Source: Nocardia sp. BMG111209
GTDB lineage: Bacteria; Actinomycetota; Actinomycetes; Mycobacteriales; Mycobacteriaceae
Length of the DNA stretch: 64,000 nt
Reading direction: 5' to 3'
Assembly (NCBI RefSeq): GCF_000381925.1
Contig: NZ_KB907307.1
Span: 124,001 to 188,000 of the forward strand
This document shows, piece by piece, positions 1-64,000 of this stretch; position 1 is the stretch's first letter, and each line of letters begins with the position of its first letter. The notes beneath the pieces are model-generated. The model did not search any database. It was not told where the DNA came from and saw nothing but the letters and a program-made list of their open reading frames with translations. The position numbers and the translations under genes are program-made.

Positions 1-596
1 CGAAGCTCGATCTGAACGACGCCGACTTCCCGGCCGAGCACATCGAGGTGCCGGGGCCCATCGCCGATCTGGCGCAGCGGGTCGTGCGCACCGACGGCTC
101 CTGCACGCCGATCTCCGACCTGACCACCGCCACCGTGGTCGAACGCACCCGCGACTACCTCGCCCACACCGACCTGCCGCTCGACCGGGCCGGTCTGGCG
201 GCCACCGCCGCGAACGTGCAGGAGTTCCTGCGCGACAACCGGATCGCGAAGGTCGCACTGCTGCACAAGACCGACGAACTCGGCCAGATCGTCGACTACC
301 TCGACTACGGCCCGGTGACCTTCCTGGCGAGTCTCGGCTTCGACATCGCCCAGGGCCGCGCACTGGAGACCACCGCGCTGTCCGAGATGACCGTCGAAAA
401 CGCCTACGATCTGACCACGTTGACGCTGGACGTCGCCAGCCTGCTGCTGACCGGCGCCGATCTGGTCGCCGGTTGGGCCGGGGTGACCGCCACGGTGCTG
501 ACTCCGCTGGGCATGGCCGAGACCCTGGCCTTCGCCCCGGCCACCTACGGCGCGCCGATCCTGCGCGGGGTGATGCAGTCGATGTGCGCGGTGTAG
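1..596 (+). CDS. C-terminal part of an unidentified protein (5' end outside window)
   Basis: The frame is open from the first bases of the window, so the true start lies upstream; the GTG at 48 is only an internal in-frame codon. About 198 residues are visible. The first part looks helical and polar. The last 60 residues are rich in Leu, Ala, Thr and Gly (for example LLLTGADLVAGWAG) and end in MQSMCAV, which could be a membrane-associated or buried helical region. I recognise no family and see no catalytic motif. The next gene starts about 50 bases downstream on the same strand. A cytosolic or peripheral membrane protein of unknown role is all that can be said. Confidence 0.6.
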   Translation, partial: KLDLNDADFPAEHIEVPGPIADLAQRVVRTDGSCTPISDLTTATVVERTRDYLAHTDLPLDRAGLAATAANVQEFLRDNRIAKVALLHKTDELGQIVDYLDYGPVTFLASLGFDIAQGRALETTALSEMTVENAYDLTTLTLDVASLLLTGADLVAGWAGVTATVLTPLGMAETLAFAPATYGAPILRGVMQSMCAV

Positions 597-645
597 CCGC
601 ACCGCCGGGCTGATTGACCGCGGAAGCCGGGGGTAGGTCGTGTTC

Positions 646-1467
646 ATGGCCGTTTCGAACGAGCAACTGCTCCACACGCTCACCAAGGTCGTGAACACGT
701 TATCGGATAATGATGTCCAGTTCGCGGTCGCCGGTGGGTGCGCGGTGTACGCGCGCGGCGGCCCGCCCTCGGATCACGATGTCGACATCTTCGTCCGACC
801 GGCCGATGCCGAACCCGCACGCGACGCGCTGGTCACGGCCGGATTACGGGCCGACGATCCGCCCGAGGACTGGCTGATCAAGGCCTACGACGGCGACGTG
901 CTGGTCGATCTGATCTTCCGGCCCGCCTTCCACGCCGTCACCGACGAGCTGTTCTCCCGGTCGACCTGGATGCGCATCGGGCCCGCGATGGCCCCGGTGA
1001 TCAGCGGTACCGACCTGCTGGTGGACAAGCTGATGGTGCTGGATCCGCAGCGCCTGGACTTCACTCCGCTGCTGCACATCGCGCGCGGCCTGCGGGAACA
1101 GGTGGACTGGCCGCAGGTCCGGGAGAACACGGCGACCTCGCCGTACGCGCGGGCCTTCCTCGCGCTGCTCGACGATCTCGGGGTCAGCGACGTCGGGCAC
1201 CCGCCCGGTGACGAGGCCGAGGCCATCCTGCCACAGTATCTGGTCGCGAACCTGCGCCGGGCCTTCGCCGAGGACGATCGCACCGCGGAGCTCGGCGTGG
1301 GTGTCACCATCCGCGGCGGCACGGTCGTGCTGAGCGGGGACGTGACCAGCGTGCAGCAGCGCGAGCGGCTGGCCCGGATCGTGGCCGAGCACGTCCCGAA
1401 ACTACACGTGCACAACGATGTTCGCGTCATCACGCCGACGGCGCCGACCGGCCACGAGCGATTGTGA
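646..1467 (+). CDS. Nucleotidyltransferase-fold protein fused to a BON domain
   Basis: The protein is 273 residues from ATG 646. I prefer this to GTG 640 because GGGGGTAGG sits about eight bases before it. Residues about 25-55 carry the hallmark of minimal nucleotidyltransferases: a GG dipeptide (VAGGCAVYARGG) followed by SDHDVDIFV, with the two metal-binding aspartates. The last about 60 residues (GVTIRGGTVVLSGDVTS through HNDVRV) match a BON domain, usually a phospholipid- or ligand-binding module of secreted or membrane proteins. No signal peptide is visible. Its stop overlaps the start of the metallophosphoesterase, so the two are probably translated together. Substrate unknown; the architecture is seen, the activity is inferred. 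Confidence 0.8.
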   Translation: MAVSNEQLLHTLTKVVNTLSDNDVQFAVAGGCAVYARGGPPSDHDVDIFVRPADAEPARDALVTAGLRADDPPEDWLIKAYDGDVLVDLIFRPAFHAVTDELFSRSTWMRIGPAMAPVISGTDLLVDKLMVLDPQRLDFTPLLHIARGLREQVDWPQVRENTATSPYARAFLALLDDLGVSDVGHPPGDEAEAILPQYLVANLRRAFAEDDRTAELGVGVTIRGGTVVLSGDVTSVQQRERLARIVAEHVPKLHVHNDVRVITPTAPTGHERL

Positions 1468-2222
1468 TGGCGGGCAACGGATGTGCGCGGATCGCCGCGG
1501 TGGGCGACGTCCACCTCGGCGCGGAGTCCGCCGGCTCGCTGCGCCCGGTCCTGTCCTGCCTGCCCGAGCAGGCCGACATGCTGTTGCTGGCAGGCGATCT
1601 CACCCGGCACGGGACCCTCGACGAAGCACGGGTCGTCGCAACGGAATTCGCGGATCTGGGCGTGCCGGTCATCGCGGTGCTGGGCAACCACGACTATCAC
1701 AGCGACGCGGAGGACGAGATCACCGCGCTGCTCACCGATCACGGCATCGTGGTGCTGGAGGGTACGGCGACGACGGTGCGGCTGCCCGACGGCATCGTCA
1801 CCGTGGCCGGCACCAAGGGCTTCGGCGGCGGGTTCGCCGGTAAGTGCGCGAGTGCCTTCGGCGAGCGGATCATGCGCGACTTCGCCGGGTACACAGCGCA
1901 TCTCGCGGCTTCGCTGCAGGCCGCGCTGTCCGGGCCGCGCGCCGACCTGACGGTGGCGCTCACCCACTACTCACCGGTCGGCGACACACTGCACGGCGAG
2001 CCGCCGGAGATCCATCCGTTCCTCGGCTCGTATCTGCTGGGCGAGGCCGTCGACGCGGGCCGGGCCGATCTGGCGATCCACGGGCACGCGCACGCGGGCT
2101 GCGAACAGGGGACCACCCCCGGCGGGGTACGGGTGCGCAATGTGGCCCAGCCGGTCATCCGCACGGCCTTCGCGGTGTACGAGTTGCCGATCCGGATCGC
2201 GGAGCCGGCCGTCGCCGACTGA
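1467..2222 (+). CDS. Calcineurin-like metallophosphoesterase
   Basis: The protein is 251 residues and contains the metal-binding series of the family in order: GDVHLG near the N-terminus, LLAGDLT, VLGNHDYH, THYSP and the C-terminal HGHAHAG. All the His, Asp and Asn ligands for a dinuclear metal centre are present, so it should be an active phosphodiesterase or phosphatase. The ATG at 1467 shares its A with the TGA stop of the upstream nucleotidyltransferase; GTG 1464 is an alternative. This tight overlap points to a functional pair. One enzyme could attach and the other remove a nucleotide or phosphate group, but the substrate cannot be read from the sequence. Confidence 0.88.
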   Translation: MAGNGCARIAAVGDVHLGAESAGSLRPVLSCLPEQADMLLLAGDLTRHGTLDEARVVATEFADLGVPVIAVLGNHDYHSDAEDEITALLTDHGIVVLEGTATTVRLPDGIVTVAGTKGFGGGFAGKCASAFGERIMRDFAGYTAHLAASLQAALSGPRADLTVALTHYSPVGDTLHGEPPEIHPFLGSYLLGEAVDAGRADLAIHGHAHAGCEQGTTPGGVRVRNVAQPVIRTAFAVYELPIRIAEPAVAD

Positions 2223-2323
2223 TCGCCCGCACTCCTGCACCGCGACCCCGGTCACCGCGTGTCCCGGTCCGGACACCACAGCGGGCCACCCGATCCGGGT
2301 GCCCGCTGCGATTGATATACGCC

Positions 2324-2416
2324 TCAACTGCCCAGGACGGACCGGAACTGGTTGACGTACTCCACCACGCTCGCCGTGATGAAATTCAGAGCCTGCGACA
2401 GATCTCCGAGGACCAT
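2324..2416 (-). CDS. Leaderless amphipathic peptide, 30 residues
   Basis: A very short gene begins at ATG 2416 after a textbook ribosome site: AAAGGAGA followed by six bases. The peptide starts MVLGDLSQAL and ends FRSVLGS. It has no Cys or signal peptide. Hydrophobic residues recur every three to four positions (V2, L3, L6, L10, I13, V17, Y20, V21, F24, V27, L28), as in an amphipathic helix, with one Asp, one Glu and one Arg. Size and pattern recall the leaderless PorA/PorH channel peptides of corynebacteria and the phenol-soluble modulins of staphylococci, but I cannot show homology. The frame stays open upstream, yet only this part has a convincing start signal. Confidence 0.55.
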   Translation of the reverse strand: MVLGDLSQALNFITASVVEYVNQFRSVLGS

Positions 2417-2513
2417 TACCGTCTCCTTTCGTTGGCGATATGGCCGACATACCCTGTCGCCGTGCGCATTAACGTATCTCTTCGCGCAGCGGCCGGTTCG
2501 CCTCGGACTCGGC

Positions 2514-2660
2514 ATCGCCGGGAATGCGTTCGTGCGCGGTGAGCAGCAGGTGGTCGAATCGGCTGCGCAGCGACGGGGTGGTCCTGGCGACCTCGTCGGA
2601 CCACTGCCGGCGCTGGTCGGCGAATCGGAACCGGAAGCAGCCCAGAGCCTGTCGCCGGCC
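2514..2660 (-). pseudogene. Possible PAS-domain remnant
   Basis: On the minus strand a stretch of about 49 codons reads ALGCFRFRFADQ, RRQWSDEVAR and later HERIPGD. This resembles the start of the PAS domain found in actinobacterial PAS-ANTAR regulators (pattern G-F-RF-FADQ-WEWSDEV). The core that should follow (glycine-rich GY, then HPDD) and any ANTAR domain are missing, and neither a start codon with ribosome site nor an intact gene is visible. I read it as a decayed fragment. The similarity is from memory of the family and rests on about 20 residues. Confidence 0.3.
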
Positions 2661-2847
2661 GGCGGCGATGATCCCGGTGGCCTCGTGAGGAGCGGTGTCC
2701 GGACGGGCGCGGGGCGTGGCCTCCTTGCCCGGGGCCCGGCATCGATGCCGGGCACGACCCGTGTCGCGCCGTCCGGGAGTCGGCCGAATGCCGGTGTGCT
2801 CCCGTTCGCGTAATTCCACTCCGGCGCCGATCCAAACAATGTGAACG

Positions 2848-2889
2848 CCACTGTGCCCGGCACCCCTTTCGGGATACCGGGCACAGTGG
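2848..2889. terminator. Strong hairpin downstream of the small membrane protein gene
   Basis: A perfect 13-base inverted repeat, CCACTGTGCCCGG at 2848-2860 and CCGGGCACAGTGG at 2877-2889, encloses a 16-base loop. It lies 60 bases downstream of the minus-strand gene ending at 2949, so it could end that transcript. There is no clear U-tract on either side, as is common for actinobacterial terminators. Confidence 0.5.
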
Positions 2890-2948
2890 TCCTTGTTCAT
2901 CGGCGTATTCGCCGGTTACCGGTCGTGGGTGTCGGCCGGTGGTACTGC

Positions 2949-3104
2949 TCAGTAATAGTGGCTGCGTCCGCCGATGGGCCGACCGGCCGCACCGAGCAAC
3001 ATCAGAACTGCGCCCGCGACCAGCAGGATGACACCCACAGTGGTCAGGATCGGAATTCCGAACACGACTCCCACCAGGAGCAGAATGAGACCGAGGATGG
3101 CCAT
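2949..3104 (-). CDS. Small DUF6131-like membrane protein
   Basis: The protein is 51 residues from ATG 3104, preceded by TGGAA at six bases. An alternative start is ATG 3116, which would add MEPI. It consists of two closely spaced hydrophobic helices (MAILGLILLLVGVVFG and TTVGVILLVAGAVLMLLG), then a short basic tail, GRPIGGRSHYY. This layout matches the small DUF6131-type proteins of mycobacteria and nocardiae, which also end in a GGRxHYx tail. It should be an integral membrane protein with an Arg-rich cytosolic end. Function unknown. It is transcribed in the same direction as the lipoprotein gene upstream. Confidence 0.75.
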   Translation of the reverse strand: MAILGLILLLVGVVFGIPILTTVGVILLVAGAVLMLLGAAGRPIGGRSHYY

Positions 3105-3204
3105 GATTGGTTCCATTTCTGTTGTCCGAAAGAGTGTGACATTCAAGCGATTCCCTCTTTACCGGCGGTCAAACAACCGAGCCGGAAAAAGGCCGGAGCG
3201 ACGG

Positions 3205-3621
3205 TCAGAAACCCGCCAGACCCGACGCCAGATCGGGAATCTGCAGCGCCGCGATGGTGGCCTGACGCACATCGGGGCAGGTATTCGTGGTGACCTCGTC
3301 GATCACCGCGCGATTGCGCATCACCGCGAAGTTCACACCGTTGTTGCGCAGGGCCCAGTCGTGCACCGTGGCATTCAATTTCGTTTTGCCGAGGGTCGGC
3401 CCGTCACCGCGCCACGTATCGACCTGCGGTCCGATCATGTCGCAGAGTCCCTTCGCGGAGTCCGCCGAGACGGCCGGGGTCTCCGTCACCGGTGCGGTCG
3501 TACCGGTCGCCGGTACGCCCGGGGTGGTGCTGGTGCCGCAGCCGGCGGCGGCGAACGCCACCAATACCGCGGCGCCGCACCAACTTCGCGCGGCGATCCG
3601 ACGAGAACGATGATGTGCCAT
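3205..3621 (-). CDS. Putative lipoprotein, 138 residues
   Basis: The N-terminus has the features of a type II signal: basic residues (HHRSRRIAARS), a hydrophobic stretch (AAVLVAFAAAG) and a lipobox cysteine at FAAAGC (about residue 28). A Pro/Thr/Val-rich linker follows, then a compact domain with two cysteines (GLCDMIG and NTCPDVR) that could form a disulfide, and an unusual end, DLASGLAGF. It should be a membrane-anchored protein on the outer face. I do not recognise a named family. It lies just downstream of the DoxX-like gene (11-base gap) and is probably in the same transcript. Confidence 0.75.
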   Translation of the reverse strand: MAHHRSRRIAARSWCGAAVLVAFAAAGCGTSTTPGVPATGTTAPVTETPAVSADSAKGLCDMIGPQVDTWRGDGPTLGKTKLNATVHDWALRNNGVNFAVMRNRAVIDEVTTNTCPDVRQATIAALQIPDLASGLAGF

Positions 3622-3632
3622 GAACTTTCCTT

Positions 3633-4658
3633 TCAGCGTGCCCGGCCCACGGCGTCGCGGGCGGCGCCGGTGAGCCGGCCCCCGCGATCACGCGCACTGC
3701 CGAGCAGATCCCCGCCGCGTTCCCGGGCGGTATCGATCAGGTCACCGCCGCGATCGCGGGCGGTGTCGAGCAGATCGCCCCCGCGATCCCGCACGGTGTC
3801 GAGCAGATCCCCACCCCGGTCGCGGGCGGTGTCGAGCAGATCCCCGCTGCGATCCCGGGCGGTACCGAGCAGATCCCCGCCGCGGTCCCGAGTGGTCTCG
3901 AGCAGGTCGCCGCCCCGATCGCGCGCGGATCCGAACAGGTCACCGCCCCGATCCCGGGCGGTATCCAGCAGATCGCCACCCCGGTCCCGGGTGGTGTCGA
4001 GCAGGTATCCGGCACGATCGGCGGCCACACTGCCCGCACGGACACCGAGATCATGGGTCGTCCCGGCGAGGTTCTCACCGCCGCTGCGGGCGGCCTCGGC
4101 GAGCCGTTCGCCCCGATGCAGCAGGGCCGCACCGAGTTCCGGCCCGCGTTCGGTGGCCAGTTCGGCCGCCTCGGCCAGATGTTCGCGCCACGGCGCGGTA
4201 TTGCCCTTCAACCGGGCCGCGGCCCGCCGCCCCCGCCATGTCAGCGACGGCTTGCCCGCGCGATCGGTCGACGCGATCAGCAGACCGCCGAACAGGCTGA
4301 CCTGCTTCAGGAATCCCGCGCGCTTGGCGCCCCGCCGGTCCCGGTCCTGTTCGTTCCAGAAATCGTGTTCGGACACCGCGGTCGGCACGGCCGTGACGGC
4401 CAGCAGGATCACCGACAGGCGGGGCATTCTGCCCATCGCCAGCAGGACCCCGCCGCTGATCCGGACGACCGCGTTGATCCGGACCACTCGCGTGGCATCG
4501 CCGGGCAGATACGCCGCCACCTTGGGCGGCAATGACTTCTCTCCGCGCTGCACGAGGTCGGCCACGGCGCGTACCCGCGGCTCGGGATCGAGCAGCGCAT
4601 CCACCCCGCCGACGATGGAATCGGCCGCCAGCATCGGGTGGGCAATACGCCGGAGCAT
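3633..4658 (-). CDS. DoxX-family membrane protein with an 11-residue repeat tail
   Basis: The protein is 341 residues. The first about 150 form a DoxX-like module: MLRRIAHPMLAADSIVGG at the N-terminus, hydrophobic segments around 64-76, 80-95 and 118-130, and the family's WNEQDRDRRGAKR segment before the last helix. From about residue 164, and very regularly from 219 to 339, the chain is built of 11-residue units of the type LLDTARDRGGD, eleven in near-perfect register and at least three degenerate ones before them. An 11-residue period suits a long amphipathic helix lying on a membrane or lipid surface, as in LEA proteins or apolipoproteins. Short DoxX proteins lack such a tail. Function unknown. 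Confidence 0.82.
   Translation of the reverse strand: MLRRIAHPMLAADSIVGGVDALLDPEPRVRAVADLVQRGEKSLPPKVAAYLPGDATRVVRINAVVRISGGVLLAMGRMPRLSVILLAVTAVPTAVSEHDFWNEQDRDRRGAKRAGFLKQVSLFGGLLIASTDRAGKPSLTWRGRRAAARLKGNTAPWREHLAEAAELATERGPELGAALLHRGERLAEAARSGGENLAGTTHDLGVRAGSVAADRAGYLLDTTRDRGGDLLDTARDRGGDLFGSARDRGGDLLETTRDRGGDLLGTARDRSGDLLDTARDRGGDLLDTVRDRGGDLLDTARDRGGDLIDTARERGGDLLGSARDRGGRLTGAARDAVGRAR
3642..4004 (-). repeat. 33-bp tandem repeats encoding an 11-residue motif
   Basis: Eleven consecutive 33-base units encode variants of LLDTARDRGGD within the DoxX-like gene. Units differ mainly at residues 1-5 (LLDTA, LFGSA, LLETT, LLGTA, LIDTA), while DRGGD is almost constant. The variation shows the units are under coding constraint. 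Repeat number could vary between strains by slippage or recombination. Confidence 0.9.
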
Positions 4659-4802
4659 GATGAAACCTTCCCTGGAGACATATTTCGAACCGTTTATGTC
4701 TCCGCAGTTCCCGGCGTACCGGCAGCCAAACGGCCAGCGGCACGCCGGAATTCGGCGCCCCGACCGGTACAGCGCACACCACCGGCCACCGCGGCCGAAT
4801 CG

Positions 4803-5999
4803 TCAGCTCGGGGAACGATATTCGCGGAGCAGGCCGCGGCTGATGATGGTCTTCTGGATCTCGCTGGTGCCCTCGCCGATCAGCAGGAACGGCGCCTCCC
4901 GCATGAGGCGTTCGATCTCGTATTCGGTGGAGTAGCCGTAGCCGCCGTGGATGCGGAACGATTCCTGGGTCACCTCGGCGCAGTATTCGGAGGCGATCAG
5001 CTTGGCCATGCCGGCCTCGACGTCGTTGCGGTGCCCGGCGTCCTTGAGCCGGGCGGCGTTGACCATCATCAGATGTGCCGCTTCCACTTTCGTGGCCATC
5101 TCGGCGAGTTTGAAGGAGATGGCCTGATGTTCGGCGATCGGTTTGCCGAAGGTCCTGCGCTGCTGGGCATAATCGATCGCCAGCTCGAAGGCGCGCAGCG
5201 CGATACCGCAGGCACGCGCGGAGACGTTGACCCGGCCGACCTCGATCCCGTCCATCATGTGCGCGAAGCCGTGGCCGGGGACCCCGCCGAGCACGCGGTC
5301 GGCGGGGATCCGGAATCCGGCGAACACCGCCTCGGTGGTGTCGACCCCCTTGTAGCCCATCTTCGCGATCTTGCCGGGGATGGTCAGGCCGGGCGCCACC
5401 TCGCCGTAACCCACGGGCTTGTCGACCAGGAAGGTGGTCAGATTCCGGTGCGGTTTCTCGGCGCCTTCGTCGGTACGCGCCAGCAGTGCGATGAGATTCG
5501 AGGTGCCGCCGTTGGTCAGCCACATCTTGGTGCCGTCCACCACGTAATCGTCGCCGTCGCGGCGGGCACGGGTCCGGATCGCCGCCACATCGGAGCCCAG
5601 ATCCGGTTCCGACATGGAGAAGGCGCCGCGCACCTCGCCGGTCGCCATCCGCGGCAGATAGTGCTGCCGCTGCTCCGGCGTGCCGTGCTGCCGCAGCATG
5701 TACGCGACGATGAAATGCGTGTTGATCACGCCGGAGATGCTCATCCAGCCGCGCGCGATCTCCTCCACCACGAGCGCGTACGTCAGCAGCGATTCGCCCA
5801 GACCGCCGTACTCCTCCGGGATCATCAGGCCGAACAATCCCAGCGCCCGCATGCCGTCGACGATCTCCTGCGGATAGGTGTCGGAATGCTCGAGCGCCTG
5901 GGCGTGGGGGACGATCTCCTTGTTCACGAACGCTCGCACCGTGTGCAGGATCTCGGTCTGGACGTCGGTGAGTCCGGCGGTCTGGGCCAGGCGGGTCAC
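4803..5999 (-). CDS. Acyl-CoA dehydrogenase
   Basis: The protein is 398 residues from GTG 5999, chosen because CGAGGAG lies six bases upstream; an in-frame ATG at 6032 has no ribosome site. All three family domains are visible: the N-terminal helical domain, the FAD-contacting beta segment (AFSMSEPDLGSD and KMWLTNGG) and the C-terminal helical domain with GYGYSTEYEIERLMRE. The catalytic glutamate is in IGEGTSEIQ. It should oxidise an acyl-CoA to the trans-2-enoyl-CoA and pass electrons to ETF. Length and motifs are typical of short/branched-chain members. It stands alone on this strand next to the sigma-factor gene, so the chain-length preference cannot be read from context. Confidence 0.93.
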   Translation of the reverse strand: MTRLAQTAGLTDVQTEILHTVRAFVNKEIVPHAQALEHSDTYPQEIVDGMRALGLFGLMIPEEYGGLGESLLTYALVVEEIARGWMSISGVINTHFIVAYMLRQHGTPEQRQHYLPRMATGEVRGAFSMSEPDLGSDVAAIRTRARRDGDDYVVDGTKMWLTNGGTSNLIALLARTDEGAEKPHRNLTTFLVDKPVGYGEVAPGLTIPGKIAKMGYKGVDTTEAVFAGFRIPADRVLGGVPGHGFAHMMDGIEVGRVNVSARACGIALRAFELAIDYAQQRRTFGKPIAEHQAISFKLAEMATKVEAAHLMMVNAARLKDAGHRNDVEAGMAKLIASEYCAEVTQESFRIHGGYGYSTEYEIERLMREAPFLLIGEGTSEIQKTIISRGLLREYRSPS

Positions 6000-6066
6000 G
6001 GGTTCTCCTCGAGTGCTGTCGGGTGTGCGCACACGCTCACCGCTCGAAGATATGTCGTGACCGAGG

Positions 6067-7068
6067 TCAGTCGTGCAGGGTCCGGGGCAGTCCGAAGTGC
6101 CGCAGGCCGCCGGTGTCCGTGAAATGGGTGACGGCGGTGATCCCGCGGTCGGTGACGGTCAGTACGTCCAGACCGTGGGCGTGGGCCGGGCCGCCCATCG
6201 GGTCGTACACGTAGACCCCGTACGCCGGCTGGCCGTTCGCGCGGGTCGGGATCATCCGGAACCGCGGCGCGTCGCGGAAGACGACCGTGCGCAGGAAATC
6301 GCCGATCGCGGCGTGGCCCTGGTACTCGAGCGGCAGCGGCGGCATGCGCAGCCAGGCGTCCGCGGTGAGCAACTCGACGATGGCATCCACATCGCCGCCG
6401 GTGAACGCGTCCGCGAACCGGTCGGCGAGTTCGCGCTCGCGCGGGGAGGGCGCCTCGGAGCCGGTGAGATCGCCGAGTGCGGACCGCGCGCGCTGCAACG
6501 CGCTGTTGACCGAGGGTTCGGTGGTGTCGAGGGTCGCCGCGGTCTCGCGGGCGCTGTATCCGAGGACATCGCGCAGGACCAGCACCGCCCGCTGCCGCGG
6601 CGGTAGCGCCTGCGCGGCGGCGATGAACGCCAGCGAGACGGATTCCTTGCGCTCGAATCGAGCCTCGGGTCCGGGTTCGGCGGCGGGCAGGCCGTCGAGC
6701 AGATCGTCCGGATAGGGCTCGAGCCAGGTCACCATCGTCCGCCGGGTCGGTTCGGGCAGATGCGATCCGGCGGGGGGCGTGCGGCGCTGATGCGCCCGCA
6801 GCGCGTTGAGGCTGCGGTTGGTGGCGATCCGGTAGAGCCAGGCCCGCAGCGACGCGCGCGCCTCGAATCCGGCCAACCCGTTCCACGCGGCCAGCAGCGT
6901 TTCCTGGACCAGATCCTCGGCATCCTGGACAGAACCGACCATCCGGTAGCAGTGCACGTGCAGTTCGCGCCGGTAGGGCTCGACCAGCGTCCCGAACGCG
7001 GCGCCGTCCCCGGCCCGCGCGCGGGCCAGCAGGTCGTTCGTGCCGTTGTGCTCGGCGGTCGTCCTCAC
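6067..7068 (-). CDS. sigG: ECF sigma factor of the SigG type with SnoaL-like C-terminal domain
   Basis: The protein is 333 residues, starting at a GTG behind AAGGAGG. Region 2 is clear (LHVHCYRMVGSVQDAEDLVQET, then RAWLYRIATN), as is region 4 (LPPRQRAVLVLRDVLGYSARE and LDTTEPSVNSALQRAR). Residues after about 215 form a SnoaL/NTF2-like fold (FADAFTGGDVDAIVELL through HFTDTGG), as in the M. tuberculosis SigG family (Rv0182c). In such sigma factors the C-terminal domain is thought to modulate activity in place of a separate anti-sigma factor. No anti-sigma gene is visible. The SDR gene is transcribed divergently from the adjacent promoter region, so it is a candidate target. Confidence 0.9.
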   Translation of the reverse strand: MRTTAEHNGTNDLLARARAGDGAAFGTLVEPYRRELHVHCYRMVGSVQDAEDLVQETLLAAWNGLAGFEARASLRAWLYRIATNRSLNALRAHQRRTPPAGSHLPEPTRRTMVTWLEPYPDDLLDGLPAAEPGPEARFERKESVSLAFIAAAQALPPRQRAVLVLRDVLGYSARETAATLDTTEPSVNSALQRARSALGDLTGSEAPSPRERELADRFADAFTGGDVDAIVELLTADAWLRMPPLPLEYQGHAAIGDFLRTVVFRDAPRFRMIPTRANGQPAYGVYVYDPMGGPAHAHGLDVLTVTDRGITAVTHFTDTGGLRHFGLPRTLHD

Positions 7069-7205
7069 GATCGCCTCCTTTCCGTGGCTCCTGCAGATAA
7101 GGACACCGCGCGGGCCCCGAATTCAGCGGTGCGGCGCCGGTGGATTCGCCGCCGCGGTGGTGTCTCAACGGGCAAGCAACAGTCGGCACGAATCGGAGGA
7201 TCCGC

Positions 7206-7946
7206 ATGAGGAATTCGAACACCACCACCGTCGTCGGCGCGTCACGCGGTCTCGGGCGTGCCGTCGCCACCGCATTCGCCGGACTCGGCGGCCGCGTCGT
7301 CGCCGTGGCCCGCGACGAGGCCGGACTCGCCGAACTCACCGCGACGGTACCCGGCATCCGCGCCGAGGTCGCCGACGGCGGCGCGAAGGGCACCGCGGAA
7401 CGAGTGCTCGAGCGGTACGAACCGGACACCGTCGTACTGGTCGCGGGCGCCGTCCCGCATATGGCGCCGCTGGACCGGCAGACCTGGGAGTCGTTCTCGC
7501 TGAACTGGGAATCCGATGTCCGCATCGCGTTCCTGTGGTCGTGCGCGGCCCTGTTGCGGCCCCTGCGGCCCGGCAGCCGGGTGATCGTGGTCAGCAGCGG
7601 CGCCGCAGTGGGCGGTTCACCGCTGAGCGGCGGATACGCGGGCGCGAAGGCCACCCAGCGATTCATCACCGCCTACGCGAACGGCGAATCGGCGCGTACC
7701 GGACTCGGCATCGACTTCACCACCGTGTTGCCCCGGCCCGTACCGGATACGGCCATCGGACAGGCCGCGGTGAGCGCGTACGCGGCCCGCGACGGTCTCT
7801 CCGAACAGGCGTACGTGGATCGGCTCGGGGGCCTGCTCACCCCCGAGTCCGTGGGAACCTCGCTGATCGAACTGGCCCGCACCGAATCCGCCGAACTCGG
7901 CGAGAGCTATCTGCTGAGTGCCGCGGGCCTGAAGCAACTCGCGTAG
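7206..7946 (+). CDS. Short-chain dehydrogenase/reductase
   Basis: The protein is 246 residues from ATG 7206, behind a CGGAGGA ribosome site. The NAD(P)-binding motif is VVGASRGLGRA, and the active site has VSSGAAVGG (Ser) and GGYAGAKAT (Tyr-x-x-x-Lys). The usual NNAG is replaced by LVAGAVP, a modest departure within the superfamily. The C-terminus (ESYLLSAAGLKQLA) is short and gives no substrate hint. It is divergent from the SigG-like gene, with about 140 bases between them, and could be under its control. Reaction inferred: NAD(P)-dependent oxidation or reduction of a small alcohol or ketone. Confidence 0.85.
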   Translation: MRNSNTTTVVGASRGLGRAVATAFAGLGGRVVAVARDEAGLAELTATVPGIRAEVADGGAKGTAERVLERYEPDTVVLVAGAVPHMAPLDRQTWESFSLNWESDVRIAFLWSCAALLRPLRPGSRVIVVSSGAAVGGSPLSGGYAGAKATQRFITAYANGESARTGLGIDFTTVLPRPVPDTAIGQAAVSAYAARDGLSEQAYVDRLGGLLTPESVGTSLIELARTESAELGESYLLSAAGLKQLA

Positions 7947-7956
7947 TCCCGGTACC

Positions 7957-8628
7957 TCACATTCGGCGAATATCCTTGCCCGGCCGGTGATTCCGGTCGG
8001 GCGAGGCCGAATTCAGGCCGTCGCGAAGCAGATCGAAGGCATGCTCGGTGGCGCGGACCGCGGCCGGGTACCGATCCGCGGCGGACTGCCCCTCGGCGAG
8101 GTACGCGTGGTTGGTGAAGGTGAGCTCGTGCTGCACCGCGATCACCTGGGCGGCGACCAGGCGCGCGGTGAGTGGTTCGAAGCCGCTCTCGCACAACGCA
8201 TCCGACAACAGGTCCACCCCGCGCGCGGTGTAGCGCATCAGTCTCGCGGCCAGACTCTCGGTATCGGTGACCAACCGGAGGAAGGCGATGATCTCCGGAT
8301 CGTCGTTGAGGCCGGTGGCCGGATCGCGCTGCCGCAACGCCTCCAGCAGCGCCGCGCGCAACGCGTCCAGCGGTGGCTGATCCGGCCGCCGCCCCCGGAC
8401 CGTCCGGGCCGCCTCGTCCTCGTGGTCGGCGAACCGTTGCAGGACGAGGTCCTCCTTCGTCGGGAAGTACGAGAACAGGGTCCGCCGGGAGACCTCCGCC
8501 GCCCGGGCGATATCGGTGATCGAGACGCCGTCGAAGCCCGATTCCAGGAACATCCGGATCGCCGTGGCCGCGATCGTCTCGCGCAGGCGCACCTTCTTGC
8601 GTTCCCGCAAGCCCATCGGATCGGTCAT
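7957..8628 (-). CDS. TetR-family regulator of the adjacent flavin monooxygenase
   Basis: The protein is 223 residues from ATG 8628, behind GGAGGT. The N-terminal helix-turn-helix is plain: IAATAIRMFLESGFDGVSITDIARAAEVSRRTLFSYFPTKE in two parts, with the FSYFPTKE recognition end typical of the family. The C-terminal ligand domain is unassigned. The gene is divergent from the FAD monooxygenase. The 66 bases between them hold an A+T-rich inverted repeat (8647-8682), the likely operator for both genes. By analogy with such pairs, the monooxygenase substrate or a related compound would release repression. Confidence 0.9.
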   Translation of the reverse strand: MTDPMGLRERKKVRLRETIAATAIRMFLESGFDGVSITDIARAAEVSRRTLFSYFPTKEDLVLQRFADHEDEAARTVRGRRPDQPPLDALRAALLEALRQRDPATGLNDDPEIIAFLRLVTDTESLAARLMRYTARGVDLLSDALCESGFEPLTARLVAAQVIAVQHELTFTNHAYLAEGQSAADRYPAAVRATEHAFDLLRDGLNSASPDRNHRPGKDIRRM

Positions 8629-8646
8629 ACCTCCACCCTAGCGTAT

Positions 8647-8682
8647 AAGTAGATTGAGTATATTATTGCATCAAGTCTACTT
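8647..8682. promoter_or_regulatory. Inverted-repeat operator between TetR and flavin monooxygenase
   Basis: The arms AAGTAGATTGA (8647-8657) and TCAAGTCTACTT (8671-8682) are inverted repeats differing by one inserted base. They flank an A+T-rich centre, TATATTATTG, which stands out sharply from the surrounding G+C-rich DNA. The centre could also carry the -10 element of one or both divergent promoters. Binding by the TetR protein is inferred. Confidence 0.7.
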
Positions 8683-8694
8683 TTAGGAGATGTC

Positions 8695-10122
8695 GTGGAG
8701 ACCGAGGTGATCGTGGTCGGGGCCGGTCCGACCGGGCTGATGCTGGCCGCCGAACTGACGCTGGCCGGCGTGCCGGTCGTCGTCCTGGAGAAGGAGCGCA
8801 CCCGCAACCCGCAGTCCCGGGCCGGTGGGCTCCAGCCGCGCACCGCCGAGGTGCTCGACCTGCGCGGGTTGCTGGATCCGCTGCTCGACCGCGCGGTTCC
8901 CCGTGGCGAATTCGGTGGGCACTTCGCCGGACTCCCCGTCGAACTCGACTGCCGGCCGTGGCGGACCCGGCACCCGTATCCGGTCTCGGTCCCGCAGGCC
9001 CGGCTCGAGGACTTCCTCGAACAACGCCTGATCGGCCGGGGTGTGCCGGTGTTGCGCGGACACGAGGTGTCGGCGATCGAGCAGGATGCCGACGGCGTCA
9101 CCGCCGGTGATGTCCGCGGTCGCTATCTTGTCGCGTGCGACGGCGGGCACAGTACGGTTCGCAAACTCCTCGCCGTCCCCTTCCCCGGAACCGCGGGCAG
9201 AATGTCGGCGGTCGTCGCGGACATCACCCTCGCGGCCCGATCCGCGTCCGTCCCCACCGGTTCCGAACATTTCAGCCGCTACATCACCTCGGCCGGTGGA
9301 TACTTCAGCATCCTGCACCCCATCGAGGGCGAGCTGTACCGGATGATCTTCGGCAGGCTCGCCGGGGGAGCGCCGGGCCGCGAGGTACCCGTCGCCGCCG
9401 ACGAGATCCGCGAGGCGCTGCGGGCGGTGTACGGACCCGGGACCGAATTGGGTGAACTGCGCGCGGCATCCCGGTTCGGCGACGCCGTCCGGCAGGTCGA
9501 GCGCTACCGGGAGGGCCGGGTGTTCTTCGCGGGGGACGCGGCCCACATCCACCTGCCGATCGGCGGACAGGGCGTCAACCTCGGCATTCAGGACGCCGTC
9601 AACCTGGGCTGGAAACTCGCGGCGGCGATCCACGGGTGGGCGCCGGACGGATTGCTCGACAGCTACCACGCCGAGCGGCATCCCGTCGCCGCGCGGGTGC
9701 TGCATCTGACCCGCGCACAGGGCGTCCTGCTGAACCCGGGCCGGGACGAGGATGTCGCCGCCCTCCGCGACGTGGTCACCGACCTGCTCCGCACACCCGA
9801 TGCCAATCGCCTGGTCTCGGGCATGATGTCGGGTCTGGACATCGAATATCCGGGCGTCGGCCCGCGCATGATCGACCTGGACCTGACCACCGCGGACGGC
9901 CAGGTCCGGACGAGCCGGTTGCTGCATTCCGGCCGCGGTGTGCTGCTGTCCTGCGACGGTAAGCCCAGGTCGATCGACGCCTGGGCCGACCGCGTCGACC
10001 ACGTCACGGCCGAGACCGACGAGGACATCGACGCCGTCCTGATCCGGCCCGATGGCTACATCGCCTGGTCCGCGGCCGGTTCGCAACCGCTCGAGGCCGC
10101 CCTCACACGGTGGTTCGGATGA
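8695..10122 (+). CDS. FAD-dependent aromatic monooxygenase (Rox/PHBH-like)
   Basis: The protein is 475 residues from GTG 8695, with TAGGAGA upstream. Group A flavin monooxygenase motifs are complete: VVGAGPTGLMLA (FAD Rossmann motif), VACDGGHSTVRK (DG motif) and VFFAGDAAHIHLPIGGQGVNLGIQDAVNLGWKLA (GD motif, read in parts). A C-terminal thioredoxin-like extension ends in the RPDGYIAWSA segment seen in rifampicin and tetracycline monooxygenases. It should hydroxylate an aromatic or polyketide compound using NADPH and O2. With its own divergent TetR and operator it looks like an inducible detoxification or resistance gene. Whether the substrate is a drug is not shown. Confidence 0.88.
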   Translation: METEVIVVGAGPTGLMLAAELTLAGVPVVVLEKERTRNPQSRAGGLQPRTAEVLDLRGLLDPLLDRAVPRGEFGGHFAGLPVELDCRPWRTRHPYPVSVPQARLEDFLEQRLIGRGVPVLRGHEVSAIEQDADGVTAGDVRGRYLVACDGGHSTVRKLLAVPFPGTAGRMSAVVADITLAARSASVPTGSEHFSRYITSAGGYFSILHPIEGELYRMIFGRLAGGAPGREVPVAADEIREALRAVYGPGTELGELRAASRFGDAVRQVERYREGRVFFAGDAAHIHLPIGGQGVNLGIQDAVNLGWKLAAAIHGWAPDGLLDSYHAERHPVAARVLHLTRAQGVLLNPGRDEDVAALRDVVTDLLRTPDANRLVSGMMSGLDIEYPGVGPRMIDLDLTTADGQVRTSRLLHSGRGVLLSCDGKPRSIDAWADRVDHVTAETDEDIDAVLIRPDGYIAWSAAGSQPLEAALTRWFG

Positions 10123-10200
10123 GCGCCGGCGCGCCGTAAGTTAACCGGCAATGGCACCTTGCCGGTACTTCGACGTCACCGATCATCACGAGAAGTTACG

Positions 10201-11049
10201 GTGAGTTCCGTGACTGAGACGGTAGAAGATCCGGTGGTGCTGTTCGAGCGTGTCGGTGAGGTGGCGGTGTTGCGCCTGCATCGGCCGGATCGGTTGAACG
10301 CGTTCACCGTACGGATGCGCAGGGAGCTGGAGGCGGCGTTCGATCGGTGTGACGCCGACGACGAGATCCGGGCGGTGGTACTGACCGGTTCCGGGCGCGC
10401 CTATTGCGCCGGTGCCGATCTCGGCGCAGGCGGCGACAGTTTCGTGCTGGAGCCGTCCGACGGTGAGGCTCCGCCGGACGAAGGCGGGTTGGCGTCGTTG
10501 CGGATCTTCCGGTCCACCAAGCCGGTGGTGGTGGCGGTCAATGGTCCCGCGGTGGGGGTGGGGGTGACCAGTACGCTGCCCGCCGATATTCGGATCGCTT
10601 CGGAGGCGGCGCGTTTCGGGTTCGTGTTCACGCGTCGTGGTTTGGTGCCGGAGGCGTGTTCGTCGTGGTTTCTGCCGCGGATCGTGGGTATCGCGACGGC
10701 GTTGGAGTGGACGTTGAGTGGCCGGTTGATCGACGCGCAGGAGGCGCTGGCGAAAGGTCTTGTGCGGGAAGTGGTTCCGCAGGAGAAGGTGGTGGAGCGG
10801 GGGATCGAGTTGGCGCGTGGTCTGGTGTCGGGGACCGCGCCGGTGTCGGTGGCGTTGACGCGTCGGATGTTGTGGTCGATGCTCGGCGCGGAGGGTCCGG
10901 AGGTCGCGCACCGGGTGGAGTCGCGGGGAATCTACGAGCGTGGTCGTTCGGCCGACATCCGTGAGGGTGTGGAGGCGTTCCTGGCGAAGCGGGAGCCACA
11001 CTTCGTCGACCGGGTTTCCGACGGACTGCCGGACCTGTTCGGGCAGTAG
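10201..11049 (+). CDS. Enoyl-CoA hydratase/isomerase family protein
   Basis: The protein is 282 residues from GTG 10201 (weak GAGAAG upstream; GTG 10210 is an alternative). The crotonase fold is evident: RPDRLNAF near the N-terminus, the oxyanion-hole segment GRAYCAGADL, and AVNGPAVGVGVT. In place of the usual catalytic glutamate pair it has FVFTRRGLVPEACSSWFLPR, where the second glutamate (E in VPEA) is kept. It should hydrate or isomerise an unsaturated acyl-CoA. It stands between the flavin monooxygenase and a convergent TetR gene, with no clear partner. Confidence 0.88.
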   Translation: MSSVTETVEDPVVLFERVGEVAVLRLHRPDRLNAFTVRMRRELEAAFDRCDADDEIRAVVLTGSGRAYCAGADLGAGGDSFVLEPSDGEAPPDEGGLASLRIFRSTKPVVVAVNGPAVGVGVTSTLPADIRIASEAARFGFVFTRRGLVPEACSSWFLPRIVGIATALEWTLSGRLIDAQEALAKGLVREVVPQEKVVERGIELARGLVSGTAPVSVALTRRMLWSMLGAEGPEVAHRVESRGIYERGRSADIREGVEAFLAKREPHFVDRVSDGLPDLFGQ

Positions 11050-11061
11050 GCCTTTCGTCGA

Positions 11062-11634
11062 TCAGGGGCGCAGCGCCGCCATCACCAGTTCGGCGTAACG
11101 GCGCCACTGCGCCGGGTCGCGGATACCCAGATCCAGCAGGATGCGTGCGTAACCGCCGACGAGGATGCGCAGGTCGAGCGGCGTGACATCCGCTCGCACC
11201 TGCCCGCGTTCGCGCGCCGCGTCGATGATCCGCTGCAACATCCGGTTCGATTCGGAATCGGTGTTGCGCGGGTCGTCGCGGGGCATCACCTCGATCAGCA
11301 ACATCTGCTGGCGGGCAAGCCGTTCGGAGGCGTCGCCCACGAAATCACGCAGGGCCGTGTACGGATCGTCGTCCTCGGCGATCGCCGCGAGCCGGGTCCG
11401 CAGCCACTCCAGTTCCTGATCCGCGACGGCCCGGACCAGATCGGCCTTGGTGGGGTAGCTGCGATAGACGGTGGCCTTGCCCACCCCGGCCCGCGCCGCC
11501 ACCTCCGGCACCGTCGCCTGTAAACCCTTCTCGGAGAAGATCTCCAGAGCGGCGGCGACGATACGTTCGTGGTTGCGGCGGGCGTCCGCGCGGCGATCGG
11601 ACCAGTCGGCGGGGGTGGGGGTGGCCGGGGACAT
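11062..11634 (-). CDS. TetR-family regulator, co-transcribed with an MFS pump
   Basis: The protein is 190 residues from ATG 11634, which follows the stop of the MFS gene by four bases. GAGG is very close to the ATG, so translation is probably coupled. An ATG at 11664 would overlap the pump gene. The HTH reads ALEIFSEKGLQATVPEVAARAGVGKATVYRSYPTK in two parts, a standard TetR DNA-binding domain. The C-terminal part resembles the SbtR-like type (ILVGGYARILLDLG). It probably represses its own operon through the paired operators at 13131-13184. Confidence 0.88.
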   Translation of the reverse strand: MSPATPTPADWSDRRADARRNHERIVAAALEIFSEKGLQATVPEVAARAGVGKATVYRSYPTKADLVRAVADQELEWLRTRLAAIAEDDDPYTALRDFVGDASERLARQQMLLIEVMPRDDPRNTDSESNRMLQRIIDAARERGQVRADVTPLDLRILVGGYARILLDLGIRDPAQWRRYAELVMAALRP

Positions 11635-11638
11635 CACC

Positions 11639-13099
11639 TCAGCTTGCCCGAACACCGTCCGCATCGGAGACCGGGGTGTCCGCGTCGAGCAGGGCCTGCC
11701 CGACGTCCGCGCCGCGACGTTCGCGGGGAATCAGCAACGCGGCCAGGGCCGCGAAGGCGGTACCGCCGGCGCCGAGCCAGAACGCCTCGGTGAATGCGGA
11801 ATCGGTGGGCAGCACGTTGGCCGCGGTGACGCTGCCGGCCAGTACGGTCGCCGCGACCTGGGAGCCGACCGAGGAACCCACCGAACGAACCAGTGCGTTG
11901 ACACCGGTCGTCTCGCCGGTCGCCTCCGGCGGCACCGCGCCGACGATCAGATTCGGCACCGCCGCCATGCCCAGGCCGATCCCGCCGAACACCACCGCAC
12001 ACAACGTGAGGACCACCCACCGGTTGTGATGAGCGCCCGCGAGCACCGCCAGCCCGGCCACCGCGATCAGCAGCCCGATCACCAGTGGGGTGCGCGGACC
12101 CAGGCGCATCCCGACCCGGCCGGACACCCCGCCGGTCACCAGCATCACCAGGCAGGCGGGCAGCAACAGCAGGCCGGCGCCGGTGGCGTTCATGCCGAAG
12201 CCGTAACCGGACGCCGCCGGGGTCTCGGCGATCTGGGGGATCAGCACGAACGCGCCGAACATGCCGAAACCGATGAGTGCGGTGGCGACATTGGTGCCGA
12301 GCACGACCGGACGGGCCAGCAGCCGGACGTTCACCAGCGGTTCCGCGATCCGGCTCTCGAACCAGCCGAAGAACACCAGCACCACCAGGCCGCCGGCGAT
12401 CAGGCCGATAACCCGCGCATCGCTCCAACCCCATTTGGTGGTGCGGGTCAAGGCGATCAGCGGCGCCGTGAGCCCGACCGCGAGGATCAGCGCGCCGACC
12501 AGATCCACCCGGCCCGGTGCGCGCCTGGTGGATTCCGGCAGCCGCAGCGTGCCCAGTGCGGCCAGGCCCGCCATGACCGCACCGGCCCAGAAGATCCAGC
12601 GCCACGAGGCGTGATCCAGCAGCAGGCCGCCCATCAGCAGACCGCCACCGGCGCCGATACCCGCGATCGCGGAGATCAGCCCGAGCGCCCCGGCCCGGCG
12701 CTCGGCCGGGAAGGCGTCGCTGATGATGCCGAAGCACAACGGGAACACGCAGCCGCCCGCACCCTGCACCACCCGGGCCACGACCAGCACCCAGATGTTG
12801 CCCGACAGCGCGGCGACCACGCTGCCGACGGTGAACGCGGCCATCGCGAGCGCCAGCACGCGGCGTTTGCCGAACATGTCGCCGAGCCGGCCGCCGACCG
12901 GGGTGAGGATCGCCGCGGACACCAGATATCCGGTGAGCACCCAGGAGACGTTCTCCGCGGAGGTGTGCAGTGCCTTCGTCAGCTGGCTCAGGCCGGGCAC
13001 CACCGCCGTCTGCGCCAGCGAGTAGGCGACCGCCGCCACCGCCAGCACCAGCAGACCGCCTCCGGTCCGCTCCTCGTGCTCCACGTCCGCACCGTCCAT
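11639..13099 (-). CDS. MFS drug-efflux transporter, DHA2 (14-helix) type
   Basis: The protein is 486 residues with about 14 hydrophobic segments. Diagnostic motifs are present: GGRLGDMFGKRRVL (motif A between helices 2 and 3), VVARVVQGAGGCVFP (motif B) and GLLLDHASWRWIFW (end of motif C region). This is the proton-antiport class that exports drugs, dyes and antibiotics. The C-terminal region after helix 14 is short (RRGADVGQALLDADT). The TetR gene follows at once on the same strand. Upstream are two palindromic operators and a likely promoter, so this is an inducible efflux operon. Confidence 0.92.
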   Translation of the reverse strand: MDGADVEHEERTGGGLLVLAVAAVAYSLAQTAVVPGLSQLTKALHTSAENVSWVLTGYLVSAAILTPVGGRLGDMFGKRRVLALAMAAFTVGSVVAALSGNIWVLVVARVVQGAGGCVFPLCFGIISDAFPAERRAGALGLISAIAGIGAGGGLLMGGLLLDHASWRWIFWAGAVMAGLAALGTLRLPESTRRAPGRVDLVGALILAVGLTAPLIALTRTTKWGWSDARVIGLIAGGLVVLVFFGWFESRIAEPLVNVRLLARPVVLGTNVATALIGFGMFGAFVLIPQIAETPAASGYGFGMNATGAGLLLLPACLVMLVTGGVSGRVGMRLGPRTPLVIGLLIAVAGLAVLAGAHHNRWVVLTLCAVVFGGIGLGMAAVPNLIVGAVPPEATGETTGVNALVRSVGSSVGSQVAATVLAGSVTAANVLPTDSAFTEAFWLGAGGTAFAALAALLIPRERRGADVGQALLDADTPVSDADGVRAS

Positions 13100-13130
13100 C
13101 GGCTCGACCCACCTTTCCTGGCAGTTAAGT

Positions 13131-13184
13131 GGACCCCAGGGTCCGTTTAGGGATCATCATAGACATAACCGGACCCTGGGGTCC
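13131..13184. promoter_or_regulatory. Paired palindromic operators upstream of the MFS-TetR operon
   Basis: GGACCCCAGGGTCC (13131-13144) and its exact reverse complement GGACCCTGGGGTCC (13171-13184) lie 40 bases apart, centre to centre. Each is itself a palindrome around a two-base centre, and the symmetry extends outward (GTGGACCCCAGGGTCCG in both). Between them, on the minus strand, TATGAT at 13161-13156 could be a -10 element, with the right-hand operator covering the -35 position. TetR dimers on both sites would block the promoter from either side. Confidence 0.8.
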
Positions 13185-13370
13185 ACCTTTATCCGCACCG
13201 AATCATGCTGTGGTGCTCAGGGTTTGCCGGGTGCGACCGGTCGGTTCCGGGCGAGCGGCCGTGTTCGAAACCGTCCCGCGGAGCGGCCGGGTACGCGACC
13301 ATGGTTCTTCGAATCGGGAATCGCTGTTCTACGACCAGCTCCGTTTTTTCATCTCGCGAGGTGAGAGTGT

Positions 13371-15071
13371 ATGGCCGGACCGTTCGAGCCGCAGGTACGT
13401 CAGGGGAACGAGGGGTTGTGCGGGCCGGGCGGTCCCGCTGCGTCGCTGTCGTGGAAGTCGTTGGCGGGCCGTGGATTTCGGGCGCGGCGGTGGGGGATCG
13501 CCCTGGCCTCGGTGGTGTGCGTGCTGGGGCTGACGGTTGCGGCGGGTCCGGCGCGGGTAGCGGCGGAGCCGGTCGCGGAGGTGGCGGATCCGGTGGTGAC
13601 CGGGCCCGTCACCGGTGGCGCACAAGGACATCCGCAATTGGACGCGCCGTTCCGGGTGGCGGACCAGGGGTACGAGGCGGCCGAGTATTTCGTCTCCGGT
13701 ACCGCGAAATCCTTCGTGGCGGATGTCCCGCCGGCGGCCTACGCGACCCGGATCGTCGTCTACCGGCCGACCGATCCGGCCCGGTTCAGCGGCAATGTGG
13801 TTCTGGAGTGGGCCAACACCACCGGGCAGATCGACGCACCCGTGGAATTCATGTGGTCCTACCCGCAGATCTTCGCCACCGGTGATGTCTATGTGCAGGT
13901 CAGTGCCCAGCAGGCGGGTGTGTGCGGGATGGGCCTGCCCGGTGGTCCCGGTCCCGCGATCTGCACCCCGATCTCGCTGAAGGGCTGGGATCCCGTGCGC
14001 TATCGCGATCTGATCCACCCCGGCGACCGTTACGCCGACGACATCTTCTCCCAGACCGTCCGGGCGATACGACATCCGGGCCCGGTCGCGCCGCTGGCCG
14101 GACTGGCCGCGCGGCACGTGATCGCGATCGGCGAATCGCAGTCGGCCATCGCGCTCGACAACTACATCCGGTCCGGAGCCGACCGTGCGGCCGGTGTCGT
14201 CGACGGGTTCGTGATCGATGCCGACGGACACACCGCCGAACCCGGGACATATCGGGTACCGACGGTGACCGTCTGGAGTGAGGAGTCCGCCCGGCCGGAT
14301 CCCGTGATCGCGGCGAACCACGTCACCTGGTCGGTTGCGGGCGCGGCGCACACCGACCACTGGTTACTGGCCGATGCGACCGGATGGGCGGGCCACAGCC
14401 TGCTCGGCGCGCCGCTGCGCACGGCGGCGGAACAGGACGCACAGGAACACGCCGCGGGCGACTACGGCCAGGAGGGTCCCGGTGCGTCCCTGACCTGTGC
14501 CGGCGACGACGAATTCCCGCGCCGCTACGTGGTCGACGCGGCCATCGCCGACGTCGAGGACTGGCTCGATACCGGCACGCCCGCCCCGGACTCGCCGCCG
14601 CTGCGGTTCACCGGGGCCGACCGCGCGCCGGAACCGTTGCCTGCCATCGGTAACGCACTCGCTGCCCTGACCGGCGCCATCGACCCGGAGCTGGGCGGGC
14701 TCGACATCCTCGGCATCCTCGGCGCGCCCGGGGCACTCGCCCGTGACGGCGACGGGAACGCGCTCGGCGGCCTGCGCCTGCCGCCGGTCTCGGTCCCGGT
14801 GGCCGGTTACGACGGCAGCGCCTGTATCGCGGCCGGTACGACCGCTCCGCTGACACCCGATCGGCTGCACCGGCGATATCCCACCCACGCCGACTATGTC
14901 GCACAGGTCGTCGCGGCCACCGAGGAGGCCGTCGCCCGCCGCTACCTGACCGTCCGCGACGCAGTCGACTTCCTCGGGCGCGCTTGTGATTCCGCGATCC
15001 CCGACTTCGGGACCACCCCGGCGGAACAACAGCCCGCCGAGTGCCATCACCCGGAATCGTTGCCGCGCTGA
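13371..15071 (+). CDS. Secreted alpha/beta-hydrolase-domain protein
   Basis: The protein is 566 residues from ATG 13371. A long N-terminal region carries a signal: FRARRWGIALASVVCVLG, then a hydrophobic core ending in ARVAA|EP (about residues 36-66). The mature part matches the large actinobacterial alpha/beta-hydrolase-domain family (Abhydrolase_10 type), with the nucleophile in AIGESQSAIALDNY and conserved cysteines (GVCGMG, ICTP, LTCAG, SACIAA, RACDS) suited to extracytoplasmic disulfides. It is probably a secreted esterase or lipase-like enzyme. The upstream RGEF-like leader before the signal is unusually long, and a later start is possible. Confidence 0.82.
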   Translation: MAGPFEPQVRQGNEGLCGPGGPAASLSWKSLAGRGFRARRWGIALASVVCVLGLTVAAGPARVAAEPVAEVADPVVTGPVTGGAQGHPQLDAPFRVADQGYEAAEYFVSGTAKSFVADVPPAAYATRIVVYRPTDPARFSGNVVLEWANTTGQIDAPVEFMWSYPQIFATGDVYVQVSAQQAGVCGMGLPGGPGPAICTPISLKGWDPVRYRDLIHPGDRYADDIFSQTVRAIRHPGPVAPLAGLAARHVIAIGESQSAIALDNYIRSGADRAAGVVDGFVIDADGHTAEPGTYRVPTVTVWSEESARPDPVIAANHVTWSVAGAAHTDHWLLADATGWAGHSLLGAPLRTAAEQDAQEHAAGDYGQEGPGASLTCAGDDEFPRRYVVDAAIADVEDWLDTGTPAPDSPPLRFTGADRAPEPLPAIGNALAALTGAIDPELGGLDILGILGAPGALARDGDGNALGGLRLPPVSVPVAGYDGSACIAAGTTAPLTPDRLHRRYPTHADYVAQVVAATEEAVARRYLTVRDAVDFLGRACDSAIPDFGTTPAEQQPAECHHPESLPR

Positions 15072-15215
15072 CGTTCACAGCATGGCGGGCCCACTGTTCG
15101 AAGCCGGTGGTGGGCAGGTCCAGTGCGTACGCGAACTCCGGGCGAGCGGGTGCGGGGTGGGCGGTCCTATACCGCTGGGATCGGGCGAATTCGGGCGCGA
15201 GTTCCGATGCTTCAG

Positions 15216-15238
15216 CCTGTCCCGGACTGTCCGGCAGG
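15216..15238. terminator. Imperfect hairpin between convergent genes
   Basis: CCTGTCCCGGAC and GTCCGGCAGG can pair around a single T (perfect in CCGGAC/GTCCGG, 15222-15234). It sits in the 250-base gap between the convergent secreted hydrolase and SDR genes and may terminate either. I see nothing else in this gap. Confidence 0.35.
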
Positions 15239-15321
15239 GTGATCGGCGTGGCCAGGCCGGCCGGTACTGATCCGGTGTGCCCGATCCGGCGATATCCGCC
15301 GGATCGGCCACCGGTGGATCG

Positions 15322-16140
15322 TCAGCGCTTGTTGAGCTGGCCCGCGTCCACGGGGATGACACTGCCGGTCACGTAGCGGGCATCGTCGGACACCAGCCAC
15401 ACGATGGCGTTGGAGACGTCGGCCGGTTCGACCAGATCGACGGGCATCGCATTGGACAAGGCGTTGGCCAGGGCGGGGGAGCGCTCCATGATCGCGCTGA
15501 GGTTGCCGTCGCCGGCCATCGGTGTCCGGACCGCGGTCGGCGCCACGCTGTTCACGCGGATATTGTGCGGGGCAAGGTAGTTGGCCCACGAGCGCATCAG
15601 GCCGATGACGCCGTGCTTGGCGGCGGTGTACCCCAGGAAGCCGGCGGTCGGGATGCCGACGCCGGCCATCCCACCGGTGGAGCTGGTGAGCACGATCGCC
15701 CCGCCCTGTTTGCGCTCGAGCATCGAGGGGATCGCGACGCGGCCGGTGTTCCAGACGCCGGTGAGGTTGACCGCCACGACCTCGTCCCACTCCTGTTCCT
15801 CCGCGACCGTCGCACCGCCGGCGCCGATTCCGGCGTTGGCCAGCACGATGTCGACGGGGCCGAGTTCCGCGATGCCGTCCGCGAAGGCCTTCCGCAGCTC
15901 GGTCACGTCACGAACGTCGGCCTGCCGGGCCACGATTCGCCGCCCCAGCGCCTCCACCGCCGCGACCGTCTCGTCGAGTTCGGTCTCGGTGCCCATCGGG
16001 TAGGACACCGATTCCAGCTGGGCGCAGATGTCCACCGCGATGATGTCGGCGCCCTCCTCGGCCAGCCGGATCGCGTGACTGCGGCCCTGACCGCGTGCGG
16101 CTCCGGTGATGAAGGCGACCTTGCCGTCGAGTTTTCCCAT
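15322..16140 (-). CDS. Mycofactocin-type SDR oxidoreductase
   Basis: The protein is 272 residues from ATG 16140. The N-terminus (GKVAFITGAARGQGRSHAIR, then LAEEGADIIAVDIC) and the insert YPMGTETELDETV before the second strand are signatures of the mycofactocin-coupled SDR subfamily, which holds a non-exchangeable nicotinamide cofactor. The active site is STGGMAG with GYTAAKHG. Related enzymes oxidise secondary alcohols such as carveol. The mycofactocin genes themselves are not in this window. It is convergent with the secreted esterase. The frame is open well upstream of the ATG, but that extension has no SDR-like content. Confidence 0.88.
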   Translation of the reverse strand: MGKLDGKVAFITGAARGQGRSHAIRLAEEGADIIAVDICAQLESVSYPMGTETELDETVAAVEALGRRIVARQADVRDVTELRKAFADGIAELGPVDIVLANAGIGAGGATVAEEQEWDEVVAVNLTGVWNTGRVAIPSMLERKQGGAIVLTSSTGGMAGVGIPTAGFLGYTAAKHGVIGLMRSWANYLAPHNIRVNSVAPTAVRTPMAGDGNLSAIMERSPALANALSNAMPVDLVEPADVSNAIVWLVSDDARYVTGSVIPVDAGQLNKR

Positions 16141-16328
16141 GGTGTCGATCTCCAATCCTGCGGTATCCCAGTCGATTCCGCCGAGCGGGCACAAGTTAAC
16201 ACCGCGGCGCGCGGGTTCCGGGAGATTCCGCAGGATCGTGTGCGCGGCAAAGGTTTTGCCCGGCCTCCCGACCGGCTCGTCCGATCCGAACGGACCTGGG
16301 CGATCGCTCAGGCAATCCGGGTATGGAC

Positions 16329-16476
16329 TGGCCGAAGTAGAACTATGCTCTCGGCATTCGCCGGGCGGAATATCGCGAGTCCGGATCCGCCGCATCGGCG
16401 CCCGGTGCCGAACGGACCGCGGTAATCCATCGAAAACGGAGACAGATCCGCTGACCGAAGTAGAATTCGGTTCTCG
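16329..16476. promoter_or_regulatory. Two near-identical 25-bp motifs upstream of the MFS gene
   Basis: TGGCCGAAGTAGAACTATGC at 16329 (continuing TCTCG to 16353) and TGACCGAAGTAGAATTCGGT at 16452 (continuing TCTCG to 16476) agree at 20 of 25 bases. Each contains TAGAAY-N3-GYTCTC, an imperfect dyad. They lie in the 424-base gap before the MFS start at 16565 and after the divergent SDR. They look like repeated operator or activator sites for one or both genes. No other gene is visible in this gap. Confidence 0.5.
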
Positions 16477-16564
16477 AAAGACATAGAACGCGGTATCGCG
16501 AACCGCGTCTCGTACCACCCACAGCCGGCCTCTCGGCGGCTGTTTTCTCATGCTCGGAGGGCCG

Positions 16565-18193
16565 ATGGCCACCTCACCTGTTGTTCCGGATCCCGAACTC
16601 GTCGACGACGGAACGGATTCCGGTCGTCTCGACGACGACACCGGCCGCCTGCGGATCGTGGCGATCGTCGTCGCGATGGTCCTGCTGGCGGAAATCGTCC
16701 CGTTCCAGTTGTCGATGGTGGGGGCGGCACTACAGAAGATCACGAAGACGTTCTCGGACGTGGGGGCCGACATCAACTGGGCCATCATCCTTCCCGGCGT
16801 GGTCGGCGCGGCCGTCACCCCGATCCTGGGGAAGCTGAGCGATATGTGGGGGAAGAAGCGCATCTTCCTGGTGTGCGCGGCATTCTTCCTGGTGGGCAGC
16901 CTGATCGACGCGCTCACGAGCAACTGGTGGGTGTTCCTGATCGGCCGCGGGTTGCAGGCGTTCAGCGTCGCGATGTCGGTGATCAGCTACGGGCTCGTAC
17001 GAGACCTGTTGCCGCGCAGATATATTCCACTCGCGTTGGGTGTCGTGGCCAGCGGTGTCGGCTTCTCCGCGGTGATCGGCCCGATCGTGGCCGGACTGCT
17101 GGTCGACAACTTCGACTGGCGGGCGATGTTCTGGTTCCTCGTGATCTACACCGCCGTCACGGGCGCGCTGTTCATCGCCCTGGTGCCGGAGAGCAGGCTG
17201 CGGCTGCGGCAGCGGATCCAGCCGTACGGGGTGCTGGCGCTGGCGCTGGGCATGCTCGCGACGCTGATCTACGTGGACAAGGGCCACGATTGGGGCTGGG
17301 GCCGGCCGACCTCGCTGCTGTGGCTGCTGGTCGGAGTGGTGCTGATCGCCGCGTTCTACCTGATCGAAACCCGTTCCAGCGCACCGATCATGGACATGAA
17401 GCTGCTGCTCGGCCCGAAGATGCGCTGGACGTTGCTGATGGTGCTGTTCGGCATCGGCGGCTTCGCCGTCGTGCCCACGGCCACCGGCTACATGACCCAG
17501 ACCCCGGACGCGGAACAGTTGCGGCAGAGCGTGATCGAAGGCGCCATCGCCCAGGCGCACCGGGCGGCCGGGGTGAATCTGAACCCCGCCGCGGTCCACG
17601 TGACCCTCGATCCCGGGTACCACTACGGCAGCGGGTACGGCATGCTCGCCTACGCACTGCACATCGGCGTGATGACCGGCGCGGTGGGCATGATCTTCGG
17701 CCCGATCGCGGGGCTGCTGGCCCGGCGGATCGGGGCGCGGGTGCCGGCCGTGATCGCCTGTGTCGTCGTGGCTCTCGTCGCGGTCGGCTTCGCACTGGCC
17801 GTGCCGCACTACTCCTGGGTGTCGTTCGCCCTGCTGTCGGCCGTGTTCGGCATCGGTTTCGCGTTCTTCTACACCGCCGCTTCGGTTCTCATCGTCGACG
17901 GCGTCCCGGAAGGACAGCACGGTATCGGTTCCGGGATGCTGGGGGCGATCATGGGGCTGGGTACCGCCATCGGTACCGCCGTCATGACCGCCTTCCAGGC
18001 CGCGAATCCGATCACCGCGCATATCGAGGTCATGGGACACGCGGTGACACAACCGATTCCGCAGGTGTTCGCCGACCGCGGCTATGTGCTGACGTTCTGG
18101 ACCATGGCGGGCGCGGTGCTGATCGCCCTCGTCGTCGCCCTCGCCATGCGCCATGGCCGCAGTCCCAGTTCCGCGGGGTCGACCGAGCCGTGA
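16565..18193 (+). CDS. MFS transporter, 14-helix type with extracytoplasmic loop
   Basis: The protein is 542 residues from ATG 16565 (TCGGAGGG upstream; ATG 16550 is an alternative). MFS motifs are visible: LGKLSDMWGKKRIFL (motif A), LIGRGLQAFSVAMS and GLLVDNFDWRAMFW. Helices continue to VLIALVVALAMRHG near the end. A hydrophilic stretch of about 70 residues between helices (TQTPDAEQLRQSVIEGAI through VTLDPGYHYGSG) is longer than in the pump at 11639 and probably faces outside. An exporter of small molecules is likely; the substrate is unknown. It is divergent from the mycofactocin-type SDR. Confidence 0.88.
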   Translation: MATSPVVPDPELVDDGTDSGRLDDDTGRLRIVAIVVAMVLLAEIVPFQLSMVGAALQKITKTFSDVGADINWAIILPGVVGAAVTPILGKLSDMWGKKRIFLVCAAFFLVGSLIDALTSNWWVFLIGRGLQAFSVAMSVISYGLVRDLLPRRYIPLALGVVASGVGFSAVIGPIVAGLLVDNFDWRAMFWFLVIYTAVTGALFIALVPESRLRLRQRIQPYGVLALALGMLATLIYVDKGHDWGWGRPTSLLWLLVGVVLIAAFYLIETRSSAPIMDMKLLLGPKMRWTLLMVLFGIGGFAVVPTATGYMTQTPDAEQLRQSVIEGAIAQAHRAAGVNLNPAAVHVTLDPGYHYGSGYGMLAYALHIGVMTGAVGMIFGPIAGLLARRIGARVPAVIACVVVALVAVGFALAVPHYSWVSFALLSAVFGIGFAFFYTAASVLIVDGVPEGQHGIGSGMLGAIMGLGTAIGTAVMTAFQAANPITAHIEVMGHAVTQPIPQVFADRGYVLTFWTMAGAVLIALVVALAMRHGRSPSSAGSTEP

Positions 18194-18334
18194 TCGGTCA
18201 CCGCTGCGCCGCGCGCGTCGTGAACGGCAGGACCGGCCGGGACGGGTGCGCGGCGTCGCGGGGCCCCGGGGAGTCCGGCCCGCCGAGATGCCGGACGTCC
18301 TCATCGAGAGCCGGGCTCGATCGGCCGCCGTTGA

Positions 18335-19252
18335 TCAGGGTCGCGCGGCGTCGAACAGCACCTGCCGCAGCCACGCGATGAAGGGCCGGTCGCCCAGATG
18401 CGGATTCCAGACCATGTCGATGCCGAGACCGGGCAGCGGGAAGGGGAATTCCTCGATCCGCACGTCCAGCATCGCCCGCATGGCCGCGGCCACCCGGTAG
18501 CGCAGCAGCCCGACCCCGCCCGCACCCGCGATCAGGTAGGGGACCAGCAGGAAATCCGAGATCCGCCGGCCCACGTGATAGTCGATACCGTGCTCGTCGA
18601 GCACCGAGTAGGGGAAGACCCGCCGCTCGCTGTCGACGACCACGTGCGGCACGCTGGTCACCAGCTCCAGCGCGCTCGCCTGCGGCGGGGTGTCGGTCGA
18701 CGCCACCACCACGATCCGGTCGTCGTACAGCCGTTCCCGCGGATACGGCGAGGTGTGGCCCTCGGAGATCAGCACGACGTCCACGCCGTGCTCGGTATAG
18801 GTGGATTCGGTCGGCACGGTGATCGTGCGCAGCCGCAGGGTCGCGTGCGGCGCCTGTTCGGCGAGCAGCCGGCCCAGCCGCGGCCCGAGGACGAAGGCCG
18901 TGCTGGTGGTCATGGCGACGGTGACCACCCGGCGGTCGGTCGCCGGATCGAACCCCCGGAAGTCGATCACGTCCGCGGCCTGTTGCAGCAGCGACCGCAG
19001 CGGCGCGATCAGTTCCAGCCCGCGCGGGGTCAGCGCCGCGGCGCCGCCCTGGCGGATCAGCAGATCGTCCCCGAGCAGTCGCCGCACCCGGCCCAGCGCG
19101 TGGCTCATCGCGGGCTGGGACAGGCCCACCCGCTCGGCGGCCCGGGTCACCGAGCGCTCCTCCAGCACCGCGAGCAGGGGTACGAGCAGATTGAGGTTGA
19201 CCGACGCCAGTCGATCCAACCCCGAACCCGTGGCACCTCCGACGTCGCTCAT
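18335..19252 (-). CDS. LysR-family transcriptional regulator
   Basis: The protein is 305 residues from ATG 19252. The winged HTH is at residues about 18-75 (LNLLVPLLAVLEERSVTRAA, then RVGLSQPAMSHALGRVRRLLGD), followed by the PBP2-type effector domain of the NodD/PnbR type (TTSTAFVLGPRLG and so on). No strong ribosome site precedes the ATG. It is convergent with the MFS transporter gene. Upstream, in the same direction, is a decayed ferredoxin reductase, so its original target may have been lost. LysR proteins usually activate a divergent gene with a small aromatic ligand. Confidence 0.85.
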   Translation of the reverse strand: MSDVGGATGSGLDRLASVNLNLLVPLLAVLEERSVTRAAERVGLSQPAMSHALGRVRRLLGDDLLIRQGGAAALTPRGLELIAPLRSLLQQAADVIDFRGFDPATDRRVVTVAMTTSTAFVLGPRLGRLLAEQAPHATLRLRTITVPTESTYTEHGVDVVLISEGHTSPYPRERLYDDRIVVVASTDTPPQASALELVTSVPHVVVDSERRVFPYSVLDEHGIDYHVGRRISDFLLVPYLIAGAGGVGLLRYRVAAAMRAMLDVRIEEFPFPLPGLGIDMVWNPHLGDRPFIAWLRQVLFDAARP

Positions 19253-19262
19253 CGCGACGAAT

Positions 19263-19831
19263 TTACGCGACCCCGAGGCCGACTCCGCGCAGCCGGGGAG
19301 CGGGGATCCGATAGTTCGGCGCCGCGGCCACATCGGTACCCGCCCGGCGCAGCAGCACCGGCCCGCCCGGCGCGCCGTCGACATACCCCGGCGGACCGGT
19401 CACCTGCAGGTGCCCGGCCACCTGCAGGGTGAGCCCGAACTGCTCGGTCCGGAAGTCCGGCGACGGTGTCGCCGGGCCGCGGAGCAACACCGTCGCGGCG
19501 ACCTTCGCCTGCTCGATCACGCTGTTCCACAACGGAATTCGGCGCACGCCGGACGCGGTCGGGAAGGCCGCCGGATCGCCGGCGGCGGCGATCTCCGGCC
19601 GGACCGGCCCGCGGTCGTCCACGGGCACAACCTCGTTCGAGACCGGTCCGGTCGACGCGAGCCACTCCGTGTTCGGGATGTCGCCGACGGCACCGACCAC
19701 CAGGTCGGTTTCGTGCACGGTGCCGTCGCCGAGTACGACACGCCCGTCACCGGCGAGTCGCGGATCCCGCACCGGGCGTGTGCGGCGATCGTCCGGTGCT
19801 GCTCCCGGATGCGGCCGTGCCCCTCCATGAT
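19263..19831 (-). pseudogene. Remnant of an FAD/NAD-dependent ferredoxin reductase
   Basis: About 150 codons encode only the C-terminal half of a BphA4/putidaredoxin-reductase-like protein: VVLGDGTVHETDLVVGAVGD, IPNTEWLASTG, AAAGDPAAFP, LWNSVIEQAKVAATVLLRG, and the reductase C-terminal domain (QFGLTLQVAGHL). The N-terminal FAD-binding GxGxxG and most of the NAD domain are absent. The likely preceding segment (REQHRTIAAHARCG) is in another frame near 19766, which implies a frameshift. No start codon with ribosome site is present. It could not make a working reductase. Confidence 0.7.
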
Positions 19832-19968
19832 TCGTGACCCTCGGCCGGAGCGGGCCCGACGGGCCGGTAACCCGCTGCGCCGCTGCGGTGGGTGCATGTC
19901 GAAATACCGGCAAAGATGGGGCGATCGACCCATGCGGCGCGCGCCCCTCGGGGCCGATGCTCATAGGC

Positions 19969-20334
19969 ATGACGAACAAAGCAGTGGTCAGCCTCATCAC
20001 CGGGCTGGAAGATTCCGAAAAGGTCGCCGTGGCGTTCCTGGTCGCGCTCGGCGCGGCGGAGCACGGGCGGCCGACTCTCATGTTCCTCACGAAGGAGGCC
20101 GTGCGGCTGGCGACCGGGGAGGTGGCCCAGGGCGTGGCCTGCGAGGGCTGCCCGCCGCTGCCGGATCTGGTGGCGCGATTCCGGCAGGCCGGCGGTCGAA
20201 TGCTGGTGTGCCCCATCTGTTTCGATGCCCGGCACCTGGCGAAGGACACGCTGGTGAGCAATGCCGAACTCGGCGGCACGGTCCAGCTCTGGGAATGGAT
20301 CGGCGACGATCAGGTCACCGCGTTCAGCTACTGA
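19969..20334 (+). CDS. DsrE/DsrF-family protein
   Basis: The protein is 121 residues from ATG 19969; ATG 19957 is possible, and neither has a strong ribosome site. The fold signature is present: KAVVSLITGLEDSEKVAVAF with a strand-helix start, FLTKEAVRLATG, and a CPICFDAR segment carrying the cysteine expected in DsrE-like sulfur-transfer proteins. Two CxxC pairs (C58/C61 and C81/C84) suggest redox or persulfide chemistry, or a metal. Its stop lies inside the 3' end of the HD-domain gene on the other strand (11-base overlap). No other sulfur-relay gene is visible nearby. Confidence 0.8.
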   Translation: MTNKAVVSLITGLEDSEKVAVAFLVALGAAEHGRPTLMFLTKEAVRLATGEVAQGVACEGCPPLPDLVARFRQAGGRMLVCPICFDARHLAKDTLVSNAELGGTVQLWEWIGDDQVTAFSY

Positions 20335-21895
20335 GATCCCCGCTCGCCGTGACGGTCTCGCCGATGAGGCCGTGCTCGGCCGCGAACAGGCTGGCCAGGG
20401 CGCGGTTGGCCGTCCCGGTCTTGGCGTAGATGTGCTCGACGTGATGGCCCGCGGTCCGGCGGGAGATGACCAGCGCCTCGGCGATCTCCCGATTGGACAT
20501 ACCGCGGGCCAGCAGGCGCAGTACCTCCACCTCACGGTCGCTGAGCCCGGCGGGCCAGGTGCGCCGCCGGCCGCCGCGATGACCGGCGGCCCGCAGCACG
20601 GCGGCCACCGCGTCACCGTCGAGCCGGCCGTCGCGGACCTCGCCGCGCAGCAGCGCGGCGGCCTCGGCGGCCGATACCGCCGCGCGGTGCGGGCGCGGTT
20701 CGGTCCGGGACCGGTAGAAGTCGGCGGCGGCCAGCACCCGGCCCGCCATTCCGATTGCGGCGCCGGACAATCCGCGCGGGTAGCCGCTGCCGTCCAGTCG
20801 CTCGTGATGCTGTACCGCAATAGCGGCGAGCGGCGCCAGCGCCGGGGATCGGACCAACATCCGCTCGGTCAGGTACGGGTGCAGCCGAATTCGCTCCACC
20901 TCGACGTGACTCAGCGCGGAGTGCTTGTCCCAGATGGCATTCGACACCCCCAGCCGGCCGAGATCGTGCACCAGCCCGGCCCGGCGGACCAGCGCCGGGT
21001 TCGGCAGGTCCAGCACCTCGGCGGCCGCCCCGGCCAGATCCGCGACGGCGCGCGAATGGCCGATCGTATAAGGCGATTTGATGTCCGCGAAGTCGGCGAT
21101 CGCCTCCAGCGCGGAATCCAGTTCCGCCTCGGTCAACCGGCCGTCCAGCACCGGTTCCGCCGCGACGACGGTCTCCCAGTTGTCGGCCCGGTCCAGATCG
21201 TCGAATATCGACTCGGCCTCCGCCACGAAGACGTCGACGACCGCCGGATCGAACTGGGTACCGCTGCGGGCCCGCGCGACCTCGATCGCCGCCTCGACGC
21301 CGGCGGCCCGATGGAACACCTCCACCACGTCGGCGAGGTTCACCAGCCGGGCCGGCATCGAGAGTGCCTCGCCGCGAACACCTTTCGGCGCACCCCGGCC
21401 GTCCCACCGTTCGAAGGTCTGCTCGACGCCGTCGCGCACCCGCTGATCGAGCCCGAGCCGCTGCGCGAGGCGATCGCTGGCATGCCAGTGATTGTCGAGC
21501 ATGGTCTGCGCCGCCCGATAACCCTCGCCGAGGAAGCCGAAGCCGAGCCGGATCCGTTCCGCCGCAGGCCGTCCCGCGCCGAGATGCCGCAGGATGAACA
21601 TCCGCTCGGCGGTCCCGTCGGCGAAGTCGGTGCCGCGGTAGTCGGTCTTGAACGCCAGATCGTCGCCGAACCACTTCGCCTGTTCGTAGGCGTCGATATG
21701 GCAGCCGACCCAGGCGATCAGCCCGGTGTAGTAGACCACCTCGCGGTCTGCCTCGGACAGGCCCAGCCGGCGCGCGAGCCGCAGCGCGATCAGGCACTGC
21801 CGCAGGACATGGTCCATCGGCTGGCCCATACCCAGGTCGCTCGCCAGCGACAGGACGGCCAGTAGTTCGGCGAGACGGACCCGTGTGCGATCCAC
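20324..21895 (-). CDS. HD-GYP-like phosphohydrolase with LuxR-type DNA-binding domain
   Basis: The protein is 523 residues. The N-terminal half has a degenerate HD-related region (GWLGCHIDAYEQ-like, ending RWDGRGAPKG). A second half has HSRAVADLAG, VHDLGRLGV and HHERLDGSGYPRG, the metal-binding series of HD-GYP phosphodiesterases. Residues about 450-510 are a LuxR helix-turn-helix (LSDREVEVLRLLARGMSNRE, then IAEALVISRRTAGHHVEHIY). This combination is known in actinobacteria and suggests a one-component regulator sensing or degrading a nucleotide. The substrate, whether cyclic di-GMP or another, is not shown. It is convergent and overlapping with the DsrE gene. Confidence 0.88.
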   Translation of the reverse strand: MDRTRVRLAELLAVLSLASDLGMGQPMDHVLRQCLIALRLARRLGLSEADREVVYYTGLIAWVGCHIDAYEQAKWFGDDLAFKTDYRGTDFADGTAERMFILRHLGAGRPAAERIRLGFGFLGEGYRAAQTMLDNHWHASDRLAQRLGLDQRVRDGVEQTFERWDGRGAPKGVRGEALSMPARLVNLADVVEVFHRAAGVEAAIEVARARSGTQFDPAVVDVFVAEAESIFDDLDRADNWETVVAAEPVLDGRLTEAELDSALEAIADFADIKSPYTIGHSRAVADLAGAAAEVLDLPNPALVRRAGLVHDLGRLGVSNAIWDKHSALSHVEVERIRLHPYLTERMLVRSPALAPLAAIAVQHHERLDGSGYPRGLSGAAIGMAGRVLAAADFYRSRTEPRPHRAAVSAAEAAALLRGEVRDGRLDGDAVAAVLRAAGHRGGRRRTWPAGLSDREVEVLRLLARGMSNREIAEALVISRRTAGHHVEHIYAKTGTANRALASLFAAEHGLIGETVTASGDLSS

Positions 21896-21950
21896 GCTCC
21901 GACTATAGATTCGACCCGGCCGACCTCACCGATCGTCCCCGGCCATCACC

Positions 21951-21984
21951 GACAATAAGTCTTGTCTTGACAAATTTATTTGTC
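21951..21984. promoter_or_regulatory. Two tandem palindromes upstream of the ArsR-type gene
   Basis: GACAATAAGTCTTGTC (21951-21966; arms GACAA/TTGTC) and GACAAATTTATTTGTC (21969-21984; arms GACAAA/TTTGTC) lie 18 bases apart, centre to centre, and end 17 bases before the ATG at 22002. The A+T-rich sequence contrasts with its surroundings. Autoregulation by the winged-helix protein is the simplest reading. Confidence 0.75.
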
Positions 21985-22001
21985 GGTAGCAGGCTGTCAG
22001 C

Positions 22002-22619
22002 ATGCTCGACGTCGCAGTGATCGAAGAGGCCGCCGCGGCCGAGGCCTCCCTGGACCCGATCCGGTCCCGGATCCTCGCCGCCCTGGCCGAGCCCGGCTCG
22101 GCCGCGATGCTCGCCGCACGGCTCGAGCTGCCCCGGCAGAAGGTGAACTACCACCTCAAGGAGCTGGAACGGCACGGCCTGGTCGAACTGGAGGCCGAGC
22201 GGCGCAAGGGCAATGTCACCGAACGGGTGTTCCGCGCGACCGCCGCCTCCTACGTCATCTCGCCCAGCGCGCTGGGTGCGGTCAGCCCGGATCCCGCGCG
22301 TTCTCCGGACCAGTTGTCCGCGCGCTGGCTGCTGGCGCTCGGCGCGCGGCTGGTGCAGGAGGTCGGGGCGTTGCTCACCGGCGCCGCGCGCGCCCAGCGG
22401 CGGGTCGCCACCTTCGGCATCGATGCGGAGGTGCGCTTCGCCTCGGCGGCCGACCGCGCCGCCTTCGCCGACGAATTGGCCACGGCGGTGGCGACCTTGG
22501 TCGGCCGCTATCACGACGAATCCGCCGCCGGTGGCCGCCGCCACCGCGTGGTGGTCGGGCTGCACCAGATCCCCGACCCGAGACCCGGCACCGAAACCGA
22601 AGCAGAACAGGAGAATTGA
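22002..22619 (+). CDS. ArsR-type winged-helix regulator
   Basis: The protein is 205 residues from ATG 22002. The winged helix is at residues about 15-75: DPIRSRILAALAEPGSAAML, then LELPRQKVNYHLKELERHGLVE. The C-terminal part (residues 100-190) is helical, with no cysteine pair for metal sensing, so it belongs to the non-metal HTH_20 class. It begins a three-gene set with an SRPBCC protein three bases downstream and a DHFR-like protein. In actinobacteria this ArsR-SRPBCC pairing is very common and is thought to respond to a small hydrophobic ligand. Two palindromes precede it. Confidence 0.88.
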   Translation: MLDVAVIEEAAAAEASLDPIRSRILAALAEPGSAAMLAARLELPRQKVNYHLKELERHGLVELEAERRKGNVTERVFRATAASYVISPSALGAVSPDPARSPDQLSARWLLALGARLVQEVGALLTGAARAQRRVATFGIDAEVRFASAADRAAFADELATAVATLVGRYHDESAAGGRRHRVVVGLHQIPDPRPGTETEAEQEN

Positions 22620-22621
22620 CG

Positions 22622-23356
22622 ATGGCGGAGCCGTTCGAGATCGAACTGGAGACGACCCTGCCGGCGAGCCCCGACGAGGTGTGGGCGGCGATCGCGACCG
22701 GGCCGGGCATCGACTCCTGGTTCATGGGCCACAACGAGGTCGAACCCCGCGAGGGCGGTGTCGCCGCCATGGATACCGGCGGTCAGCGCGAGGAGGCGGT
22801 GATCACCGCCTACGAGCCCGGTAAACGCTTCGCCACCCGCACCGCCACCGCCGCGGACGGCCGCTTCATGGCCTTCGAATACCTCATCGAGGGCCGCGAC
22901 CGGGGCAGCACCGTCCTGCGCGCCGTCCACAGCGGCATGCTCGGCGACGATTGGGCGGACGAGTACGACGCCCTGCGCCGCGGCTGGCCGTTCCATCTGC
23001 ACACCCTCGCCGACTATCTGCGCCATTTCCCGGGCCGCACCGCGACGCCGGTCTTCGCCGCGGCCCCCGGCCCCGCGGGCCCCGAACTGCGCGCGACCCT
23101 GATCCGGGCCCTGTCCCTGCCCACGCCGGTCACCCCCGGCGACCGGGCCCACGCCGAACCGCCGGCCCTGCCGCCGCTCGACGGCGAGGTCACCTGGGCG
23201 GACGAGGAACGGATCGCGGTCCGCACCCCCGACGGCCTCTACAGCTTCCACTACGGCCTCCCGGGGATGGCCGTCATGTTCCATCACGTCTTCGACCCGG
23301 AAGCCACCGGCGCCGAATCCGCGTGGCAGCACTGGCTGACCACCCTGTTCGCCTGA
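22622..23356 (+). CDS. SRPBCC (AHSA1-type) domain protein
   Basis: The protein is 244 residues from ATG 22622, with CAGGAG upstream inside the previous gene's end. The START-like fold is clear in the N-terminal half: IELETTLPASPDEVWAAIAT, GPGIDSWFMG and EPGKRFATRT. The C-terminal 90 residues form a second, less typical part (VTWADEERIAVRTPDGLYSF and GMAVMFHHVFDPE), which may be another half-domain. The hydrophobic pocket probably binds a lipid or aromatic ligand. It is co-transcribed with the ArsR-type regulator and may supply or titrate its ligand; this is an inference from the common pairing. Confidence 0.83.
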   Translation: MAEPFEIELETTLPASPDEVWAAIATGPGIDSWFMGHNEVEPREGGVAAMDTGGQREEAVITAYEPGKRFATRTATAADGRFMAFEYLIEGRDRGSTVLRAVHSGMLGDDWADEYDALRRGWPFHLHTLADYLRHFPGRTATPVFAAAPGPAGPELRATLIRALSLPTPVTPGDRAHAEPPALPPLDGEVTWADEERIAVRTPDGLYSFHYGLPGMAVMFHHVFDPEATGAESAWQHWLTTLFA

Positions 23357-23393
23357 ACCCATCCGAAACAGCAAGAGAATCAAGGAAATTCAC

Positions 23394-23966
23394 ATGCGCA
23401 CCCTGATCAGTACCGCATTCGTCTCCCTCGACGGCGTCGTCGAGGGCCCCGGCGGCGAGGCCGGCTACCGCAACGCCGGCTGGACCTTCAAGGACGTCGA
23501 ATTCGTCCCCGAGGCCTACGAACTCAAGGGCCGCGAGCAGGAGGAGGCCACCGCCATGCTGCTGGGCCGCGTCAGCTACGAATCCTTCGCCCCGGTATGG
23601 CCGGACATGCCGGAATTCCCCGGCTACAACGCGATGCCGAAATACGTCGTCTCCACCACCCTCACCGAGGACGATCTGGTCACCAACTGGGGCGACATCA
23701 CGATCCTGCGCTCACTCGACGACGTGGCCGCCCTGAAAGGGACCGAGGGCGGCCCGATCATCGTGCACGGCAGCGCAACCCTGAACCGCGCCCTCGCCGA
23801 CGCCGGCCTGATCGACCGCTACCACCTGCTGGTCTTCCCTCTGCTCCTCGGCGCCGGCAAGCGCCTGTTCAGCACGGCCGACCAGGACACCCGGAAGCTG
23901 AAACTCGTGGAATCCGAGACGTATTCGAACGGCATCCAGAAGAACATCCTCGACGTCGTGCGCTGA
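23394..23966 (+). CDS. Dihydrofolate-reductase-like (RibD C-terminal domain) protein
   Basis: The protein is 190 residues from ATG 23394 (AAGGAAATTCAC upstream). The fold begins with the typical STAFVSLDGVVEGPGG. It continues with MLLGRVSYESFAPVWP (NADPH-contacting region) and HGSATLNRALADAGLIDRYH, LLVFPLLLGAGKRLF, all hallmarks of the RibD/DHFR-like reductase family. It is about 37 bases downstream of the SRPBCC gene and probably in the same transcript. Such stand-alone members are widespread in actinobacteria, and their substrates are mostly unknown. True dihydrofolate reductase activity is not implied. Confidence 0.88.
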   Translation: MRTLISTAFVSLDGVVEGPGGEAGYRNAGWTFKDVEFVPEAYELKGREQEEATAMLLGRVSYESFAPVWPDMPEFPGYNAMPKYVVSTTLTEDDLVTNWGDITILRSLDDVAALKGTEGGPIIVHGSATLNRALADAGLIDRYHLLVFPLLLGAGKRLFSTADQDTRKLKLVESETYSNGIQKNILDVVR

Positions 23967-23972
23967 TCCGCG

Positions 23973-24392
23973 TCAGGGATGCATCCGGGCGCCCTTGGTG
24001 ATCCGGTCCACGGAGTTGCGCGGACCGTACACCGCGAGTCCGGCGAGGTCGAGGTCGGCGGTGCCGACGGCCCCGACGGCGGCACGATTGTCGGCGTCGT
24101 TGCCGGTGGCGAACAGATCGGTGGTGAACACCGCGACGGGCAGGCCGCGGGCCAGCGCCTTGCGGTGGGCCTCGCGCAGGATCTCCTTCTCCGCCTCGAA
24201 CACCAGGACCGGCTGGCGGAACATCGGGAGATAGATCGTCGCGTCGGCGTCCCGGTAGGGTTCGCCGATCACCTCCGGCTGCACCGTCCCCAGGCCGCTG
24301 ACCAGGAAGGCGGTGACGTTCATCCGCTGCCAGGGCTGGAGGTCGGCCCGCAGCAGGACCACGATCTTCGTCTCGAATCGCACATTCGCCAT
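23973..24392 (-). CDS. DUF2000-family protein
   Basis: The protein is 139 residues from ATG 24392. It matches the DUF2000 pattern: ETKIVVLLRADLQPWQRMNV near the N-terminus, AFLVSGLG, IYLPMFRQPVLVFEA, LPVAVFTTDLFATGNDADNR and DLAGLAVYGPRNSVDRI at the end. The structure is probably a peptidyl-tRNA-hydrolase-like alpha/beta fold. Function is unknown. In many genomes it is divergent from an AraC regulator, exactly as here (50 bases apart), so it is probably that regulator's target. Confidence 0.85.
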   Translation of the reverse strand: MANVRFETKIVVLLRADLQPWQRMNVTAFLVSGLGTVQPEVIGEPYRDADATIYLPMFRQPVLVFEAEKEILREAHRKALARGLPVAVFTTDLFATGNDADNRAAVGAVGTADLDLAGLAVYGPRNSVDRITKGARMHP

Positions 24393-24442
24393 GGGTGCGA
24401 CTGTCCTCCGGCCGGGGGCCGCCGGGCTTGTACGATCTTGGC

Positions 24443-25243
24443 ATGTCGGATCCCCGGATCGAGCAGGTCCGCGCCTGGCGGCCGGCGGTCGCGGGGATCA
24501 CCGAGGTGCTGCACGCCCGATTCGTCGGGCACAGCTATCCGATGCACGCGCACGACAACTGGACGCTGCTGATCGTGGACGACGGTGCGGTGCGGTACGA
24601 TCTCGAGCGGCACCGGCACGGCGTGCCCGGCCACGCGGTTTCGCTGCTGCCACCGCACATTCCGCACAACGGGCAGGCGGCGACCGCGGCCGGCTTCCGC
24701 AAGCGCGTGCTGTACCTGGATCGGGATCAGTTGCCGGAGCACCTGATCGGGCGCGCGGTCGACACCCCGACCTTCACCGACGCACTGCTGTACGACCGCA
24801 TCGGACGACTGCACACCGCCCTCGGCCGGCCCGGCGACGAACTGGAGGCGGGCGGGCGCCTGGCGCTCATCGGCGAGCGGTTGCGCGCATTGCTGTCCGG
24901 CCGCGGCCCCGAGCCGCGTCGCACCGATCCGGCGCTGGCGCGAATGCTGCGCGATCTACTGGAAACACATGTGGTGGAAGGCATCTCACTGTCCGAGGCG
25001 GCCACCGCGCTGCATGCCGATCCCACTCATCTGGTGCGGGCGTTCGGCCGCGAGTACGGGATGCCGCCGCATCGGTACCTGGTCTCCCGGCGGGTGGATC
25101 TCGCTCGCGCCCTGCTGCTCTCGGGTGTGCCGACCCGGGATGTGGCCGCCGCGACCGGCTTTCACGACCAGCCGCACCTGACCCGGCACTTCCGCCGGAT
25201 CGTCGGGGTCACCCCGGCCCGGTACGCGCGCAGCGGCGGCTGA
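24443..25243 (+). CDS. AraC-family regulator with N-terminal cupin
   Basis: The protein is 266 residues from ATG 24443. The N-terminal half is a cupin-like sensor (GHSYPMHAHDNWTLLIVDDG, then SLLPPHIPHNGQ). The C-terminal half has the double HTH: LSEAATALHADPTHLVRAFG and VPTRDVAAATGFHDQPHLTR, ending RRIVGVTPARYAR. It is divergent from the DUF2000 gene and convergent with the winged-helix gene at 25293. A ligand-responsive activator of the DUF2000 gene is the likely role. Confidence 0.9.
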   Translation: MSDPRIEQVRAWRPAVAGITEVLHARFVGHSYPMHAHDNWTLLIVDDGAVRYDLERHRHGVPGHAVSLLPPHIPHNGQAATAAGFRKRVLYLDRDQLPEHLIGRAVDTPTFTDALLYDRIGRLHTALGRPGDELEAGGRLALIGERLRALLSGRGPEPRRTDPALARMLRDLLETHVVEGISLSEAATALHADPTHLVRAFGREYGMPPHRYLVSRRVDLARALLLSGVPTRDVAAATGFHDQPHLTRHFRRIVGVTPARYARSGG

Positions 25244-25292
25244 GTTCCGTCTCGAAGTGGTGCGGGCGGGTCTCGGATCCCACGACGCATCG

Positions 25293-25835
25293 TCAGCTCG
25301 GGGACGGTGGCGCCTCACCCGGGAAGAGTATCGGGCTCATCAAGTAGGGACTGCGTTCCGGCCCGGGTTCGTTCGCGGCGAGGGGTGCGACAATGTCGCG
25401 GAAGCCGGTGAGCATGGCGTCGAGTTCCGCCGGGCTGAGCCAGAGGGTGGCTTGCCGGTAACCGACCGAGTCCGCGACCGGGTCGGCGTCCGCTCGGTCG
25501 AGGTAGGCGTTGAATTCGGCGATCAGGACGGCCATCGCGGCCGCGAACCCGCGACGGTGCTCGTCCGAGGTCATCGCGCTGCCCGCGTCGGGGGAGATGG
25601 TCGGGCGGTCGCGGCGCAGTCGGTAGGACCGTTCCACCGCGCCGCGCACTCGCCGCTCGTCGCCGACCTCGAGCATTCCGCCCTCCGTCAGCAGACCGAG
25701 GTGCCGGTAGACGCTGGTTCGGGGCACGTCGGGCATGCGATCGCACAATTCGCCGGCGCTGCGTAACCGGCCGCCGGACAACGCGTGGATGATCCGCAAC
25801 CGCACCGGGTGGAGCAGCAACTCCGTAGGGTCCAT
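25293..25835 (-). CDS. Winged-helix (ArsR/PadR-like) regulator of the adjacent hydrolase
   Basis: The protein is 180 residues from ATG 25835. The N-terminal winged helix reads LLLHPVRLRIIHALSGGRLR, then MPDVPRTSVYRHLGLLTEGG. The C-terminal 100 residues contain SDEHRRGFAAAMAVLIAEFN and WLSPAELDAMLTGF, typical of the small helix-turn-helix proteins often annotated as ArsR or UTRA-like. It is divergent from an alpha/beta hydrolase with 62 bases between starts, including two TGGTAC copies. It probably represses the hydrolase. Confidence 0.85.
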   Translation of the reverse strand: MDPTELLLHPVRLRIIHALSGGRLRSAGELCDRMPDVPRTSVYRHLGLLTEGGMLEVGDERRVRGAVERSYRLRRDRPTISPDAGSAMTSDEHRRGFAAAMAVLIAEFNAYLDRADADPVADSVGYRQATLWLSPAELDAMLTGFRDIVAPLAANEPGPERSPYLMSPILFPGEAPPSPS

Positions 25836-25854
25836 GCCGTAACTATCCCATTTC

Positions 25855-25878
25855 TGGTACCGTTCCCAAAGTTGGTAC
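25855..25878. promoter_or_regulatory. Direct TGGTAC repeats between wHTH regulator and hydrolase
   Basis: TGGTAC occurs at 25855-25860 and again at 25873-25878, 18 bases apart (TTTCTGGTACC and AGTTGGTACTA). The short divergent gap and relatively low G+C make this the likely promoter and operator of both genes. The site assignment is inferred. Confidence 0.45.
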
Positions 25879-25897
25879 TAGTTGAAGGGTGGCCGTG

Positions 25898-26770
25898 ATG
25901 CGGGATGTCCCGGGGCGCCGAGTGCCGGTGAACGGCATCGAGATCTACATCGAAGAGTCCGGCGCCGGGGACACCTGGGTGGTGTTCGAATCCGGCGGGG
26001 GCGCCGGGCGGACACTCTGGGATCGAGTCGTACCGCTGCTGGGCGATATCGCACACACCGTCGCCTACGACCGGGCCGGCCGCGGCCGCAGTGGCAGCGC
26101 CGGCGCGCCGCAGACCGTCGACGATATGGCCGCCACCCTGGTGGCGTTGGTCCGGACGCTCGCACCGGAGCGGGTGATCCTGGTGGGGCACAGCATGGGC
26201 GGGCTCATCGTGCGCCGTGCCGCGGAAATTCTGGCACCCGCCGGGCTCGTGCTCGTCGACCCGACGCCGGAAGCCGCTCCGAATTACGACAATTGGGCAC
26301 CGATCGCGGCGAAGACCGATCGCATCCTCGCGGTGCAGCAGGCACTGAGCCACGTCCCGCCGCTCATGCGGATGCTGACCCGCTCCTACGGGCGCAAGTT
26401 CCCCGCCGACAGCTACGCCACCATGCTGGCCGAGGACTTCACCCCCGCCGGTCTCGCTGCCACTCGGCGCGAAATAGCGGCCGTCGCGGCGGCGATCACC
26501 GAATTCCGGCGCCGCCCACCACAACCGCCGAAATCCGGCGTCGTTGTCATCTCCGCGACCCACGCCGCCCGCTACCAGGCCCGCAATCTCGACGTCATGC
26601 GCGAGTACCAGCGCCGATATGCCGAACAGACCGGCGCGCACTACGAGGACGCCGTCTCCGAGCACATCATCCCCGCCGAACAACCCGAACAGGTCGCCGC
26701 CGCGATTCGCCGGCTGGTGACCGCCCGGCATCCCAGGAGCAGCAGTGGCGAAACCGAACGAAGCCGCTGA
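25898..26770 (+). CDS. Alpha/beta hydrolase
   Basis: The protein is 290 residues from ATG 25898, behind AAGGGTGG; GTG 25889 and GTG 25895 are alternatives. The fold is clear: VNGIEIYIEESGAGDTWVVF, then the nucleophile elbow LVGHSMGGLI, an acid in LVDPTPEAAP and a late His in VSEHIIPAEQ. The oxyanion segment is ESGGGAGRTLWD. It is a serine hydrolase or epoxide-hydrolase-like enzyme of unknown substrate. It overlaps the start of the downstream dioxygenase gene by 26 bases, so the two are probably co-translated. Confidence 0.87.
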   Translation: MRDVPGRRVPVNGIEIYIEESGAGDTWVVFESGGGAGRTLWDRVVPLLGDIAHTVAYDRAGRGRSGSAGAPQTVDDMAATLVALVRTLAPERVILVGHSMGGLIVRRAAEILAPAGLVLVDPTPEAAPNYDNWAPIAAKTDRILAVQQALSHVPPLMRMLTRSYGRKFPADSYATMLAEDFTPAGLAATRREIAAVAAAITEFRRRPPQPPKSGVVVISATHAARYQARNLDVMREYQRRYAEQTGAHYEDAVSEHIIPAEQPEQVAAAIRRLVTARHPRSSSGETERSR

Positions 26771-28115
26771 CCCGCAACGATATTCGACCGAGTGCGGCAC
26801 CGGGACATCGCTGCCGAGTTACATGTCGGGCCGTTATGCGCCGGTCGGCGACGAGATCGAGTCGATCGAACTGGACGTCATCGGTGCGCTGCCCGCCGAG
26901 CTGGACGGCCGGTACATCCGTAACGGGCCGAATCCGTTGCCGGGCACGGTGAGTCCGCATTGGTTCGTCGGCGACGGCATGCTGCACGGCGTGCGGCTGC
27001 GCAACGGGCGCGCGGAGTGGTATCGCAACCGATGGGTCCGTACGCCCAAGTTCGCCGGCGCCTCGCCGCTGCGCGCGGACGGCAGCCTCGATCGGGCCTA
27101 CAGCACGGCCAACACGTCGATCGTCTCCCATGGTGGACGGCTGTTCGCGTTGGTGGAGAACAGTTTTCCCTTCGAGGTCACCCCGGATCTGGATACCGTC
27201 GGCGCGTGCGACTTCGCCGGCGCACTGACCACCGCCATGACGGCACATCCCAAGGAAGACCCGATCACCGGGGAGTTGCATTTCTTCGGCTACGACTTTC
27301 GGCCGCCCTTCGTCACCTACCACCGGCTGTCCGCCACCGGTGAATCGGTGTTCGGTGCCCCGATCGAGGTGCCGGGGCCGACCATGATGCACGACTTCGC
27401 GATCACCGAGCACAACGTGATCTGGCTGGATCTTCCGGTCACCCTTCAGTTTTCGGGCCGGGGCCTGCCTTTCCGGTGGAGCGACGACCACGGCGCGCGA
27501 CTCGGTGTGATGAGCAAGGACGGCGGCCCCGTGCGCTGGTTCGAGGTGGAACCCTGTTACGTGTTCCATGTCGGAAACGCCTGTGAGGACGGTGCGGGCC
27601 GCATCGTCCTGGATGCGGTCCGGTACGACGCGACGGCGTGGAACGCCACCTGGCCGGCGCTCGGTGGCGAAACCTCCTCGCCGGCCACCGGATACGGTCA
27701 ACGGCTCCACCGGTGGACGCTGGACCCCGCGACCGGCCGGGTCACCGAACAGCCGCTCGACGACAGGTCGGTGGAGTTCCCGACCCTGAACGCCCGCCAC
27801 GTCGGCCGACCGAACCGGCATCTCTACGCGGTCGACCAGGCAACCATCGTCAAATACGATGTCGGATCCGGCAAATCCACTGCACATCAACTGGATTCGG
27901 GTTGGCATGCGGGCGAGGCGGCATTCGTGCCGACGGTCGGCGCGCGTGCGGAGGACGAGGGCTGGCTGATGTCCCTGGTCGTCCACGACGACCCGAAGGT
28001 GCCGTCGGAGCTGCGGATTCTCGACGCCACCGCCGTCGAGGCCGGACCGGTGGCCTCGGTGCGGCTGCCCCGGCGGGTGCCGATGGGATTCCACGGCAAC
28101 TGGATCGCCGAATAG
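26745..28115 (+). CDS. Carotenoid-oxygenase-family dioxygenase
   Basis: The protein is 456 residues from GTG 26745. The four iron-binding histidines of the carotenoid/stilbene cleavage family appear in their usual contexts: AHPKEDPITGELHFFGYD, MMHDFAITEHNVIW, YVFHVGNACEDG and, near the C-terminus, GFHGNWIAE. GRYIRNGPNP and HWFVGDGMLHGV mark the start of the seven-bladed propeller. It should cleave a C=C bond of an apocarotenoid, retinoid or stilbenoid with O2. The 26-base overlap with the hydrolase and the convergent P450 suggest a small isoprenoid or aromatic degradation module; the substrate is unknown. Confidence 0.9.
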   Translation: MAKPNEAADPQRYSTECGTGTSLPSYMSGRYAPVGDEIESIELDVIGALPAELDGRYIRNGPNPLPGTVSPHWFVGDGMLHGVRLRNGRAEWYRNRWVRTPKFAGASPLRADGSLDRAYSTANTSIVSHGGRLFALVENSFPFEVTPDLDTVGACDFAGALTTAMTAHPKEDPITGELHFFGYDFRPPFVTYHRLSATGESVFGAPIEVPGPTMMHDFAITEHNVIWLDLPVTLQFSGRGLPFRWSDDHGARLGVMSKDGGPVRWFEVEPCYVFHVGNACEDGAGRIVLDAVRYDATAWNATWPALGGETSSPATGYGQRLHRWTLDPATGRVTEQPLDDRSVEFPTLNARHVGRPNRHLYAVDQATIVKYDVGSGKSTAHQLDSGWHAGEAAFVPTVGARAEDEGWLMSLVVHDDPKVPSELRILDATAVEAGPVASVRLPRRVPMGFHGNWIAE

Positions 28116-28120
28116 GCGAT

Positions 28121-28141
28121 CCGGTGGCGCCACCCCACCGG
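28121..28141. terminator. Hairpin between convergent dioxygenase and P450 genes
   Basis: CCGGTGG (28121-28127) and CCACCGG (28135-28141) form a perfect stem around a seven-base loop. An alternative fold uses the palindrome GGTGGCGCCACC. It lies in the 76-base gap between two convergent genes and could serve both. Confidence 0.5.
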
Positions 28142-28191
28142 CCACTTCGGGGCACAACCCGAGCACCGGACTGCCACGCGCGCAACGAGAT

Positions 28192-29388
28192 TCAGCCGAG
28201 GACCGCGGGCAGAGTCTCCCAGCCGCGGACCGTGGAGGTCGGCGACAGCCGGGCCCGGCCGAGGTCGACGTTCCACTCCGGGAACCGCTTGAGGATCTCC
28301 TCGAGGGCGATGCGGCCCTCCAGGCGGGCCAGCGCGGCGCCCAGGCAGTAGTGGGTGCCGATGCTGAAGGCCAGGTTCTGCTTGATCTCGCGGTGGATGT
28401 CGAAAACGTCACCGTCCGGGGCGTATTGGCGATGGTCGCGGCAGGCGGAACCGAGCAGCATCATCATGATGCTGCCCGCCGGCACCGTGTGGCCGTACAC
28501 CTCGACATCGCGGGTGACATAGCGCGCGGTGTGCGGCGCGGGGGGCTCGAAGCGCAGCAGTTCCTCGATCGCACCGGGGATCAGGGCCGGATTCTCGACC
28601 AGTTCCCGGCGCTGGTCCGGATGTTCGGCGAGAACCTTTCCGGCCCAGCCGATCAGGCGGGTGGTGGTCTCGTTGCCCGCGCCGGCGACGACATTGATGT
28701 AGGTGAGCAGTTCGTCGCGGGTCAGCTTGCGGTGGACGCCCTTCTCGTCGTCGAACTCGACGTTGAGCAGTTCGGTCATGATGTCGTCGGAGGGATGCTT
28801 CGCGCGCCAGTCGATGTAGTCGGCGAAGATCTCGCCGGACAGCCCCTCCTCGGCCCGCATGGGTTTACCCGCCTCGGTGCGCAGCCGATTGTTGGCGTTG
28901 TCGCGGATGGCCTCCTGATCGCCCTCCGGAATACCCACCAGCTTGCTGATCACCTTCATCGGCATCTGCGCGCCGAGATCGGCGATGAAGTCGAAACTGT
29001 CGCCGCCGACCAGCGGATCGAGGCTCTGCGCGCAGTACTCGCGGATGTGCGGCTCCAGCGCGTGGACCTTGCGCGGGGTGAACATCCGGGCCAGCAGCTT
29101 GCGGTGCACATCGTGCAGCGGTGGATCCTCGAAGAGCACCACGCCGGAAGGGATCTCGATATCGGCCTTGATCAGTTCCAGGATGCCGCCGCGGGCGGAA
29201 CTGTAGGTCTCCCAGTCGATCAGGCCCTTGTTGACATCGTCGAACCGGCTGATCGCGTAGAACTCGTACTGCTCGTTGTAATACAGCGGTGCCTCTTCAC
29301 GCAGGCGCCGGAACATCGGGTACGGATCCGCGATGAGGTCGACGTCGTAGGGATCGAAGTGCACGTCGCTCGGGGCGGTGATCGTCAC
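28192..29388 (-). CDS. Cytochrome P450
   Basis: The protein is 398 residues from GTG 29388. The I-helix oxygen-binding motif is AGAGNETTTR, the K-helix ExxR is in EELLRFEPP, and the heme loop is FSIGTHYCLGAALARLEG with the axial cysteine. The N-terminus (FDPYDVDLIADPYPMFRRLR) is typical of soluble bacterial class I P450s that need ferredoxin and reductase. It is similar in layout to the P450 at 56654. No ferredoxin gene is adjacent, and the only reductase nearby, at 19263, is a wreck. It is divergent from the LacI gene, whose palindrome lies between them. Confidence 0.92.
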   Translation of the reverse strand: MTITAPSDVHFDPYDVDLIADPYPMFRRLREEAPLYYNEQYEFYAISRFDDVNKGLIDWETYSSARGGILELIKADIEIPSGVVLFEDPPLHDVHRKLLARMFTPRKVHALEPHIREYCAQSLDPLVGGDSFDFIADLGAQMPMKVISKLVGIPEGDQEAIRDNANNRLRTEAGKPMRAEEGLSGEIFADYIDWRAKHPSDDIMTELLNVEFDDEKGVHRKLTRDELLTYINVVAGAGNETTTRLIGWAGKVLAEHPDQRRELVENPALIPGAIEELLRFEPPAPHTARYVTRDVEVYGHTVPAGSIMMMLLGSACRDHRQYAPDGDVFDIHREIKQNLAFSIGTHYCLGAALARLEGRIALEEILKRFPEWNVDLGRARLSPTSTVRGWETLPAVLG

Positions 29389-29428
29389 TGAACTTCGCCT
29401 TTCACTGTCCTGAAGTCACGCGCACAGC

Positions 29429-29440
29429 TTACGCGCGTAA
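29429..29440. promoter_or_regulatory. Perfect palindrome TTACGCGCGTAA between P450 and LacI genes
   Basis: The 12-base perfect palindrome TTACGCGCGTAA with a central CG has the form expected for LacI-family operators. It lies 41 bases upstream of the P450 start and 87 bases before the LacI start. The LacI protein could control both divergent genes from it. Confidence 0.65.
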
Positions 29441-29526
29441 ATACCGACGCGCCGCCACACGGCCGAAATCCGATACGGCATCATGAGCGTGGCGGTATCG
29501 GACCGGTCGAATCGGAGGTGTGGCGG

Positions 29527-30504
29527 GTGAGCAGGTCGGATCGGCCCACGAAGGCCGATGTCGCCCGACTGGCGAAGGTGTCGACGGCAACGGTCAGCTA
29601 CGTGCTGAACAACGCCAAGGGCGTGACGATCTCCGCGCAGACGCGCGAGACGGTCCAGCAAGCGGCCCGGCAACTGGGCTACCGCCCCAACCTCGCCGCC
29701 CGCAACCTGGCCCGCGGCGGCAGCGGCGTGGTGCTGTACCTCGTGCCGCGAATCGCGCTGGGCGAGTTACCCATCGAGGTCGGCAGCCGGATGACGACCG
29801 CCTTGGCGAAGCACGGCGTCATGTCCCTGGTGCTGTTCGAGACCGAGGACGACCGCCAGGTCACCGAGGCCCTCTCCGCCTTCGATCCGGTCGCCGTGAC
29901 CAGCGTGTTCCCGCTCAGCGGCGGCGCACTGGCGGCGGTCCAGGCGGCCGGCGTCCCCCAATTCCATCTGGGCAGCAGCGCACTGCAATCCGTCGGCGAA
30001 CTGCACCTGTCGGCGGGTGAGATGCGCGTCGACCACCTGACCTCCCGCGGCCACCGCCACCTGGCCTTCGCCTACGCGAACCCGGTGAAATGGCGCCCCC
30101 TGGGCGACTACTGGCTCGCCGGCCTCGAAGCCGCCGCTCGCCGCCGCAACCTCCCCGACCTGCACGTCGCCACGATCGGCCCCGACGACGCCGCCGACAC
30201 GGTCACCACCTGGGTCGCCGCGGGCGTCACCGCGGTCTGCGCGCAGAGCGACGAAACCGCCCTGGTCGTCCAGCACGGCATCCGCGAGGCCGGCCTCCGC
30301 TGCCCCGAAGACCTGGCGGTGATGGGTGTCGATGCGATCCCCCTCGGCGAGGTGGCCGCCCCACCCCTGACCACCATCGCCTTCGACGCCGAGATCATCG
30401 TCGACATCGCCATGGCCGCCCTCCTCACCTCCCTCGGCTACCCGGTCCCCGAACCACCCCCCGACACCGGCCTGGCTCGCCTCATCCAGCGGCGCTCCAC
30501 CTGA
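29527..30504 (+). CDS. LacI-family regulator
   Basis: The protein is 325 residues from GTG 29527, eight bases behind CGGAGG; GTG 29518 overlaps that site and is less likely. The DNA-binding domain is standard: TKADVARLAKVSTATVSYVL, with the hinge helix PNLAARNLARG. The effector domain is of the periplasmic-binding type, ending MGVDAIPLGEVAAPPLTTIA. LacI proteins usually sense a sugar, nucleoside or similar ligand. Here the only divergent neighbour is a P450, which is unusual, and the shared palindrome supports a link. Confidence 0.9.
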   Translation: MSRSDRPTKADVARLAKVSTATVSYVLNNAKGVTISAQTRETVQQAARQLGYRPNLAARNLARGGSGVVLYLVPRIALGELPIEVGSRMTTALAKHGVMSLVLFETEDDRQVTEALSAFDPVAVTSVFPLSGGALAAVQAAGVPQFHLGSSALQSVGELHLSAGEMRVDHLTSRGHRHLAFAYANPVKWRPLGDYWLAGLEAAARRRNLPDLHVATIGPDDAADTVTTWVAAGVTAVCAQSDETALVVQHGIREAGLRCPEDLAVMGVDAIPLGEVAAPPLTTIAFDAEIIVDIAMAALLTSLGYPVPEPPPDTGLARLIQRRST

Positions 30505-30541
30505 TCCGCCGTTGTCCCACTTGCTGTTTCGGTGCGGCGGC

Positions 30542-31282
30542 TTACCGGCCTTCGGGGGCGGTCCCCTGCCTTGCCGATGCGGCGAGGACGATTTCGGCGT
30601 GATCGAGGAGGCATTGCAGGCCGAATTCGAAGTTGCGGTCGTCGGGGGAGCCGTGGTGCAGGCCCAGGGCGTGGGCTCGGGCGAGGAGGGGGGTGGTGTC
30701 GGGGGAGGCGACGAGGGTGTCGTAATAGGCGCCGGGGGTGCCGGATTCGCGGTTGCGGTCGTAGAGGCGTTGCAGGACCACGGCCGCGCGGACGTGGAAT
30801 TGGATTGCGGTGTAGAGGGTTTCGGCTTCGAGGCGGGGGAAGCCGGCTTCGGTGAGGAGGTCGGTCACGCGGTCGGCGTGGGTGGCGCCGAGTTGTTCGG
30901 CACGGGGGCTCAGGACCGCGCGGACCAGGATCAGGTCCACCAGGATGGGGTGGGCGAGGAAATCGCGGCGGCCGGCGCGGGCGTGTTCGGCCAGGGAGGG
31001 CCGCCAGCGCTCGACTTCGATCAGCGGGACGGTGAGGCGGAATTCGTGCAGGGCGCGTTCGGCCATCGCGTCGAGCAGGTCGTCCTTCTTGCGGAAGTAC
31101 CAGTAGATGCTGGTGACGCTGACGTTCAGGTGTTTCCCGAGCATCAGCATGCTCATGTTGTCGATGCCGATCTCGCGGGCGAGTTCGAAGGCGCCGTCGA
31201 GGATGTCGCCGGGATTGAGTGAGCCGCGTTCGCGGCGCGGACGCTTCCCGGCGCTCGCCCGCTTCGCCGCCCCTGCACTCAC
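30542..31282 (-). CDS. TetR-family regulator
   Basis: The protein is 246 residues from GTG 31282. The HTH reads AFELAREIGIDNMSMLMLGK, then HLNVSVTSIYWYFRKKDD, as in TetR proteins with a long basic leader (KRASAGKRPRRERG). The rest is a helical ligand domain. The following 418-base gap to the divergent phosphotransferase contains two palindromes built on the same word, TACTGTAA, which are likely operators for this protein. The 3' end is convergent with the LacI gene. Confidence 0.88.
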   Translation of the reverse strand: MSAGAAKRASAGKRPRRERGSLNPGDILDGAFELAREIGIDNMSMLMLGKHLNVSVTSIYWYFRKKDDLLDAMAERALHEFRLTVPLIEVERWRPSLAEHARAGRRDFLAHPILVDLILVRAVLSPRAEQLGATHADRVTDLLTEAGFPRLEAETLYTAIQFHVRAAVVLQRLYDRNRESGTPGAYYDTLVASPDTTPLLARAHALGLHHGSPDDRNFEFGLQCLLDHAEIVLAASARQGTAPEGR

Positions 31283-31454
31283 CTCGATGAGATCCTCTCT
31301 GCCGCAATCCGTCCCGGATTCGTATCCGTCGATCGCGGTTCGTCGCGATGCCGGGGTAATTGGTACTGCGAGACATACTATCCGGCGGTCGTCTCGGTTC
31401 GGGGGAGTCGCGCCGGATTGGGGGCGATCGGAAACGGCCGATTGTTGTCGCTGA

Positions 31455-31473
31455 TACAGTGAAGCTTACTGTA
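31455..31473. promoter_or_regulatory. Operator-like palindrome TACAGT-N7-ACTGTA
   Basis: TACAGT (31455-31460) and ACTGTA (31468-31473) are perfect inverted repeats around GAAGCTT. The right arm extends to TTACTGTAA, which is shared with the second site at 31606-31631. It lies about 170 bases upstream of the TetR start. Confidence 0.6.
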
Positions 31474-31605
31474 ACGGTGCTCGGCCAGCGTGGAGAAGGT
31501 GTTCGGCTCATGAGCGAGGTGGCAACGGATCTCGCGGCGATCGTGGAACTCCATCAGCGCGTTCGAGGGATCGTCGCGGCATCGGCTGCCGCCGAAACCC
31601 GCGCG

Positions 31606-31631
31606 AAACTGTACTGTAAGGTTTACAGTTT
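31606..31631. promoter_or_regulatory. Operator-like palindrome upstream of the phosphotransferase
   Basis: AAACTGTA (31606-31613) and TACAGTTT (31624-31631) are perfect inverted repeats, and a nested pair, ACTGTAA/TTACAGT, is separated by only GGT. It shares TACTGTAA with the first site. It is 70 bases before the phosphotransferase start, a good place for a repressor site. A 60-codon frame that crosses this site has no ribosome site and is not called. Confidence 0.7.
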
Positions 31632-31700
31632 CTTCCACCCGGTGCGGCCGTGGCCGGTCGGTCCGGAGCCCGGGTCGGGAAGCGATGAGTGAGGTACCCA

Positions 31701-32765
31701 GTGGCGCAACAGTTCTCGGAGGCTCCGCTGGAGCGCCCCGCCGACCTCACCACCGAGTGGTTGACCACAACGCTGGGTGCGGGCACCGTCACCGAGTTCC
31801 GGTGCGAGCGGATCGGTACCGGCCAGGTCAGCGACTGTTACCGCGTCGCACTGGAATACGCGCCGGGCGGCAGCGGTCCGCGCTCGGTCGTGCTGAAGGT
31901 CGCCGCCGAGGATCCCACCAGCCGGCAGACCGGATCGGCGATGGGGTTGTACGAGAGCGAGGTCCGGTTCTACCGCGAGATCGCCCCGCATCTGACCGCC
32001 GGACCGATCCCGGCCTGTCATCACGCCGCGATCGATCCCGGTACCGGATGTTTCGATCTGATGCTCGGTGACGCCGCCCCCGCCGTCGTCGGCGACGAGA
32101 TCCTCGGCGCGACAATCGAACAGGCCGAGGCGGCGGTCCGCGGACTGGGCCGCTGGCACGCCCTGGTCGCCGCCGCGCCGGAGCTGACCGAGGCGGCCTG
32201 GCTGGAGCGCGGATCGCTGCTGAACCAGGCGCTGTTCGAACAGCTCTACGCGCTGTTCCTTGACCGCTACGGCGAGCGGATCACCGCACCGCAACGCACC
32301 GTCTGTGACCGTCTGGTCGGGCATTTCGACGCCTACGCCGCCACCACCACGACGCTGACCCGCGGTCTGGTCCACGGCGACTACCGGCTGGACAACCTGC
32401 TGTTCGGCGGGCCCGGCGCGGAAAGGCCACTGGTCGTGGTGGATTGGCAGGGCGTGATGGCCGGACCGGTGCGCACCGACCTGTCCTACTTCCTCGGCGG
32501 CGCGCTGCGCGTGGCGGACCGCCGCGCGCACTACGACGACCTGCTGTCCGCGTATCACGCCGAGCTGGGCGCGAATTCGCCGCCGCCCCCGGCGCAGGTG
32601 CGCGACGAGGTGCGGGCGCTCGCCTTCATGGGTGTCACGATGGCGATCGCGGCCTCGGTCGTCGTCGAACGCACCGAGCGCGGGGACCGGCTGTTCCTGA
32701 CCATGCTGGACCGGCACTGCGCACACGTCCTGGACACCGGTGCGCTGGAACTGCTTCCGGGCTAA
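31701..32765 (+). CDS. Aminoglycoside-phosphotransferase-like (APH/ACAD10-type) kinase
   Basis: The protein is 354 residues from GTG 31701, behind GAGG; GTG 31689 is an alternative. The kinase fold shows a glycine-poor nucleotide loop (RIGTGQVSDCYRV), the lysine in VVLKVAAE, the catalytic loop LVHGDYRLDNLLF and the metal-binding VVVDWQGVMAGPVRTDLSYF. This is the actinobacterial phosphotransferase family related to ACAD10/11, whose members phosphorylate hydroxylated acyl-CoAs or other small alcohols. It is regulated with the divergent TetR by two palindromes. Its 3' end overlaps the convergent GH3 gene by four bases. Antibiotic resistance is possible but not indicated. Confidence 0.85.
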   Translation: MAQQFSEAPLERPADLTTEWLTTTLGAGTVTEFRCERIGTGQVSDCYRVALEYAPGGSGPRSVVLKVAAEDPTSRQTGSAMGLYESEVRFYREIAPHLTAGPIPACHHAAIDPGTGCFDLMLGDAAPAVVGDEILGATIEQAEAAVRGLGRWHALVAAAPELTEAAWLERGSLLNQALFEQLYALFLDRYGERITAPQRTVCDRLVGHFDAYAATTTTLTRGLVHGDYRLDNLLFGGPGAERPLVVVDWQGVMAGPVRTDLSYFLGGALRVADRRAHYDDLLSAYHAELGANSPPPPAQVRDEVRALAFMGVTMAIAASVVVERTERGDRLFLTMLDRHCAHVLDTGALELLPG

Positions 32766-34996
32766 CCGTGCTCGACGGCCGTGCGGATCCGGTCCACCAG
32801 ATCGCCCGCGTCGCCGCCTGCGAAGGAGGCCAGCATCCCGAGCGGGATCGACATCACCATCCGGGCGATGTCCATACCCAGCGCGGTCCCGCCGCCGTCG
32901 GCGGGCATCATCTGCTGCAGCAGCGGGATCACGGCCGCGGCCGCCGCCGGATCGGCGAGCAGTTCGCCGAGGGTCGTGTCGCCGTCCACGGACAGCGGGA
33001 CGGTGTCGCCGGTGACGGTGACGGTCCGCCGCAACCGGAGATCGGCGCCGGAGGCCGCCGCGGCGATCTCGTAATCGCCCGGTTCGACCACCCAGTCGTC
33101 GATGCGAATGTCCCAGTAGGCCAGATCTTCTCGGCGGATCGCGACGGTGACGTCGGCGGTCTGACCGGGTTCCAGCGTGACCTCCGCGAAACCCTTCAGC
33201 TCGCGGACCGCGCGGGTGTGCGCCGAGCCGGGCAGTCCGGCGTAGAACTGCACGATCTCGCGTCCGGCGCGGGTCCCGGTGTTGGTGACCGCGACGGTGG
33301 CGGTGATGCCGTCCTCGCCGGACTCGAGCCGCAGGTCCGTGTAGCCGAAGGTGGTGTAGGACAAGCCGTGTCCGAACGGGAACGCGACCTCGATCCCGCG
33401 CGCGTCGTACCAGCGGTAGCCGACGAACAGTCCCTCCGCGTACCGGGTGTGGGAGAACCCGCCCGGGAATTCGAGATAGGAGGGGACGTCCTCGAGCCGG
33501 GCGGGAACCGTCTCGGCCAGTTTGCCGGAGGGATTGACCACCCCGTAGAGCACCTCGGCGATCGCGGAACCGCCGGCCTGGCCGAGCAGCGCCCCGTCGA
33601 GGATCGCGGGCGCCAGTTCGGTGACCGGGGTCAGCCGCAGTACGCCGCCGTGCGCGAGCACGACCACGATATTCCCTTGTACGGCAGCGATTTCGCGCAG
33701 CAGGGTGAGCTGCTCACCGGGCAACTCGAGGTGATCGCGGTCGAAACCCTCGGACTCCTGTCCCGCGTCGACACCCAGGAACAGCACCGCCACCTCCGCC
33801 GATCGCGCGAGTTCGACGGCCTCGCGCCGCAGGGCCGCGGCGTCGCCGCTGCCGTCGGTGGTGAACCCGGCCGCGAACGGCACCTCGGATCCGGCCACCC
33901 GCCGGATCTCGTCGAGCGGGATGTCCAGGCGGGTGGGATTCACATGTGAGCTGCCACCGCCCTGATAGCGCGGGGTGCGGGCGAATTCGCCGATCACGAC
34001 GGCGGATTGCGCGCGGTCCAGCGGCAGCAGTTCGTTCTCGTTGCGCAACAGGACGATTGCGCGGGCGGCGATGCGCGCGGCGAGCGCGTGGTGGGCGTCG
34101 CGATCGAATCCGGCTTCCGGCGCACCGGCCGCCGCGATCCGGGCCGACAGCGCGGCGACCCGGCCGGCGGCCCGCTCCACCGCCGCGGCCGGTAGCTCAC
34201 CGCGGGCCACCGCGGCCACGATGCGTTCGTCGCCCCCCGGATCGGGGCCGGGCATCGCCAGATCCACCCCGGCCGCGACGGCGGCGGGCCGATCGCGCAC
34301 CGCACCCCAATCGCTGACGACGACCCCGTCGAAACCCCATTCGCCGCGCAGCACCTCGGTCAGCAGCCAGCGGTCCTCCGATACCCGCACGCCGTTGAGC
34401 CGGTTGTACGAGCACATCACCGTCCACGGCCGGGCGGCGCGGACGATCCGCGCGAAGCCGCGCAGATAGATCTCCCGCAGGGTGCGCGGGTCGATATCGG
34501 AACTGGCTCGCATCCGGTCGTTCTCGGCGTTGTTGGCGGCGAAATGCTTCACCGACGCGCCGACGCCCTGTGCCTGCAACCCGTTCACCCACGCCGCGCC
34601 GAGTTCGCCGGTGAGGTACGGATCCTCGGAGAGGTATTCGAAATTGCGCCCGCCGCGCGGGTCCCGCTTGATGTTCACCCCCGGGCCCAGCAGCACCCCG
34701 ACCCCTTCGGCCCGGCACTCCCGGCCCAGCGCCGCGCCGACCTCCCCGGCCGACGCGACACTCCAGGTCTGGGCCAGCGCGACCGCGGGCGGGAAGCAGG
34801 TCGCGGGCACGCTCTCGCCGATGCCGAGATGATCGGTCTCCCCGGTCTGCTTACGCAGGCCGTGCGGCCCGTCGTGCAGGGTGAACGCCGCCGTGCCGCC
34901 CACCTCCCGGGTGGACCAGAACGAGGCGCCACCGGTGAGCGCGGCCTGCTGCGCGACCGCGGAATCCCCGGTGTGATCCGGCACCGTCGACGTCAT
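32762..34996 (-). CDS. Glycoside hydrolase family 3 beta-glucosidase
   Basis: The protein is 744 residues from ATG 34996, behind CGGGAGG. The GH3 catalytic barrel contains SVKHFAANNAENDR and the nucleophile Asp229 in VVVSDWGAV. The second alpha/beta domain has IVLLRNENELLPLD, and a fibronectin-III-like domain follows (GREIVQFYAGLPGSAHTRA). A final 80 residues (LGELLADPAAAAAVIPLLQQ) form an extra C-terminal piece. No signal peptide is visible, so it is likely cytosolic and cleaves imported beta-glucosides or glycosylated natural products. The divergent TetR gene at 35136 is the probable regulator. Confidence 0.93.
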   Translation of the reverse strand: MTSTVPDHTGDSAVAQQAALTGGASFWSTREVGGTAAFTLHDGPHGLRKQTGETDHLGIGESVPATCFPPAVALAQTWSVASAGEVGAALGRECRAEGVGVLLGPGVNIKRDPRGGRNFEYLSEDPYLTGELGAAWVNGLQAQGVGASVKHFAANNAENDRMRASSDIDPRTLREIYLRGFARIVRAARPWTVMCSYNRLNGVRVSEDRWLLTEVLRGEWGFDGVVVSDWGAVRDRPAAVAAGVDLAMPGPDPGGDERIVAAVARGELPAAAVERAAGRVAALSARIAAAGAPEAGFDRDAHHALAARIAARAIVLLRNENELLPLDRAQSAVVIGEFARTPRYQGGGSSHVNPTRLDIPLDEIRRVAGSEVPFAAGFTTDGSGDAAALRREAVELARSAEVAVLFLGVDAGQESEGFDRDHLELPGEQLTLLREIAAVQGNIVVVLAHGGVLRLTPVTELAPAILDGALLGQAGGSAIAEVLYGVVNPSGKLAETVPARLEDVPSYLEFPGGFSHTRYAEGLFVGYRWYDARGIEVAFPFGHGLSYTTFGYTDLRLESGEDGITATVAVTNTGTRAGREIVQFYAGLPGSAHTRAVRELKGFAEVTLEPGQTADVTVAIRREDLAYWDIRIDDWVVEPGDYEIAAAASGADLRLRRTVTVTGDTVPLSVDGDTTLGELLADPAAAAAVIPLLQQMMPADGGGTALGMDIARMVMSIPLGMLASFAGGDAGDLVDRIRTAVEHG

Positions 34997-35135
34997 TCGT
35001 TCCTCCCGGCAGGTATCCGGCCCACCTCGGTGGCGCGACCGTCGAACGAAAACAGAATGGCATGCGGGATTCGTCTCGGCAAGGAGCGCGGTCCGCGCGG
35101 CGGAAGTCCCACCGGCGGCTCCGTACCATGCACCC

Positions 35136-35720
35136 ATGGCGAGGCGTGGTCCCTACAGCAAGGGTGTCGAGAAGCGGGCGGAGATCCTCGACACCGCGCT
35201 GGCGATCGTCGCGCGGCACGGCTACGGGCAGGCGACGGTGAAGCAGATCGCCGACGCGGTCGGGCTCAGCCAGAACGGCCTGCTGCACTATTTCGGATCC
35301 AAGGACGCGCTGTTCACCGAGATCCTGCGCCGGCGCGACGAGATCGACCTGGCGACCTACGGCTCGCCGCCTGCCGACCTCGGCGCGCGGCTGTCGGAAC
35401 TGGTCGCGCACAACGCCGCGGTGCCCGGCTTCGTCGAACTGCACGCCCGCCTCACCCACGAGGCCACCGAGACCGGTCACCTGTCCCACGACTACTTCCG
35501 CGACCGGTACGAGACGATCCGCGCGATCGGCCGCGAGGTCCTCGGGCAGTTGCGCGAGCGCGGCGAGATCGCACCCGGACTCGACCCGGATCGGTTGTCC
35601 CCGTTGCTGTTCGCGGTGATCGACGGATTGCAGACCCAATGGCTGTACGACCGGGACGTCGATATGCCCGCGCTCGTGGGCTATTTCGTCGAACTGCTCG
35701 GCGCCCGGCCACCGGCGTGA
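35136..35720 (+). CDS. TetR-family regulator of the GH3 gene
   Basis: The protein is 194 residues from ATG 35136. The HTH reads ILDTALAIVARHGYGQATVK, then QIADAVGLSQNGLLHYFGSK. The N-terminus MARRGPYSKGVEKRAEI is the form seen in TetR proteins that sit next to beta-glucosidases in actinobacteria. The C-terminal domain ends in LLFAVIDGLQTQWLYDRDVD, a TetR_C_6-like pattern. It is divergent from the GH3 gene, with about 140 bases between starts. Confidence 0.9.
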   Translation: MARRGPYSKGVEKRAEILDTALAIVARHGYGQATVKQIADAVGLSQNGLLHYFGSKDALFTEILRRRDEIDLATYGSPPADLGARLSELVAHNAAVPGFVELHARLTHEATETGHLSHDYFRDRYETIRAIGREVLGQLRERGEIAPGLDPDRLSPLLFAVIDGLQTQWLYDRDVDMPALVGYFVELLGARPPA

Positions 35721-35736
35721 GCGCCACGCTGCCGGA

Positions 35737-36225
35737 TCAGCGGCGATCGAGGATGCGCCGCACGACCTGTTCGCGCGAGCCGGCGCCCTGCGGATCGGTG
35801 GCGTAGCCGGTACCGGCGTCGAAAAGGGCTGCTGCGTAGATCGTTTCGAGCTGCTCCAGCGTCGCGGTATCGGGCTGCGGACCCAGCGCCGCCCGGATGC
35901 GATGCCGGATCTCGCTCGCGGTGCGGGCCCGCAGGTGCAGCACGTCGAGGGCATCGGATTCCAGGCGACCGCGATTCGCGCGAGCCTGCGCCGAAGACAG
36001 CTGCCGCCACAGCAATTCGGAGATCAGCTGCACATCGGTGGCGAACCAGGTCTGCGCCGATTCGAGATCGACACCCGCCTCCCCGGCGATCGCCGCGACC
36101 GTGAGACTCCCGAAGCCGGTGCGCACGATGACCGTCCGGGCCGACTCCAGGAGTACCTCGAACATCGCGGCCCGGTCCACCGGCGCCGCACCCGGCCGGA
36201 CTGTGGTGGACGGTAGATCGGACAT
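35737..36225 (-). CDS. Small TetR-like regulator
   Basis: The protein is 162 residues from ATG 36225. The N-terminal HTH is recognisable (VLLESARTVIVRTGFGSLTV, then AAIAGEAGVDLESAQTWFAT), although the recognition helix and the usual YxHF are altered to AQTWFAT. It ends with LEQLETIYAAALFDAGTGY, similar to the TetR at 43016 (LSMLELLYSGALLQAGMN), so the two are relatives. The start codon lies inside GGACATGTGTCC, a motif related to the operator found upstream of the P450 operons. Its targets are probably in the catabolic block to the right. Confidence 0.75.
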   Translation of the reverse strand: MSDLPSTTVRPGAAPVDRAAMFEVLLESARTVIVRTGFGSLTVAAIAGEAGVDLESAQTWFATDVQLISELLWRQLSSAQARANRGRLESDALDVLHLRARTASEIRHRIRAALGPQPDTATLEQLETIYAAALFDAGTGYATDPQGAGSREQVVRRILDRR

Positions 36226-36236
36226 GTGTCCAAATG
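36220..36236. promoter_or_regulatory. Regulon motif copy at the start of the small TetR-like gene
   Basis: GGACATGTGTCCAAATG matches the first twelve bases of the 17-base motif found upstream of the CYP123-like operon (GGACATSTGTCTGGACR). The inverted core is GGACA-N2-TGTCC. It includes the ATG of the gene, so a bound protein would sit on the translation start. Confidence 0.5.
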
Positions 36237-37031
36237 CTAGTCCGGGCGACTGGGTGGAGCAAGGCGGAATCCACTGACCGGTTTGGTGGCCTCGACGAGG
36301 GTGCGGGTGGAGTGGGCGACGAACGGTCCGTCCCGCCGGATCTGCTCGTGGAGGCGGCGCAGGCGGTCGCGGTGCAGGTCGACGGTGAAGCCGGGGACCA
36401 GCCAGATGACCTTGCGCAGCAGATAGACCACCGCGCCGACGTCGTCGAACTCCATGCGCAGGCGCTCGGTGCGCTGGTCGACGATGTCCAGGCCGGCCGC
36501 GCGCGCGGCCGCGGCCTCCGCCTCGGGGTGACGCCCGCGGCGGGCGCGGGGCTGGGGGCCGAGGAAGTATTCGACCAGCTCGAATACGCTGGCCGGTCCG
36601 ACGTGTTGCGCGAAATAGGTGCCACCGGGTTGCAGGACGCGGGCGATCTCGTCCCACCAGACGGTCGCCGGATGCCGGCAGGTGACCAGGTCGAAGGCCG
36701 CGTCCGCGAACGGCAGCGGCGGCCGGTCGGGGGTGGCGACCACGACCGCGCCGCGCGGATGCAGCAGTGCGGTGGCCCTGGCGATATTCGGCGGCCACGA
36801 CTCGGTGGCGACCATGGTGGGCGGGAAGGACTTCGACCCGGCGAGGACCTCCCCGCCGCCGGTCTGGATATCCAGTGCGGCGGTGGCGGTTTCGAGCCGG
36901 GCGCTCATCGACCGCTGGTAGCCCCAGGACGGGCGGGCCTCGGTGGCTCGGCCGTCGAGCCAGGCGAAGTCCCAGCCGTCCACGGATGCCGATGCGGCCT
37001 CGGCCACCAATTCCTCGAAAACGGGTTTCAT
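36237..37031 (-). CDS. Class I SAM-dependent methyltransferase
   Basis: The protein is 264 residues from ATG 37031. Motif I is ALDIQTGGGEVL, followed by the later strands (AVVVATPDRPPLPFADAAFD and LVTCRHPATVWWDEIARVLQ, then GGTYFAQHVG), a standard methyltransferase-11-type core. The C-terminal part (VVYLLRKVIWLVPGF) may cap the substrate pocket. It is downstream of the MarR gene on the same strand (16-base gap) and probably co-transcribed. The methyl acceptor is unknown; detoxification is a possibility given the MarR and ABC exporter neighbours. Confidence 0.87.
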   Translation of the reverse strand: MKPVFEELVAEAASASVDGWDFAWLDGRATEARPSWGYQRSMSARLETATAALDIQTGGGEVLAGSKSFPPTMVATESWPPNIARATALLHPRGAVVVATPDRPPLPFADAAFDLVTCRHPATVWWDEIARVLQPGGTYFAQHVGPASVFELVEYFLGPQPRARRGRHPEAEAAAARAAGLDIVDQRTERLRMEFDDVGAVVYLLRKVIWLVPGFTVDLHRDRLRRLHEQIRRDGPFVAHSTRTLVEATKPVSGFRLAPPSRPD

Positions 37032-37047
37032 AGGCCGAGTGTGCGGG

Positions 37048-37518
37048 TCAGCGGGCCTGTTCACCATCGAGTTTCGGGGCCGGCGATTCCGGCTCCGCCG
37101 GGTCGCGCAGCTGCGCCAGCAGTGCGCCGAGGGTTGCGCGCTGATCGGGGGACAGCGGCGCGAACACCTCGGCGGCCGCATGTCTGCGCGCCTCGGTGAT
37201 GCGGGCGCGCACGGCCCGGCCCGCGTCGGTGGGCTCGAGCAGCGTGGACCGGCGGTTCGCCGGATCGGCGGTGCGGCGGACCAGACCGGCCGCCTCCAGC
37301 GCATCGATCACCGTGGTGACCGTGCGCGGCACCACATCGAGCTGGGTGGCCAGATCCACCATGCGCATCGGCCCGTCCGCGCGCACGATCGAGCGCAGCG
37401 CCCTGGCCTGCGCGGGGGTCAGCCCGAGCGGTGCCAGGTGTGCTGCCTGGTTGCGGCGCATCCGCTTCGAGACCTCGAAGAACAGGTCGGGCAGTTCGTT
37501 CTCCGCCGGGGTCGTCAC
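37048..37518 (-). CDS. MarR-family regulator
   Basis: The protein is 156 residues from GTG 37518. The winged HTH is typical: LTPAQARALRSIVRADGPMR, MVDLATQLDVVPRTVTTVID and the wing RTADPANRRSTLLEPTDAG. It is divergent from an ABC exporter. The 80-base gap has the perfect palindrome ATTGTT-N6-AACAAT, so it most likely represses the exporter and its own operon with the methyltransferase. Confidence 0.92.
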   Translation of the reverse strand: MTTPAENELPDLFFEVSKRMRRNQAAHLAPLGLTPAQARALRSIVRADGPMRMVDLATQLDVVPRTVTTVIDALEAAGLVRRTADPANRRSTLLEPTDAGRAVRARITEARRHAAAEVFAPLSPDQRATLGALLAQLRDPAEPESPAPKLDGEQAR

Positions 37519-37534
37519 GAGCTGAGCCTACCTC

Positions 37535-37552
37535 ATTGTTGCGGGGAACAAT
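37535..37552. promoter_or_regulatory. MarR operator palindrome ATTGTT-N6-AACAAT
   Basis: ATTGTT (37535-37540) and AACAAT (37547-37552) are perfect inverted repeats separated by GCGGGG. The site lies 17 bases upstream of the MarR start codon and 50 bases before the ABC gene's start. A+T-rich half-sites with this spacing are normal for MarR dimers. Confidence 0.75.
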
Positions 37553-37601
37553 TGTGAGTCATACTCAGTTACACCGGGCATCGATCGTCGAAGGAGTGCC
37601 C

Positions 37602-39410
37602 TTGCCGCGTCCACAACTTCGCCGGATACTCCGGCTCTTCGCTCCCTACCGGGGACAACTCACCGTCATGGCCCTGCTGGTGGCACTGTCCGCCGTCGTC
37701 TCGCTGGCCTCGCCGTTCCTGCTGCGCGCCGTGCTGGACGTGGCGCTGCCGCAGGGGCGTACCGGCCTGCTGACCGTGCTCGCCGCGGGCATGATCGCGG
37801 TCTCGGTCGCGACCAGCGTGTTCGGTGTGTCGCAGACCTACATCTCCACCGCGGTCGGGCAGCGGGTCATGCACGACCTGCGCACCGCCGTCTACGCCCG
37901 GTTGCAGCAGATGCCGCTGGCGTTCTTCACCACCACCCGCACCGGTGAGGTGCAGTCCCGCATCGCCAACGACATCGGCGGGATGCAGTCCACGGTCACC
38001 TCCACGGCGACCTCGCTGGTCTCCAACTTCACCGCGGTGACCGCGAGTGTCATCGCGATGATCGCGCTGGACTGGCGGCTCACGCTGGTCTCGCTGGTCA
38101 TGCTGCCGTTCTTCGTGTGGGTCAGCCGCCGCGTCGGCAACGAACGCCGCCGCATCACCGCGCGCCGGCAGAAGCAGCTCGCGTCCATGTCCGCCATCGT
38201 GGAGGAGTCGCTGTCGGTCAGCGGAATCCTGCTGGGCCGCACCATGGGTCGCGCGCCCGCACTGACCCGCAACTTCGCGGGCGAGTCGCGGGAGCTGGCG
38301 GATCTCGAACTGCAGGCGAGTATGGCGGGCCGGTGGCGGCAGTCCACCATCCAGATGGTCATGTCCGCGATGCCCGCGGTGATCTACTGGGCGGCCGGAT
38401 TGACTGTCTCGCACGGACATTCGCTGGTCTCGGTGGGTACCCTGGTCGCCTTCACCACCCTGCAGAGCGGGTTGCTGCGGCCGCTGGTCATGCTGTTGCA
38501 GACCGGCGTCGACATCCAGAGCTCACTGGCGCTGTTCGCGCGCATCTTCGAATACCTCGATCTCACCCCGGACATCACCGAGTCCGCGACGCCCGCGAAG
38601 CTGCCGCACATCACCGGCGCGGTGGACTTCGACCATGTCGGATTCGGTTACGACGGCGCCCCGGCCCCGGCGCTGGACGATGTCGACCTGCACGTGCCCG
38701 CGGGCTCCAGCCTGGCCGTGGTGGGTGAAACCGGTTCGGGCAAAACGACATTGAGTTACCTGGTGCCGCGGCTCTACGACGTGACGGCGGGCCGGGTGCG
38801 CATCGACGGCACGGATGTGCGGGAGCTGTCGTTCGCCGATCTGGCCCGTGCCGTCGGCGTGGTGTCGCAGGAGACCTACCTGTTCCACGCCACCGTCGCG
38901 GAGAACCTGCGCTTCGCCAAGCCGGACGCCACCGACGCGGAGTTGCACCGGGCGGCGCGCGCGGCCCAGATCCACGACCACATCGCGAGCCTGCCCGACG
39001 GCTACGACACCGTCGTGGGGGAGCGCGGCTACCGGTTCTCCGGCGGCGAGAAGCAGCGGCTGGCCCTGGCCCGCACGATCCTGCGGGATCCGCCGATCCT
39101 GGTGCTGGACGAGGCGACCAGTGCGCTGGACACCCGCACCGAGCGCGCGGTGCAGGATGCGGTGGACGCGCTCGCGGCGGGCCGCACCACCATCACCATC
39201 GCGCACCGGCTGTCCACCGTCCGCGACGCGGACCAGATCGTGGTGCTCGACCACGGCCGGATCGCCGAGCGCGGCACACACGACGAACTCGTCGCTCGCG
39301 GTGGCAGATACGCCGCGCTCCTGGCCCGCGCGGGCGAACTCGCCCCGGCAACGTTCGGTGATGTTCCCGAAAGTGATCACCCGGCACACGATTTCGCGGA
39401 CAGCGCCTAG
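37602..39410 (+). CDS. ABC exporter, fused membrane and ATPase domains
   Basis: The protein is 602 residues from TTG 37602, which has GAAGGAG five bases upstream; GTG 37554 would add 16 residues. Six membrane helices occupy about residues 20-290 (for example MALLVALSAVVSLASPFLLR). The ATPase domain has Walker A GETGSGKTTL, the Q-loop VVSQETYLF, a signature FSGGEKQRLALAR (Phe and Glu replace the usual Leu and Gln) and Walker B ILVLDEATSALD, then the switch AHRLS. It works as a homodimer or with a missing partner. MarR control suggests export of a toxic compound. Confidence 0.93.
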   Translation: MPRPQLRRILRLFAPYRGQLTVMALLVALSAVVSLASPFLLRAVLDVALPQGRTGLLTVLAAGMIAVSVATSVFGVSQTYISTAVGQRVMHDLRTAVYARLQQMPLAFFTTTRTGEVQSRIANDIGGMQSTVTSTATSLVSNFTAVTASVIAMIALDWRLTLVSLVMLPFFVWVSRRVGNERRRITARRQKQLASMSAIVEESLSVSGILLGRTMGRAPALTRNFAGESRELADLELQASMAGRWRQSTIQMVMSAMPAVIYWAAGLTVSHGHSLVSVGTLVAFTTLQSGLLRPLVMLLQTGVDIQSSLALFARIFEYLDLTPDITESATPAKLPHITGAVDFDHVGFGYDGAPAPALDDVDLHVPAGSSLAVVGETGSGKTTLSYLVPRLYDVTAGRVRIDGTDVRELSFADLARAVGVVSQETYLFHATVAENLRFAKPDATDAELHRAARAAQIHDHIASLPDGYDTVVGERGYRFSGGEKQRLALARTILRDPPILVLDEATSALDTRTERAVQDAVDALAAGRTTITIAHRLSTVRDADQIVVLDHGRIAERGTHDELVARGGRYAALLARAGELAPATFGDVPESDHPAHDFADSA

Positions 39411-40492
39411 TGCTTCCGGGGCGCCCGGACCACGCCGGGCGCGGTGACCAGGGGTAGATCGAGGGTGGTGCGGATGCCGGGGGCGGCGGCGACCACCGCG
39501 GGGATCGCGTTCACGATCCGGCCCGCGGCCGCGACGATCGCGGCGTGGTTGTGATCGCCCTTGCGGCTGGTCGGGCAGATGTCCACGGAATACGAAGGCT
39601 CCCCGGTGATCTCGATGCGGTAGGAGCCGCCGGGCTGGGCGGGCTGCGGCCAGTCCGGGCACAGATCCGCGCGCAGGCGGGTGACGTGCTCGATCACGAT
39701 CGCCGGATGCCCGCCGACCATGCCGCGCAATTCGAAACGCAGCGCCACCACGCCACCCTCGGGCACGTGCCCGACGGCGATGTCGAACGGTTCGGTGGCC
39801 GGAATCCGTTCGTAGTGTTCGGTGATCGTGTCCACGGTGACGCCGAGCCCGGCGGCCAGCTGCCGGATCGCCGGTCCCCACGCGATACTCAGCACGCCGG
39901 GCTGCAACAGCATCGGGATCTCGTCGATCGGCCTGCCGAAACCCATGACGTCGAACATGACCGTCGCGCCGTCGTAGGTGGCGTAGTCGGCGATCTCCAT
40001 GCAGCGGACCTGTTCCACGGTCTGGCAGGTGCCGGTGAGGGCGAAGGGCAGCAGGTCGTTGGCGAAGCCGGGGTCGACGCCGGTGATGAACAGGCTCGAA
40101 TTCCCTTGCCGCGCGGCATCTTCGATCGGCGTGATGAATTTCGGCGGCAGCACCTGCCAGGGATACTGCAACAGGCCCGGCGACGAGCCGACCACGTCGA
40201 CGCCGGCGGCCAGCAGCCGGCGCACATCCTCGACCGCCTCCGGCAGCCGGGTGTCACCCATCGCGCAGTACACGACGCACTCCGGTTCCGTCGCCAGCAG
40301 CGCGTCGAGATCGCCGACCGCGGCGATGCCGGTGGTCACGTCGAGTCCCGCGAGTTCACCGGCGTCGCGGCCGACCTTGGCGGGGGTGGAGACGCAGACG
40401 CCGGTCAGCTCGTAGTGCGGGCTCTCGACGAGGCCGGTCAATGCCAGCCGGCCGACGTTCCCGGTGCCGACGTGGGCGACACGGATAGGCAT
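39407..40492 (-). CDS. NAD(P)-binding dihydrodipicolinate-reductase-like oxidoreductase
   Basis: The protein is 361 residues from ATG 40492. The Rossmann motif is VAHVGTGNVGRLAL, and VYCAMGDTRLPEAVEDVRRL and GVDPGFANDLLPFAL follow as in the DapB-like family that includes 2,4-diaminopentanoate dehydrogenase. In mycobacteria similar 350-residue proteins are numerous and occur beside steroid or lipid catabolic genes. The substrate is unknown. The 3' end overlaps the convergent ABC gene by four bases. It is divergent from the 20-beta-HSD-like SDR, with a regulon motif between them. Confidence 0.85.
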   Translation of the reverse strand: MPIRVAHVGTGNVGRLALTGLVESPHYELTGVCVSTPAKVGRDAGELAGLDVTTGIAAVGDLDALLATEPECVVYCAMGDTRLPEAVEDVRRLLAAGVDVVGSSPGLLQYPWQVLPPKFITPIEDAARQGNSSLFITGVDPGFANDLLPFALTGTCQTVEQVRCMEIADYATYDGATVMFDVMGFGRPIDEIPMLLQPGVLSIAWGPAIRQLAAGLGVTVDTITEHYERIPATEPFDIAVGHVPEGGVVALRFELRGMVGGHPAIVIEHVTRLRADLCPDWPQPAQPGGSYRIEITGEPSYSVDICPTSRKGDHNHAAIVAAAGRIVNAIPAVVAAAPGIRTTLDLPLVTAPGVVRAPRKH

Positions 40493-40545
40493 GGATTCTC
40501 CTCGGTGCGTAGCGGTTCGGGCCGATCACAGGGTCCGGTCATATT

Positions 40546-40566
40546 TCTGGACAGTAGTCTGGATTG
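40546..40566. promoter_or_regulatory. Regulon motif copy upstream of the 20-beta-HSD-like SDR
   Basis: GGACAGTAGTCTGGATT at 40549-40565 agrees with the motif GGACATSTGTCTGGACR at 12 of 17 positions, including GGACA-N3-GTCTGGA. It lies in the 104-base gap between two divergent genes, 32 bases before the SDR start. Confidence 0.6.
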
Positions 40567-40596
40567 GCTTCCAGTCGGTATGTTAGCGTGACCGCC

Positions 40597-41331
40597 ATGG
40601 GACGCGTAGACGGCAAAGTGGCACTCATCAGTGGCGGGGCGCGCGGCATGGGCGCGGCGCACGCGGAACTGCTCGTGGCCGAGGGCGCTCGGGTCGTCCT
40701 CGGTGACATCCTGGACGACGAGGGTGCCGCGGTTGCCGAGAAGCTCGGCGCCGCAGCGCGTTACGTCCATCTCGACGTCACCGAGCCGGAGCAGTGGGAG
40801 GCGGCGGTGGCCGAGGCGGTCACCTCCTTCGGCAAGCTCGACGTGCTCGTGAACAATGCCGGCATCATCAACGGCGGCCCCATCGAGAAGTTCGACCTCG
40901 GCAAGTGGCGGCGGATCCTCGACGTGAATCTCACCGGCACCTTTCTCGGGATCCGGTCGGTCGTGGAGCCGATGACCGTGGCCGGTGGCGGGTCGATCGT
41001 CAACGTGTCCTCGATCGAGGGCCTGCGCGGCGCCCCGTGGGCGCACGGGTACGTCGCGTCGAAATGGGGCGTGCGCGGGCTGGCCAAATCGGCGGCACTC
41101 GAATTGGCGCCCCGCAAGATCCGGATCAACTCGCTGCATCCGGGCCTGATCCGCACCCCGATGACCGAGCAGATCCCCGACGATCTGGTGACCATCCCGC
41201 TGGGCCGTCCCGCCCAGCCCGAAGAGGTCGCGACGTTCGTACTCTTCCTGGCCAGCGACGAATCCGCGTACGCGACCGGCGCGGAGTTCGTCGTCGACGG
41301 CGGTCTCGTGGTGGGAGTTCCGCACAAGTAG
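40597..41331 (+). CDS. SDR resembling mycobacterial FabG3 (20-beta-hydroxysteroid dehydrogenase)
   Basis: The protein is 244 residues from ATG 40597. NAD-binding ISGGARGMGAAHAELLVAEG, the structural NNAG and the active site SSIEGLRG with GYVASKWG are all intact. The order GARVVLGDILDDEG, ARYVHLDVTEPEQW, ILDVNLTGTFLGIRSVVEPM and SLHPGLIRTPMT closely follows Rv2002 (FabG3), as I remember it. Rv2002 reduces the C20 ketone of steroids with NADH. A steroid or related alcohol substrate is therefore inferred. Its promoter region carries the regulon motif shared with the P450 operons. Confidence 0.85.
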   Translation: MGRVDGKVALISGGARGMGAAHAELLVAEGARVVLGDILDDEGAAVAEKLGAAARYVHLDVTEPEQWEAAVAEAVTSFGKLDVLVNNAGIINGGPIEKFDLGKWRRILDVNLTGTFLGIRSVVEPMTVAGGGSIVNVSSIEGLRGAPWAHGYVASKWGVRGLAKSAALELAPRKIRINSLHPGLIRTPMTEQIPDDLVTIPLGRPAQPEEVATFVLFLASDESAYATGAEFVVDGGLVVGVPHK

Positions 41332-41373
41332 CGGCGAGAGTGCCTGCCCGACAGCAGGTTTGCTCGACAACAG

Positions 41374-41400
41374 CGGCCCGGGTGAACTCCACCCGGGCCG
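41374..41400. terminator. GC-rich hairpin between convergent SDR and P450 genes
   Basis: CGGCCCGGGTG (41374-41384) and CACCCGGGCCG (41390-41400) make a perfect 11-base stem around AACTC. It lies between two convergent genes and is likely a bidirectional terminator. Confidence 0.7.
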
Positions 41401-41412
41401 CCGCGGTTCCGT

Positions 41413-42657
41413 TCACCCGTACCGCACCGGCCAGTGCTTGATGCCGTTGATCCAGCCCGAGCGCAGGCGTTCCGGCGCCGCGACCTCCGACAGATCCGGT
41501 ACGACCTCGGCGAGCGCGTTGAACATCAGGTCGATCTCCAGCCGGGCCAGATTCGCTCCGACACAGTAGTGCGCCCCGGTGCCGCCGAAGGCCAGGTGCG
41601 GATTCGGATCGCGCAGGATGTCGAACGAGAAGGGATTCTCGAAGGTGTCCTCGTCGAAATTGGCCGAGCTGTAGAACAATCCGACCCGCTGCCCGGCCCG
41701 GATGGTCTGCCCGCCGAGTTCGGTGTCCGCGGTGGCGGTGCGCTGGAACGCCGTCACCGGGGTGGCCCAGCGGACGATCTCGTCGGTGGCGGTGCGCGGG
41801 CGCTCCCGCCGGTACAGCTCCCACTGCCCGGGATTGTCGACGAACGCCTTCATCCCGTGGGTGATGGCGTTGCGGGTGGTCTCGTTGCCGGCCACCGCGA
41901 GCAGGATGACGAAGAAGCCGAACTCCTCGGAAGCCAGTGCCTCACCGTCGATATCGGCGTGCACGAGCTGACTCACGATGTCGCCGAGCGGATTCGCGCG
42001 CCGCGCCTCGGCCATGGCCCAGGCGTAGCCGAGGATCTCCATCGAGGCGAGCGTCGACGCGTCCGTGGTGACGGCGTCCCCGTACTCCGGATCGTCGTAG
42101 TTGAGCATCTGATTCGACCACTCGAACAGCTTGTGCCGATCGTCCTGCGGAACGCCGAGCAGTTCCGCGATCGCCTGCAGCGGCAGCTCACACGCCACCT
42201 GCTCGACGAAATCGCCGCTGCCCTGCTCGCGTGCGGCCGCCACGATGGCGGCCGCGCGCTCGGCCAGCGCGGCCCGCAACCCCTCCACGGCCCGCGGGCT
42301 GAACCCCTTCGAGATGATGCGCCGGATCTTGGTGTGCTTGGGCGGATCCATGTTCACCAGCAGCGCGCCGGTGAGTTCGATCTGCTCGGGGGTCACCTCA
42401 CCGGGCAACCGGATGATCGACCCCTTCTGCTGCGAGGAGAACAGCTCCGAATTCCGCGAGATCTCCTTGATGTCCTCGTGTTTGGAGACGACCCAGTACC
42501 CCCCGTCCCGGAAACCGCCGGACTGCTCGTCGGCCTGCGGATTCCACCACACCGGCGCGGTCCGCCGCAGTTCGGCGAATTCCCTGACCGGATTGCGTGA
42601 TTCCCAGAGACCCGGATCGGTGAAGTCGAAGCCGGCGGGGATGGACGGAGCTGACAC
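41413..42657 (-). CDS. Cytochrome P450 resembling CYP125 (steroid C26/27-hydroxylase)
   Basis: The protein is 414 residues from GTG 42657, behind CAGGAGG. Typical P450 motifs are AVAGNETTRN (I-helix), EIVRWATPV (ExxR) and FGGTGAHYCVGANLARLE (heme loop). Several segments match CYP125A1 (Rv3545c) almost word for word as I recall it: PPGFDFTDP-like start, FVEQVACELPLQAIAELLGV, FGFFVILLAVAGNETTRN and the end APERLRSGWINGIKHWPV. CYP125 oxidises the terminal methyl of the cholesterol side chain to alcohol, aldehyde and acid. A similar branched isoprenoid side chain is the likely substrate. Two regulon palindromes lie upstream. Confidence 0.88.
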   Translation of the reverse strand: MSAPSIPAGFDFTDPGLWESRNPVREFAELRRTAPVWWNPQADEQSGGFRDGGYWVVSKHEDIKEISRNSELFSSQQKGSIIRLPGEVTPEQIELTGALLVNMDPPKHTKIRRIISKGFSPRAVEGLRAALAERAAAIVAAAREQGSGDFVEQVACELPLQAIAELLGVPQDDRHKLFEWSNQMLNYDDPEYGDAVTTDASTLASMEILGYAWAMAEARRANPLGDIVSQLVHADIDGEALASEEFGFFVILLAVAGNETTRNAITHGMKAFVDNPGQWELYRRERPRTATDEIVRWATPVTAFQRTATADTELGGQTIRAGQRVGLFYSSANFDEDTFENPFSFDILRDPNPHLAFGGTGAHYCVGANLARLEIDLMFNALAEVVPDLSEVAAPERLRSGWINGIKHWPVRYG

Positions 42658-42714
42658 TGCTTTCCTCCTGACGGGACCGACGTCCCTACGGGCCGGAAAT
42701 CCTGCCCGGAAATC

Positions 42715-42747
42715 TGTCCGGACAAATGATGGACATCTGTCTGGACA
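42715..42747. promoter_or_regulatory. Two regulon palindromes upstream of the CYP125-like gene
   Basis: TGTCCGGACA (42715-42724, a perfect palindrome) and TGTCTGGACA (42738-42747) are 23 bases apart. The second is part of the longer GGACATCTGTCTGGACA (42731-42747). They lie 58-90 bases upstream of the P450 start. The rest of this 358-base gap (to the TetR stop at 43016) shows no gene. Confidence 0.75.
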
Positions 42748-43015
42748 GTACTATGAGGCGCGGCGCGCGACAAGACTCGCGACCGGGCCGAATGCCGCGG
42801 CATGCGGCGATCCGCACGCCGGTGCGGTGGTGCCGCAGTTGCGGGCCCTTCGGTGAAATTGGATGCAGCGGAACAGGTTCCGGACCGCTACGGGCATGCG
42901 GATACGCCCGCGGGCACCGGCGCGGTCACGGCGATTCGATCGGAGCCGCCGGTTCGGGTGTGGCGACGCGACGGCCCCGGCCGCGTGGGGACGGCCGGGC
43001 CGGCGCGGATTCGGG

Positions 43016-43603
43016 TCAGGAGTGGCGGTCGGCGAGGAGGCGGCGGGCCGAGATCTCGAGCAGGTCGGCCACCTGTTCGTAGGAGAGCAGGTTCATGCCG
43101 GCCTGGAGCAGGGCGCCGGAGTAGAGCAGTTCCAGCATCGACAGGCTCTCGGAATCGGTGGAACCGAGGGCGGCGGCGAGGCGGCCGCGGATCTCACTGC
43201 CGATCCGGACCCGCAGGTGGCGCACGTCCGGGTCGTCGCCGAGCAGCGCGCTGCTGACCGCGCTGGCCAGGGCCGGTTCGTCGGCCACCAGCAGCGAGAC
43301 CTGGCGCAGGACCGCGACGACCCGGTCCGCCGGATCCGCGTCCTCGGTCTCGAGGGGCGGCGCGGCGATCAGGCGGCGCCAGTACACCTCCGAGATGAGG
43401 TGTTCCTTGGACGAGAAATACGTGTAGGCGGTGGCGGTGCCGACACCCGCGGCCGCGGCGACGAGTCGAATCGTGGTGCCGGAGTAGCCTTCCCGGGACA
43501 GCACGTCGACCGCGGCCGCGGTGAGGCGGTCGACGGTGTCGGCCTGTTTCTCGGTGAGGCGCCGTCGAGTCGCCTCGATGCCGGTGGATGCGAGTTCGGA
43601 CAT
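43016..43603 (-). CDS. TetR-family regulator, last gene of the P450 operon
   Basis: The protein is 195 residues from ATG 43603. The HTH reads LTAAAVDVLSREGYSGTTIR, then LVAAAAGVGTATAYTYFSSK. It is the last of six minus-strand genes and 47 bases after the CoA-ligase gene, so it is probably co-transcribed with them, with a possible extra start of its own. GGACATGTGTCT, part of the regulon motif, spans its ATG. It is the best candidate for the protein that binds the TGTCYGGACA sites of this block; the regulator at 35737 is the alternative. Confidence 0.88.
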   Translation of the reverse strand: MSELASTGIEATRRRLTEKQADTVDRLTAAAVDVLSREGYSGTTIRLVAAAAGVGTATAYTYFSSKEHLISEVYWRRLIAAPPLETEDADPADRVVAVLRQVSLLVADEPALASAVSSALLGDDPDVRHLRVRIGSEIRGRLAAALGSTDSESLSMLELLYSGALLQAGMNLLSYEQVADLLEISARRLLADRHS

Positions 43604-43614
43604 GTGTCTGAATC
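43598..43614. promoter_or_regulatory. Regulon motif copy over the TetR start codon
   Basis: GGACATGTGTCTGAATC agrees with the first 14 bases of GGACATSTGTCTGGACR. It lies in the 47-base gap between CoA ligase and TetR and covers the ATG, as does the copy at 36220. Autoregulation is possible. Because both genes begin with Met-Ser-(Asp/Glu), part of the match could instead reflect shared ancestry. Confidence 0.5.
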
Positions 43615-43650
43615 CTACTGTAGGGTCCGACCAGGGTCGTTGCGGCACGG

Positions 43651-45270
43651 TCAGCGGTCGCTGCCCACCCGATGATCGGGGGTGCGGGCGCCGGCGTAGT
43701 CCTTCGCCCAGCGGTAGTCGGGTTTGCCGCTGGGGGAGCGGACCACCGTATCGGCGATCCAGAGGGTGCGGGGCACCTTGTAGCCGGCCAGGTGGCTGCG
43801 GACGTGCGCGATCAGGTCCTCGAAGTCCGGGCCGTCGGCGCCGGTGGTGGCCACCACCGCGGCGACCTGCTGGCCCCAGCGCTCGTGCGCGATACCGACG
43901 ACCACCGCGTCGAACACCGAATCATGGGCCTTGAGAACGCTTTCCACCTCCTCCACGAACACCTTCTCGCCGCCGGTGTTGATCACCATGTTGCCGCGGC
44001 CGAGCAGCGTGATGTAGCCGCCGTCCTCGGCGCGGGCCCGATCGTCGGTGACCACCATGCGCACGCCGTCGACCGTCTTGAACAGCTTCTCGGTCTTCGC
44101 GGTGTCCTTGTAGTAACCCAGTGGCACCGAACCGGTCTTGGCCAGCCAGCCCTCCTCGCCGACCGCGACGGGCCGGCCCTCGTCGTCGACCACCACGGCC
44201 CCGCGGCCGGTCTGCACGCGCGGGCCGCGGCCGGGATCGTCGTCCTTGGTGGCGAAACCCATTCCGCCGAAACCCGTTTCGGAGGAGCCGATGGAGTCGG
44301 AGATCAGGGCCGACGGGAAGCGTTCCAGCAGTGCGTTCTTCGCCTGCTGGGACAGCAGCGCGGCGCCGGAGGCGATCACCACCAGCGAACCGGTGTCGCA
44401 GTCGGCCTCGGCGTGCGCGTCCAGCAGCGGTCGCGCCATCGCGTCACCGGTGATCACCAGCACCATGGGCCGCTCCCGGATCACGGTGCGCCACACCGCC
44501 GCCGCGTCGAACCTCGACTCGAACACGACCGCGTTGCCGGTCCACAGCGCGGTGAAGGTGGGCATCATCGCCGACGGGTGGATCAGCGGCGGCAGGACCA
44601 GCCAGGTGGCGGGATCGGACTGCGCGCCGACGCGGGACTGCTGGTACTCGTCGGCGACGGGTTCACCGGTGTAGAAGTCGATACCGCCGCCGAGGACCCG
44701 CCACATGTCCTCCTGCCGCCACATCACGCCCTTCGGCAGGCCGGTGGTGCCGCCGGTGTACATCATGTACACGTCGTCGGCGCTGCGCTCGATCTTGCGC
44801 CGCGCCGGGGAGCCCGCGGCCAGGGCCGCTTCGTATTCCGTTGCGGTGCTGCGCAACCCGTCGCTGCCCAGATCGTCGTCGACGACGATCGCGTGCCGCA
44901 CCCGGGGCACCCGCGCGAGTGCCGGTGCGGCGGCCGGTGCGTAGCTGCGGTGGTACACCAGCACGTCGAGGTCGGCGTTGTCGTAGAGGTAGACCAGTTC
45001 CTCGACGCCGTAGCGGTAGTTGACGTTGATCGGCACCGCGCGCAGCTTGAAGCAGGCGATCAGGGTCTCCATGGTCTCGATGCTGTTGTGCATCTGGAAA
45101 CCGATATGGGCGCCGGGGCCCACACCGGCCGCGGCGAGATGATCGGCCAGCCGGTTGGCTCGCGCGTCGAGTTCGGCGAAGGTGATGCGGCGGTCGCCGT
45201 GGATCAGCGCGGTACGCCGGCCCATCGCGTCGACGGAGTGCTCGAACAGGTCAGCGAAGTTACGCGCCAT
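43651..45270 (-). CDS. FadD19-like acyl-CoA ligase
   Basis: The protein is 539 residues from ATG 45270. The adenylation domain has MMYTGGTTGLPKGVMW (P-loop), ISDSIGSSETGFGGM (A5 region) and GRGNMVINTGGEKVFVEEVE, and the C-terminal catalytic lysine is in RSPSGKPDYRWAK. VMWRQEDMWRVLGGGIDFYTGE is close to the segment of the mycobacterial steroid-side-chain ligases FadD17/FadD19, as I recall them. It should make a CoA thioester from a branched or steroid-linked carboxylic acid, the product of the P450s and aldehyde dehydrogenase nearby. Fifth gene of the operon. Confidence 0.9.
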   Translation of the reverse strand: MARNFADLFEHSVDAMGRRTALIHGDRRITFAELDARANRLADHLAAAGVGPGAHIGFQMHNSIETMETLIACFKLRAVPINVNYRYGVEELVYLYDNADLDVLVYHRSYAPAAAPALARVPRVRHAIVVDDDLGSDGLRSTATEYEAALAAGSPARRKIERSADDVYMMYTGGTTGLPKGVMWRQEDMWRVLGGGIDFYTGEPVADEYQQSRVGAQSDPATWLVLPPLIHPSAMMPTFTALWTGNAVVFESRFDAAAVWRTVIRERPMVLVITGDAMARPLLDAHAEADCDTGSLVVIASGAALLSQQAKNALLERFPSALISDSIGSSETGFGGMGFATKDDDPGRGPRVQTGRGAVVVDDEGRPVAVGEEGWLAKTGSVPLGYYKDTAKTEKLFKTVDGVRMVVTDDRARAEDGGYITLLGRGNMVINTGGEKVFVEEVESVLKAHDSVFDAVVVGIAHERWGQQVAAVVATTGADGPDFEDLIAHVRSHLAGYKVPRTLWIADTVVRSPSGKPDYRWAKDYAGARTPDHRVGSDR

Positions 45271-45293
45271 GGTGTTTCGTCTCTCATCTGTGC

Positions 45294-46547
45294 TCAGACC
45301 ACGGTCAACGGGAGCGGGATGCCGCGATCGGCGAACCGGAAATTCGCCCCGGAGCTGATCCTGGTGATCGCGACCTCGCCGGATTCGGCGAACGGCCGCT
45401 CGGCCGAACGGAATTCGATCAGGAGCTCGTCCGCGGTATCGCCGACCACGTGGGCCGCGTAGTGCGGATTCACCCCGCGCGCCATCGCCTCCAGCGGCGC
45501 CAGATGTTCGGCGTCGACCACCGCGGGCCAGACCCCGTCCGCGAGCGCCGCACTGCGGCGGGGCAGCCGCAGCCGCACCCCGCCGTCCGTGAGCTCGATC
45601 TCGATCCCGGTGTACCGCAACGGGTTCCACGCCGGATGCAGGCCCAGCACCCGCGCCAGTGCCGCATCGTCGTCGCCGAGACCCAGTGCCAGGCGCAGCC
45701 GTTCGGAGGTGATCCCCGCGATACCGGTGAACTGCTTGCGGAATATCTCGGCCGCCGCGTCGGTGCGGGCGGCGACCGCGATGCGGAAACCCATCGCCAG
45801 CAGATGGTGTTGCAGGCACACCTCGTCGGCGATGCGGATCAGCGCCGACCGGGAGAAGTCCGCGAACCGCAGATCGCTGAGCAGCGGGCCGGCGTAGTCG
45901 GCGTGGCCGGGATCGCCGGAATCGATGGGGTCCAACGACATTCCGGCCGCCCGGGAGCCGGCGAGGACATCCGAATTGGGCGGGATCGGCGGCGGCACGT
46001 GCGCGGGATCGATCACGACGGTCCACGCGCAGACCGGATGCCGGTCCGCGGGCACCCGCGGCGGCCGATGGATCGGCCGCACCTGCGCGTACGGATTGGT
46101 CGCCAGCGCGGTGGCATCGAAGGTGGGGTCCTCGATGTCGTGGCACATGGAACGCACATAGGACTCGCCCATCGGCTCGACATCGGCGAGCGCACCGCAG
46201 TGGTCCAGCCAGAATTCCCCGTGATCGTGGTCGTCGACCCGGAACCGGAAGTCCATGAACTGCGGCGGGGCGCCGATATCCAGTTGCAGCCCTTTGAAGA
46301 TCGTCTCGACGCTGTCCCCGGCGAAGTTCAGCGCGCGCTGCATCCGCCGGGTGTAGACGGGACTGGCCACCTGCCACTCCTCGATCGCGACGGCGGTCAT
46401 ACCCTCGCGGCCGAAGGCGCCGATGCAGTGCGCCATACCGGAACGGTCGATCAGCTGCCCGCTCAGCAGCAGTTCGGGCACCAGTACGGCCAGTTCGGCC
46501 TGCGTCAGATCCGCGAAACCGCTGCGGCGCGAATCGGTCCCGCTCAC
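45294..46547 (-). CDS. Unidentified conserved-looking protein in the P450 operon
   Basis: The protein is 417 residues. Its GTG start (46547) overlaps the stop of the NTF2-like gene by four bases (GTGA); GTG 46550 is an alternative. I do not recognise the family. Visible features are a Leu-rich start (LAVLVPELLLSGQLID), an acidic-aromatic segment, FRFRVDDHDHGEFWLDHCGA, then MCHDIEDPTFDATA and PIHRPPRVPADRHP, with several His and Cys that could bind a metal. There is no signal peptide or membrane helix. Its place between an NTF2-like protein and a CoA ligase suggests a step of side-chain metabolism. Confidence 0.75.
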   Translation of the reverse strand: MSGTDSRRSGFADLTQAELAVLVPELLLSGQLIDRSGMAHCIGAFGREGMTAVAIEEWQVASPVYTRRMQRALNFAGDSVETIFKGLQLDIGAPPQFMDFRFRVDDHDHGEFWLDHCGALADVEPMGESYVRSMCHDIEDPTFDATALATNPYAQVRPIHRPPRVPADRHPVCAWTVVIDPAHVPPPIPPNSDVLAGSRAAGMSLDPIDSGDPGHADYAGPLLSDLRFADFSRSALIRIADEVCLQHHLLAMGFRIAVAARTDAAAEIFRKQFTGIAGITSERLRLALGLGDDDAALARVLGLHPAWNPLRYTGIEIELTDGGVRLRLPRRSAALADGVWPAVVDAEHLAPLEAMARGVNPHYAAHVVGDTADELLIEFRSAERPFAESGEVAITRISSGANFRFADRGIPLPLTVV

Positions 46548-47095
46548 CACAACGGCACCGGCGCTTCGCCGATGGGGTACCAGCCCGGCAGTTTCTCGCC
46601 CGAGGTGGCGCGGGTGATGCGCTGCTGCATCCCTGCCGAGAGCGCGTTACCGGTGATCATGTCGAGGAACAGCGCCGACACGTTGCCGAAGTCGAAGAAG
46701 TCGCGCTGCCACGACCACCGGAAGTCGCCGCCGTAGCGGAACCAGCTGCCGCCGATACCCTCCGGCGAGTAATGGCGCCCGTCGGGCCGGGTGCGGTCGC
46801 TGACCTGTTTCCACAGGCCGATCAGATTGCCGCTGCGGTCGTCGATGACCCAGTCCTGATACGGGTAGGTCCAGCCCTCGAGCCCGTCCATCTCCAATCC
46901 GATGGCGATATCGCGGATCTCGTCCCGGCCGACGGCCATGAATTCCTGTTTCGGGCCGTAGTTCCAGCCGTAGGTGGCGTCCTCGGTGTAGAACTCGGCC
47001 AGCGGCCGCCAGTCGCCGGCGGCCTCGCAGTCGCGGTTGGCCTGCAGCCAGCGCCGTACCATTTCGTCGAGTTCGGCGCGATCGAAATCGGCCAT
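46544..47095 (-). CDS. SnoaL/NTF2-like fold protein
   Basis: The protein is 183 residues from ATG 47095. The NTF2-like core is visible (MVRRWLQANRDCEAAGDWRP, then LAEFYTEDATYGWNYGP, and VGRDEIRDI). The second half (WIDDRSGN-like turn, GGSWFRYGGDFRWSWQRDFF) forms the curved sheet and is rich in Trp and Phe, suited to a hydrophobic ligand pocket. Such folds act as hydratases, isomerases or binding proteins in steroid pathways. It is 50 bases after the SDR and overlaps the next gene, so it is within the operon. Confidence 0.8.
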   Translation of the reverse strand: MADFDRAELDEMVRRWLQANRDCEAAGDWRPLAEFYTEDATYGWNYGPKQEFMAVGRDEIRDIAIGLEMDGLEGWTYPYQDWVIDDRSGNLIGLWKQVSDRTRPDGRHYSPEGIGGSWFRYGGDFRWSWQRDFFDFGNVSALFLDMITGNALSAGMQQRITRATSGEKLPGWYPIGEAPVPLW

Positions 47096-47145
47096 GGCAG
47101 TGATCCTTTCGGTGAACGGTCGAATTCGTGCCGGCGGCACGGAAA

Positions 47146-47928
47146 TCAGGCTCCGGTCGGTACCCGGGCCTCGGGCTGTACCTCGGTGAGCTGGATGTGC
47201 GCCCCGCGCGGCGCGGAGACCACGGCGACGATCGCGGCGGCGAGGTGGTTCGCGCGCAACATCTCCGGATGCCGCGCGAAACCCCAGCGCACCCAGTCCT
47301 CGAGCACCGGCCCGATGACCTCCGCGGGGACGGTCATCCCCATACCGGTGAGCGTGGGGCCCGGCCGGACCAGGGAGACCCGGACGCCGGTGCCCTCCAA
47401 CTCCATTCCCATCTGCCGCGCCATGATCTCCACGGCGGTTTTCGCGGCCGGGTAGGCCCCCGCGCGCGGCCGCGGATGGTTCGCGGTGTCGGAGCTGATC
47501 ATCACGAAATCGCCGCGCCGCCGGGCGATCATGTCCGGGACGATGCGATGCACCAGGCGGTGCACCCCGATCAGGTGCACGTCGACCTGAGCGCGGAAGT
47601 CCTCGGGTGTCATCTCGTGCACCAGGCCGAAACTCATGTCGCCGGCGCCGGACACCACGATCTCGGCCGGGCCGAGCGCGGTCTCGGCGGCGGTGACGAA
47701 CGCGTCGACCGACTCGGTGTCGGCCACATCGAGCCGATGCGCGAACGCCTCGCCACCGTTGCCGATGATCTTGGCGGCCAGCGTCTCCAGCAGTTCGACG
47801 CGGCGAGCGCCGAGCGCCACCGGATGCCCCAGTTCGGCGAGCGCCTCGGCGGTCGCGGCGCCGATACCGGAGGAGGCGCCGGCGATCAGCACCGGCCGGC
47901 GCTCGGGGTGGGGTGCGAAGCGGGGCAT
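47146..47928 (-). CDS. SDR resembling Rv0765c
   Basis: The protein is 260 residues. Its ATG (47928) shares a base with the TGA of the upstream P450, so it is translationally coupled. NAD(P) motif: LIAGASSGIGAATA. Active site: MISSDTANHPRPRAG with AYPAAKTAVE. The start MPRFAPHPERRPVLIAGASS and the end LTEVQPEARVPTG parallel Rv0765c, which likewise follows CYP123 in M. tuberculosis, by my recollection. The NNAG motif is replaced by VSGAGD, as in that relative. It should oxidise an alcohol produced by the P450 or reduce a ketone. Confidence 0.88.
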   Translation of the reverse strand: MPRFAPHPERRPVLIAGASSGIGAATAEALAELGHPVALGARRVELLETLAAKIIGNGGEAFAHRLDVADTESVDAFVTAAETALGPAEIVVSGAGDMSFGLVHEMTPEDFRAQVDVHLIGVHRLVHRIVPDMIARRRGDFVMISSDTANHPRPRAGAYPAAKTAVEIMARQMGMELEGTGVRVSLVRPGPTLTGMGMTVPAEVIGPVLEDWVRWGFARHPEMLRANHLAAAIVAVVSAPRGAHIQLTEVQPEARVPTGA

Positions 47929-49133
47929 CAGCGGATCTCCACGGTGACAGGGAGTTTGGCGAAGCCGCGGACACTGGTCGAGTGCACGCGTTCGATACCG
48001 GACTCGGCGAGGTCGTACGCCCGTACGTGTGTGGCGAATTCGCGCAGGGCGATGGTGGCCTCCAGCCGGGCCAGATGGGCGCCGAGGCAGAAGTGCACGC
48101 CCGCACCGAAACTGGCGAGGTTGCCCTTGTCCGGGCGGTCGAGTCGGTAGGTGTCGCCGTCCTCGAACACCTCCGGATCGCGGTTGGCCGAACCGATCAG
48201 CAGCAGCACCTTCGCCCCGGCCGGGATCGTGCGGTCGTACATCTCGATATCCGTTGCGGCACTGCGTGCCACGATCTGGCTCGAGGTGTCGTAGCGCAGC
48301 GTCTCCTCGACCCAGTCCGGCACCAGCGCCCGGTCCGCGGCGACCTTGCGGTACTCGCCGGGATTGCGGCCGGCCCAATACAGCGCGTTGCCCAGCAGTT
48401 TGGTGGTGGTCTCGTTCCCGGCGACCACCATCAGGAACATGAAGCCGATGATCTCCTCGTCGGTGAGCCGGTCACCGTCGATCTCGGCGTCCAGCAGCGC
48501 CGAGGTGAGATCCGCACCGGGCGCCTTGCGCCGCTCGCCGACCATATCGCTGTAGTAGCCGATCAGCGACAGCGCCGATTCGATGGCCGCCATCGGCACG
48601 TCGAGGACGCCCTCCTCGCGGTGCACCACGAGATCGGCGAGCCGGCGCACCTCGGCGCGATCGGGCTCGGGCACGCCGAGCAGTTCGGAGATGACATCCA
48701 TGGGCAGCTTGCCCGCGAAATCCTCGATCCAGTCGAAACTTCCGCGCGCCAGCGCCGGTTCCAGATGCTCGCGCGTCAATTCCAGGATGCGGCTGTCCAT
48801 TTCGGCCACCCGGCGCGGTGTGAAGCCCTTGTACACCAGCCGCCGCATGCGCACGTGCCGCGGATCGTCCATGGCGAGAAAGGACATGGTCTTGTGCGCG
48901 TGCGGGCCCCAGGCGGCGGGATCCAGCGAGACCCCGTTGGCGCTGGAGAGCCGGACGTGGTCCCGGAACGCGGTGATGACGTCCGAATGCCGGGAGACGG
49001 CCCAGAAATTCAGCTCCGGGTTGTGGTACAGCGGTGCCTCGGTGCGCAGGCGCCGGTAGAGCGGATACGGATCGTCGTGGAACCGATAGTCGTAGGGGTC
49101 GAACGTGAACGGCTCCAGTGAGGCCTGGGTCAT
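47928..49133 (-). CDS. Cytochrome P450 resembling CYP123 (Rv0766c)
   Basis: The protein is 401 residues from ATG 49133, behind CGGAGGGGG. The I-helix is VVAGNETTTKLL, ExxR is in EETLRYDTSSQ, and the heme loop is ASFGAGVHFCLGAHLARLE. The stretch from PYDYRFHDDPYPLYRRLR to VHSTSVRGFAKLPV follows CYP123 of M. tuberculosis closely, as I recall it. CYP123's natural substrate is not established. First gene of a six-gene operon; the regulon motif lies 30 bases upstream. It needs ferredoxin and reductase partners encoded elsewhere. Confidence 0.9.
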   Translation of the reverse strand: MTQASLEPFTFDPYDYRFHDDPYPLYRRLRTEAPLYHNPELNFWAVSRHSDVITAFRDHVRLSSANGVSLDPAAWGPHAHKTMSFLAMDDPRHVRMRRLVYKGFTPRRVAEMDSRILELTREHLEPALARGSFDWIEDFAGKLPMDVISELLGVPEPDRAEVRRLADLVVHREEGVLDVPMAAIESALSLIGYYSDMVGERRKAPGADLTSALLDAEIDGDRLTDEEIIGFMFLMVVAGNETTTKLLGNALYWAGRNPGEYRKVAADRALVPDWVEETLRYDTSSQIVARSAATDIEMYDRTIPAGAKVLLLIGSANRDPEVFEDGDTYRLDRPDKGNLASFGAGVHFCLGAHLARLEATIALREFATHVRAYDLAESGIERVHSTSVRGFAKLPVTVEIR

Positions 49134-49162
49134 GACGTCCCCCTCCGGAAAGACACACAGCT

Positions 49163-49179
49163 GGACATGTGTCTGGACG
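49163..49179. promoter_or_regulatory. Regulon motif upstream of the CYP123-like operon
   Basis: GGACATGTGTCTGGACG, 30 bases before the P450 start, differs at only two of 17 bases from the copy upstream of the CYP125-like gene (42731-42747). It contains overlapping dyads GGACA-N2-TGTCT and TGTC-N2-GACG. Confidence 0.75.
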
Positions 49180-49256
49180 GTATCACCGACGCTTGCCCGC
49201 CACAACGGTCCGGCATCCTTGCGTTCGATCAATGATTCGAACTATATTCCGAACAC

Positions 49257-49270
49257 CTGTCCAGACATGC
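49257..49270. promoter_or_regulatory. Regulon motif upstream of the aldehyde dehydrogenase
   Basis: CTGTCCAGACATGC holds TGTCCAGACA, the reverse complement of TGTCTGGACA. It is 15 bases before the ALDH start codon and about 85 bases from the copy serving the divergent P450 operon, so one regulator could control both directions. Confidence 0.65.
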
Positions 49271-49284
49271 ATCGGAGCCTGCAC

Positions 49285-50754
49285 ATGAACGGCCTCGTCC
49301 CTCCCGAAGGCACACCCCTGCTGATCGGCGGCAAGCTGGTCCCCGGCGGCTCGGGCGTCTTCGCCACGATCAATCCCGCCACCGAGGAGGTGCTCGGCCA
49401 CGCCGCCGACGCCGCCGCCGAGGATATGGACGCCGCCGTGTCCGCGGCCCGGACGGCCTTCGACGAGTCCGAGTGGTCGCGCGACCCCGCCTTCCGCGCG
49501 CACTGCCTGCGCCAGTTGCGCGACGCCATGCGCGAACACATCGAGGAACTGCGGGAGATCACCGTCGCCGAGGTCGGCGCGCCGGTCTCGCTCACCAGCG
49601 GGCCGCAGCTGGAGGGACCGGTCGGTGATCTGGGCTTCGCCGCCGATCTGGCCGAAAGTTATGTCTGGGAAACCGATCTCGGTGTCGCGGAGCAGATGGG
49701 TATCAGCAGCCGCCGGGTGATCCGCCGCGAGGCAACGGGTGTCGTCGGGGCGATCACGCCGTGGAATTTCCCGCACCAGATCAACCTGGCGAAGCTCGGC
49801 CCGGCGCTGGCCGCCGGCAACACCGTGGTGCTCAAACCCGCGCCCGATACCCCTTGGTGCGCAGCGGCTCTCGGCTCGCTGGTCACCGAGCACACCGATA
49901 TCCCGGCCGGGGTGCTGAACATCGTCACCTCCACCGACCACGGCCTCGGCGCGCGCCTGGTGCAGGATCCGCGCGTGGACATGATCACCTTCACCGGCTC
50001 GACGGCCACCGGCCGCTCGGTGATGACCGGCGCCGCAACGAATCTCAAGCGCACCTTCCTCGAACTGGGTGGCAAGTCGGCGGCCGTCGTGCTCGACGAC
50101 GCCGATATCGGCACCGCCGCGGCCTACACCGCCTTCTCGGTCGCCGTGCACGCCGGTCAGGGCTGCGCGCTGACCACCCGCATGCTGGTGCCGCGCGCCC
50201 GGTACGACGAGGCGGTCGCCGCCGCCGCGGGCGCGCTGTCCGGTATCCGGGCCGGCGACCCGACGAAACCCCGGACCATCTGCGGCCCTTTGATTTCCGC
50301 GCGGCAGCGGGACCGGGTCGAGCGCTATCTCGAGATCGCGCGCGCCGAGGGCGGCACCATCGAGGTCGGCGGCGGCCGTCCGGCGAACCGCCCCACGGGT
50401 TTCTACATCGAGCCGACCCTCATCACCGGCCTGGGCAATACGGCCACCGTGGCCCAGGAGGAGATCTTCGGCCCGGTACTCGTCGTGATCGCCTACGACG
50501 GCGACGCGGACGCGATCCGGCTGGCGAACGAATCCCCGTACGGCCTTTCGGGTTCGGTGTGGGGCACCGATCCGGAGCGGATCGAGCGCGTGATCGCCGG
50601 GGTGCGTACCGGCACGCTCAGTGTCAACGGCGGCCTGTGGTACCACGCGGACGCACCGTTCGGTGGCTACAAGCAGTCCGGCATCGGCCGCGAGATGGGT
50701 GTGGCGGGATTCGAGGAGTACCTCGAGACGAAACTGATCGCGACCCCCGCCTGA
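49285..50754 (+). CDS. NAD-dependent aldehyde dehydrogenase resembling AldA (Rv0768)
   Basis: The protein is 489 residues from ATG 49285, behind CGGAGC; ATG 49267 is possible. ALDH motifs are complete: GVVGAITPWNFPHQINLAKL, TFTGSTATGRSV, the general-base Glu in ELGGKSAA, the nucleophilic Cys in GQGCALTTR and EEIFGPVLVV. Long stretches agree with Rv0768 as I recall it. It should oxidise an aldehyde made by the P450 and SDR pair to the acid for the CoA ligase. It is divergent from the CYP123-like operon, the same arrangement as Rv0766c-Rv0768 but without an intervening TetR. Confidence 0.93.
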   Translation: MNGLVPPEGTPLLIGGKLVPGGSGVFATINPATEEVLGHAADAAAEDMDAAVSAARTAFDESEWSRDPAFRAHCLRQLRDAMREHIEELREITVAEVGAPVSLTSGPQLEGPVGDLGFAADLAESYVWETDLGVAEQMGISSRRVIRREATGVVGAITPWNFPHQINLAKLGPALAAGNTVVLKPAPDTPWCAAALGSLVTEHTDIPAGVLNIVTSTDHGLGARLVQDPRVDMITFTGSTATGRSVMTGAATNLKRTFLELGGKSAAVVLDDADIGTAAAYTAFSVAVHAGQGCALTTRMLVPRARYDEAVAAAAGALSGIRAGDPTKPRTICGPLISARQRDRVERYLEIARAEGGTIEVGGGRPANRPTGFYIEPTLITGLGNTATVAQEEIFGPVLVVIAYDGDADAIRLANESPYGLSGSVWGTDPERIERVIAGVRTGTLSVNGGLWYHADAPFGGYKQSGIGREMGVAGFEEYLETKLIATPA

Positions 50755-50836
50755 GCCGCGGAGTCCTCCGAGGCGAGGAATCACGCTGCGCCACAACCGT
50801 TCCGAACGTGCGATCCCGAATCGAGGCAGGACCCGG

Positions 50837-51709
50837 ATGTCCGAGGAGAAGGTGTTCGCCGATCGCGGCGTGATCGTGGTGGGCGGCGGCAGCGGGGTCG
50901 GCCTGGCTGTCGCCACCGCGCTGGCCGCCCGCGGCGCGGGTGTGGTGATCAATTCGCGCAGTGCGGAAGCGGTGGACAGTGCCGTGCGCACGATCACCGG
51001 CGGCGGTGGCCGGGCCGTGGGTGTCGCGGGCTCCGCCGCCGCCGAGGAGGTCGCCGACCGCCTGGTCGAGACCTGCGAATCCGCTTACGGCACAGTCGAT
51101 GTCCTGGTGAACTGCGCGGGCGTCGCCGAACCCCGCGGATCCTCGATCCTGTCGGTGACCACCGCGCAGTGGCGGGATCTGCTCGACTCGCACCTGACCA
51201 CCACCTTCACCACCTGCCGCCGGGTCGCCCCGCTGATGGCAGCCCGCGGCGGCGGCGCGATCATCAACACCGGATCCTTCGCCTACCTCGGCGATTACGG
51301 CGGCACCGGCTACCCCGCGGGCAAGGGCGCGGTGGCGAGCCTCACCCTCGCCATGGCCGCCGAGCTGAAGGAATCCGGCGTCCGCGTCAACGTCGTCTGT
51401 CCCGGTGCGAAGACCCGCCTGTCCACCGGACCCGACTACGAGGAACACATCCGCGCACTGCACCGCCGGGGCCTGCTCGACGAGTTGACCATGCAGGGCT
51501 CCCTCGACGCCCCACCCCCCGAATACGCTGCCGCACTGTACCTCTACCTGGCTTCCGACGCCGCCACCGCCGTCACCGGCGAAATCTTCATCGCCGCAGG
51601 GGGTTTCGTCGGCCGCTTCGCCCGCCCCGCCATGGTGCCCCTCGGCTACCGCGATCACACCGATCGGCCACCCTGGTCGATCACCGAACTCGAACACATG
51701 ATCGGCTGA
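50837..51709 (+). CDS. Short-chain dehydrogenase, 290 residues
   Basis: From ATG 50837, 82 bases after the ALDH and probably in its transcript. NAD(P) motif: VVGGGSGVGLAVATAL. Structural motif VNCAGVAEP and active site TGSFAYLGDYGGTGYPAGKGA (read in parts) with Ser, Tyr and Lys in place. The C-terminus is about 40 residues longer than classical SDRs (FARPAMVPLGYRDHTDRPPW), as in peroxisomal multifunctional-type 3-hydroxyacyl-CoA dehydrogenases. A role in oxidising a hydroxyacyl intermediate is plausible. The position after AldA mirrors the SDR Rv0769 in M. tuberculosis. Confidence 0.87.
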   Translation: MSEEKVFADRGVIVVGGGSGVGLAVATALAARGAGVVINSRSAEAVDSAVRTITGGGGRAVGVAGSAAAEEVADRLVETCESAYGTVDVLVNCAGVAEPRGSSILSVTTAQWRDLLDSHLTTTFTTCRRVAPLMAARGGGAIINTGSFAYLGDYGGTGYPAGKGAVASLTLAMAAELKESGVRVNVVCPGAKTRLSTGPDYEEHIRALHRRGLLDELTMQGSLDAPPPEYAAALYLYLASDAATAVTGEIFIAAGGFVGRFARPAMVPLGYRDHTDRPPWSITELEHMIG

Positions 51710-51716
51710 CGCCTGG

Positions 51717-52583
51717 TCACCGATCCTCTTCTGCCGCAACGATTTCGGGTCGCCACGTGGTGAGTATGCGCAGGCTGTCGTGTGCCGGGGTGCCCGGCTC
51801 GGCGGTGAGCACGATCAGTCGCTGACCGGAGCCGTCCGGACTGGCCCAGGTGTCGCAGTCCAGGACCAGCGGGCCGACCAGCGGATGGTGGTACTGCTTG
51901 GTGCCGTAGCCCGCGTCGTTGACCCAGTGTTCGGCCCACCAGGTGCGGAAATCCGCGTCGTGTACCGAGAGGTCACCGACCAGCCGGGCCAGTTCCGGGT
52001 CGTCGGGATCGTTCGCGACATCCATCCGCAGCGCCGCGACCGCCTCGCGAGCATCATGTGCCCAGTTCACGTGCATACGACGTACCGCCGCATCGGTGAA
52101 CACCATGCGCAGATAGTTCCGCCGGCCCGGCGGGATGCGCGCGAAATCGGTGTACAGCGCCACCGCGCCGGCGTTCCACGCCAGGATGTCCAGGCGTTTG
52201 CCCAGGACCAGCGCGGGAGTCTCGGTGAGCTGGTCGAGCAGCCGCCGCACCGCGGGCCGGGCCTGCTGCGCACCGCGCCGCCGCCGCGGCCGGGCATCGC
52301 TTCGGCCCGCGATCCGGTACAGATAGGTCTGCTGATCCTCGTCCAGCCGCAGCGCGCGGGCGAGGGTCTCGAGCACCGACGCCGAGGCCCGCACCCGTCC
52401 CTGCTCGAGCCGCGTGTAGTACTCGACGCTGATCGCCGCCAGCCGGGCGACCTCGGCGCGGCGCAGTCCCGCGACCTTGCGCCGGGAGTCGGTCTCGTTC
52501 AGGCCGACGTCGCGAGGGGTCAACTGGGCTCGGCGCGCTTTCAGGAAATCGCCCAGTTCGGCGGAGTCGGATGCGGGGGACAT
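51717..52583 (-). CDS. XRE-type regulator with MmyB-like ligand domain
   Basis: The protein is 288 residues from ATG 52583; ATG 52592 is an alternative. The N-terminal HTH is LGDFLKARRAQLTPRDVGL, then AEVARLAAISVEYYTRLEQG, the typical start of the actinobacterial MmyB/helix-turn-helix_31 family. The second half (LDILAWNAGAVALYTDF, NWAHDAREAVAALR, WWAEHWV and YHHPLVGPLVLD) is the PAS-like MmyB ligand-binding domain, which binds fatty acids in a known structure. It is divergent from an alpha/beta hydrolase and probably controls it. Confidence 0.9.
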   Translation of the reverse strand: MSPASDSAELGDFLKARRAQLTPRDVGLNETDSRRKVAGLRRAEVARLAAISVEYYTRLEQGRVRASASVLETLARALRLDEDQQTYLYRIAGRSDARPRRRRGAQQARPAVRRLLDQLTETPALVLGKRLDILAWNAGAVALYTDFARIPPGRRNYLRMVFTDAAVRRMHVNWAHDAREAVAALRMDVANDPDDPELARLVGDLSVHDADFRTWWAEHWVNDAGYGTKQYHHPLVGPLVLDCDTWASPDGSGQRLIVLTAEPGTPAHDSLRILTTWRPEIVAAEEDR

Positions 52584-52720
52584 ACGGTCCATTCTGCTCA
52601 GATCGGATCGCGGGCAAGAGGGCCAAGATCATGACCAGTCAAATTCCGGTCCCTTTTGCCGCCGTCTCGCCGGGACCACCGTGGAGGGGTACTTACCGCG
52701 ACAGCGAACGGAGATTCGAC

Positions 52721-53638
52721 ATGACCACGATCGGCGTGACCTTCGACAGCACCGGCCTCACCCTGGCCGGCAACCTGTATCTGCCCGGCGCACCCGTCGC
52801 CGGGCCCCGGCCGGCGATCGTCGTCGGACATCCCGGCAGCGGCGTGAAGGAACAGGCCGCCGGCGGATATGCCCGGCGGCTGGCCGAACAGGGTTTCGTG
52901 ACCCTGGCCTTCGACGCCGCCTACCAGGGGGAGAGCGCGGGCGAACCCCGCGGGCTCGAGGATCCCGCGCAGCGGACCGAGGACATTCGGGCCGCGGTGT
53001 CGTATCTGGCGGGGCGGCCCGAGGTCGATCCCGGTCGTATCGGCGTGCTCGGCATCTGCGCGTCGGGCGGTTACGCGCTCGCCGCGGCGGCGACCGACCA
53101 TCGGATCCGCGCGGTCGCCGGAGTCAGCGCCGTGGACATCGCGCGACAGTTCCGCTACGGCGCCGACGGCGTCCAGGACCCGGCGGTGTTGCAGCAATTG
53201 CTCGACGCGGCGGCCACAGCAGACGTCCCGTCCTTCCCGCTGTTCCCCGAAACCGCGGACCAGGCCCGCGCGCTCGGCCCGCACGGATACGAGGGCTGGG
53301 AGTACTACTGCACCCCGCGCGGCGCACACCCCCGCTCGGCCCGCACGCTGACCTGGAGCAGCATCGCGCGGATCGCCGCCTTCGACGCGTTCCACGCCGT
53401 AAACCTCATCGCACCGCGCCCGATCCTCCTGATCGCCGGCCGCGCGGCGGTGACCTCATGGATGAGCGTGACAGCCTTCCAGCGGGCAGCGGGCCCGAAG
53501 GAACTGCACTGGATCGACGGCGCCACCCACGTGGACCTGTACGACAAGGACCCGCACGTCACCGCGGCCGTGGCGAAGCTGACCGAATTCTTCGGGACCT
53601 CCCTGGCCACCGCCGACGGTCTCGAAACGGCCGCCTGA
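52721..53638 (+). CDS. Alpha/beta hydrolase of the DLH/YcjY type
   Basis: The protein is 305 residues from ATG 52721, behind ACGGAGA. The fold is seen in GNLYLPGAPVAGPRPAIVVG, HPGSGVKEQAAGGYA, FDAAYQGESAGEP and the nucleophile elbow GVLGICASGGYAL. There Cys, not Ser, sits at the nucleophile position (G-x-C-x-S-G), as in dienelactone hydrolase. The acid and His are in LLIAGRAAVTSW and GATHVDLYD. It is divergent from the MmyB-type regulator, an arrangement very common in actinobacteria. Substrate unknown. Confidence 0.88.
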   Translation: MTTIGVTFDSTGLTLAGNLYLPGAPVAGPRPAIVVGHPGSGVKEQAAGGYARRLAEQGFVTLAFDAAYQGESAGEPRGLEDPAQRTEDIRAAVSYLAGRPEVDPGRIGVLGICASGGYALAAAATDHRIRAVAGVSAVDIARQFRYGADGVQDPAVLQQLLDAAATADVPSFPLFPETADQARALGPHGYEGWEYYCTPRGAHPRSARTLTWSSIARIAAFDAFHAVNLIAPRPILLIAGRAAVTSWMSVTAFQRAAGPKELHWIDGATHVDLYDKDPHVTAAVAKLTEFFGTSLATADGLETAA

Positions 53639-53654
53639 ATGTCGAGGAAATCGC

Positions 53655-53738
53655 GGGGAAGTGCTCGACCGTAATGGCGTAACCGCCGGCGAGGGCGAAT
53701 CCTCGGTCGCCGGCCACCGCGAGGGCGATCTCGGCCGG
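53655..53738 (-). pseudogene. Possible remnant of an AbiEii-like nucleotidyltransferase gene
   Basis: On the minus strand 28 codons read PAEIALAVAGDRGFALAGGY, then AITVEHFP, which is the start of the AbiEii/nucleotidyltransferase toxin family (LAGG signature followed by a helix). The expected D-x-D that should follow within about 15 residues is absent, and the frame runs into unrelated sequence. It sits in the 397-base gap between the hydrolase and HxlR genes, in which I see no complete gene. The match is short and made from memory. Confidence 0.35.
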
Positions 53739-54035
53739 CTTACGATGGCGCGGTTCTTGGATGCCGATGTCGAGGCCAGACGGCTGATCTGGGCCAGTTC
53801 GGGGAACCGCCCTTCCCGGGCGCGGCGGGGTTTGCACCGGAAGCCAGATGTAGGACCAGAGCCTCTCGACCCTCTCCGATTCCTGTCCGGCGACCTGCCG
53901 GTCTACCCCCGGCCTATGGGAAGACCACGCCATCGAGTGATGGCGGTACGGGCGCCGGTGTGTCCGACTGCCCTGCCCGGATCGCCTCGGATCATGTGGC
54001 GCAATCGAATTCGGTGCGGGTGGTGGGGATTCTGG

Positions 54036-54425
54036 TCAGGGGGTGGGGGTTTGGGGGCGGGTGTCGTATTCGCCTCGGGCGGCGTCGATGTGGGCCAGGT
54101 GGGTGATGCTCCACTCCAGGAGGGGGAGGGTTGCGGCGCGGAGGCTTGCGCCCATCGGGGTCAGTTCGTAGCTGACGTGGGCCGGCATGATGTTGCGGAC
54201 GGTGCGGGTGAGGATGCCGTCGCGTTCCAGCGCGCGCAGGGTGACGGTGAGCATGCGCTGGCTGATGCCGTCTATCTCGCGTTTCAGTTCGCTGAATCGG
54301 CGTGGGCCTTCGCTGAGGTGGCGTACCACCAGTAGGGACCATTTGTCGCCGACGATGTCCAGCACTTCGCGGGTGCGGCATCCCTCGTCGGGGCCTTGTG
54401 CCGGATCGGCTGTTGCGCCGGCCAT
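54036..54425 (-). CDS. HxlR-family regulator
   Basis: The protein is 129 residues from ATG 54425, behind AGGAGG. The family marks are a single cysteine near the N-terminus (GCRTREVLDIVGDKWSLLVV), then RHLSEGPRRFSELKREIDGI, SQRMLTVTLRALERDGIL and the wing PAHVSYELTPMG. The Cys may sense electrophiles or oxidants, as in HypR/HxlR relatives. It is divergent from an esterase gene with two direct repeats between them. Confidence 0.93.
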   Translation of the reverse strand: MAGATADPAQGPDEGCRTREVLDIVGDKWSLLVVRHLSEGPRRFSELKREIDGISQRMLTVTLRALERDGILTRTVRNIMPAHVSYELTPMGASLRAATLPLLEWSITHLAHIDAARGEYDTRPQTPTP

Positions 54426-54507
54426 GGTTACCTCCTGGGAACCGGGGCACTGGAATGTGCCTTATTGCCTGATCCGTCCTGTGCGCACCAGAATCATTTG
54501 TGGTTCC

Positions 54508-54536
54508 GAAAGTATACCGGGATATGAAAAGTAACC
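54508..54536. promoter_or_regulatory. Direct repeats upstream of the esterase gene
   Basis: GAAAGTATACC (54508-54518) and GAAAAGTAACC (54526-54536) are similar direct repeats 18 bases apart in an A+T-rich part of the 151-base gap between HxlR and esterase genes. ATGGTTAC at the HxlR start (54424-54431) and GTAACCAT (54531-54538) also form an inverted pair. HxlR binding is inferred. Confidence 0.45.
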
Positions 54537-54576
54537 ATCTTGTCCGGTGTACCACCTCCTCTCACGAAGGACGATC

Positions 54577-55344
54577 ATGTCTACATTTCTGCTGGTCCAC
54601 GGCGCTTGGCACAACGGATCGTGCTGGCAGCGGGTGGTGCCGCTGCTGGAATCGGCCGGTCATCGGGTGTACGCGCCGTCGCTGACCGGTTATGGCGACA
54701 AGGCGCATCTGCTCGGGCCCGAGGTGGGACTCGATACGCATGTTGCCGATATCGTCGAATTGATCGAGAAGGAAGATCTCGCCGATGTCGTGCTCGTGGG
54801 GCACAGTTATGCGGGGCTGGTCATCTCCTCGGCGGCGAATCGGGTGCCGGAACGGATTGCGCATCTGGTGTATCTGGACGCGATGGTCCCCGAGGACGGT
54901 GAGACCGCTGTCGATGTCCAGCCGTTGACGCAGCAGCTGATCGATCTCGCCGCCGGATCCGGTGACAGCTGGCGGATTCCGCCGATGCCGGAGTGGCCGG
55001 CGCCGCTCGGGCTGTTCGGGGTCACCGATCCCGCGGATATCGCCTGGTTGCGCACGATGCTCTCGGATCAGCCGGTGCGTTGTCTCCAGCAACCGGCGCG
55101 GCTGGACAATCCGGCGCTCGCCGAGGTCCCGCGCACCCATATCCACTGTGTCGGCGCCGAACCCGCCGGCATCGTCCGCCGGCCCGTCCCCGCGAGACAG
55201 CCCAACGGTTCTCCCGCGCAGGTGTGGGAGTTGCCCAGCGGGCACGACTGCATGATCACCATGCCGACCGAACTCACCGGACTGCTGCTCGAGGTCGCTC
55301 GTCAGCGGGCCGGTCGGATGTGTGTCTCCGCGCCGGAGGCGTGA
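54577..55344 (+). CDS. Alpha/beta hydrolase of the MES/HNL type
   Basis: The protein is 255 residues from ATG 54577, behind CGAAGGA. The start TFLLVHGAWHNGSCWQRVVP and the nucleophile elbow VVLVGHSYAGLVIS are typical of the salicylate/methyl-ketone esterase and hydroxynitrile lyase branch (GHSYAG). The acid is around the CVGAEPAG segment, and the His is in LPSGHDCMITMP. It has no signal peptide, so it acts in the cytosol. It is controlled, by position, by the divergent HxlR protein. Substrate unknown. Confidence 0.9.
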   Translation: MSTFLLVHGAWHNGSCWQRVVPLLESAGHRVYAPSLTGYGDKAHLLGPEVGLDTHVADIVELIEKEDLADVVLVGHSYAGLVISSAANRVPERIAHLVYLDAMVPEDGETAVDVQPLTQQLIDLAAGSGDSWRIPPMPEWPAPLGLFGVTDPADIAWLRTMLSDQPVRCLQQPARLDNPALAEVPRTHIHCVGAEPAGIVRRPVPARQPNGSPAQVWELPSGHDCMITMPTELTGLLLEVARQRAGRMCVSAPEA

Positions 55345-55418
55345 TCGTCGAAGCGTGACGTGGGTCTCGCCCGCACGGCCGGGGCGCAGCGCGGGCGAGG
55401 ATGCGCTCGGGGGAGCGC

Positions 55419-56204
55419 TCAGCGGGGCTGGTTCGGTACCCCGGGGAACAGCTCGGCGGTCGGGCCCGCGGTGACCCAGCCGGCCTGCTTCGCGATCAGG
55501 TGCGGCGCGAAAACCGCGCCGTAGAGCGCATTTCCGAGCAGGATGATCGCCACGATCGACAGGATCGCGGAGCCGACGCGGTTCGCCGTCGCCGATTCCG
55601 CCCAGCGGTCGATGATCGTGCGGCCGCCGGAGTCCGTGCGGCCCAGCAGATAGGTGAAGACCATCATCTGCACCCCCATCGCCAGGGCGTCGTAGAGCGG
55701 GTACTGATGGGCCGTCCCCTGCCAGAGCGCGAGGCCGGGAATCACGTAGCCGTAGTGGAAGACTCCCAGGCGCGCGCCGAGGATCGCGTTGAACAGGAAT
55801 GCCCAGAGGCAGCCGACGATCAGGCCGGTCGCGAGCAGCACGAACGGTCTGCGCCAACGGAATCGGGTGCTCAGGGCGCGTCCGATCGCGGTGGCGGCGA
55901 CGGCGGGCAGTACGAAGTAGGCGATGTAGCCCGGGGGGACCGAGGCGGGCAGTCCGTGCCAGGTCATGTTCAGCGGCCACCAGGACGGCATCCGCGGGAT
56001 CGCGGGGGCGAACTGTGCGTAGACCGCCCAGTCGTAGGGCGCCTCGATCCAGGAGAACGAGATCGCCGAAATGCACAGCAGCAGTAGCGGATGCAGGCGG
56101 CGCGCGCGCACGCTCAGATAGATGCCCGCGGCGACGAACGCGACCCCGCCGACGTAGGCGAAGCCGATGGACACCTTCAGCAGGCCGGTGAGTTCCGTGT
56201 TCAT
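55419..56204 (-). CDS. AveC-like (spirocyclase-family) membrane protein
   Basis: The protein is 261 residues from ATG 56204, with about seven membrane helices (for example VGGVAFVAAGIYLSV and RPFVLLATGLIVGCLWAFLF). The first loop contains SFSWIEAPYDWAVYAQF and PRMPSWWPLNMTW, a combination I associate with the AveC-like family named after the avermectin spirocyclase; the assignment is from memory. Its start overlaps the stop of a 39-residue membrane ORF by four bases (ATGA), so they are translated together. The next gene, divergent, is a P450. An isomerase, cyclase or transport role for a hydrophobic molecule is possible. Confidence 0.7.
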   Translation of the reverse strand: MNTELTGLLKVSIGFAYVGGVAFVAAGIYLSVRARRLHPLLLLCISAISFSWIEAPYDWAVYAQFAPAIPRMPSWWPLNMTWHGLPASVPPGYIAYFVLPAVAATAIGRALSTRFRWRRPFVLLATGLIVGCLWAFLFNAILGARLGVFHYGYVIPGLALWQGTAHQYPLYDALAMGVQMMVFTYLLGRTDSGGRTIIDRWAESATANRVGSAILSIVAIILLGNALYGAVFAPHLIAKQAGWVTAGPTAELFPGVPNQPR

Positions 56205-56320
56205 CGGGCCGGCCGATCCCGGCGCGCGGTGGTACGGGCCTCCCGGTCGAAGCGGTACACCGCCGCGGTGATGAGGACGATCAGGCCGAACAGGGTGCCC
56301 AGCATGACGATTGCGCCCAT
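56201..56320 (-). CDS. 39-residue single-helix membrane peptide
   Basis: This short gene starts at ATG 56320 behind a perfect GAAGGAGGTG. The peptide begins MGAIVMLGTLFGLIVLITAA, a single membrane helix, and continues with a strongly basic tail (YRFDREARTTARRDRP) that would stay in the cytosol. Its TGA overlaps the ATG of the AveC-like gene. The ideal ribosome site and coupling make it a convincing gene despite its size. It may be a subunit or stabiliser of the AveC-like protein, or serve mainly to drive its translation. Confidence 0.7.
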   Translation of the reverse strand: MGAIVMLGTLFGLIVLITAAVYRFDREARTTARRDRPAR

Positions 56321-56586
56321 ATTCGCACCTCCTTCGATGCGGAATTCGAAAAGCCCGGTCGCGCAAGCGGTCCGGACGCGCCGCGTGGTTCCCGGCCTCG
56401 GGTGCGGCGCCGGAGTGTCACGATACGGAACGAATATTAGGTTTACAAGGGGAGGTAGGTGTCGGCAGGTGGGGGTGGGTGCGGCCTTCCGCTCGTATTG
56501 CTCCCGATCCGGTTACACACCCGGAAACCGCCTCCTACGAGGGCGATTGACCGACGCGCCGTAGTCCCGCTACCCTCTGAACAAAT

Positions 56587-56592
56587 CTTTGG
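56587..56592. promoter_or_regulatory. Half-site CTTTGG upstream of P450
   Basis: AATCTTTGGTGG around 56584-56595 shares AATCTTTGGT with the full palindrome upstream of the tandem-TetR gene (59219-59228). It lies about 60 bases before the P450 start and could let that regulator act on the P450. Confidence 0.4.
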
Positions 56593-56653
56593 TGGTGGCC
56601 GCGCGGACGAGACGGTTCGAGCTCACCACCGCGCGGCAGGGAGGCCACAGCGG

Positions 56654-57859
56654 ATGGATGCGACCACGAAGCCGGACGCCTACTACGATCCCTACGATTT
56701 CGCCATCGACGACGATCCCTATCCGGTCTGGCAGCGACTGCGCGACGAGGCTCCGCTCTACCACAACGAGAAGTACAACTTCTACGCGCTGAGCCGGTAT
56801 GCCGATGTGGCGGAAGGGATCATGGACTGGCGGACGTACCGGTCCGGGCGGGGCACGGTGCTCGACGTCATCTCGAGTGGAGTGCCGATCCCGTCGGGCC
56901 TGGTGCTGTGGGAGGATCCGCCGCTGCACGACCAGCACCGGCGGCTGTTGTCGAAGGTGTTCACCCCGCGCCGCATGGCGGCCATCGAGCCGATCGCGCG
57001 GAGTTTCACCGCGGACGCGCTGGATCCGCTGCGCGACGGCGGCGCCTTCGACTTCATCGAGAATCTCGGCGCCTGGATGCCGATGCGCACGATCGGCGCC
57101 CTGCTCGGCATTCCCGAGCAGGACCAGGAGATCATGCGCGACAACACCGACAAGGCCATCGCGCTGCGTCCCGGAGCGCCGGACCGGCACGGCGCGATCA
57201 AGGAATTCGTGCCGCCGAACCTCGAACTGATCGCCGAGTACGTGGATTGGCGAGCCCAGCATCCGACCGGCGACCTGATGTCGGATCTGATCAACGCCGA
57301 GGTGGAGGACGAGGACGGTACCCGCAGGCCGCTGTCGCGCACCGAGGTGCTCACCTATATCAGCATGATCATGGGCGCCGGGAGCGAAACCACCACGCGC
57401 CTCATCGGTTTCATCGGTCAGCTGCTGTCCGACCATCCCGATCAACGCCGGCGCATCGCCGCGGACCGCTCGCTCATCCCGAACACGGTGGAGGAGGTGC
57501 TGCGCTACGAGGCGCCCTCGCCGGTGCAGGCCCGCTACGTCGCCGCCGACGCCGAATACTACGGTCGCACGGTGCCGGAGGGTTCGGTGATGTTGCTGCT
57601 CAACGGGTCCGCCAATCGCGACGAACGCCGCTACCCCGACGCGGACCGCTTCGACATCGACCGGCAGGCCGGACATCTCGGCTTCGGGCAGGGGCTGCAC
57701 TTCTGCCTCGGCGCCTCGCTCGCGCGGATGGAGGCCCGGGTCGCCCTCGACGAGATCCTGAATCGGTGGCCCGACTGGGAGGTCGACTACACCCGGGCGG
57801 TCCGGGCGCACACCTCCAGTGTGCGCGGATGGGCGAAACTGCCGGTCCGGACGGCCTGA
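56654..57859 (+). CDS. Cytochrome P450
   Basis: The protein is 401 residues from ATG 56654, behind GGGAGG (ten bases). The I-helix is MGAGSETTTRLI, ExxR is in EEVLRYEAPSP, and the heme loop is LGFGQGLHFCLGASLARME. It is similar in plan to the P450 at 28192 (start YDPYDFAIDDDPYPVWQRLR; HDQHRRLLSKVFTPRR), so the two belong to the same broad group. Four gene units here (AveC-like, P450, tandem TetR, and cyclase with ligase) surround one another and may form one pathway. No ferredoxin is adjacent. Confidence 0.92.
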   Translation: MDATTKPDAYYDPYDFAIDDDPYPVWQRLRDEAPLYHNEKYNFYALSRYADVAEGIMDWRTYRSGRGTVLDVISSGVPIPSGLVLWEDPPLHDQHRRLLSKVFTPRRMAAIEPIARSFTADALDPLRDGGAFDFIENLGAWMPMRTIGALLGIPEQDQEIMRDNTDKAIALRPGAPDRHGAIKEFVPPNLELIAEYVDWRAQHPTGDLMSDLINAEVEDEDGTRRPLSRTEVLTYISMIMGAGSETTTRLIGFIGQLLSDHPDQRRRIAADRSLIPNTVEEVLRYEAPSPVQARYVAADAEYYGRTVPEGSVMLLLNGSANRDERRYPDADRFDIDRQAGHLGFGQGLHFCLGASLARMEARVALDEILNRWPDWEVDYTRAVRAHTSSVRGWAKLPVRTA

Positions 57860-59167
57860 TCAAGAACGGTCGGTGACGACACCACGTAATGTGGTGTCGC
57901 GCAACTGGATCAGCGAGGCGCGCGGGCCGATGTCGCGCAGGATGTTCTCCGGGATCCAGGCCCCGGAGATCACGCAGCGCGCCAGCATCTCCTGCGACGG
58001 ATGCTCGATCGCGATCTCGCCGGACCGGATACCTTGCGCCAGTAACGCTTTCATCTGCCGGATGCGTTTGGTGAAGTGCCAGCCCGGATTCGGCGTGTCC
58101 GGCGGCGACTGCCGCATCCAGGCCAGTTGGATGCGGAACTCGTCGCCGAAGCGGACGAGCATGTTGGTGTTGATCCAGCTGAGCGCGTCGAGCTTCTCCA
58201 CCGCCGAGGCGTCGCTGCGGAGCACCTCGGTCCAGCCGAGGGCCACCTTCTCGCCGAAGGACCGCATGATCGACGAGAGCAGCTGCTCCTTCGAACCGAT
58301 CAGCCGGTAGACCGAGCCGGTGCCGAGCCCGGCCGCCGCGGCGATGTCGCGCACGGTCGTGCTCTCGTATCCGCGACGGCCGAATTCGGCGCGGGCGACC
58401 GCGCGGATGTGGGCCGTCCGGGGGTCCTCGTCGCCGTCGCCCGGCCAGGTCCCGATGACCGCGTCGGCGGCCAGGAAGGCCCGGGACCGATCCAGTTCCG
58501 CGTCCGGATGCGGGCCGGTGGTCAACCCCCGCAACAGGATTCGGCAGAACACCTGCGCCACCTGATCCGGCGGGGCGTTGTGCCGGATGATGTCGAGACC
58601 GACGTACAACATGGTCTGGGTGATCCGGTCGGCCAGCAGCGTGACATCGGCCCCGGCCGCGAGGGCGCCGGCGGCGCGGGCCGCGAGCAGGGCCTGCGCC
58701 ATCGCCTCCAGGGTGGCCGCCGGGCGGCGCCGGGTGAGCTCGACCAGGGCCGGATTGGCGCTGGGCCCTTCGTAGAACGACATCTGCAACGCGGCGCGAT
58801 GGGCCACCGCGCAGCGGGCGATCGCCGTCGCCAGCTCGGTGACCGGATCCAGCGGAGATCGGAAATCGTTGCGGCGCAGCGCTTCCTGGGATTGTGCGGC
58901 GACCCGGTCCAGGCCGGCGTGGTAGCGCTGGAGCAGCTCCGCGAGGATGGCCTCCTTGGATTCGAAATGGTGGTACAGGCTGCCGGGCAGGATGCCGCAG
59001 GCGTCGGCGATCTCCTGCAGCGACGTGCGCAAGCCCGTGGACGCGATGAGGGAGGCGGCGGTCTGCAGGATCTGGGTGCGGCGCGTACCGTCGTCGGCGT
59101 AGGTCACCGCGACCGGCGCCGTGTCCGCGACGGCGTGTCGCGCGCTGTTCACCCGACCCCGTGCCAC
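57860..59167 (-). CDS. Tandem TetR regulator with two DNA-binding domains
   Basis: The protein is 435 residues from GTG 59167, four bases behind GGAGG; GTG 59152 is an alternative. It contains two complete TetR modules: the first HTH is ILQTAASLIASTGLRTSLQE, then IADACGILPGSLYHHFESKE; the second is AVARAEFGRRGYESTTVRDI, then AAAAGLGTGSVYRLIGSKEQ, each with its own helical ligand domain. Most TetR proteins are about 200 residues, so this is a fused duplication that might bind as a monomer or bridge two sites. A perfect palindrome lies 55 bases upstream. Likely targets are the cyclase-ligase operon and the P450. Confidence 0.9.
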   Translation of the reverse strand: MARGRVNSARHAVADTAPVAVTYADDGTRRTQILQTAASLIASTGLRTSLQEIADACGILPGSLYHHFESKEAILAELLQRYHAGLDRVAAQSQEALRRNDFRSPLDPVTELATAIARCAVAHRAALQMSFYEGPSANPALVELTRRRPAATLEAMAQALLAARAAGALAAGADVTLLADRITQTMLYVGLDIIRHNAPPDQVAQVFCRILLRGLTTGPHPDAELDRSRAFLAADAVIGTWPGDGDEDPRTAHIRAVARAEFGRRGYESTTVRDIAAAAGLGTGSVYRLIGSKEQLLSSIMRSFGEKVALGWTEVLRSDASAVEKLDALSWINTNMLVRFGDEFRIQLAWMRQSPPDTPNPGWHFTKRIRQMKALLAQGIRSGEIAIEHPSQEMLARCVISGAWIPENILRDIGPRASLIQLRDTTLRGVVTDRS

Positions 59168-59222
59168 GGCACCTCCACACCTCTCGACCCAGCCACCCGG
59201 GCCGCCTGGTGATGACACCAAT

Positions 59223-59235
59223 CTTTGGTCCAAAG
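59223..59235. promoter_or_regulatory. Palindrome CTTTGG-T-CCAAAG upstream of tandem TetR
   Basis: CTTTGGTCCAAAG is a perfect inverted repeat around one base, within ACCAATCTTTGGTCCAAAG. It stands in the 235-base gap between the tandem-TetR gene and the divergent cyclase gene. It is probably the autoregulatory operator and may control both. Confidence 0.7.
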
Positions 59236-59402
59236 TAGCAGAAATGCGTGTCGCGTCCGGCGGCCGGTGGTGTGGCGGATTCGAGCATTCGCGGGGTTAT
59301 TGACAGGAACTGTGATCCCGGACATACTCGCTGCTGTCGCCGAAACATGACATGACTGTCACGTCACTACGTGGCACCGCACGAACGGACGAGGAGGTCC
59401 TG

Positions 59403-60329
59403 GTGAGCGAAGTTGCGCCGGACATGCGCGAACTGGGCGCGGAACTGCGAAACTGGGGTCGATGGGGAGCCGACGACGAACGCGGCACGACCAACCTGAT
59501 CACGCCGGAGGCGCTCGTCGCCGCGGCCCGGCTGGTGCGGACCGGCAAGGTCTTCGACCTGGGTATCCCGCTCGACGGCGACGGCCCGCAGCCGGGTGGC
59601 AACCGGATCAACCCGATCCGGCTGATGGCGGAGAACGGCCAGGAACAGGTTCTGCCGGGTGGCTTCAAATGGGCCGACGACTACGTGTTCATGCCGTTGC
59701 AATCGGCCTCGCAGTACGACGGGCTGGCCCACGTCCACTACGACGGGCAGCTGTACAACGGCCACGACGGGGACGGCGTCACCGTCAAGGGCGCGCAGAA
59801 GCTGGGTATCGAGAACCAGTCGAAGGGCATCGCCGGTCGCGGCGTGCTGCTGGACATCGCCCGGCTGCGCGGAGTGGACTGGCTGGCCGCGGGCGAGGTC
59901 ATCACCCCGGACGATCTCGACGCCGCCGAGCGGGCGGCGGGCGTGCGGGTCGGCCCCGGCGACATCGTGTTGATCCGCACCGGCTGGCGGGCGAAGTTCG
60001 TGGCCGAGCAGGATCCGCAGTCGTTCATGGCCGGCGAGCCGGGCCTCGGGCTGGCGACCGCGCGCTGGTTCAAGGAGCGTGACGTGGCCGTCGTGGGCTC
60101 GGACAACTGGGCCATCGAGGTCCTCCCGGGCGAGCACGAGGGCGCGCTGTTCGAACTGCACATGGTGCTGATCCGGGATATGGGCATGACGCTCGCGGAA
60201 CTGCTGGACTTCGAGGAGCTGGCCGCGGACTGCGCCGCGGACGGCGTCCACGAATTCTTCTATGCGGGACCGCCGTTGAAGTTCACCCGTGGCGTGGGGT
60301 CGCCGATCAACCCGCTGGCCATCAAATAG
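59403..60329 (+). CDS. Cyclase-family (kynurenine-formamidase-like) hydrolase
   Basis: The protein is 308 residues from GTG 59403, behind GAGGAGG; ATG 59352 would add 17 residues. The fold of the cyclase family (PF04199) is visible in RGTTNLITPEALVAAARLV, VFDLGIPLDGDGPQPGGNR, LDIARLRGVDWLAAGE and GDIVLIRTGW. The metal site is YDGLAHVHYDGQLYNG, the variant of the larger actinobacterial subgroup, in which the usual HxGTHxDxxxH is modified. It should hydrolyse an amide, ester or ring C-C/C-O bond with a divalent metal. It is followed at 38 bases by an acyl-CoA ligase, consistent with ring opening and then CoA activation. Confidence 0.88.
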   Translation: MSEVAPDMRELGAELRNWGRWGADDERGTTNLITPEALVAAARLVRTGKVFDLGIPLDGDGPQPGGNRINPIRLMAENGQEQVLPGGFKWADDYVFMPLQSASQYDGLAHVHYDGQLYNGHDGDGVTVKGAQKLGIENQSKGIAGRGVLLDIARLRGVDWLAAGEVITPDDLDAAERAAGVRVGPGDIVLIRTGWRAKFVAEQDPQSFMAGEPGLGLATARWFKERDVAVVGSDNWAIEVLPGEHEGALFELHMVLIRDMGMTLAELLDFEELAADCAADGVHEFFYAGPPLKFTRGVGSPINPLAIK

Positions 60330-60367
60330 GGACGCCGACCTCTCCCCGCATCGTGAAGGACCACCCC

Positions 60368-61903
60368 ATGCTTTTCCACGACTTGCTGCGGCGCATCGCG
60401 ACTCGCACACCCGACCGTGTCGCCCTGCAGGACATCGACTCCGGAGTCACGCGCACCTACCGCGAGCTCTACGAGCGCGCGATCCGGCTGGGGAACGGGA
60501 TCCGTACCCTGGCCGACCGCGGGGACCGGATCGCGATCCTGTCGGAGAACAGCCTCGAATACGTCGAGGCGTACTACGGCATTCCGGCCGCCGGACTGAC
60601 GTTGACCATGCTCAATTACCGGCTGCACCCGAAGGAATGGGTGTGGATCCTCAACAATGCCCGAGCCCGGGTGCTGCTGGTCGCCGCGCCGTACCACGCG
60701 GCGATCGCGGCGTACCGGGATCAGCTCGAGACCGTCACCGACATCGTCGTCGTCGGCGGTACGGCCGAGGGGGTGCCGGACTACGAGAGTTTCGTCGGCA
60801 CAGGGCAATCCGTGGTTCCGGCGGAGGACACCACCGAGAACGACATCGCCTGGCTGCTGTACACCAGTGGCACCACCGGATTCCCCAAGGGCGCCCAGCT
60901 GACCCATCGCAATCTGGTGACCGCGGTGGTGCAATCGGCGCTGGAGTACGAACCGTCGGCGGAGACCGTCTATCTGAACGCCATGCCGCTGTGCCATGTC
61001 GCCGGATATCTGGTGCCCGCCAACCTGTTCGAGGGTGGCCGGGTGCTGATGACCGCGGGCTGGGATCCGGAGCGCTGGATGCGGACCGTCCAGGACAACG
61101 CCGTCACCAGCGGTGGTTTCGCGCCGACCATGATGGCGATGCTGCTCAACCATCCCGAGCTGCCGAACTACGACCTGTCCAGCCTGCGGTGGATGGGCTA
61201 CGGGGCGTCGAAGATTCCGGTGGAGGTGCTGCGGCGCACGCTCGAGCACTTCGGCCCGATCGTCTACGCCGGCATGGGCATGACCGAACTCGGCGGCAAC
61301 ATCCTGACCCTCGATCGGCAGGCGCACATCCGCGCCGCGAACGGGGAGGACCATCTGCTCGACGCGGCCGGGAAACCGATGGCGCTGGTCGATGTCAGGA
61401 TCGCCGACACCGCGGGACGGGAATGCGCCGTGGGTGAGGTCGGCGAGATGGTGATCCGCGGAAATCAGGTGATGGCCGGATATTTCGGCAATCCGGAGGC
61501 CACCGAGCAGGCGTTCGAGGGCGGCTGGTTCCACACCGGTGACCTCGCCCGCCGCGACGCGGAGGGCTTCGTCTACATCGTGGACCGCACGAAGGACATG
61601 ATCATCTCCGGCGGCGAGAACATCTACCCGAGCGAGGTCGAGAACGCGATCTACACGGTCGCGGAGGTGGCCGAGGCGGCGGTGATCGGGACACCGGATC
61701 CGGTGTGGGGTGAGCGGGTGACCGCCGTCGTGGTGACCCGCGCGGGGACGACGGTGTCGCCGGAGCGGATCGTCGCCGCCTGCAAGGACCGGCTGGCCTC
61801 CTACAAGCAGCCGCGGGAGGTCCACTTCGTCGACGAACTGCCGAAGACGGTGAGCGGCAAGATCCGTAAGGCGGAACTGCGCGCGCGGTTCGCCGAGGGC
61901 TGA
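60368..61903 (+). CDS. Acyl-CoA ligase (AMP-forming)
   Basis: The protein is 511 residues from ATG 60368; GTG 60353 is possible. The adenylate-forming motifs are complete: WLLYTSGTTGFPKGAQLTHR (P-loop), YAGMGMTELGGNI, WFHTGDLARRD, DRTKDMIISGGENIYPSEVE and the C-terminal lysine in LPKTVSGKIRKAEL. This is the medium/long-chain FadD type. In context it probably activates the acid released by the cyclase-family enzyme. It ends the operon; a strong hairpin follows 20 bases after the stop. Confidence 0.93.
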   Translation: MLFHDLLRRIATRTPDRVALQDIDSGVTRTYRELYERAIRLGNGIRTLADRGDRIAILSENSLEYVEAYYGIPAAGLTLTMLNYRLHPKEWVWILNNARARVLLVAAPYHAAIAAYRDQLETVTDIVVVGGTAEGVPDYESFVGTGQSVVPAEDTTENDIAWLLYTSGTTGFPKGAQLTHRNLVTAVVQSALEYEPSAETVYLNAMPLCHVAGYLVPANLFEGGRVLMTAGWDPERWMRTVQDNAVTSGGFAPTMMAMLLNHPELPNYDLSSLRWMGYGASKIPVEVLRRTLEHFGPIVYAGMGMTELGGNILTLDRQAHIRAANGEDHLLDAAGKPMALVDVRIADTAGRECAVGEVGEMVIRGNQVMAGYFGNPEATEQAFEGGWFHTGDLARRDAEGFVYIVDRTKDMIISGGENIYPSEVENAIYTVAEVAEAAVIGTPDPVWGERVTAVVVTRAGTTVSPERIVAACKDRLASYKQPREVHFVDELPKTVSGKIRKAELRARFAEG

Positions 61904-61922
61904 TTTCGCGTGTTCTCCCGCC

Positions 61923-61953
61923 TCCGCCGCGACCGGCTTCCGGTCGCGGCGGA
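61923..61953 (+). terminator. Strong hairpin after the CoA-ligase gene
   Basis: TCCGCCGCGACCGG (61923-61936) and CCGGTCGCGGCGGA (61940-61953) form a perfect 14-base stem with a CTT loop, 20 bases after the stop codon. Only a short T run follows (CCTTT). It is very likely a transcription terminator. The remaining 250 bases up to the next start show no gene and probably hold the promoter of the methyltransferase operon. Confidence 0.8.
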
Positions 61954-62206
61954 AGCCTTTCCGGCGCACCGTGACCCGGCCGCCGGAGGGTTGCCGATCG
62001 GGGCCGTGCGCTTGCCGGGGCCGGTCCCGATTGGTTAGAATGGGTAGGTAAACCGTTGTGGGCGTTGTCCTTCCGCTGTTCATCCGGCCGAATTCGCGCT
62101 CGGCCGCCGAATTCCTGTTTCTACTCTCACGGTAATTCATTGCAAGGGTGTGGTTTTCCCGCGCGGTCGCGGTCGTGCGCGGGTATCGGAGCGACGGAGA
62201 TCGAAG

Positions 62207-63106
62207 ATGGTATCCGATATCGGTGAACATCAGGGTGCGTCGGCGGATGCGGTCCGCCGGCATTACGACATCGGCAGCGAATTCTACCGATTGTGGCTCG
62301 ATTCCGAGATGACCTACTCCTGCGCGCTGTGGGCCGAGGGCGACGGGCTCGATCGCGCGCAGCAACGCAAGCTCGATCATCTGATCGACGGCGCGGAGCT
62401 CGCCGGGGCGCACCGCATCCTCGACATCGGTTGTGGCTGGGGCAGTCTCATGCGGCGGGTGGCCGACCGGTTCCCGCAGGCACATCTCACCGGGCTGACC
62501 CTCAGCCGCGATCAGTACGAGGTGGTCCGCGCCCGTCCGCTCGATCGCATCGAGGTCCGCCTCGAACACTGGAACGCGCATCGGCCGGACGAACCGTACG
62601 ACGCGATATTCTGCGTCGGCGCACTCGAACATTTCGTGCGGTTCGGCCTGTCCCGGCCGCAACGGACCGCCGCCTATCGGGCATTCTTCGCGCACTGCCA
62701 CGACATTCTGCGCCCCGGCGGCGCGCTGGTGGTGCAGACCATCGGTAAGGGCAACCGGCCACTGGACGCCGCCGCCCTCGCCGAGGTGCAATTCCTCGCG
62801 AACGAGATATTCCCGGAATCCGAACCGCCGCGGCTGGCCGAACTCGCGCACGCCGCGGAGAAACTGTTCGAGATCCGTTCCGTGGTGAATCATCGCGAGC
62901 ACTACGCGCGGACGTGTGCCGAGTGGTTACGCCGGCTGCGGGAACGACATGCCGAGGCGGAACGGATCTCCGGGGCCCGGGTGACCGAGGCCTACGAACA
63001 GTATCTGGCCGCCTCCGTCCGGCAGTTCGACCGCGAGCATCTCGTGCTCTACCGAATCCTGTTGCGGCGCATGCCGGATACCGCGGCGACCGGGACCCGG
63101 CCGTGA
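62207..63106 (+). CDS. Cyclopropane-synthase-like SAM methyltransferase
   Basis: The protein is 299 residues from ATG 62207, behind CGGAGA. The family start is clear (RRHYDIGSEFYRLWLDSEMT, then YSCALW), with SAM motif I LDIGCGWGS at residues 72-80 and later GLTLSRDQYE and VGALEHFV. The cyclopropane/mycolic synthases carry a conserved active-site Cys or Glu pocket with a bicarbonate ion; here ALEHF fills the usual SIGMFEH position. It could act on a lipid or on a natural product. Its stop overlaps the start of the PhyH dioxygenase gene by four bases (GTGA), so the two are a unit. Confidence 0.85.
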   Translation: MVSDIGEHQGASADAVRRHYDIGSEFYRLWLDSEMTYSCALWAEGDGLDRAQQRKLDHLIDGAELAGAHRILDIGCGWGSLMRRVADRFPQAHLTGLTLSRDQYEVVRARPLDRIEVRLEHWNAHRPDEPYDAIFCVGALEHFVRFGLSRPQRTAAYRAFFAHCHDILRPGGALVVQTIGKGNRPLDAAALAEVQFLANEIFPESEPPRLAELAHAAEKLFEIRSVVNHREHYARTCAEWLRRLRERHAEAERISGARVTEAYEQYLAASVRQFDREHLVLYRILLRRMPDTAATGTRP

Positions 63107-63963
63107 CCGGCGCGGGCGAGCCGCGGTCCGGCGACGTCATCACCGGCCTGGACGAACTGCGGGTCGATCTGGCCGGCCACTACCGGGCCACCGCGAGTGC
63201 CGGCGCGGCCGCCGATCCGGCGCTCGTCGAGGCCGACCTCGCCGCGCTGGACCGGGACGGGTATGTCGTCCTGCCGGATCTGCTCACCGCCGCCGAATGT
63301 GCGGACCTGCGTGCCGAACTCGTCCCGCTGCTCGGCCACGCGGGCCGGAACACGTTCGAGGGCAAGCGAACCCAGCGGGTGTACACGCTCCTGGAGAAGA
63401 CCCGCGCCTGCGATCGGCTCGTCGACCATCCGCGCGTGCTCGCCCTGCTCGACCGGCTGTTCCTGCCGAATTATCTGCTCTCCCAACTCCAGGTGATCAA
63501 CATCCTGCCGGGGGAGCAGGCCCAGTTGTTGCATCACGACGACGGTTTCTATCCGGTGCCGCGTCCCCGCCCGGCGCTCAGCGCCGCGACGATGTGGGCG
63601 ATCGATCCGTTCACCGCGGACAACGGCGGCACCGTCGTGCTGCCCGGCAGCCATCGCTGGGATTCGCGCTCACCAGCCCCCGGCGACCCCCGGATCGGCA
63701 CCCGGATGTCCGCCGGTTCCTGCGTGTTCTACCTCGGCACACTCTGGCACGGCGGCGGCGCCAACCGGACCGGCGCCGCGCGACTGGCCCTGACCGCGCA
63801 GTACTGCGAGCCGTGGTTGCGCCCGCAGGAGGCGTACACGTTGTCCACCAGCCGCGATACCGCGCGCATCGTCTCCGAGGACATCCGGCGGATGCTCGGC
63901 TACAGCATCCATCCGCCGTTCATGGGGGCGGTCGACGGCATGCATCCGAAACGGTTGCTCTGA
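63103..63963 (+). CDS. PhyH-type Fe(II)/2-oxoglutarate dioxygenase
   Basis: The protein is 286 residues from GTG 63103, which overlaps the previous stop. The phytanoyl-CoA dioxygenase pattern is present: LDRDGYVVLPDLLTAAECAD at the start, the iron-binding HHDDGFY (His144/145, Asp146/147), then GGTVVLPGSHRWDS, the distal His216 in TLWHGGGANRTG and the oxoglutarate-binding Arg227 in AARLAL. It should hydroxylate an unactivated carbon. Pairing with a methyltransferase suggests tailoring of a lipid or secondary metabolite. The last 37 bases of the window after its stop show nothing further. Confidence 0.9.
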   Translation: MTGAGEPRSGDVITGLDELRVDLAGHYRATASAGAAADPALVEADLAALDRDGYVVLPDLLTAAECADLRAELVPLLGHAGRNTFEGKRTQRVYTLLEKTRACDRLVDHPRVLALLDRLFLPNYLLSQLQVINILPGEQAQLLHHDDGFYPVPRPRPALSAATMWAIDPFTADNGGTVVLPGSHRWDSRSPAPGDPRIGTRMSAGSCVFYLGTLWHGGGANRTGAARLALTAQYCEPWLRPQEAYTLSTSRDTARIVSEDIRRMLGYSIHPPFMGAVDGMHPKRLL

Positions 63964-64000
63964 GCCCGGTTCCGGACCGTTGCGCCGAGCCCGCCGAATT

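Follow-up and report, generated by a model that had tools for sequence, protein, structure and literature searches.

KstR and KstR2 are known steroid (cholesterol) repressors of the TetR family and regulate steroid genes, including cyp125 in mycobacteria, CYP125 being a sterol side-chain hydroxylase.

Several other described systems are relevant to the locus considered here. A palindromic "motif X" with a predicted regulon has been assigned to the Rv0767c orthologue (G155_05115) in mycobacteria (PMC6593523), and the Rv0767c-type regulon is also treated in two further papers (PMC4482099, PMC10312376), the available text of the former placing the Rv0767c motif in its less significant class. Literature searches yielded no printed operator letters for this regulon, only a computed motif, the motif X logo being a figure. 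The M. tuberculosis genes Rv0762c–Rv0771 have been predicted to be controlled by the ArsR-like Rv0576 (available text of PMC10470581). EilR, a TetR-family efflux-pump regulator from Enterobacter with cationic-dye ligands and a 24-bp operator, recognizes a consensus that shares the GGACACGTGTCC core found here, as seen by gel shift and in a crystal (PMC6127294; PDB 5VL9), and, according to the same excerpted source, its Arg32 is needed, since a change to Ala abolished operator binding.

The system found in the window (the whole 64-kb stretch of Nocardia DNA analyzed) resembles the Rv0767c/motif X regulon, as described in the available parts of PMC6593523 and related papers, in that the TetR gene carries a palindromic site close to its start codon, an Rv0768-family aldehyde dehydrogenase (ALDH) is encoded next door, and further sites precede genes for P450, short-chain and aldehyde dehydrogenases, steroid isomerase and additional TetR proteins; moreover, Rv0767c ChIP-seq sites are enriched in GAC and GTC, the half-site letters of the Nocardia operator. 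It differs in that CYP125 has a direct site, the cluster has a paralogous second copy, and a short TetR is present. It is best read as the Nocardia equivalent of that regulon, operator and motif X being presumably the same motif. Similar to MftR, the mycofactocin TetR, the window TetR stands beside dehydrogenase genes, but it scores only 35.1 bits with TIGR03968 (cut-off 224.9), and this name was rejected. The name KstR was rejected as well (38.8 bits, cut-off 280), and so was membership in the KstR regulon, with no exact KstR or KstR2 consensus at these promoters or elsewhere in the window.

Operator and its sites in the window

The predicted operator is an 18-bp palindrome, TCYRGACA-N2-TGTCYRGA, derived from the TetR start sites of other genera. 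Sites were computed with two matrices, all-genera and non-Nocardia, the latter built from 13 distinct sites. The genes under or beside the operators are:

35737–36225, minus strand, short TetR paralogue of 162 aa (subthreshold TetR_N match, 19.3 bits, cut-off 24)
39407–40492, minus strand, 2,4-diaminopentanoate-dehydrogenase-like reductase (PF19328 60.8 bits, cut-off 23.3)
40564–41331, plus strand, SDR_A dehydrogenase, further ATG at 40597 (PF13561 215 bits)
41413–42657, minus strand, CYP125-type P450 (CYP125 structures 562–586 bits)
43016–43603, minus strand, TetR-family repressor, 195 aa, proposed binder (PF00440 53.2 bits, cut-off 24)
43651–45270, minus strand, FadD-like acyl-CoA synthetase (NF005863 712.6 bits, cut-off 543)
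45294–46550, minus strand, protein of unknown family (Pfam and NCBIfam searches without match)
46544–47095, minus strand, SnoaL-like protein (subthreshold SnoaL_2 match, 23.2 bits, cut-off 27)
47146–47937, minus strand, SDR_B dehydrogenase, putative start (NF005854 404.5 bits, cut-off 260)
47928–49133, minus strand, P450_B, occupying the CYP123 position and heading a predicted operon (NCBIfam subfamily and PDB matches)
49285–50754, plus strand, Rv0768-family ALDH, another in-frame ATG at 49267 (TIGR04284 870 bits, cut-off 775)
50837–51709, plus strand, SDR_C dehydrogenase behind ALDH (adh_short 136.7 bits)

The P450 at 41413–42657 is of the CYP125 type, its closest solved relatives being CYP125 (586 bits, vs. 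324 for CYP124, 241 for CYP126 and 206 for CYP142). For P450_B, the five PDB matches obtained at E 1e-60 included no CYP123, and the CYP123 name is given by position only.

The candidate operators, none assigned to a strand, with all-genera and non-Nocardia scores, respectively, are:

36217–36234, over the short-TetR start codon (27.8; 25.4)
40534–40551, in the intergenic region of the divergent reductase/SDR_A pair (13.2; 14.9)
40546–40563, weak, overlapping the 40534 site in the reductase/SDR_A region (6.0; 12.2)
42705–42722, second and weak, before CYP125 (6.2; 11.4)
42728–42745, before CYP125 (12.4; 14.3)
43595–43612, over the TetR start codon, the window's best (30.5; 25.4)
49160–49177, before P450_B, also within the divergent ALDH promoter region (23.5; 24.2)
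49248–49265, immediately 5' of ALDH (13.5; 18.2)

The weak sites at 42705 and 40546 both score below 7 with the all-genera matrix. A TA pair is found at a fixed distance 5' of 56 out of 57 distinct TetR sites and, in the window, of the TetR, short-TetR, CYP125, P450_B and ALDH sites and one reductase-strand site. At the TetR, short-TetR, CYP125, P450_B and ALDH promoters it is part of a –10-like element directly 5' of the operator; a scan of 40400–49400 with the sigma-70 consensus found no promoter.

An earlier sequence-only reading had proposed TGTCYGGACA as the core of a shared operator. The copies it quoted are present (TGTCCGGACA at 42715–42724, GGACATCTGTCTGGACA at 42731–42747, GGACATGTGTCTGGACG at 49163–49179), as is the reversed TGTCTGGACA, at 49258–49267, shifted by a single base from the quoted 49257; the sites near 40549, 36220 and 43598 were found too. 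The core was mis-set (18 of its 22 genomic places do not fit the operator given above), the 10-mer was rejected as operator, and the order of strength is reversed: 43598 and 36220, called weaker, score best, while the "perfect palindrome" at 42715 overlaps 42705–42722, one of the two weakest sites. The 40549 site is real, and is actually a double site between divergent genes, also facing the reductase gene, which that reading had not listed.

Chance and spread through the genome

The sites are far beyond chance. The eight best window matches of the non-Nocardia matrix (25.4 to 11.4, the ninth being 6.9) are the very places named beforehand, in agreement with the earlier judgment on their placement. 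With column-permuted matrices (500 trials), the top six fell within 13.1 kb in two trials, and the score sum was at most 99.6, vs. 122.4 observed. With the all-genera matrix, six matches score at least 12, vs. 0.18 on average and 3 at most in 300 trials with permuted matrices; at threshold 8 one permuted matrix gave ten matches, vs. six observed. The 10-mer with one mismatch has 20 matches in the window, vs. 7.9 (sd 3.6, largest 18) in 100 shuffles.

In the 9.14-Mb genome, the operator with at most one mismatch occurs at five places: the window holds three of them, and a paralogous cluster on contig 3 the other two. TGTCYGGACA, in contrast, occurs at 22 distinct places (strands merged), of which the window has three and the contig-3 cluster one; within 12 bases of the remaining 18, no operator-matrix score exceeds 1.9. 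Hence the random spread that the earlier reading had regarded as damaging is seen for the 10-mer and not for the full operator. The longer motif of that reading, at up to three mismatches, has at least 66 and at least 60 matches per strand, vs. at least 25 and at least 13 for the control, and of the top four places among the matches listed, three belong to the window and one to contig 3. The predicted regulon, described as spanning 13 kb, also reaches the contig-3 cluster and a P450 gene on contig 2. Three other candidates were rejected as chance-like: C1:3111154 (score 22.3), which falls inside an FAA-hydrolase gene, and C1:1668123 and C1:1828885, inside other genes.

Conservation in other genomes

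Orthologous genes were located by tblastn, and their upstream sites were scored at threshold 11, chosen after the window scores were known. Sites are present before the orthologous operon heads (ALDH 27/27, TetR 16/16, SDR_A 10/10, reductase 9/9, short TetR 3/3, P450_B 19/22) and almost absent before internal genes (FadD 0/12, the unknown-family gene 0/22, SnoaL 0/29, SDR_B 1/20), in support of an operator shared by these promoters. Single permuted matrices reached 13 for ALDH and 19 for P450_B, because these upstream regions are almost duplicates of one another, and at a stricter threshold SDR_A and reductase retain sites in only 3/10 each. CYP125 orthologues have a direct site in 6 of 18 cases, and the remaining 12 all have an operator 1.42–1.46 kb upstream.

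The sites, the TetR and the Rv0768-type ALDH co-occur. In 11 genera, the operator is found upstream of all 17 Rv0768-type ALDH genes, with the TetR as divergent neighbor in 10 of the 17 genomes examined. TetR-positive genomes have 52 operator matches in 16 genomes (control pattern, 14), vs. 4 in 20 TetR-negative genomes (control pattern, 8), and the Rv0768-type ALDH is present in all 16 of the former and in none of the 20 latter examined, with the caveat that the average TetR-positive genome is larger and that relatedness makes the genomes non-independent. In 73 of 78 named relatives (the best 80 among the matches listed, 78 distinct loci), the start of the TetR gene carries the operator; part of this conservation may reflect codon constraint, as the second half of these sites overlaps the coding sequence.

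At E 1e-10 or better, the subfamily TetR is found in 133 of the 201 genomes searched within the family, and twice in its own genome. As expected for the Rv0767c type, the cluster combines a subfamily TetR with an Rv0768-family ALDH preceded by an operator. The window TetR is located approximately 5.7 kb from ALDH, at the end of the P450_B operon, rather than divergently adjacent to it, which is a layout difference within the Rv0767c-type group.

The regulator

It is very probable that one TetR subfamily, that of Rv0767c, represses these genes, with the TetR at 43016–43603 and its contig-3 paralogue binding the operator. The former had already been named the best candidate binder, and the start-codon operator of its relatives and its co-occurrence with the sites agree with this. 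Its AlphaFold2 model has pLDDT 88, and its Arg46 is invariant in 28 of 28 rows. A dimer of either protein would bind TCYRGACA-N2-TGTCYRGA. As the operator directly follows the –10-like element and covers the start codon in two TetR genes, the bound repressor would block RNA polymerase. We infer that the TetR silences its own gene, the short TetR, CYP125, ALDH, the divergent reductase/SDR_A pair and the putative operon P450_B–SDR_B–SnoaL–unknown–FadD. Release would be caused by a substrate-derived small molecule, most likely an oxidation product of a sterol or branched-lipid side chain or its CoA ester; the enzymes would fit terminal hydroxylation followed by oxidation to the acid and CoA activation.

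The two TetR paralogues share sites, which is a caveat on the identity of the repressor. The contig-3 TetR is 62–66% identical to the window TetR and retains the same kind of start-codon operator (score 26.7), as would be the case if it were the sole repressor, the window TetR having drifted to another ligand or role with its operator a relic. This is unlikely, as the window TetR is strongly conserved (pN/pS 0.07–0.18) and its helix-turn-helix (HTH) and start-codon operator are kept within its Nocardia clade. In the TetR tree, both Nocardia TetRs group together, apart from the other genera (support 88/90; midpoint root, long-branch warning). The tree has 65 rows (58 of the 78 named loci and 10 ALDH-adjacent genes tried) and leaves out seven named loci and three ALDH-adjacent genes whose slices crossed a stop codon.

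Slightly less probable still is binding by another regulator (KstR/KstR2, the ArsR-like Rv0576 or the TetR at 35136–35720), with the TetR at 43016 merely a target. The genes do look steroid-related, Rv0576 is the predicted regulator of the M. tuberculosis operon group in the available text of PMC10470581, and the nearby canonical TetR at 35136–35720 has a good TetR_N domain; still, among the genomes examined, operator matches are frequent only where this TetR subfamily is present, and the operator recurs at the start of the TetR's own gene. Allowing one mismatch to the KstR and KstR2 consensus gives 14 KstR-like and one KstR2-like matches in the window, none of them at these promoters. A core-promoter or start-codon feature shared without a specific regulator could account for the TA pair at its fixed distance, but is highly improbable given that the palindrome is absent from internal and most other gene starts and rare in TetR-negative genomes. 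Chance repeats, suggested by the scatter of the 10-mer core alone, are contradicted for the full operator and hardly credible.

The short TetR paralogue

The short TetR is 39% identical to the TetR at 43016, the alignment showing a gap behind the HTH. It is missing the residues of two ligand-pocket helices, retains the C-terminal helices that pair the dimer, and has Ala at the position of Arg46, invariant in full-length TetRs. Its structure model is of low confidence (pLDDT 60.5). The sequence-only reading had listed it as a second possible binder; being shortened and lacking both the DNA-reading arginine and the pocket-helix residues, it is unlikely to act as a normal repressor. Literature searches on truncated TetRs gave no description of such a protein.

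A tentative possibility, rather doubtful at present, is that in some Nocardia this repressor relative has turned antagonist. The inducer would lift repression and the short TetR, made from the common operator, would accumulate and pair with one or both full-length TetRs; the heterodimers would bind DNA poorly, holding the regulon open in a built-in positive feedback. We rate this as likelier because of the comparison with EilR, a TetR-family dimer likewise bound to a palindrome with the GGACA-CG-TGTCC core (available text of PMC6127294), whose Arg32 aligns with Arg46, a match resting on reported ungapped match ranges; similarity between EilR and the TetR is confined to the HTH, about 55 residues.

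Implications

The Rv0767c-type regulon in mycobacteria had already been predicted, its operator in the literature found being a computed motif, while the exact predicted operator, the apparent duplication of the regulon (window and contig-3 clusters) and the putative short TetR under the common operator, devoid of pocket helices and DNA-reading arginine, are new here. The Rv0767c regulator with its P450 and ALDH neighbors is widespread in mycobacteria and their kin. In 11 genera the operator now given precedes the same genes, its occurrence tracking that of the TetR, and in Nocardia CYP125 is linked to this operator. It would help to predict regulons of sterol and lipid oxidation, also in steroid-production strains.

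Candidate operator

Start regions were taken from the best 78 named relatives, among the matches listed, of TetR (43016-43603, – strand, 195 aa), the proposed binder, and represent Nocardia, Rhodococcus, Mycobacterium, Mycolicibacter, Mycolicibacterium, Speluncibacter, Antrihabitans, and other genera; the closest TetR among the named relatives listed comes from Nocardia aurantia RB56 (97% identity). GACA-N2-TGTC is present within –75 to +20 of the TetR match start in 73 of 78 relatives, and 57 distinct sites yield the consensus TCYRGACA-YR-TGTCYRR, with a TA pair 5′ of the operator agreeing in 56 of 57 sites at each of two positions. In the symmetric form, the candidate site is an 18-bp palindrome, TCYRGACA-N2-TGTCYRGA. 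Copies of TGTCYGGACA, proposed as the operator core in the sequence-only reading, are indeed spread across 13 kb in front of P450, SDR, ALDH, and TetR genes. As an operator core it is not retained: it is a spot where half-sites abut and lacks specificity, with 22 places in the genome, 18 of which, outside both the window and contig-3 clusters, score at most 1.9 on the matrix.

Sites in the window

The genes considered are:

35136-35720, +: canonical TetR gene (TetR_N 52.1 bits), adjoining the short TetR and confusable with the "35737 TetR" of the sequence-only reading
35737-36225, –: short TetR, a paralogue of TetR, 162 residues
39407-40492, –: reductase
40564-41331, +: SDR_A, divergent from the reductase
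41413-42657, –: P450, a CYP125 judging by solved relatives
43016-43603, –: TetR
45294-46550, –: 418-residue protein of the P450_B operon, with no family match in Pfam or NCBIfam, counted in 22 named loci at 65% identity or above
47928-49133, –: P450_B, a P450 occupying the CYP123 position (CYP123 is a label by position only); the operon also encodes FadD and SDR_B, both above curated cut-offs, and a SnoaL-like protein slightly under its cut-off
49285-50754, +: ALDH, assigned by sequence to the Rv0768 family, with SDR_C behind it

With the first matrix, built on TetR-start sites of all genera, the top eight places in the window are 43595, 36217, 49160, 49248, 40534, 42728, 42705, and 40546 (30.5 to 6.0; the ninth, 4.4). 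The identical eight rank first (25.4 to 11.4; the ninth, 6.9) with the second matrix, built on 13 distinct non-Nocardia sites, and column-permuted matrices fall short of this result. The sites placed earlier at 43598 and 36220 and called weaker actually have the top two scores, overlapping the start codons of TetR (43595) and the short TetR (36217). The TA pair stands 5′ of the sites at TetR, the short TetR, CYP125 (42728), P450_B, and ALDH and of one reductase-strand site; among the window sites inspected, it does not occur at 42705 or on the SDR_A strand.

Distribution in the genome

In the 9.14-Mb host genome of 5 contigs, in which the window spans C1:124001-188000, YRGACA-N2-TGTCYR has ten exact places, compared to 3 for the control. 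The window holds four of the ten and a contig-3 cluster two; one is 5′ of a contig-2 P450 gene, one is intergenic and follows another TetR gene, and two fall within other genes. An intergenic operator-like site (score 9.1) is located directly behind another TetR gene at G000:C1:4564724-4564741. When no more than one mismatch is allowed, the full palindrome occurs at five places, of which three lie in the window and two in contig 3; when two are allowed, it occurs at 28 (7 in the window, 5 at C3:730-762 kb, and 16 elsewhere), compared to 7 for the control. The 36217 site, with its three mismatches, is outside the 28. These scans were done by consensus pattern, and high matrix scorers with other mismatches may escape them. 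The C1:3111154 place (score 22.3), inside an FAA-hydrolase gene, was taken as chance.

The cluster on contig 3 is paralogous to that of the window (CYP125-like P450, 73%; SDR_B, 69%; FadD, 67%; TetR, 62-66% identity); its operators cover the TetR start and lie in a divergent SDR promoter.

G000:C3:732000-770500: paralogous cluster (loci L081, L082) with second TetR, CYP125-like P450, FadD, SDR, GMC oxidoreductase, and methyltransferase genes and three strong operators

ALDH and P450_B genes are confined to the window cluster, as though the set had been split between the two copies.

Conservation at orthologous genes

Sites scoring at least 11 on the non-Nocardia matrix, a threshold chosen after the window scores were known, were counted from –250 to +40 of orthologue starts in named loci. 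Operators are found at ALDH (27/27), TetR (16/16), SDR_A (10/10), reductase (9/9), short TetR (3/3), P450_B (19/22), and SDR_C (2/3), and at the starts of operon-internal genes in 0/12 (FadD), 0/22 (the 45294-46550 gene), 0/29 (SnoaL), and 1/20 (SDR_B) cases. The worst of 40 permuted matrices gives 13 for ALDH and 19 for P450_B, as upstream regions of these genes are near copies, and at most 3 for other heads. At a stricter setting (first matrix, score at least 12, range –60 to 350), sites are retained at ALDH (27/27), TetR (84/86), P450_B (20/27), and short TetR (3/3), but are few at SDR_A (3/10), reductase (3/10), and P450s sharing 40% identity or more with CYP125 (5/41); 62 of 228 matches have no recognised gene behind them. 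Six of 18 CYP125 orthologues (at least 80% identity) have a direct site; in the other 12 of 12, the operator is 1.42-1.46 kb upstream, 5′ of a leading gene, which is a P450 in 3 of 3 scanned.

In Mycolicibacterium komossense (L192 6090), a strong operator (28.3), 3.9 kb from TetR, is located where a glycosyltransferase family 4 gene starts, and sites at a similar distance are present in other mycobacterial loci.

Co-occurrence with TetR and ALDH

The family's 201 genomes include 133 with the TetR subfamily. We compared 16 positives, hand-picked from 132 other TetR-positive genomes, with 20 listed of 68 negatives. One ALDH above the TIGR04284 cut-off is found in each of the 16 positives, and none above it or at E 1e-150 in the 20 negatives, with the same model detecting ALDH in positives. 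An operator scoring at least 13.0 precedes ALDH in 17 of 17 genomes (the positives and the own genome), and in ten of them the divergent neighbour is TetR, followed by a P450_B orthologue. Operators with at most one mismatch number 52 in positives (2-6 per genome; control pattern, 14) and 4 in negatives (control, 8). Genera g9, g19, and g23 include both TetR-positive and TetR-negative genomes. Given the larger average genome size of positives and the relatedness among genomes, no probability is attached to these counts.

Short TetR

The short TetR is 39% identical to TetR and has approximately 30 residues fewer after the HTH. The full TetR is modelled with high confidence (pLDDT 88), and the low-confidence short-TetR model (pLDDT 60.5), with seven helices, fits a loss of two pocket helices. 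Full-length relatives are found in 6 of 147 other Nocardia genomes searched; a large protein search gave five other proteins. In all seven genes (six relatives and the window gene), an operator (23 to 29) lies on or close to the start. The short TetR of the window has no Arg at the DNA-reading position, that of TetR Arg46, which is occupied by Ala or Gln in 7 of 7 proteins of alignment A3; L102, a more distant protein, retains Arg. The pN/pS ratio, 0.31-0.62 compared to 0.07-0.18 for TetR, points to loose constraint. The short TetR may act as an antagonist or as a regulator blind to ligand, or its gene may be in the course of being lost.

Regulation and known systems

A TetR dimer sitting on the palindrome beside a –10-like element would prevent initiation, as is usual for TetR autorepressors. 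The solved complex of EilR, also of the TetR family, has the same operator core as the window TetR sites: excerpts of PMC6127294 describe a consensus with GGACACGTGTCC, bound in gel shift and crystal, and binding that requires Arg32 and His47. By the reported match ranges, EilR Arg32 aligns with TetR Arg46, invariant in 28 of 28 rows. Both the direction of control (repression) and the ligand of TetR are what we infer here.

The window system matches in layout and content the predicted regulon of motif X, a published palindromic motif assigned to Rv0767c/G155_05115; the comparison covers these two features. The M. tuberculosis gene order, as tabulated, is cyp51, Rv0765c, cyp123, Rv0767c, aldA, Rv0769. 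In Mycobacterium sp. VKM Ac-1817D, phytosterol raised 12 of 14 motif X operons more than 3-fold (excerpt of PMC6593523). The TetR tree (midpoint root) does not single out a one-to-one orthologue; in it, both Nocardia TetRs cluster with each other, separate from those of the other genera (88/90 support). An excerpt of PMC10470581 predicts control of the M. tuberculosis gene group by the ArsR-like Rv0576, which counts against the TetR mechanism. The names KstR (model score below cut-off, and no exact KstR or KstR2 consensus in the window) and MftR (model score below cut-off) do not hold for TetR.

The earlier suggestion of one shared regulon with the TetR at 43016 agrees with the matrix, genome, conservation, and co-occurrence tests, this TetR being the predicted binder. 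The regulon, its operator now corrected, is real and well supported, and it includes one short TetR that is unexplained. Regulons of this kind are already known, as the predicted motif X regulon, and the window regulon is an added member.
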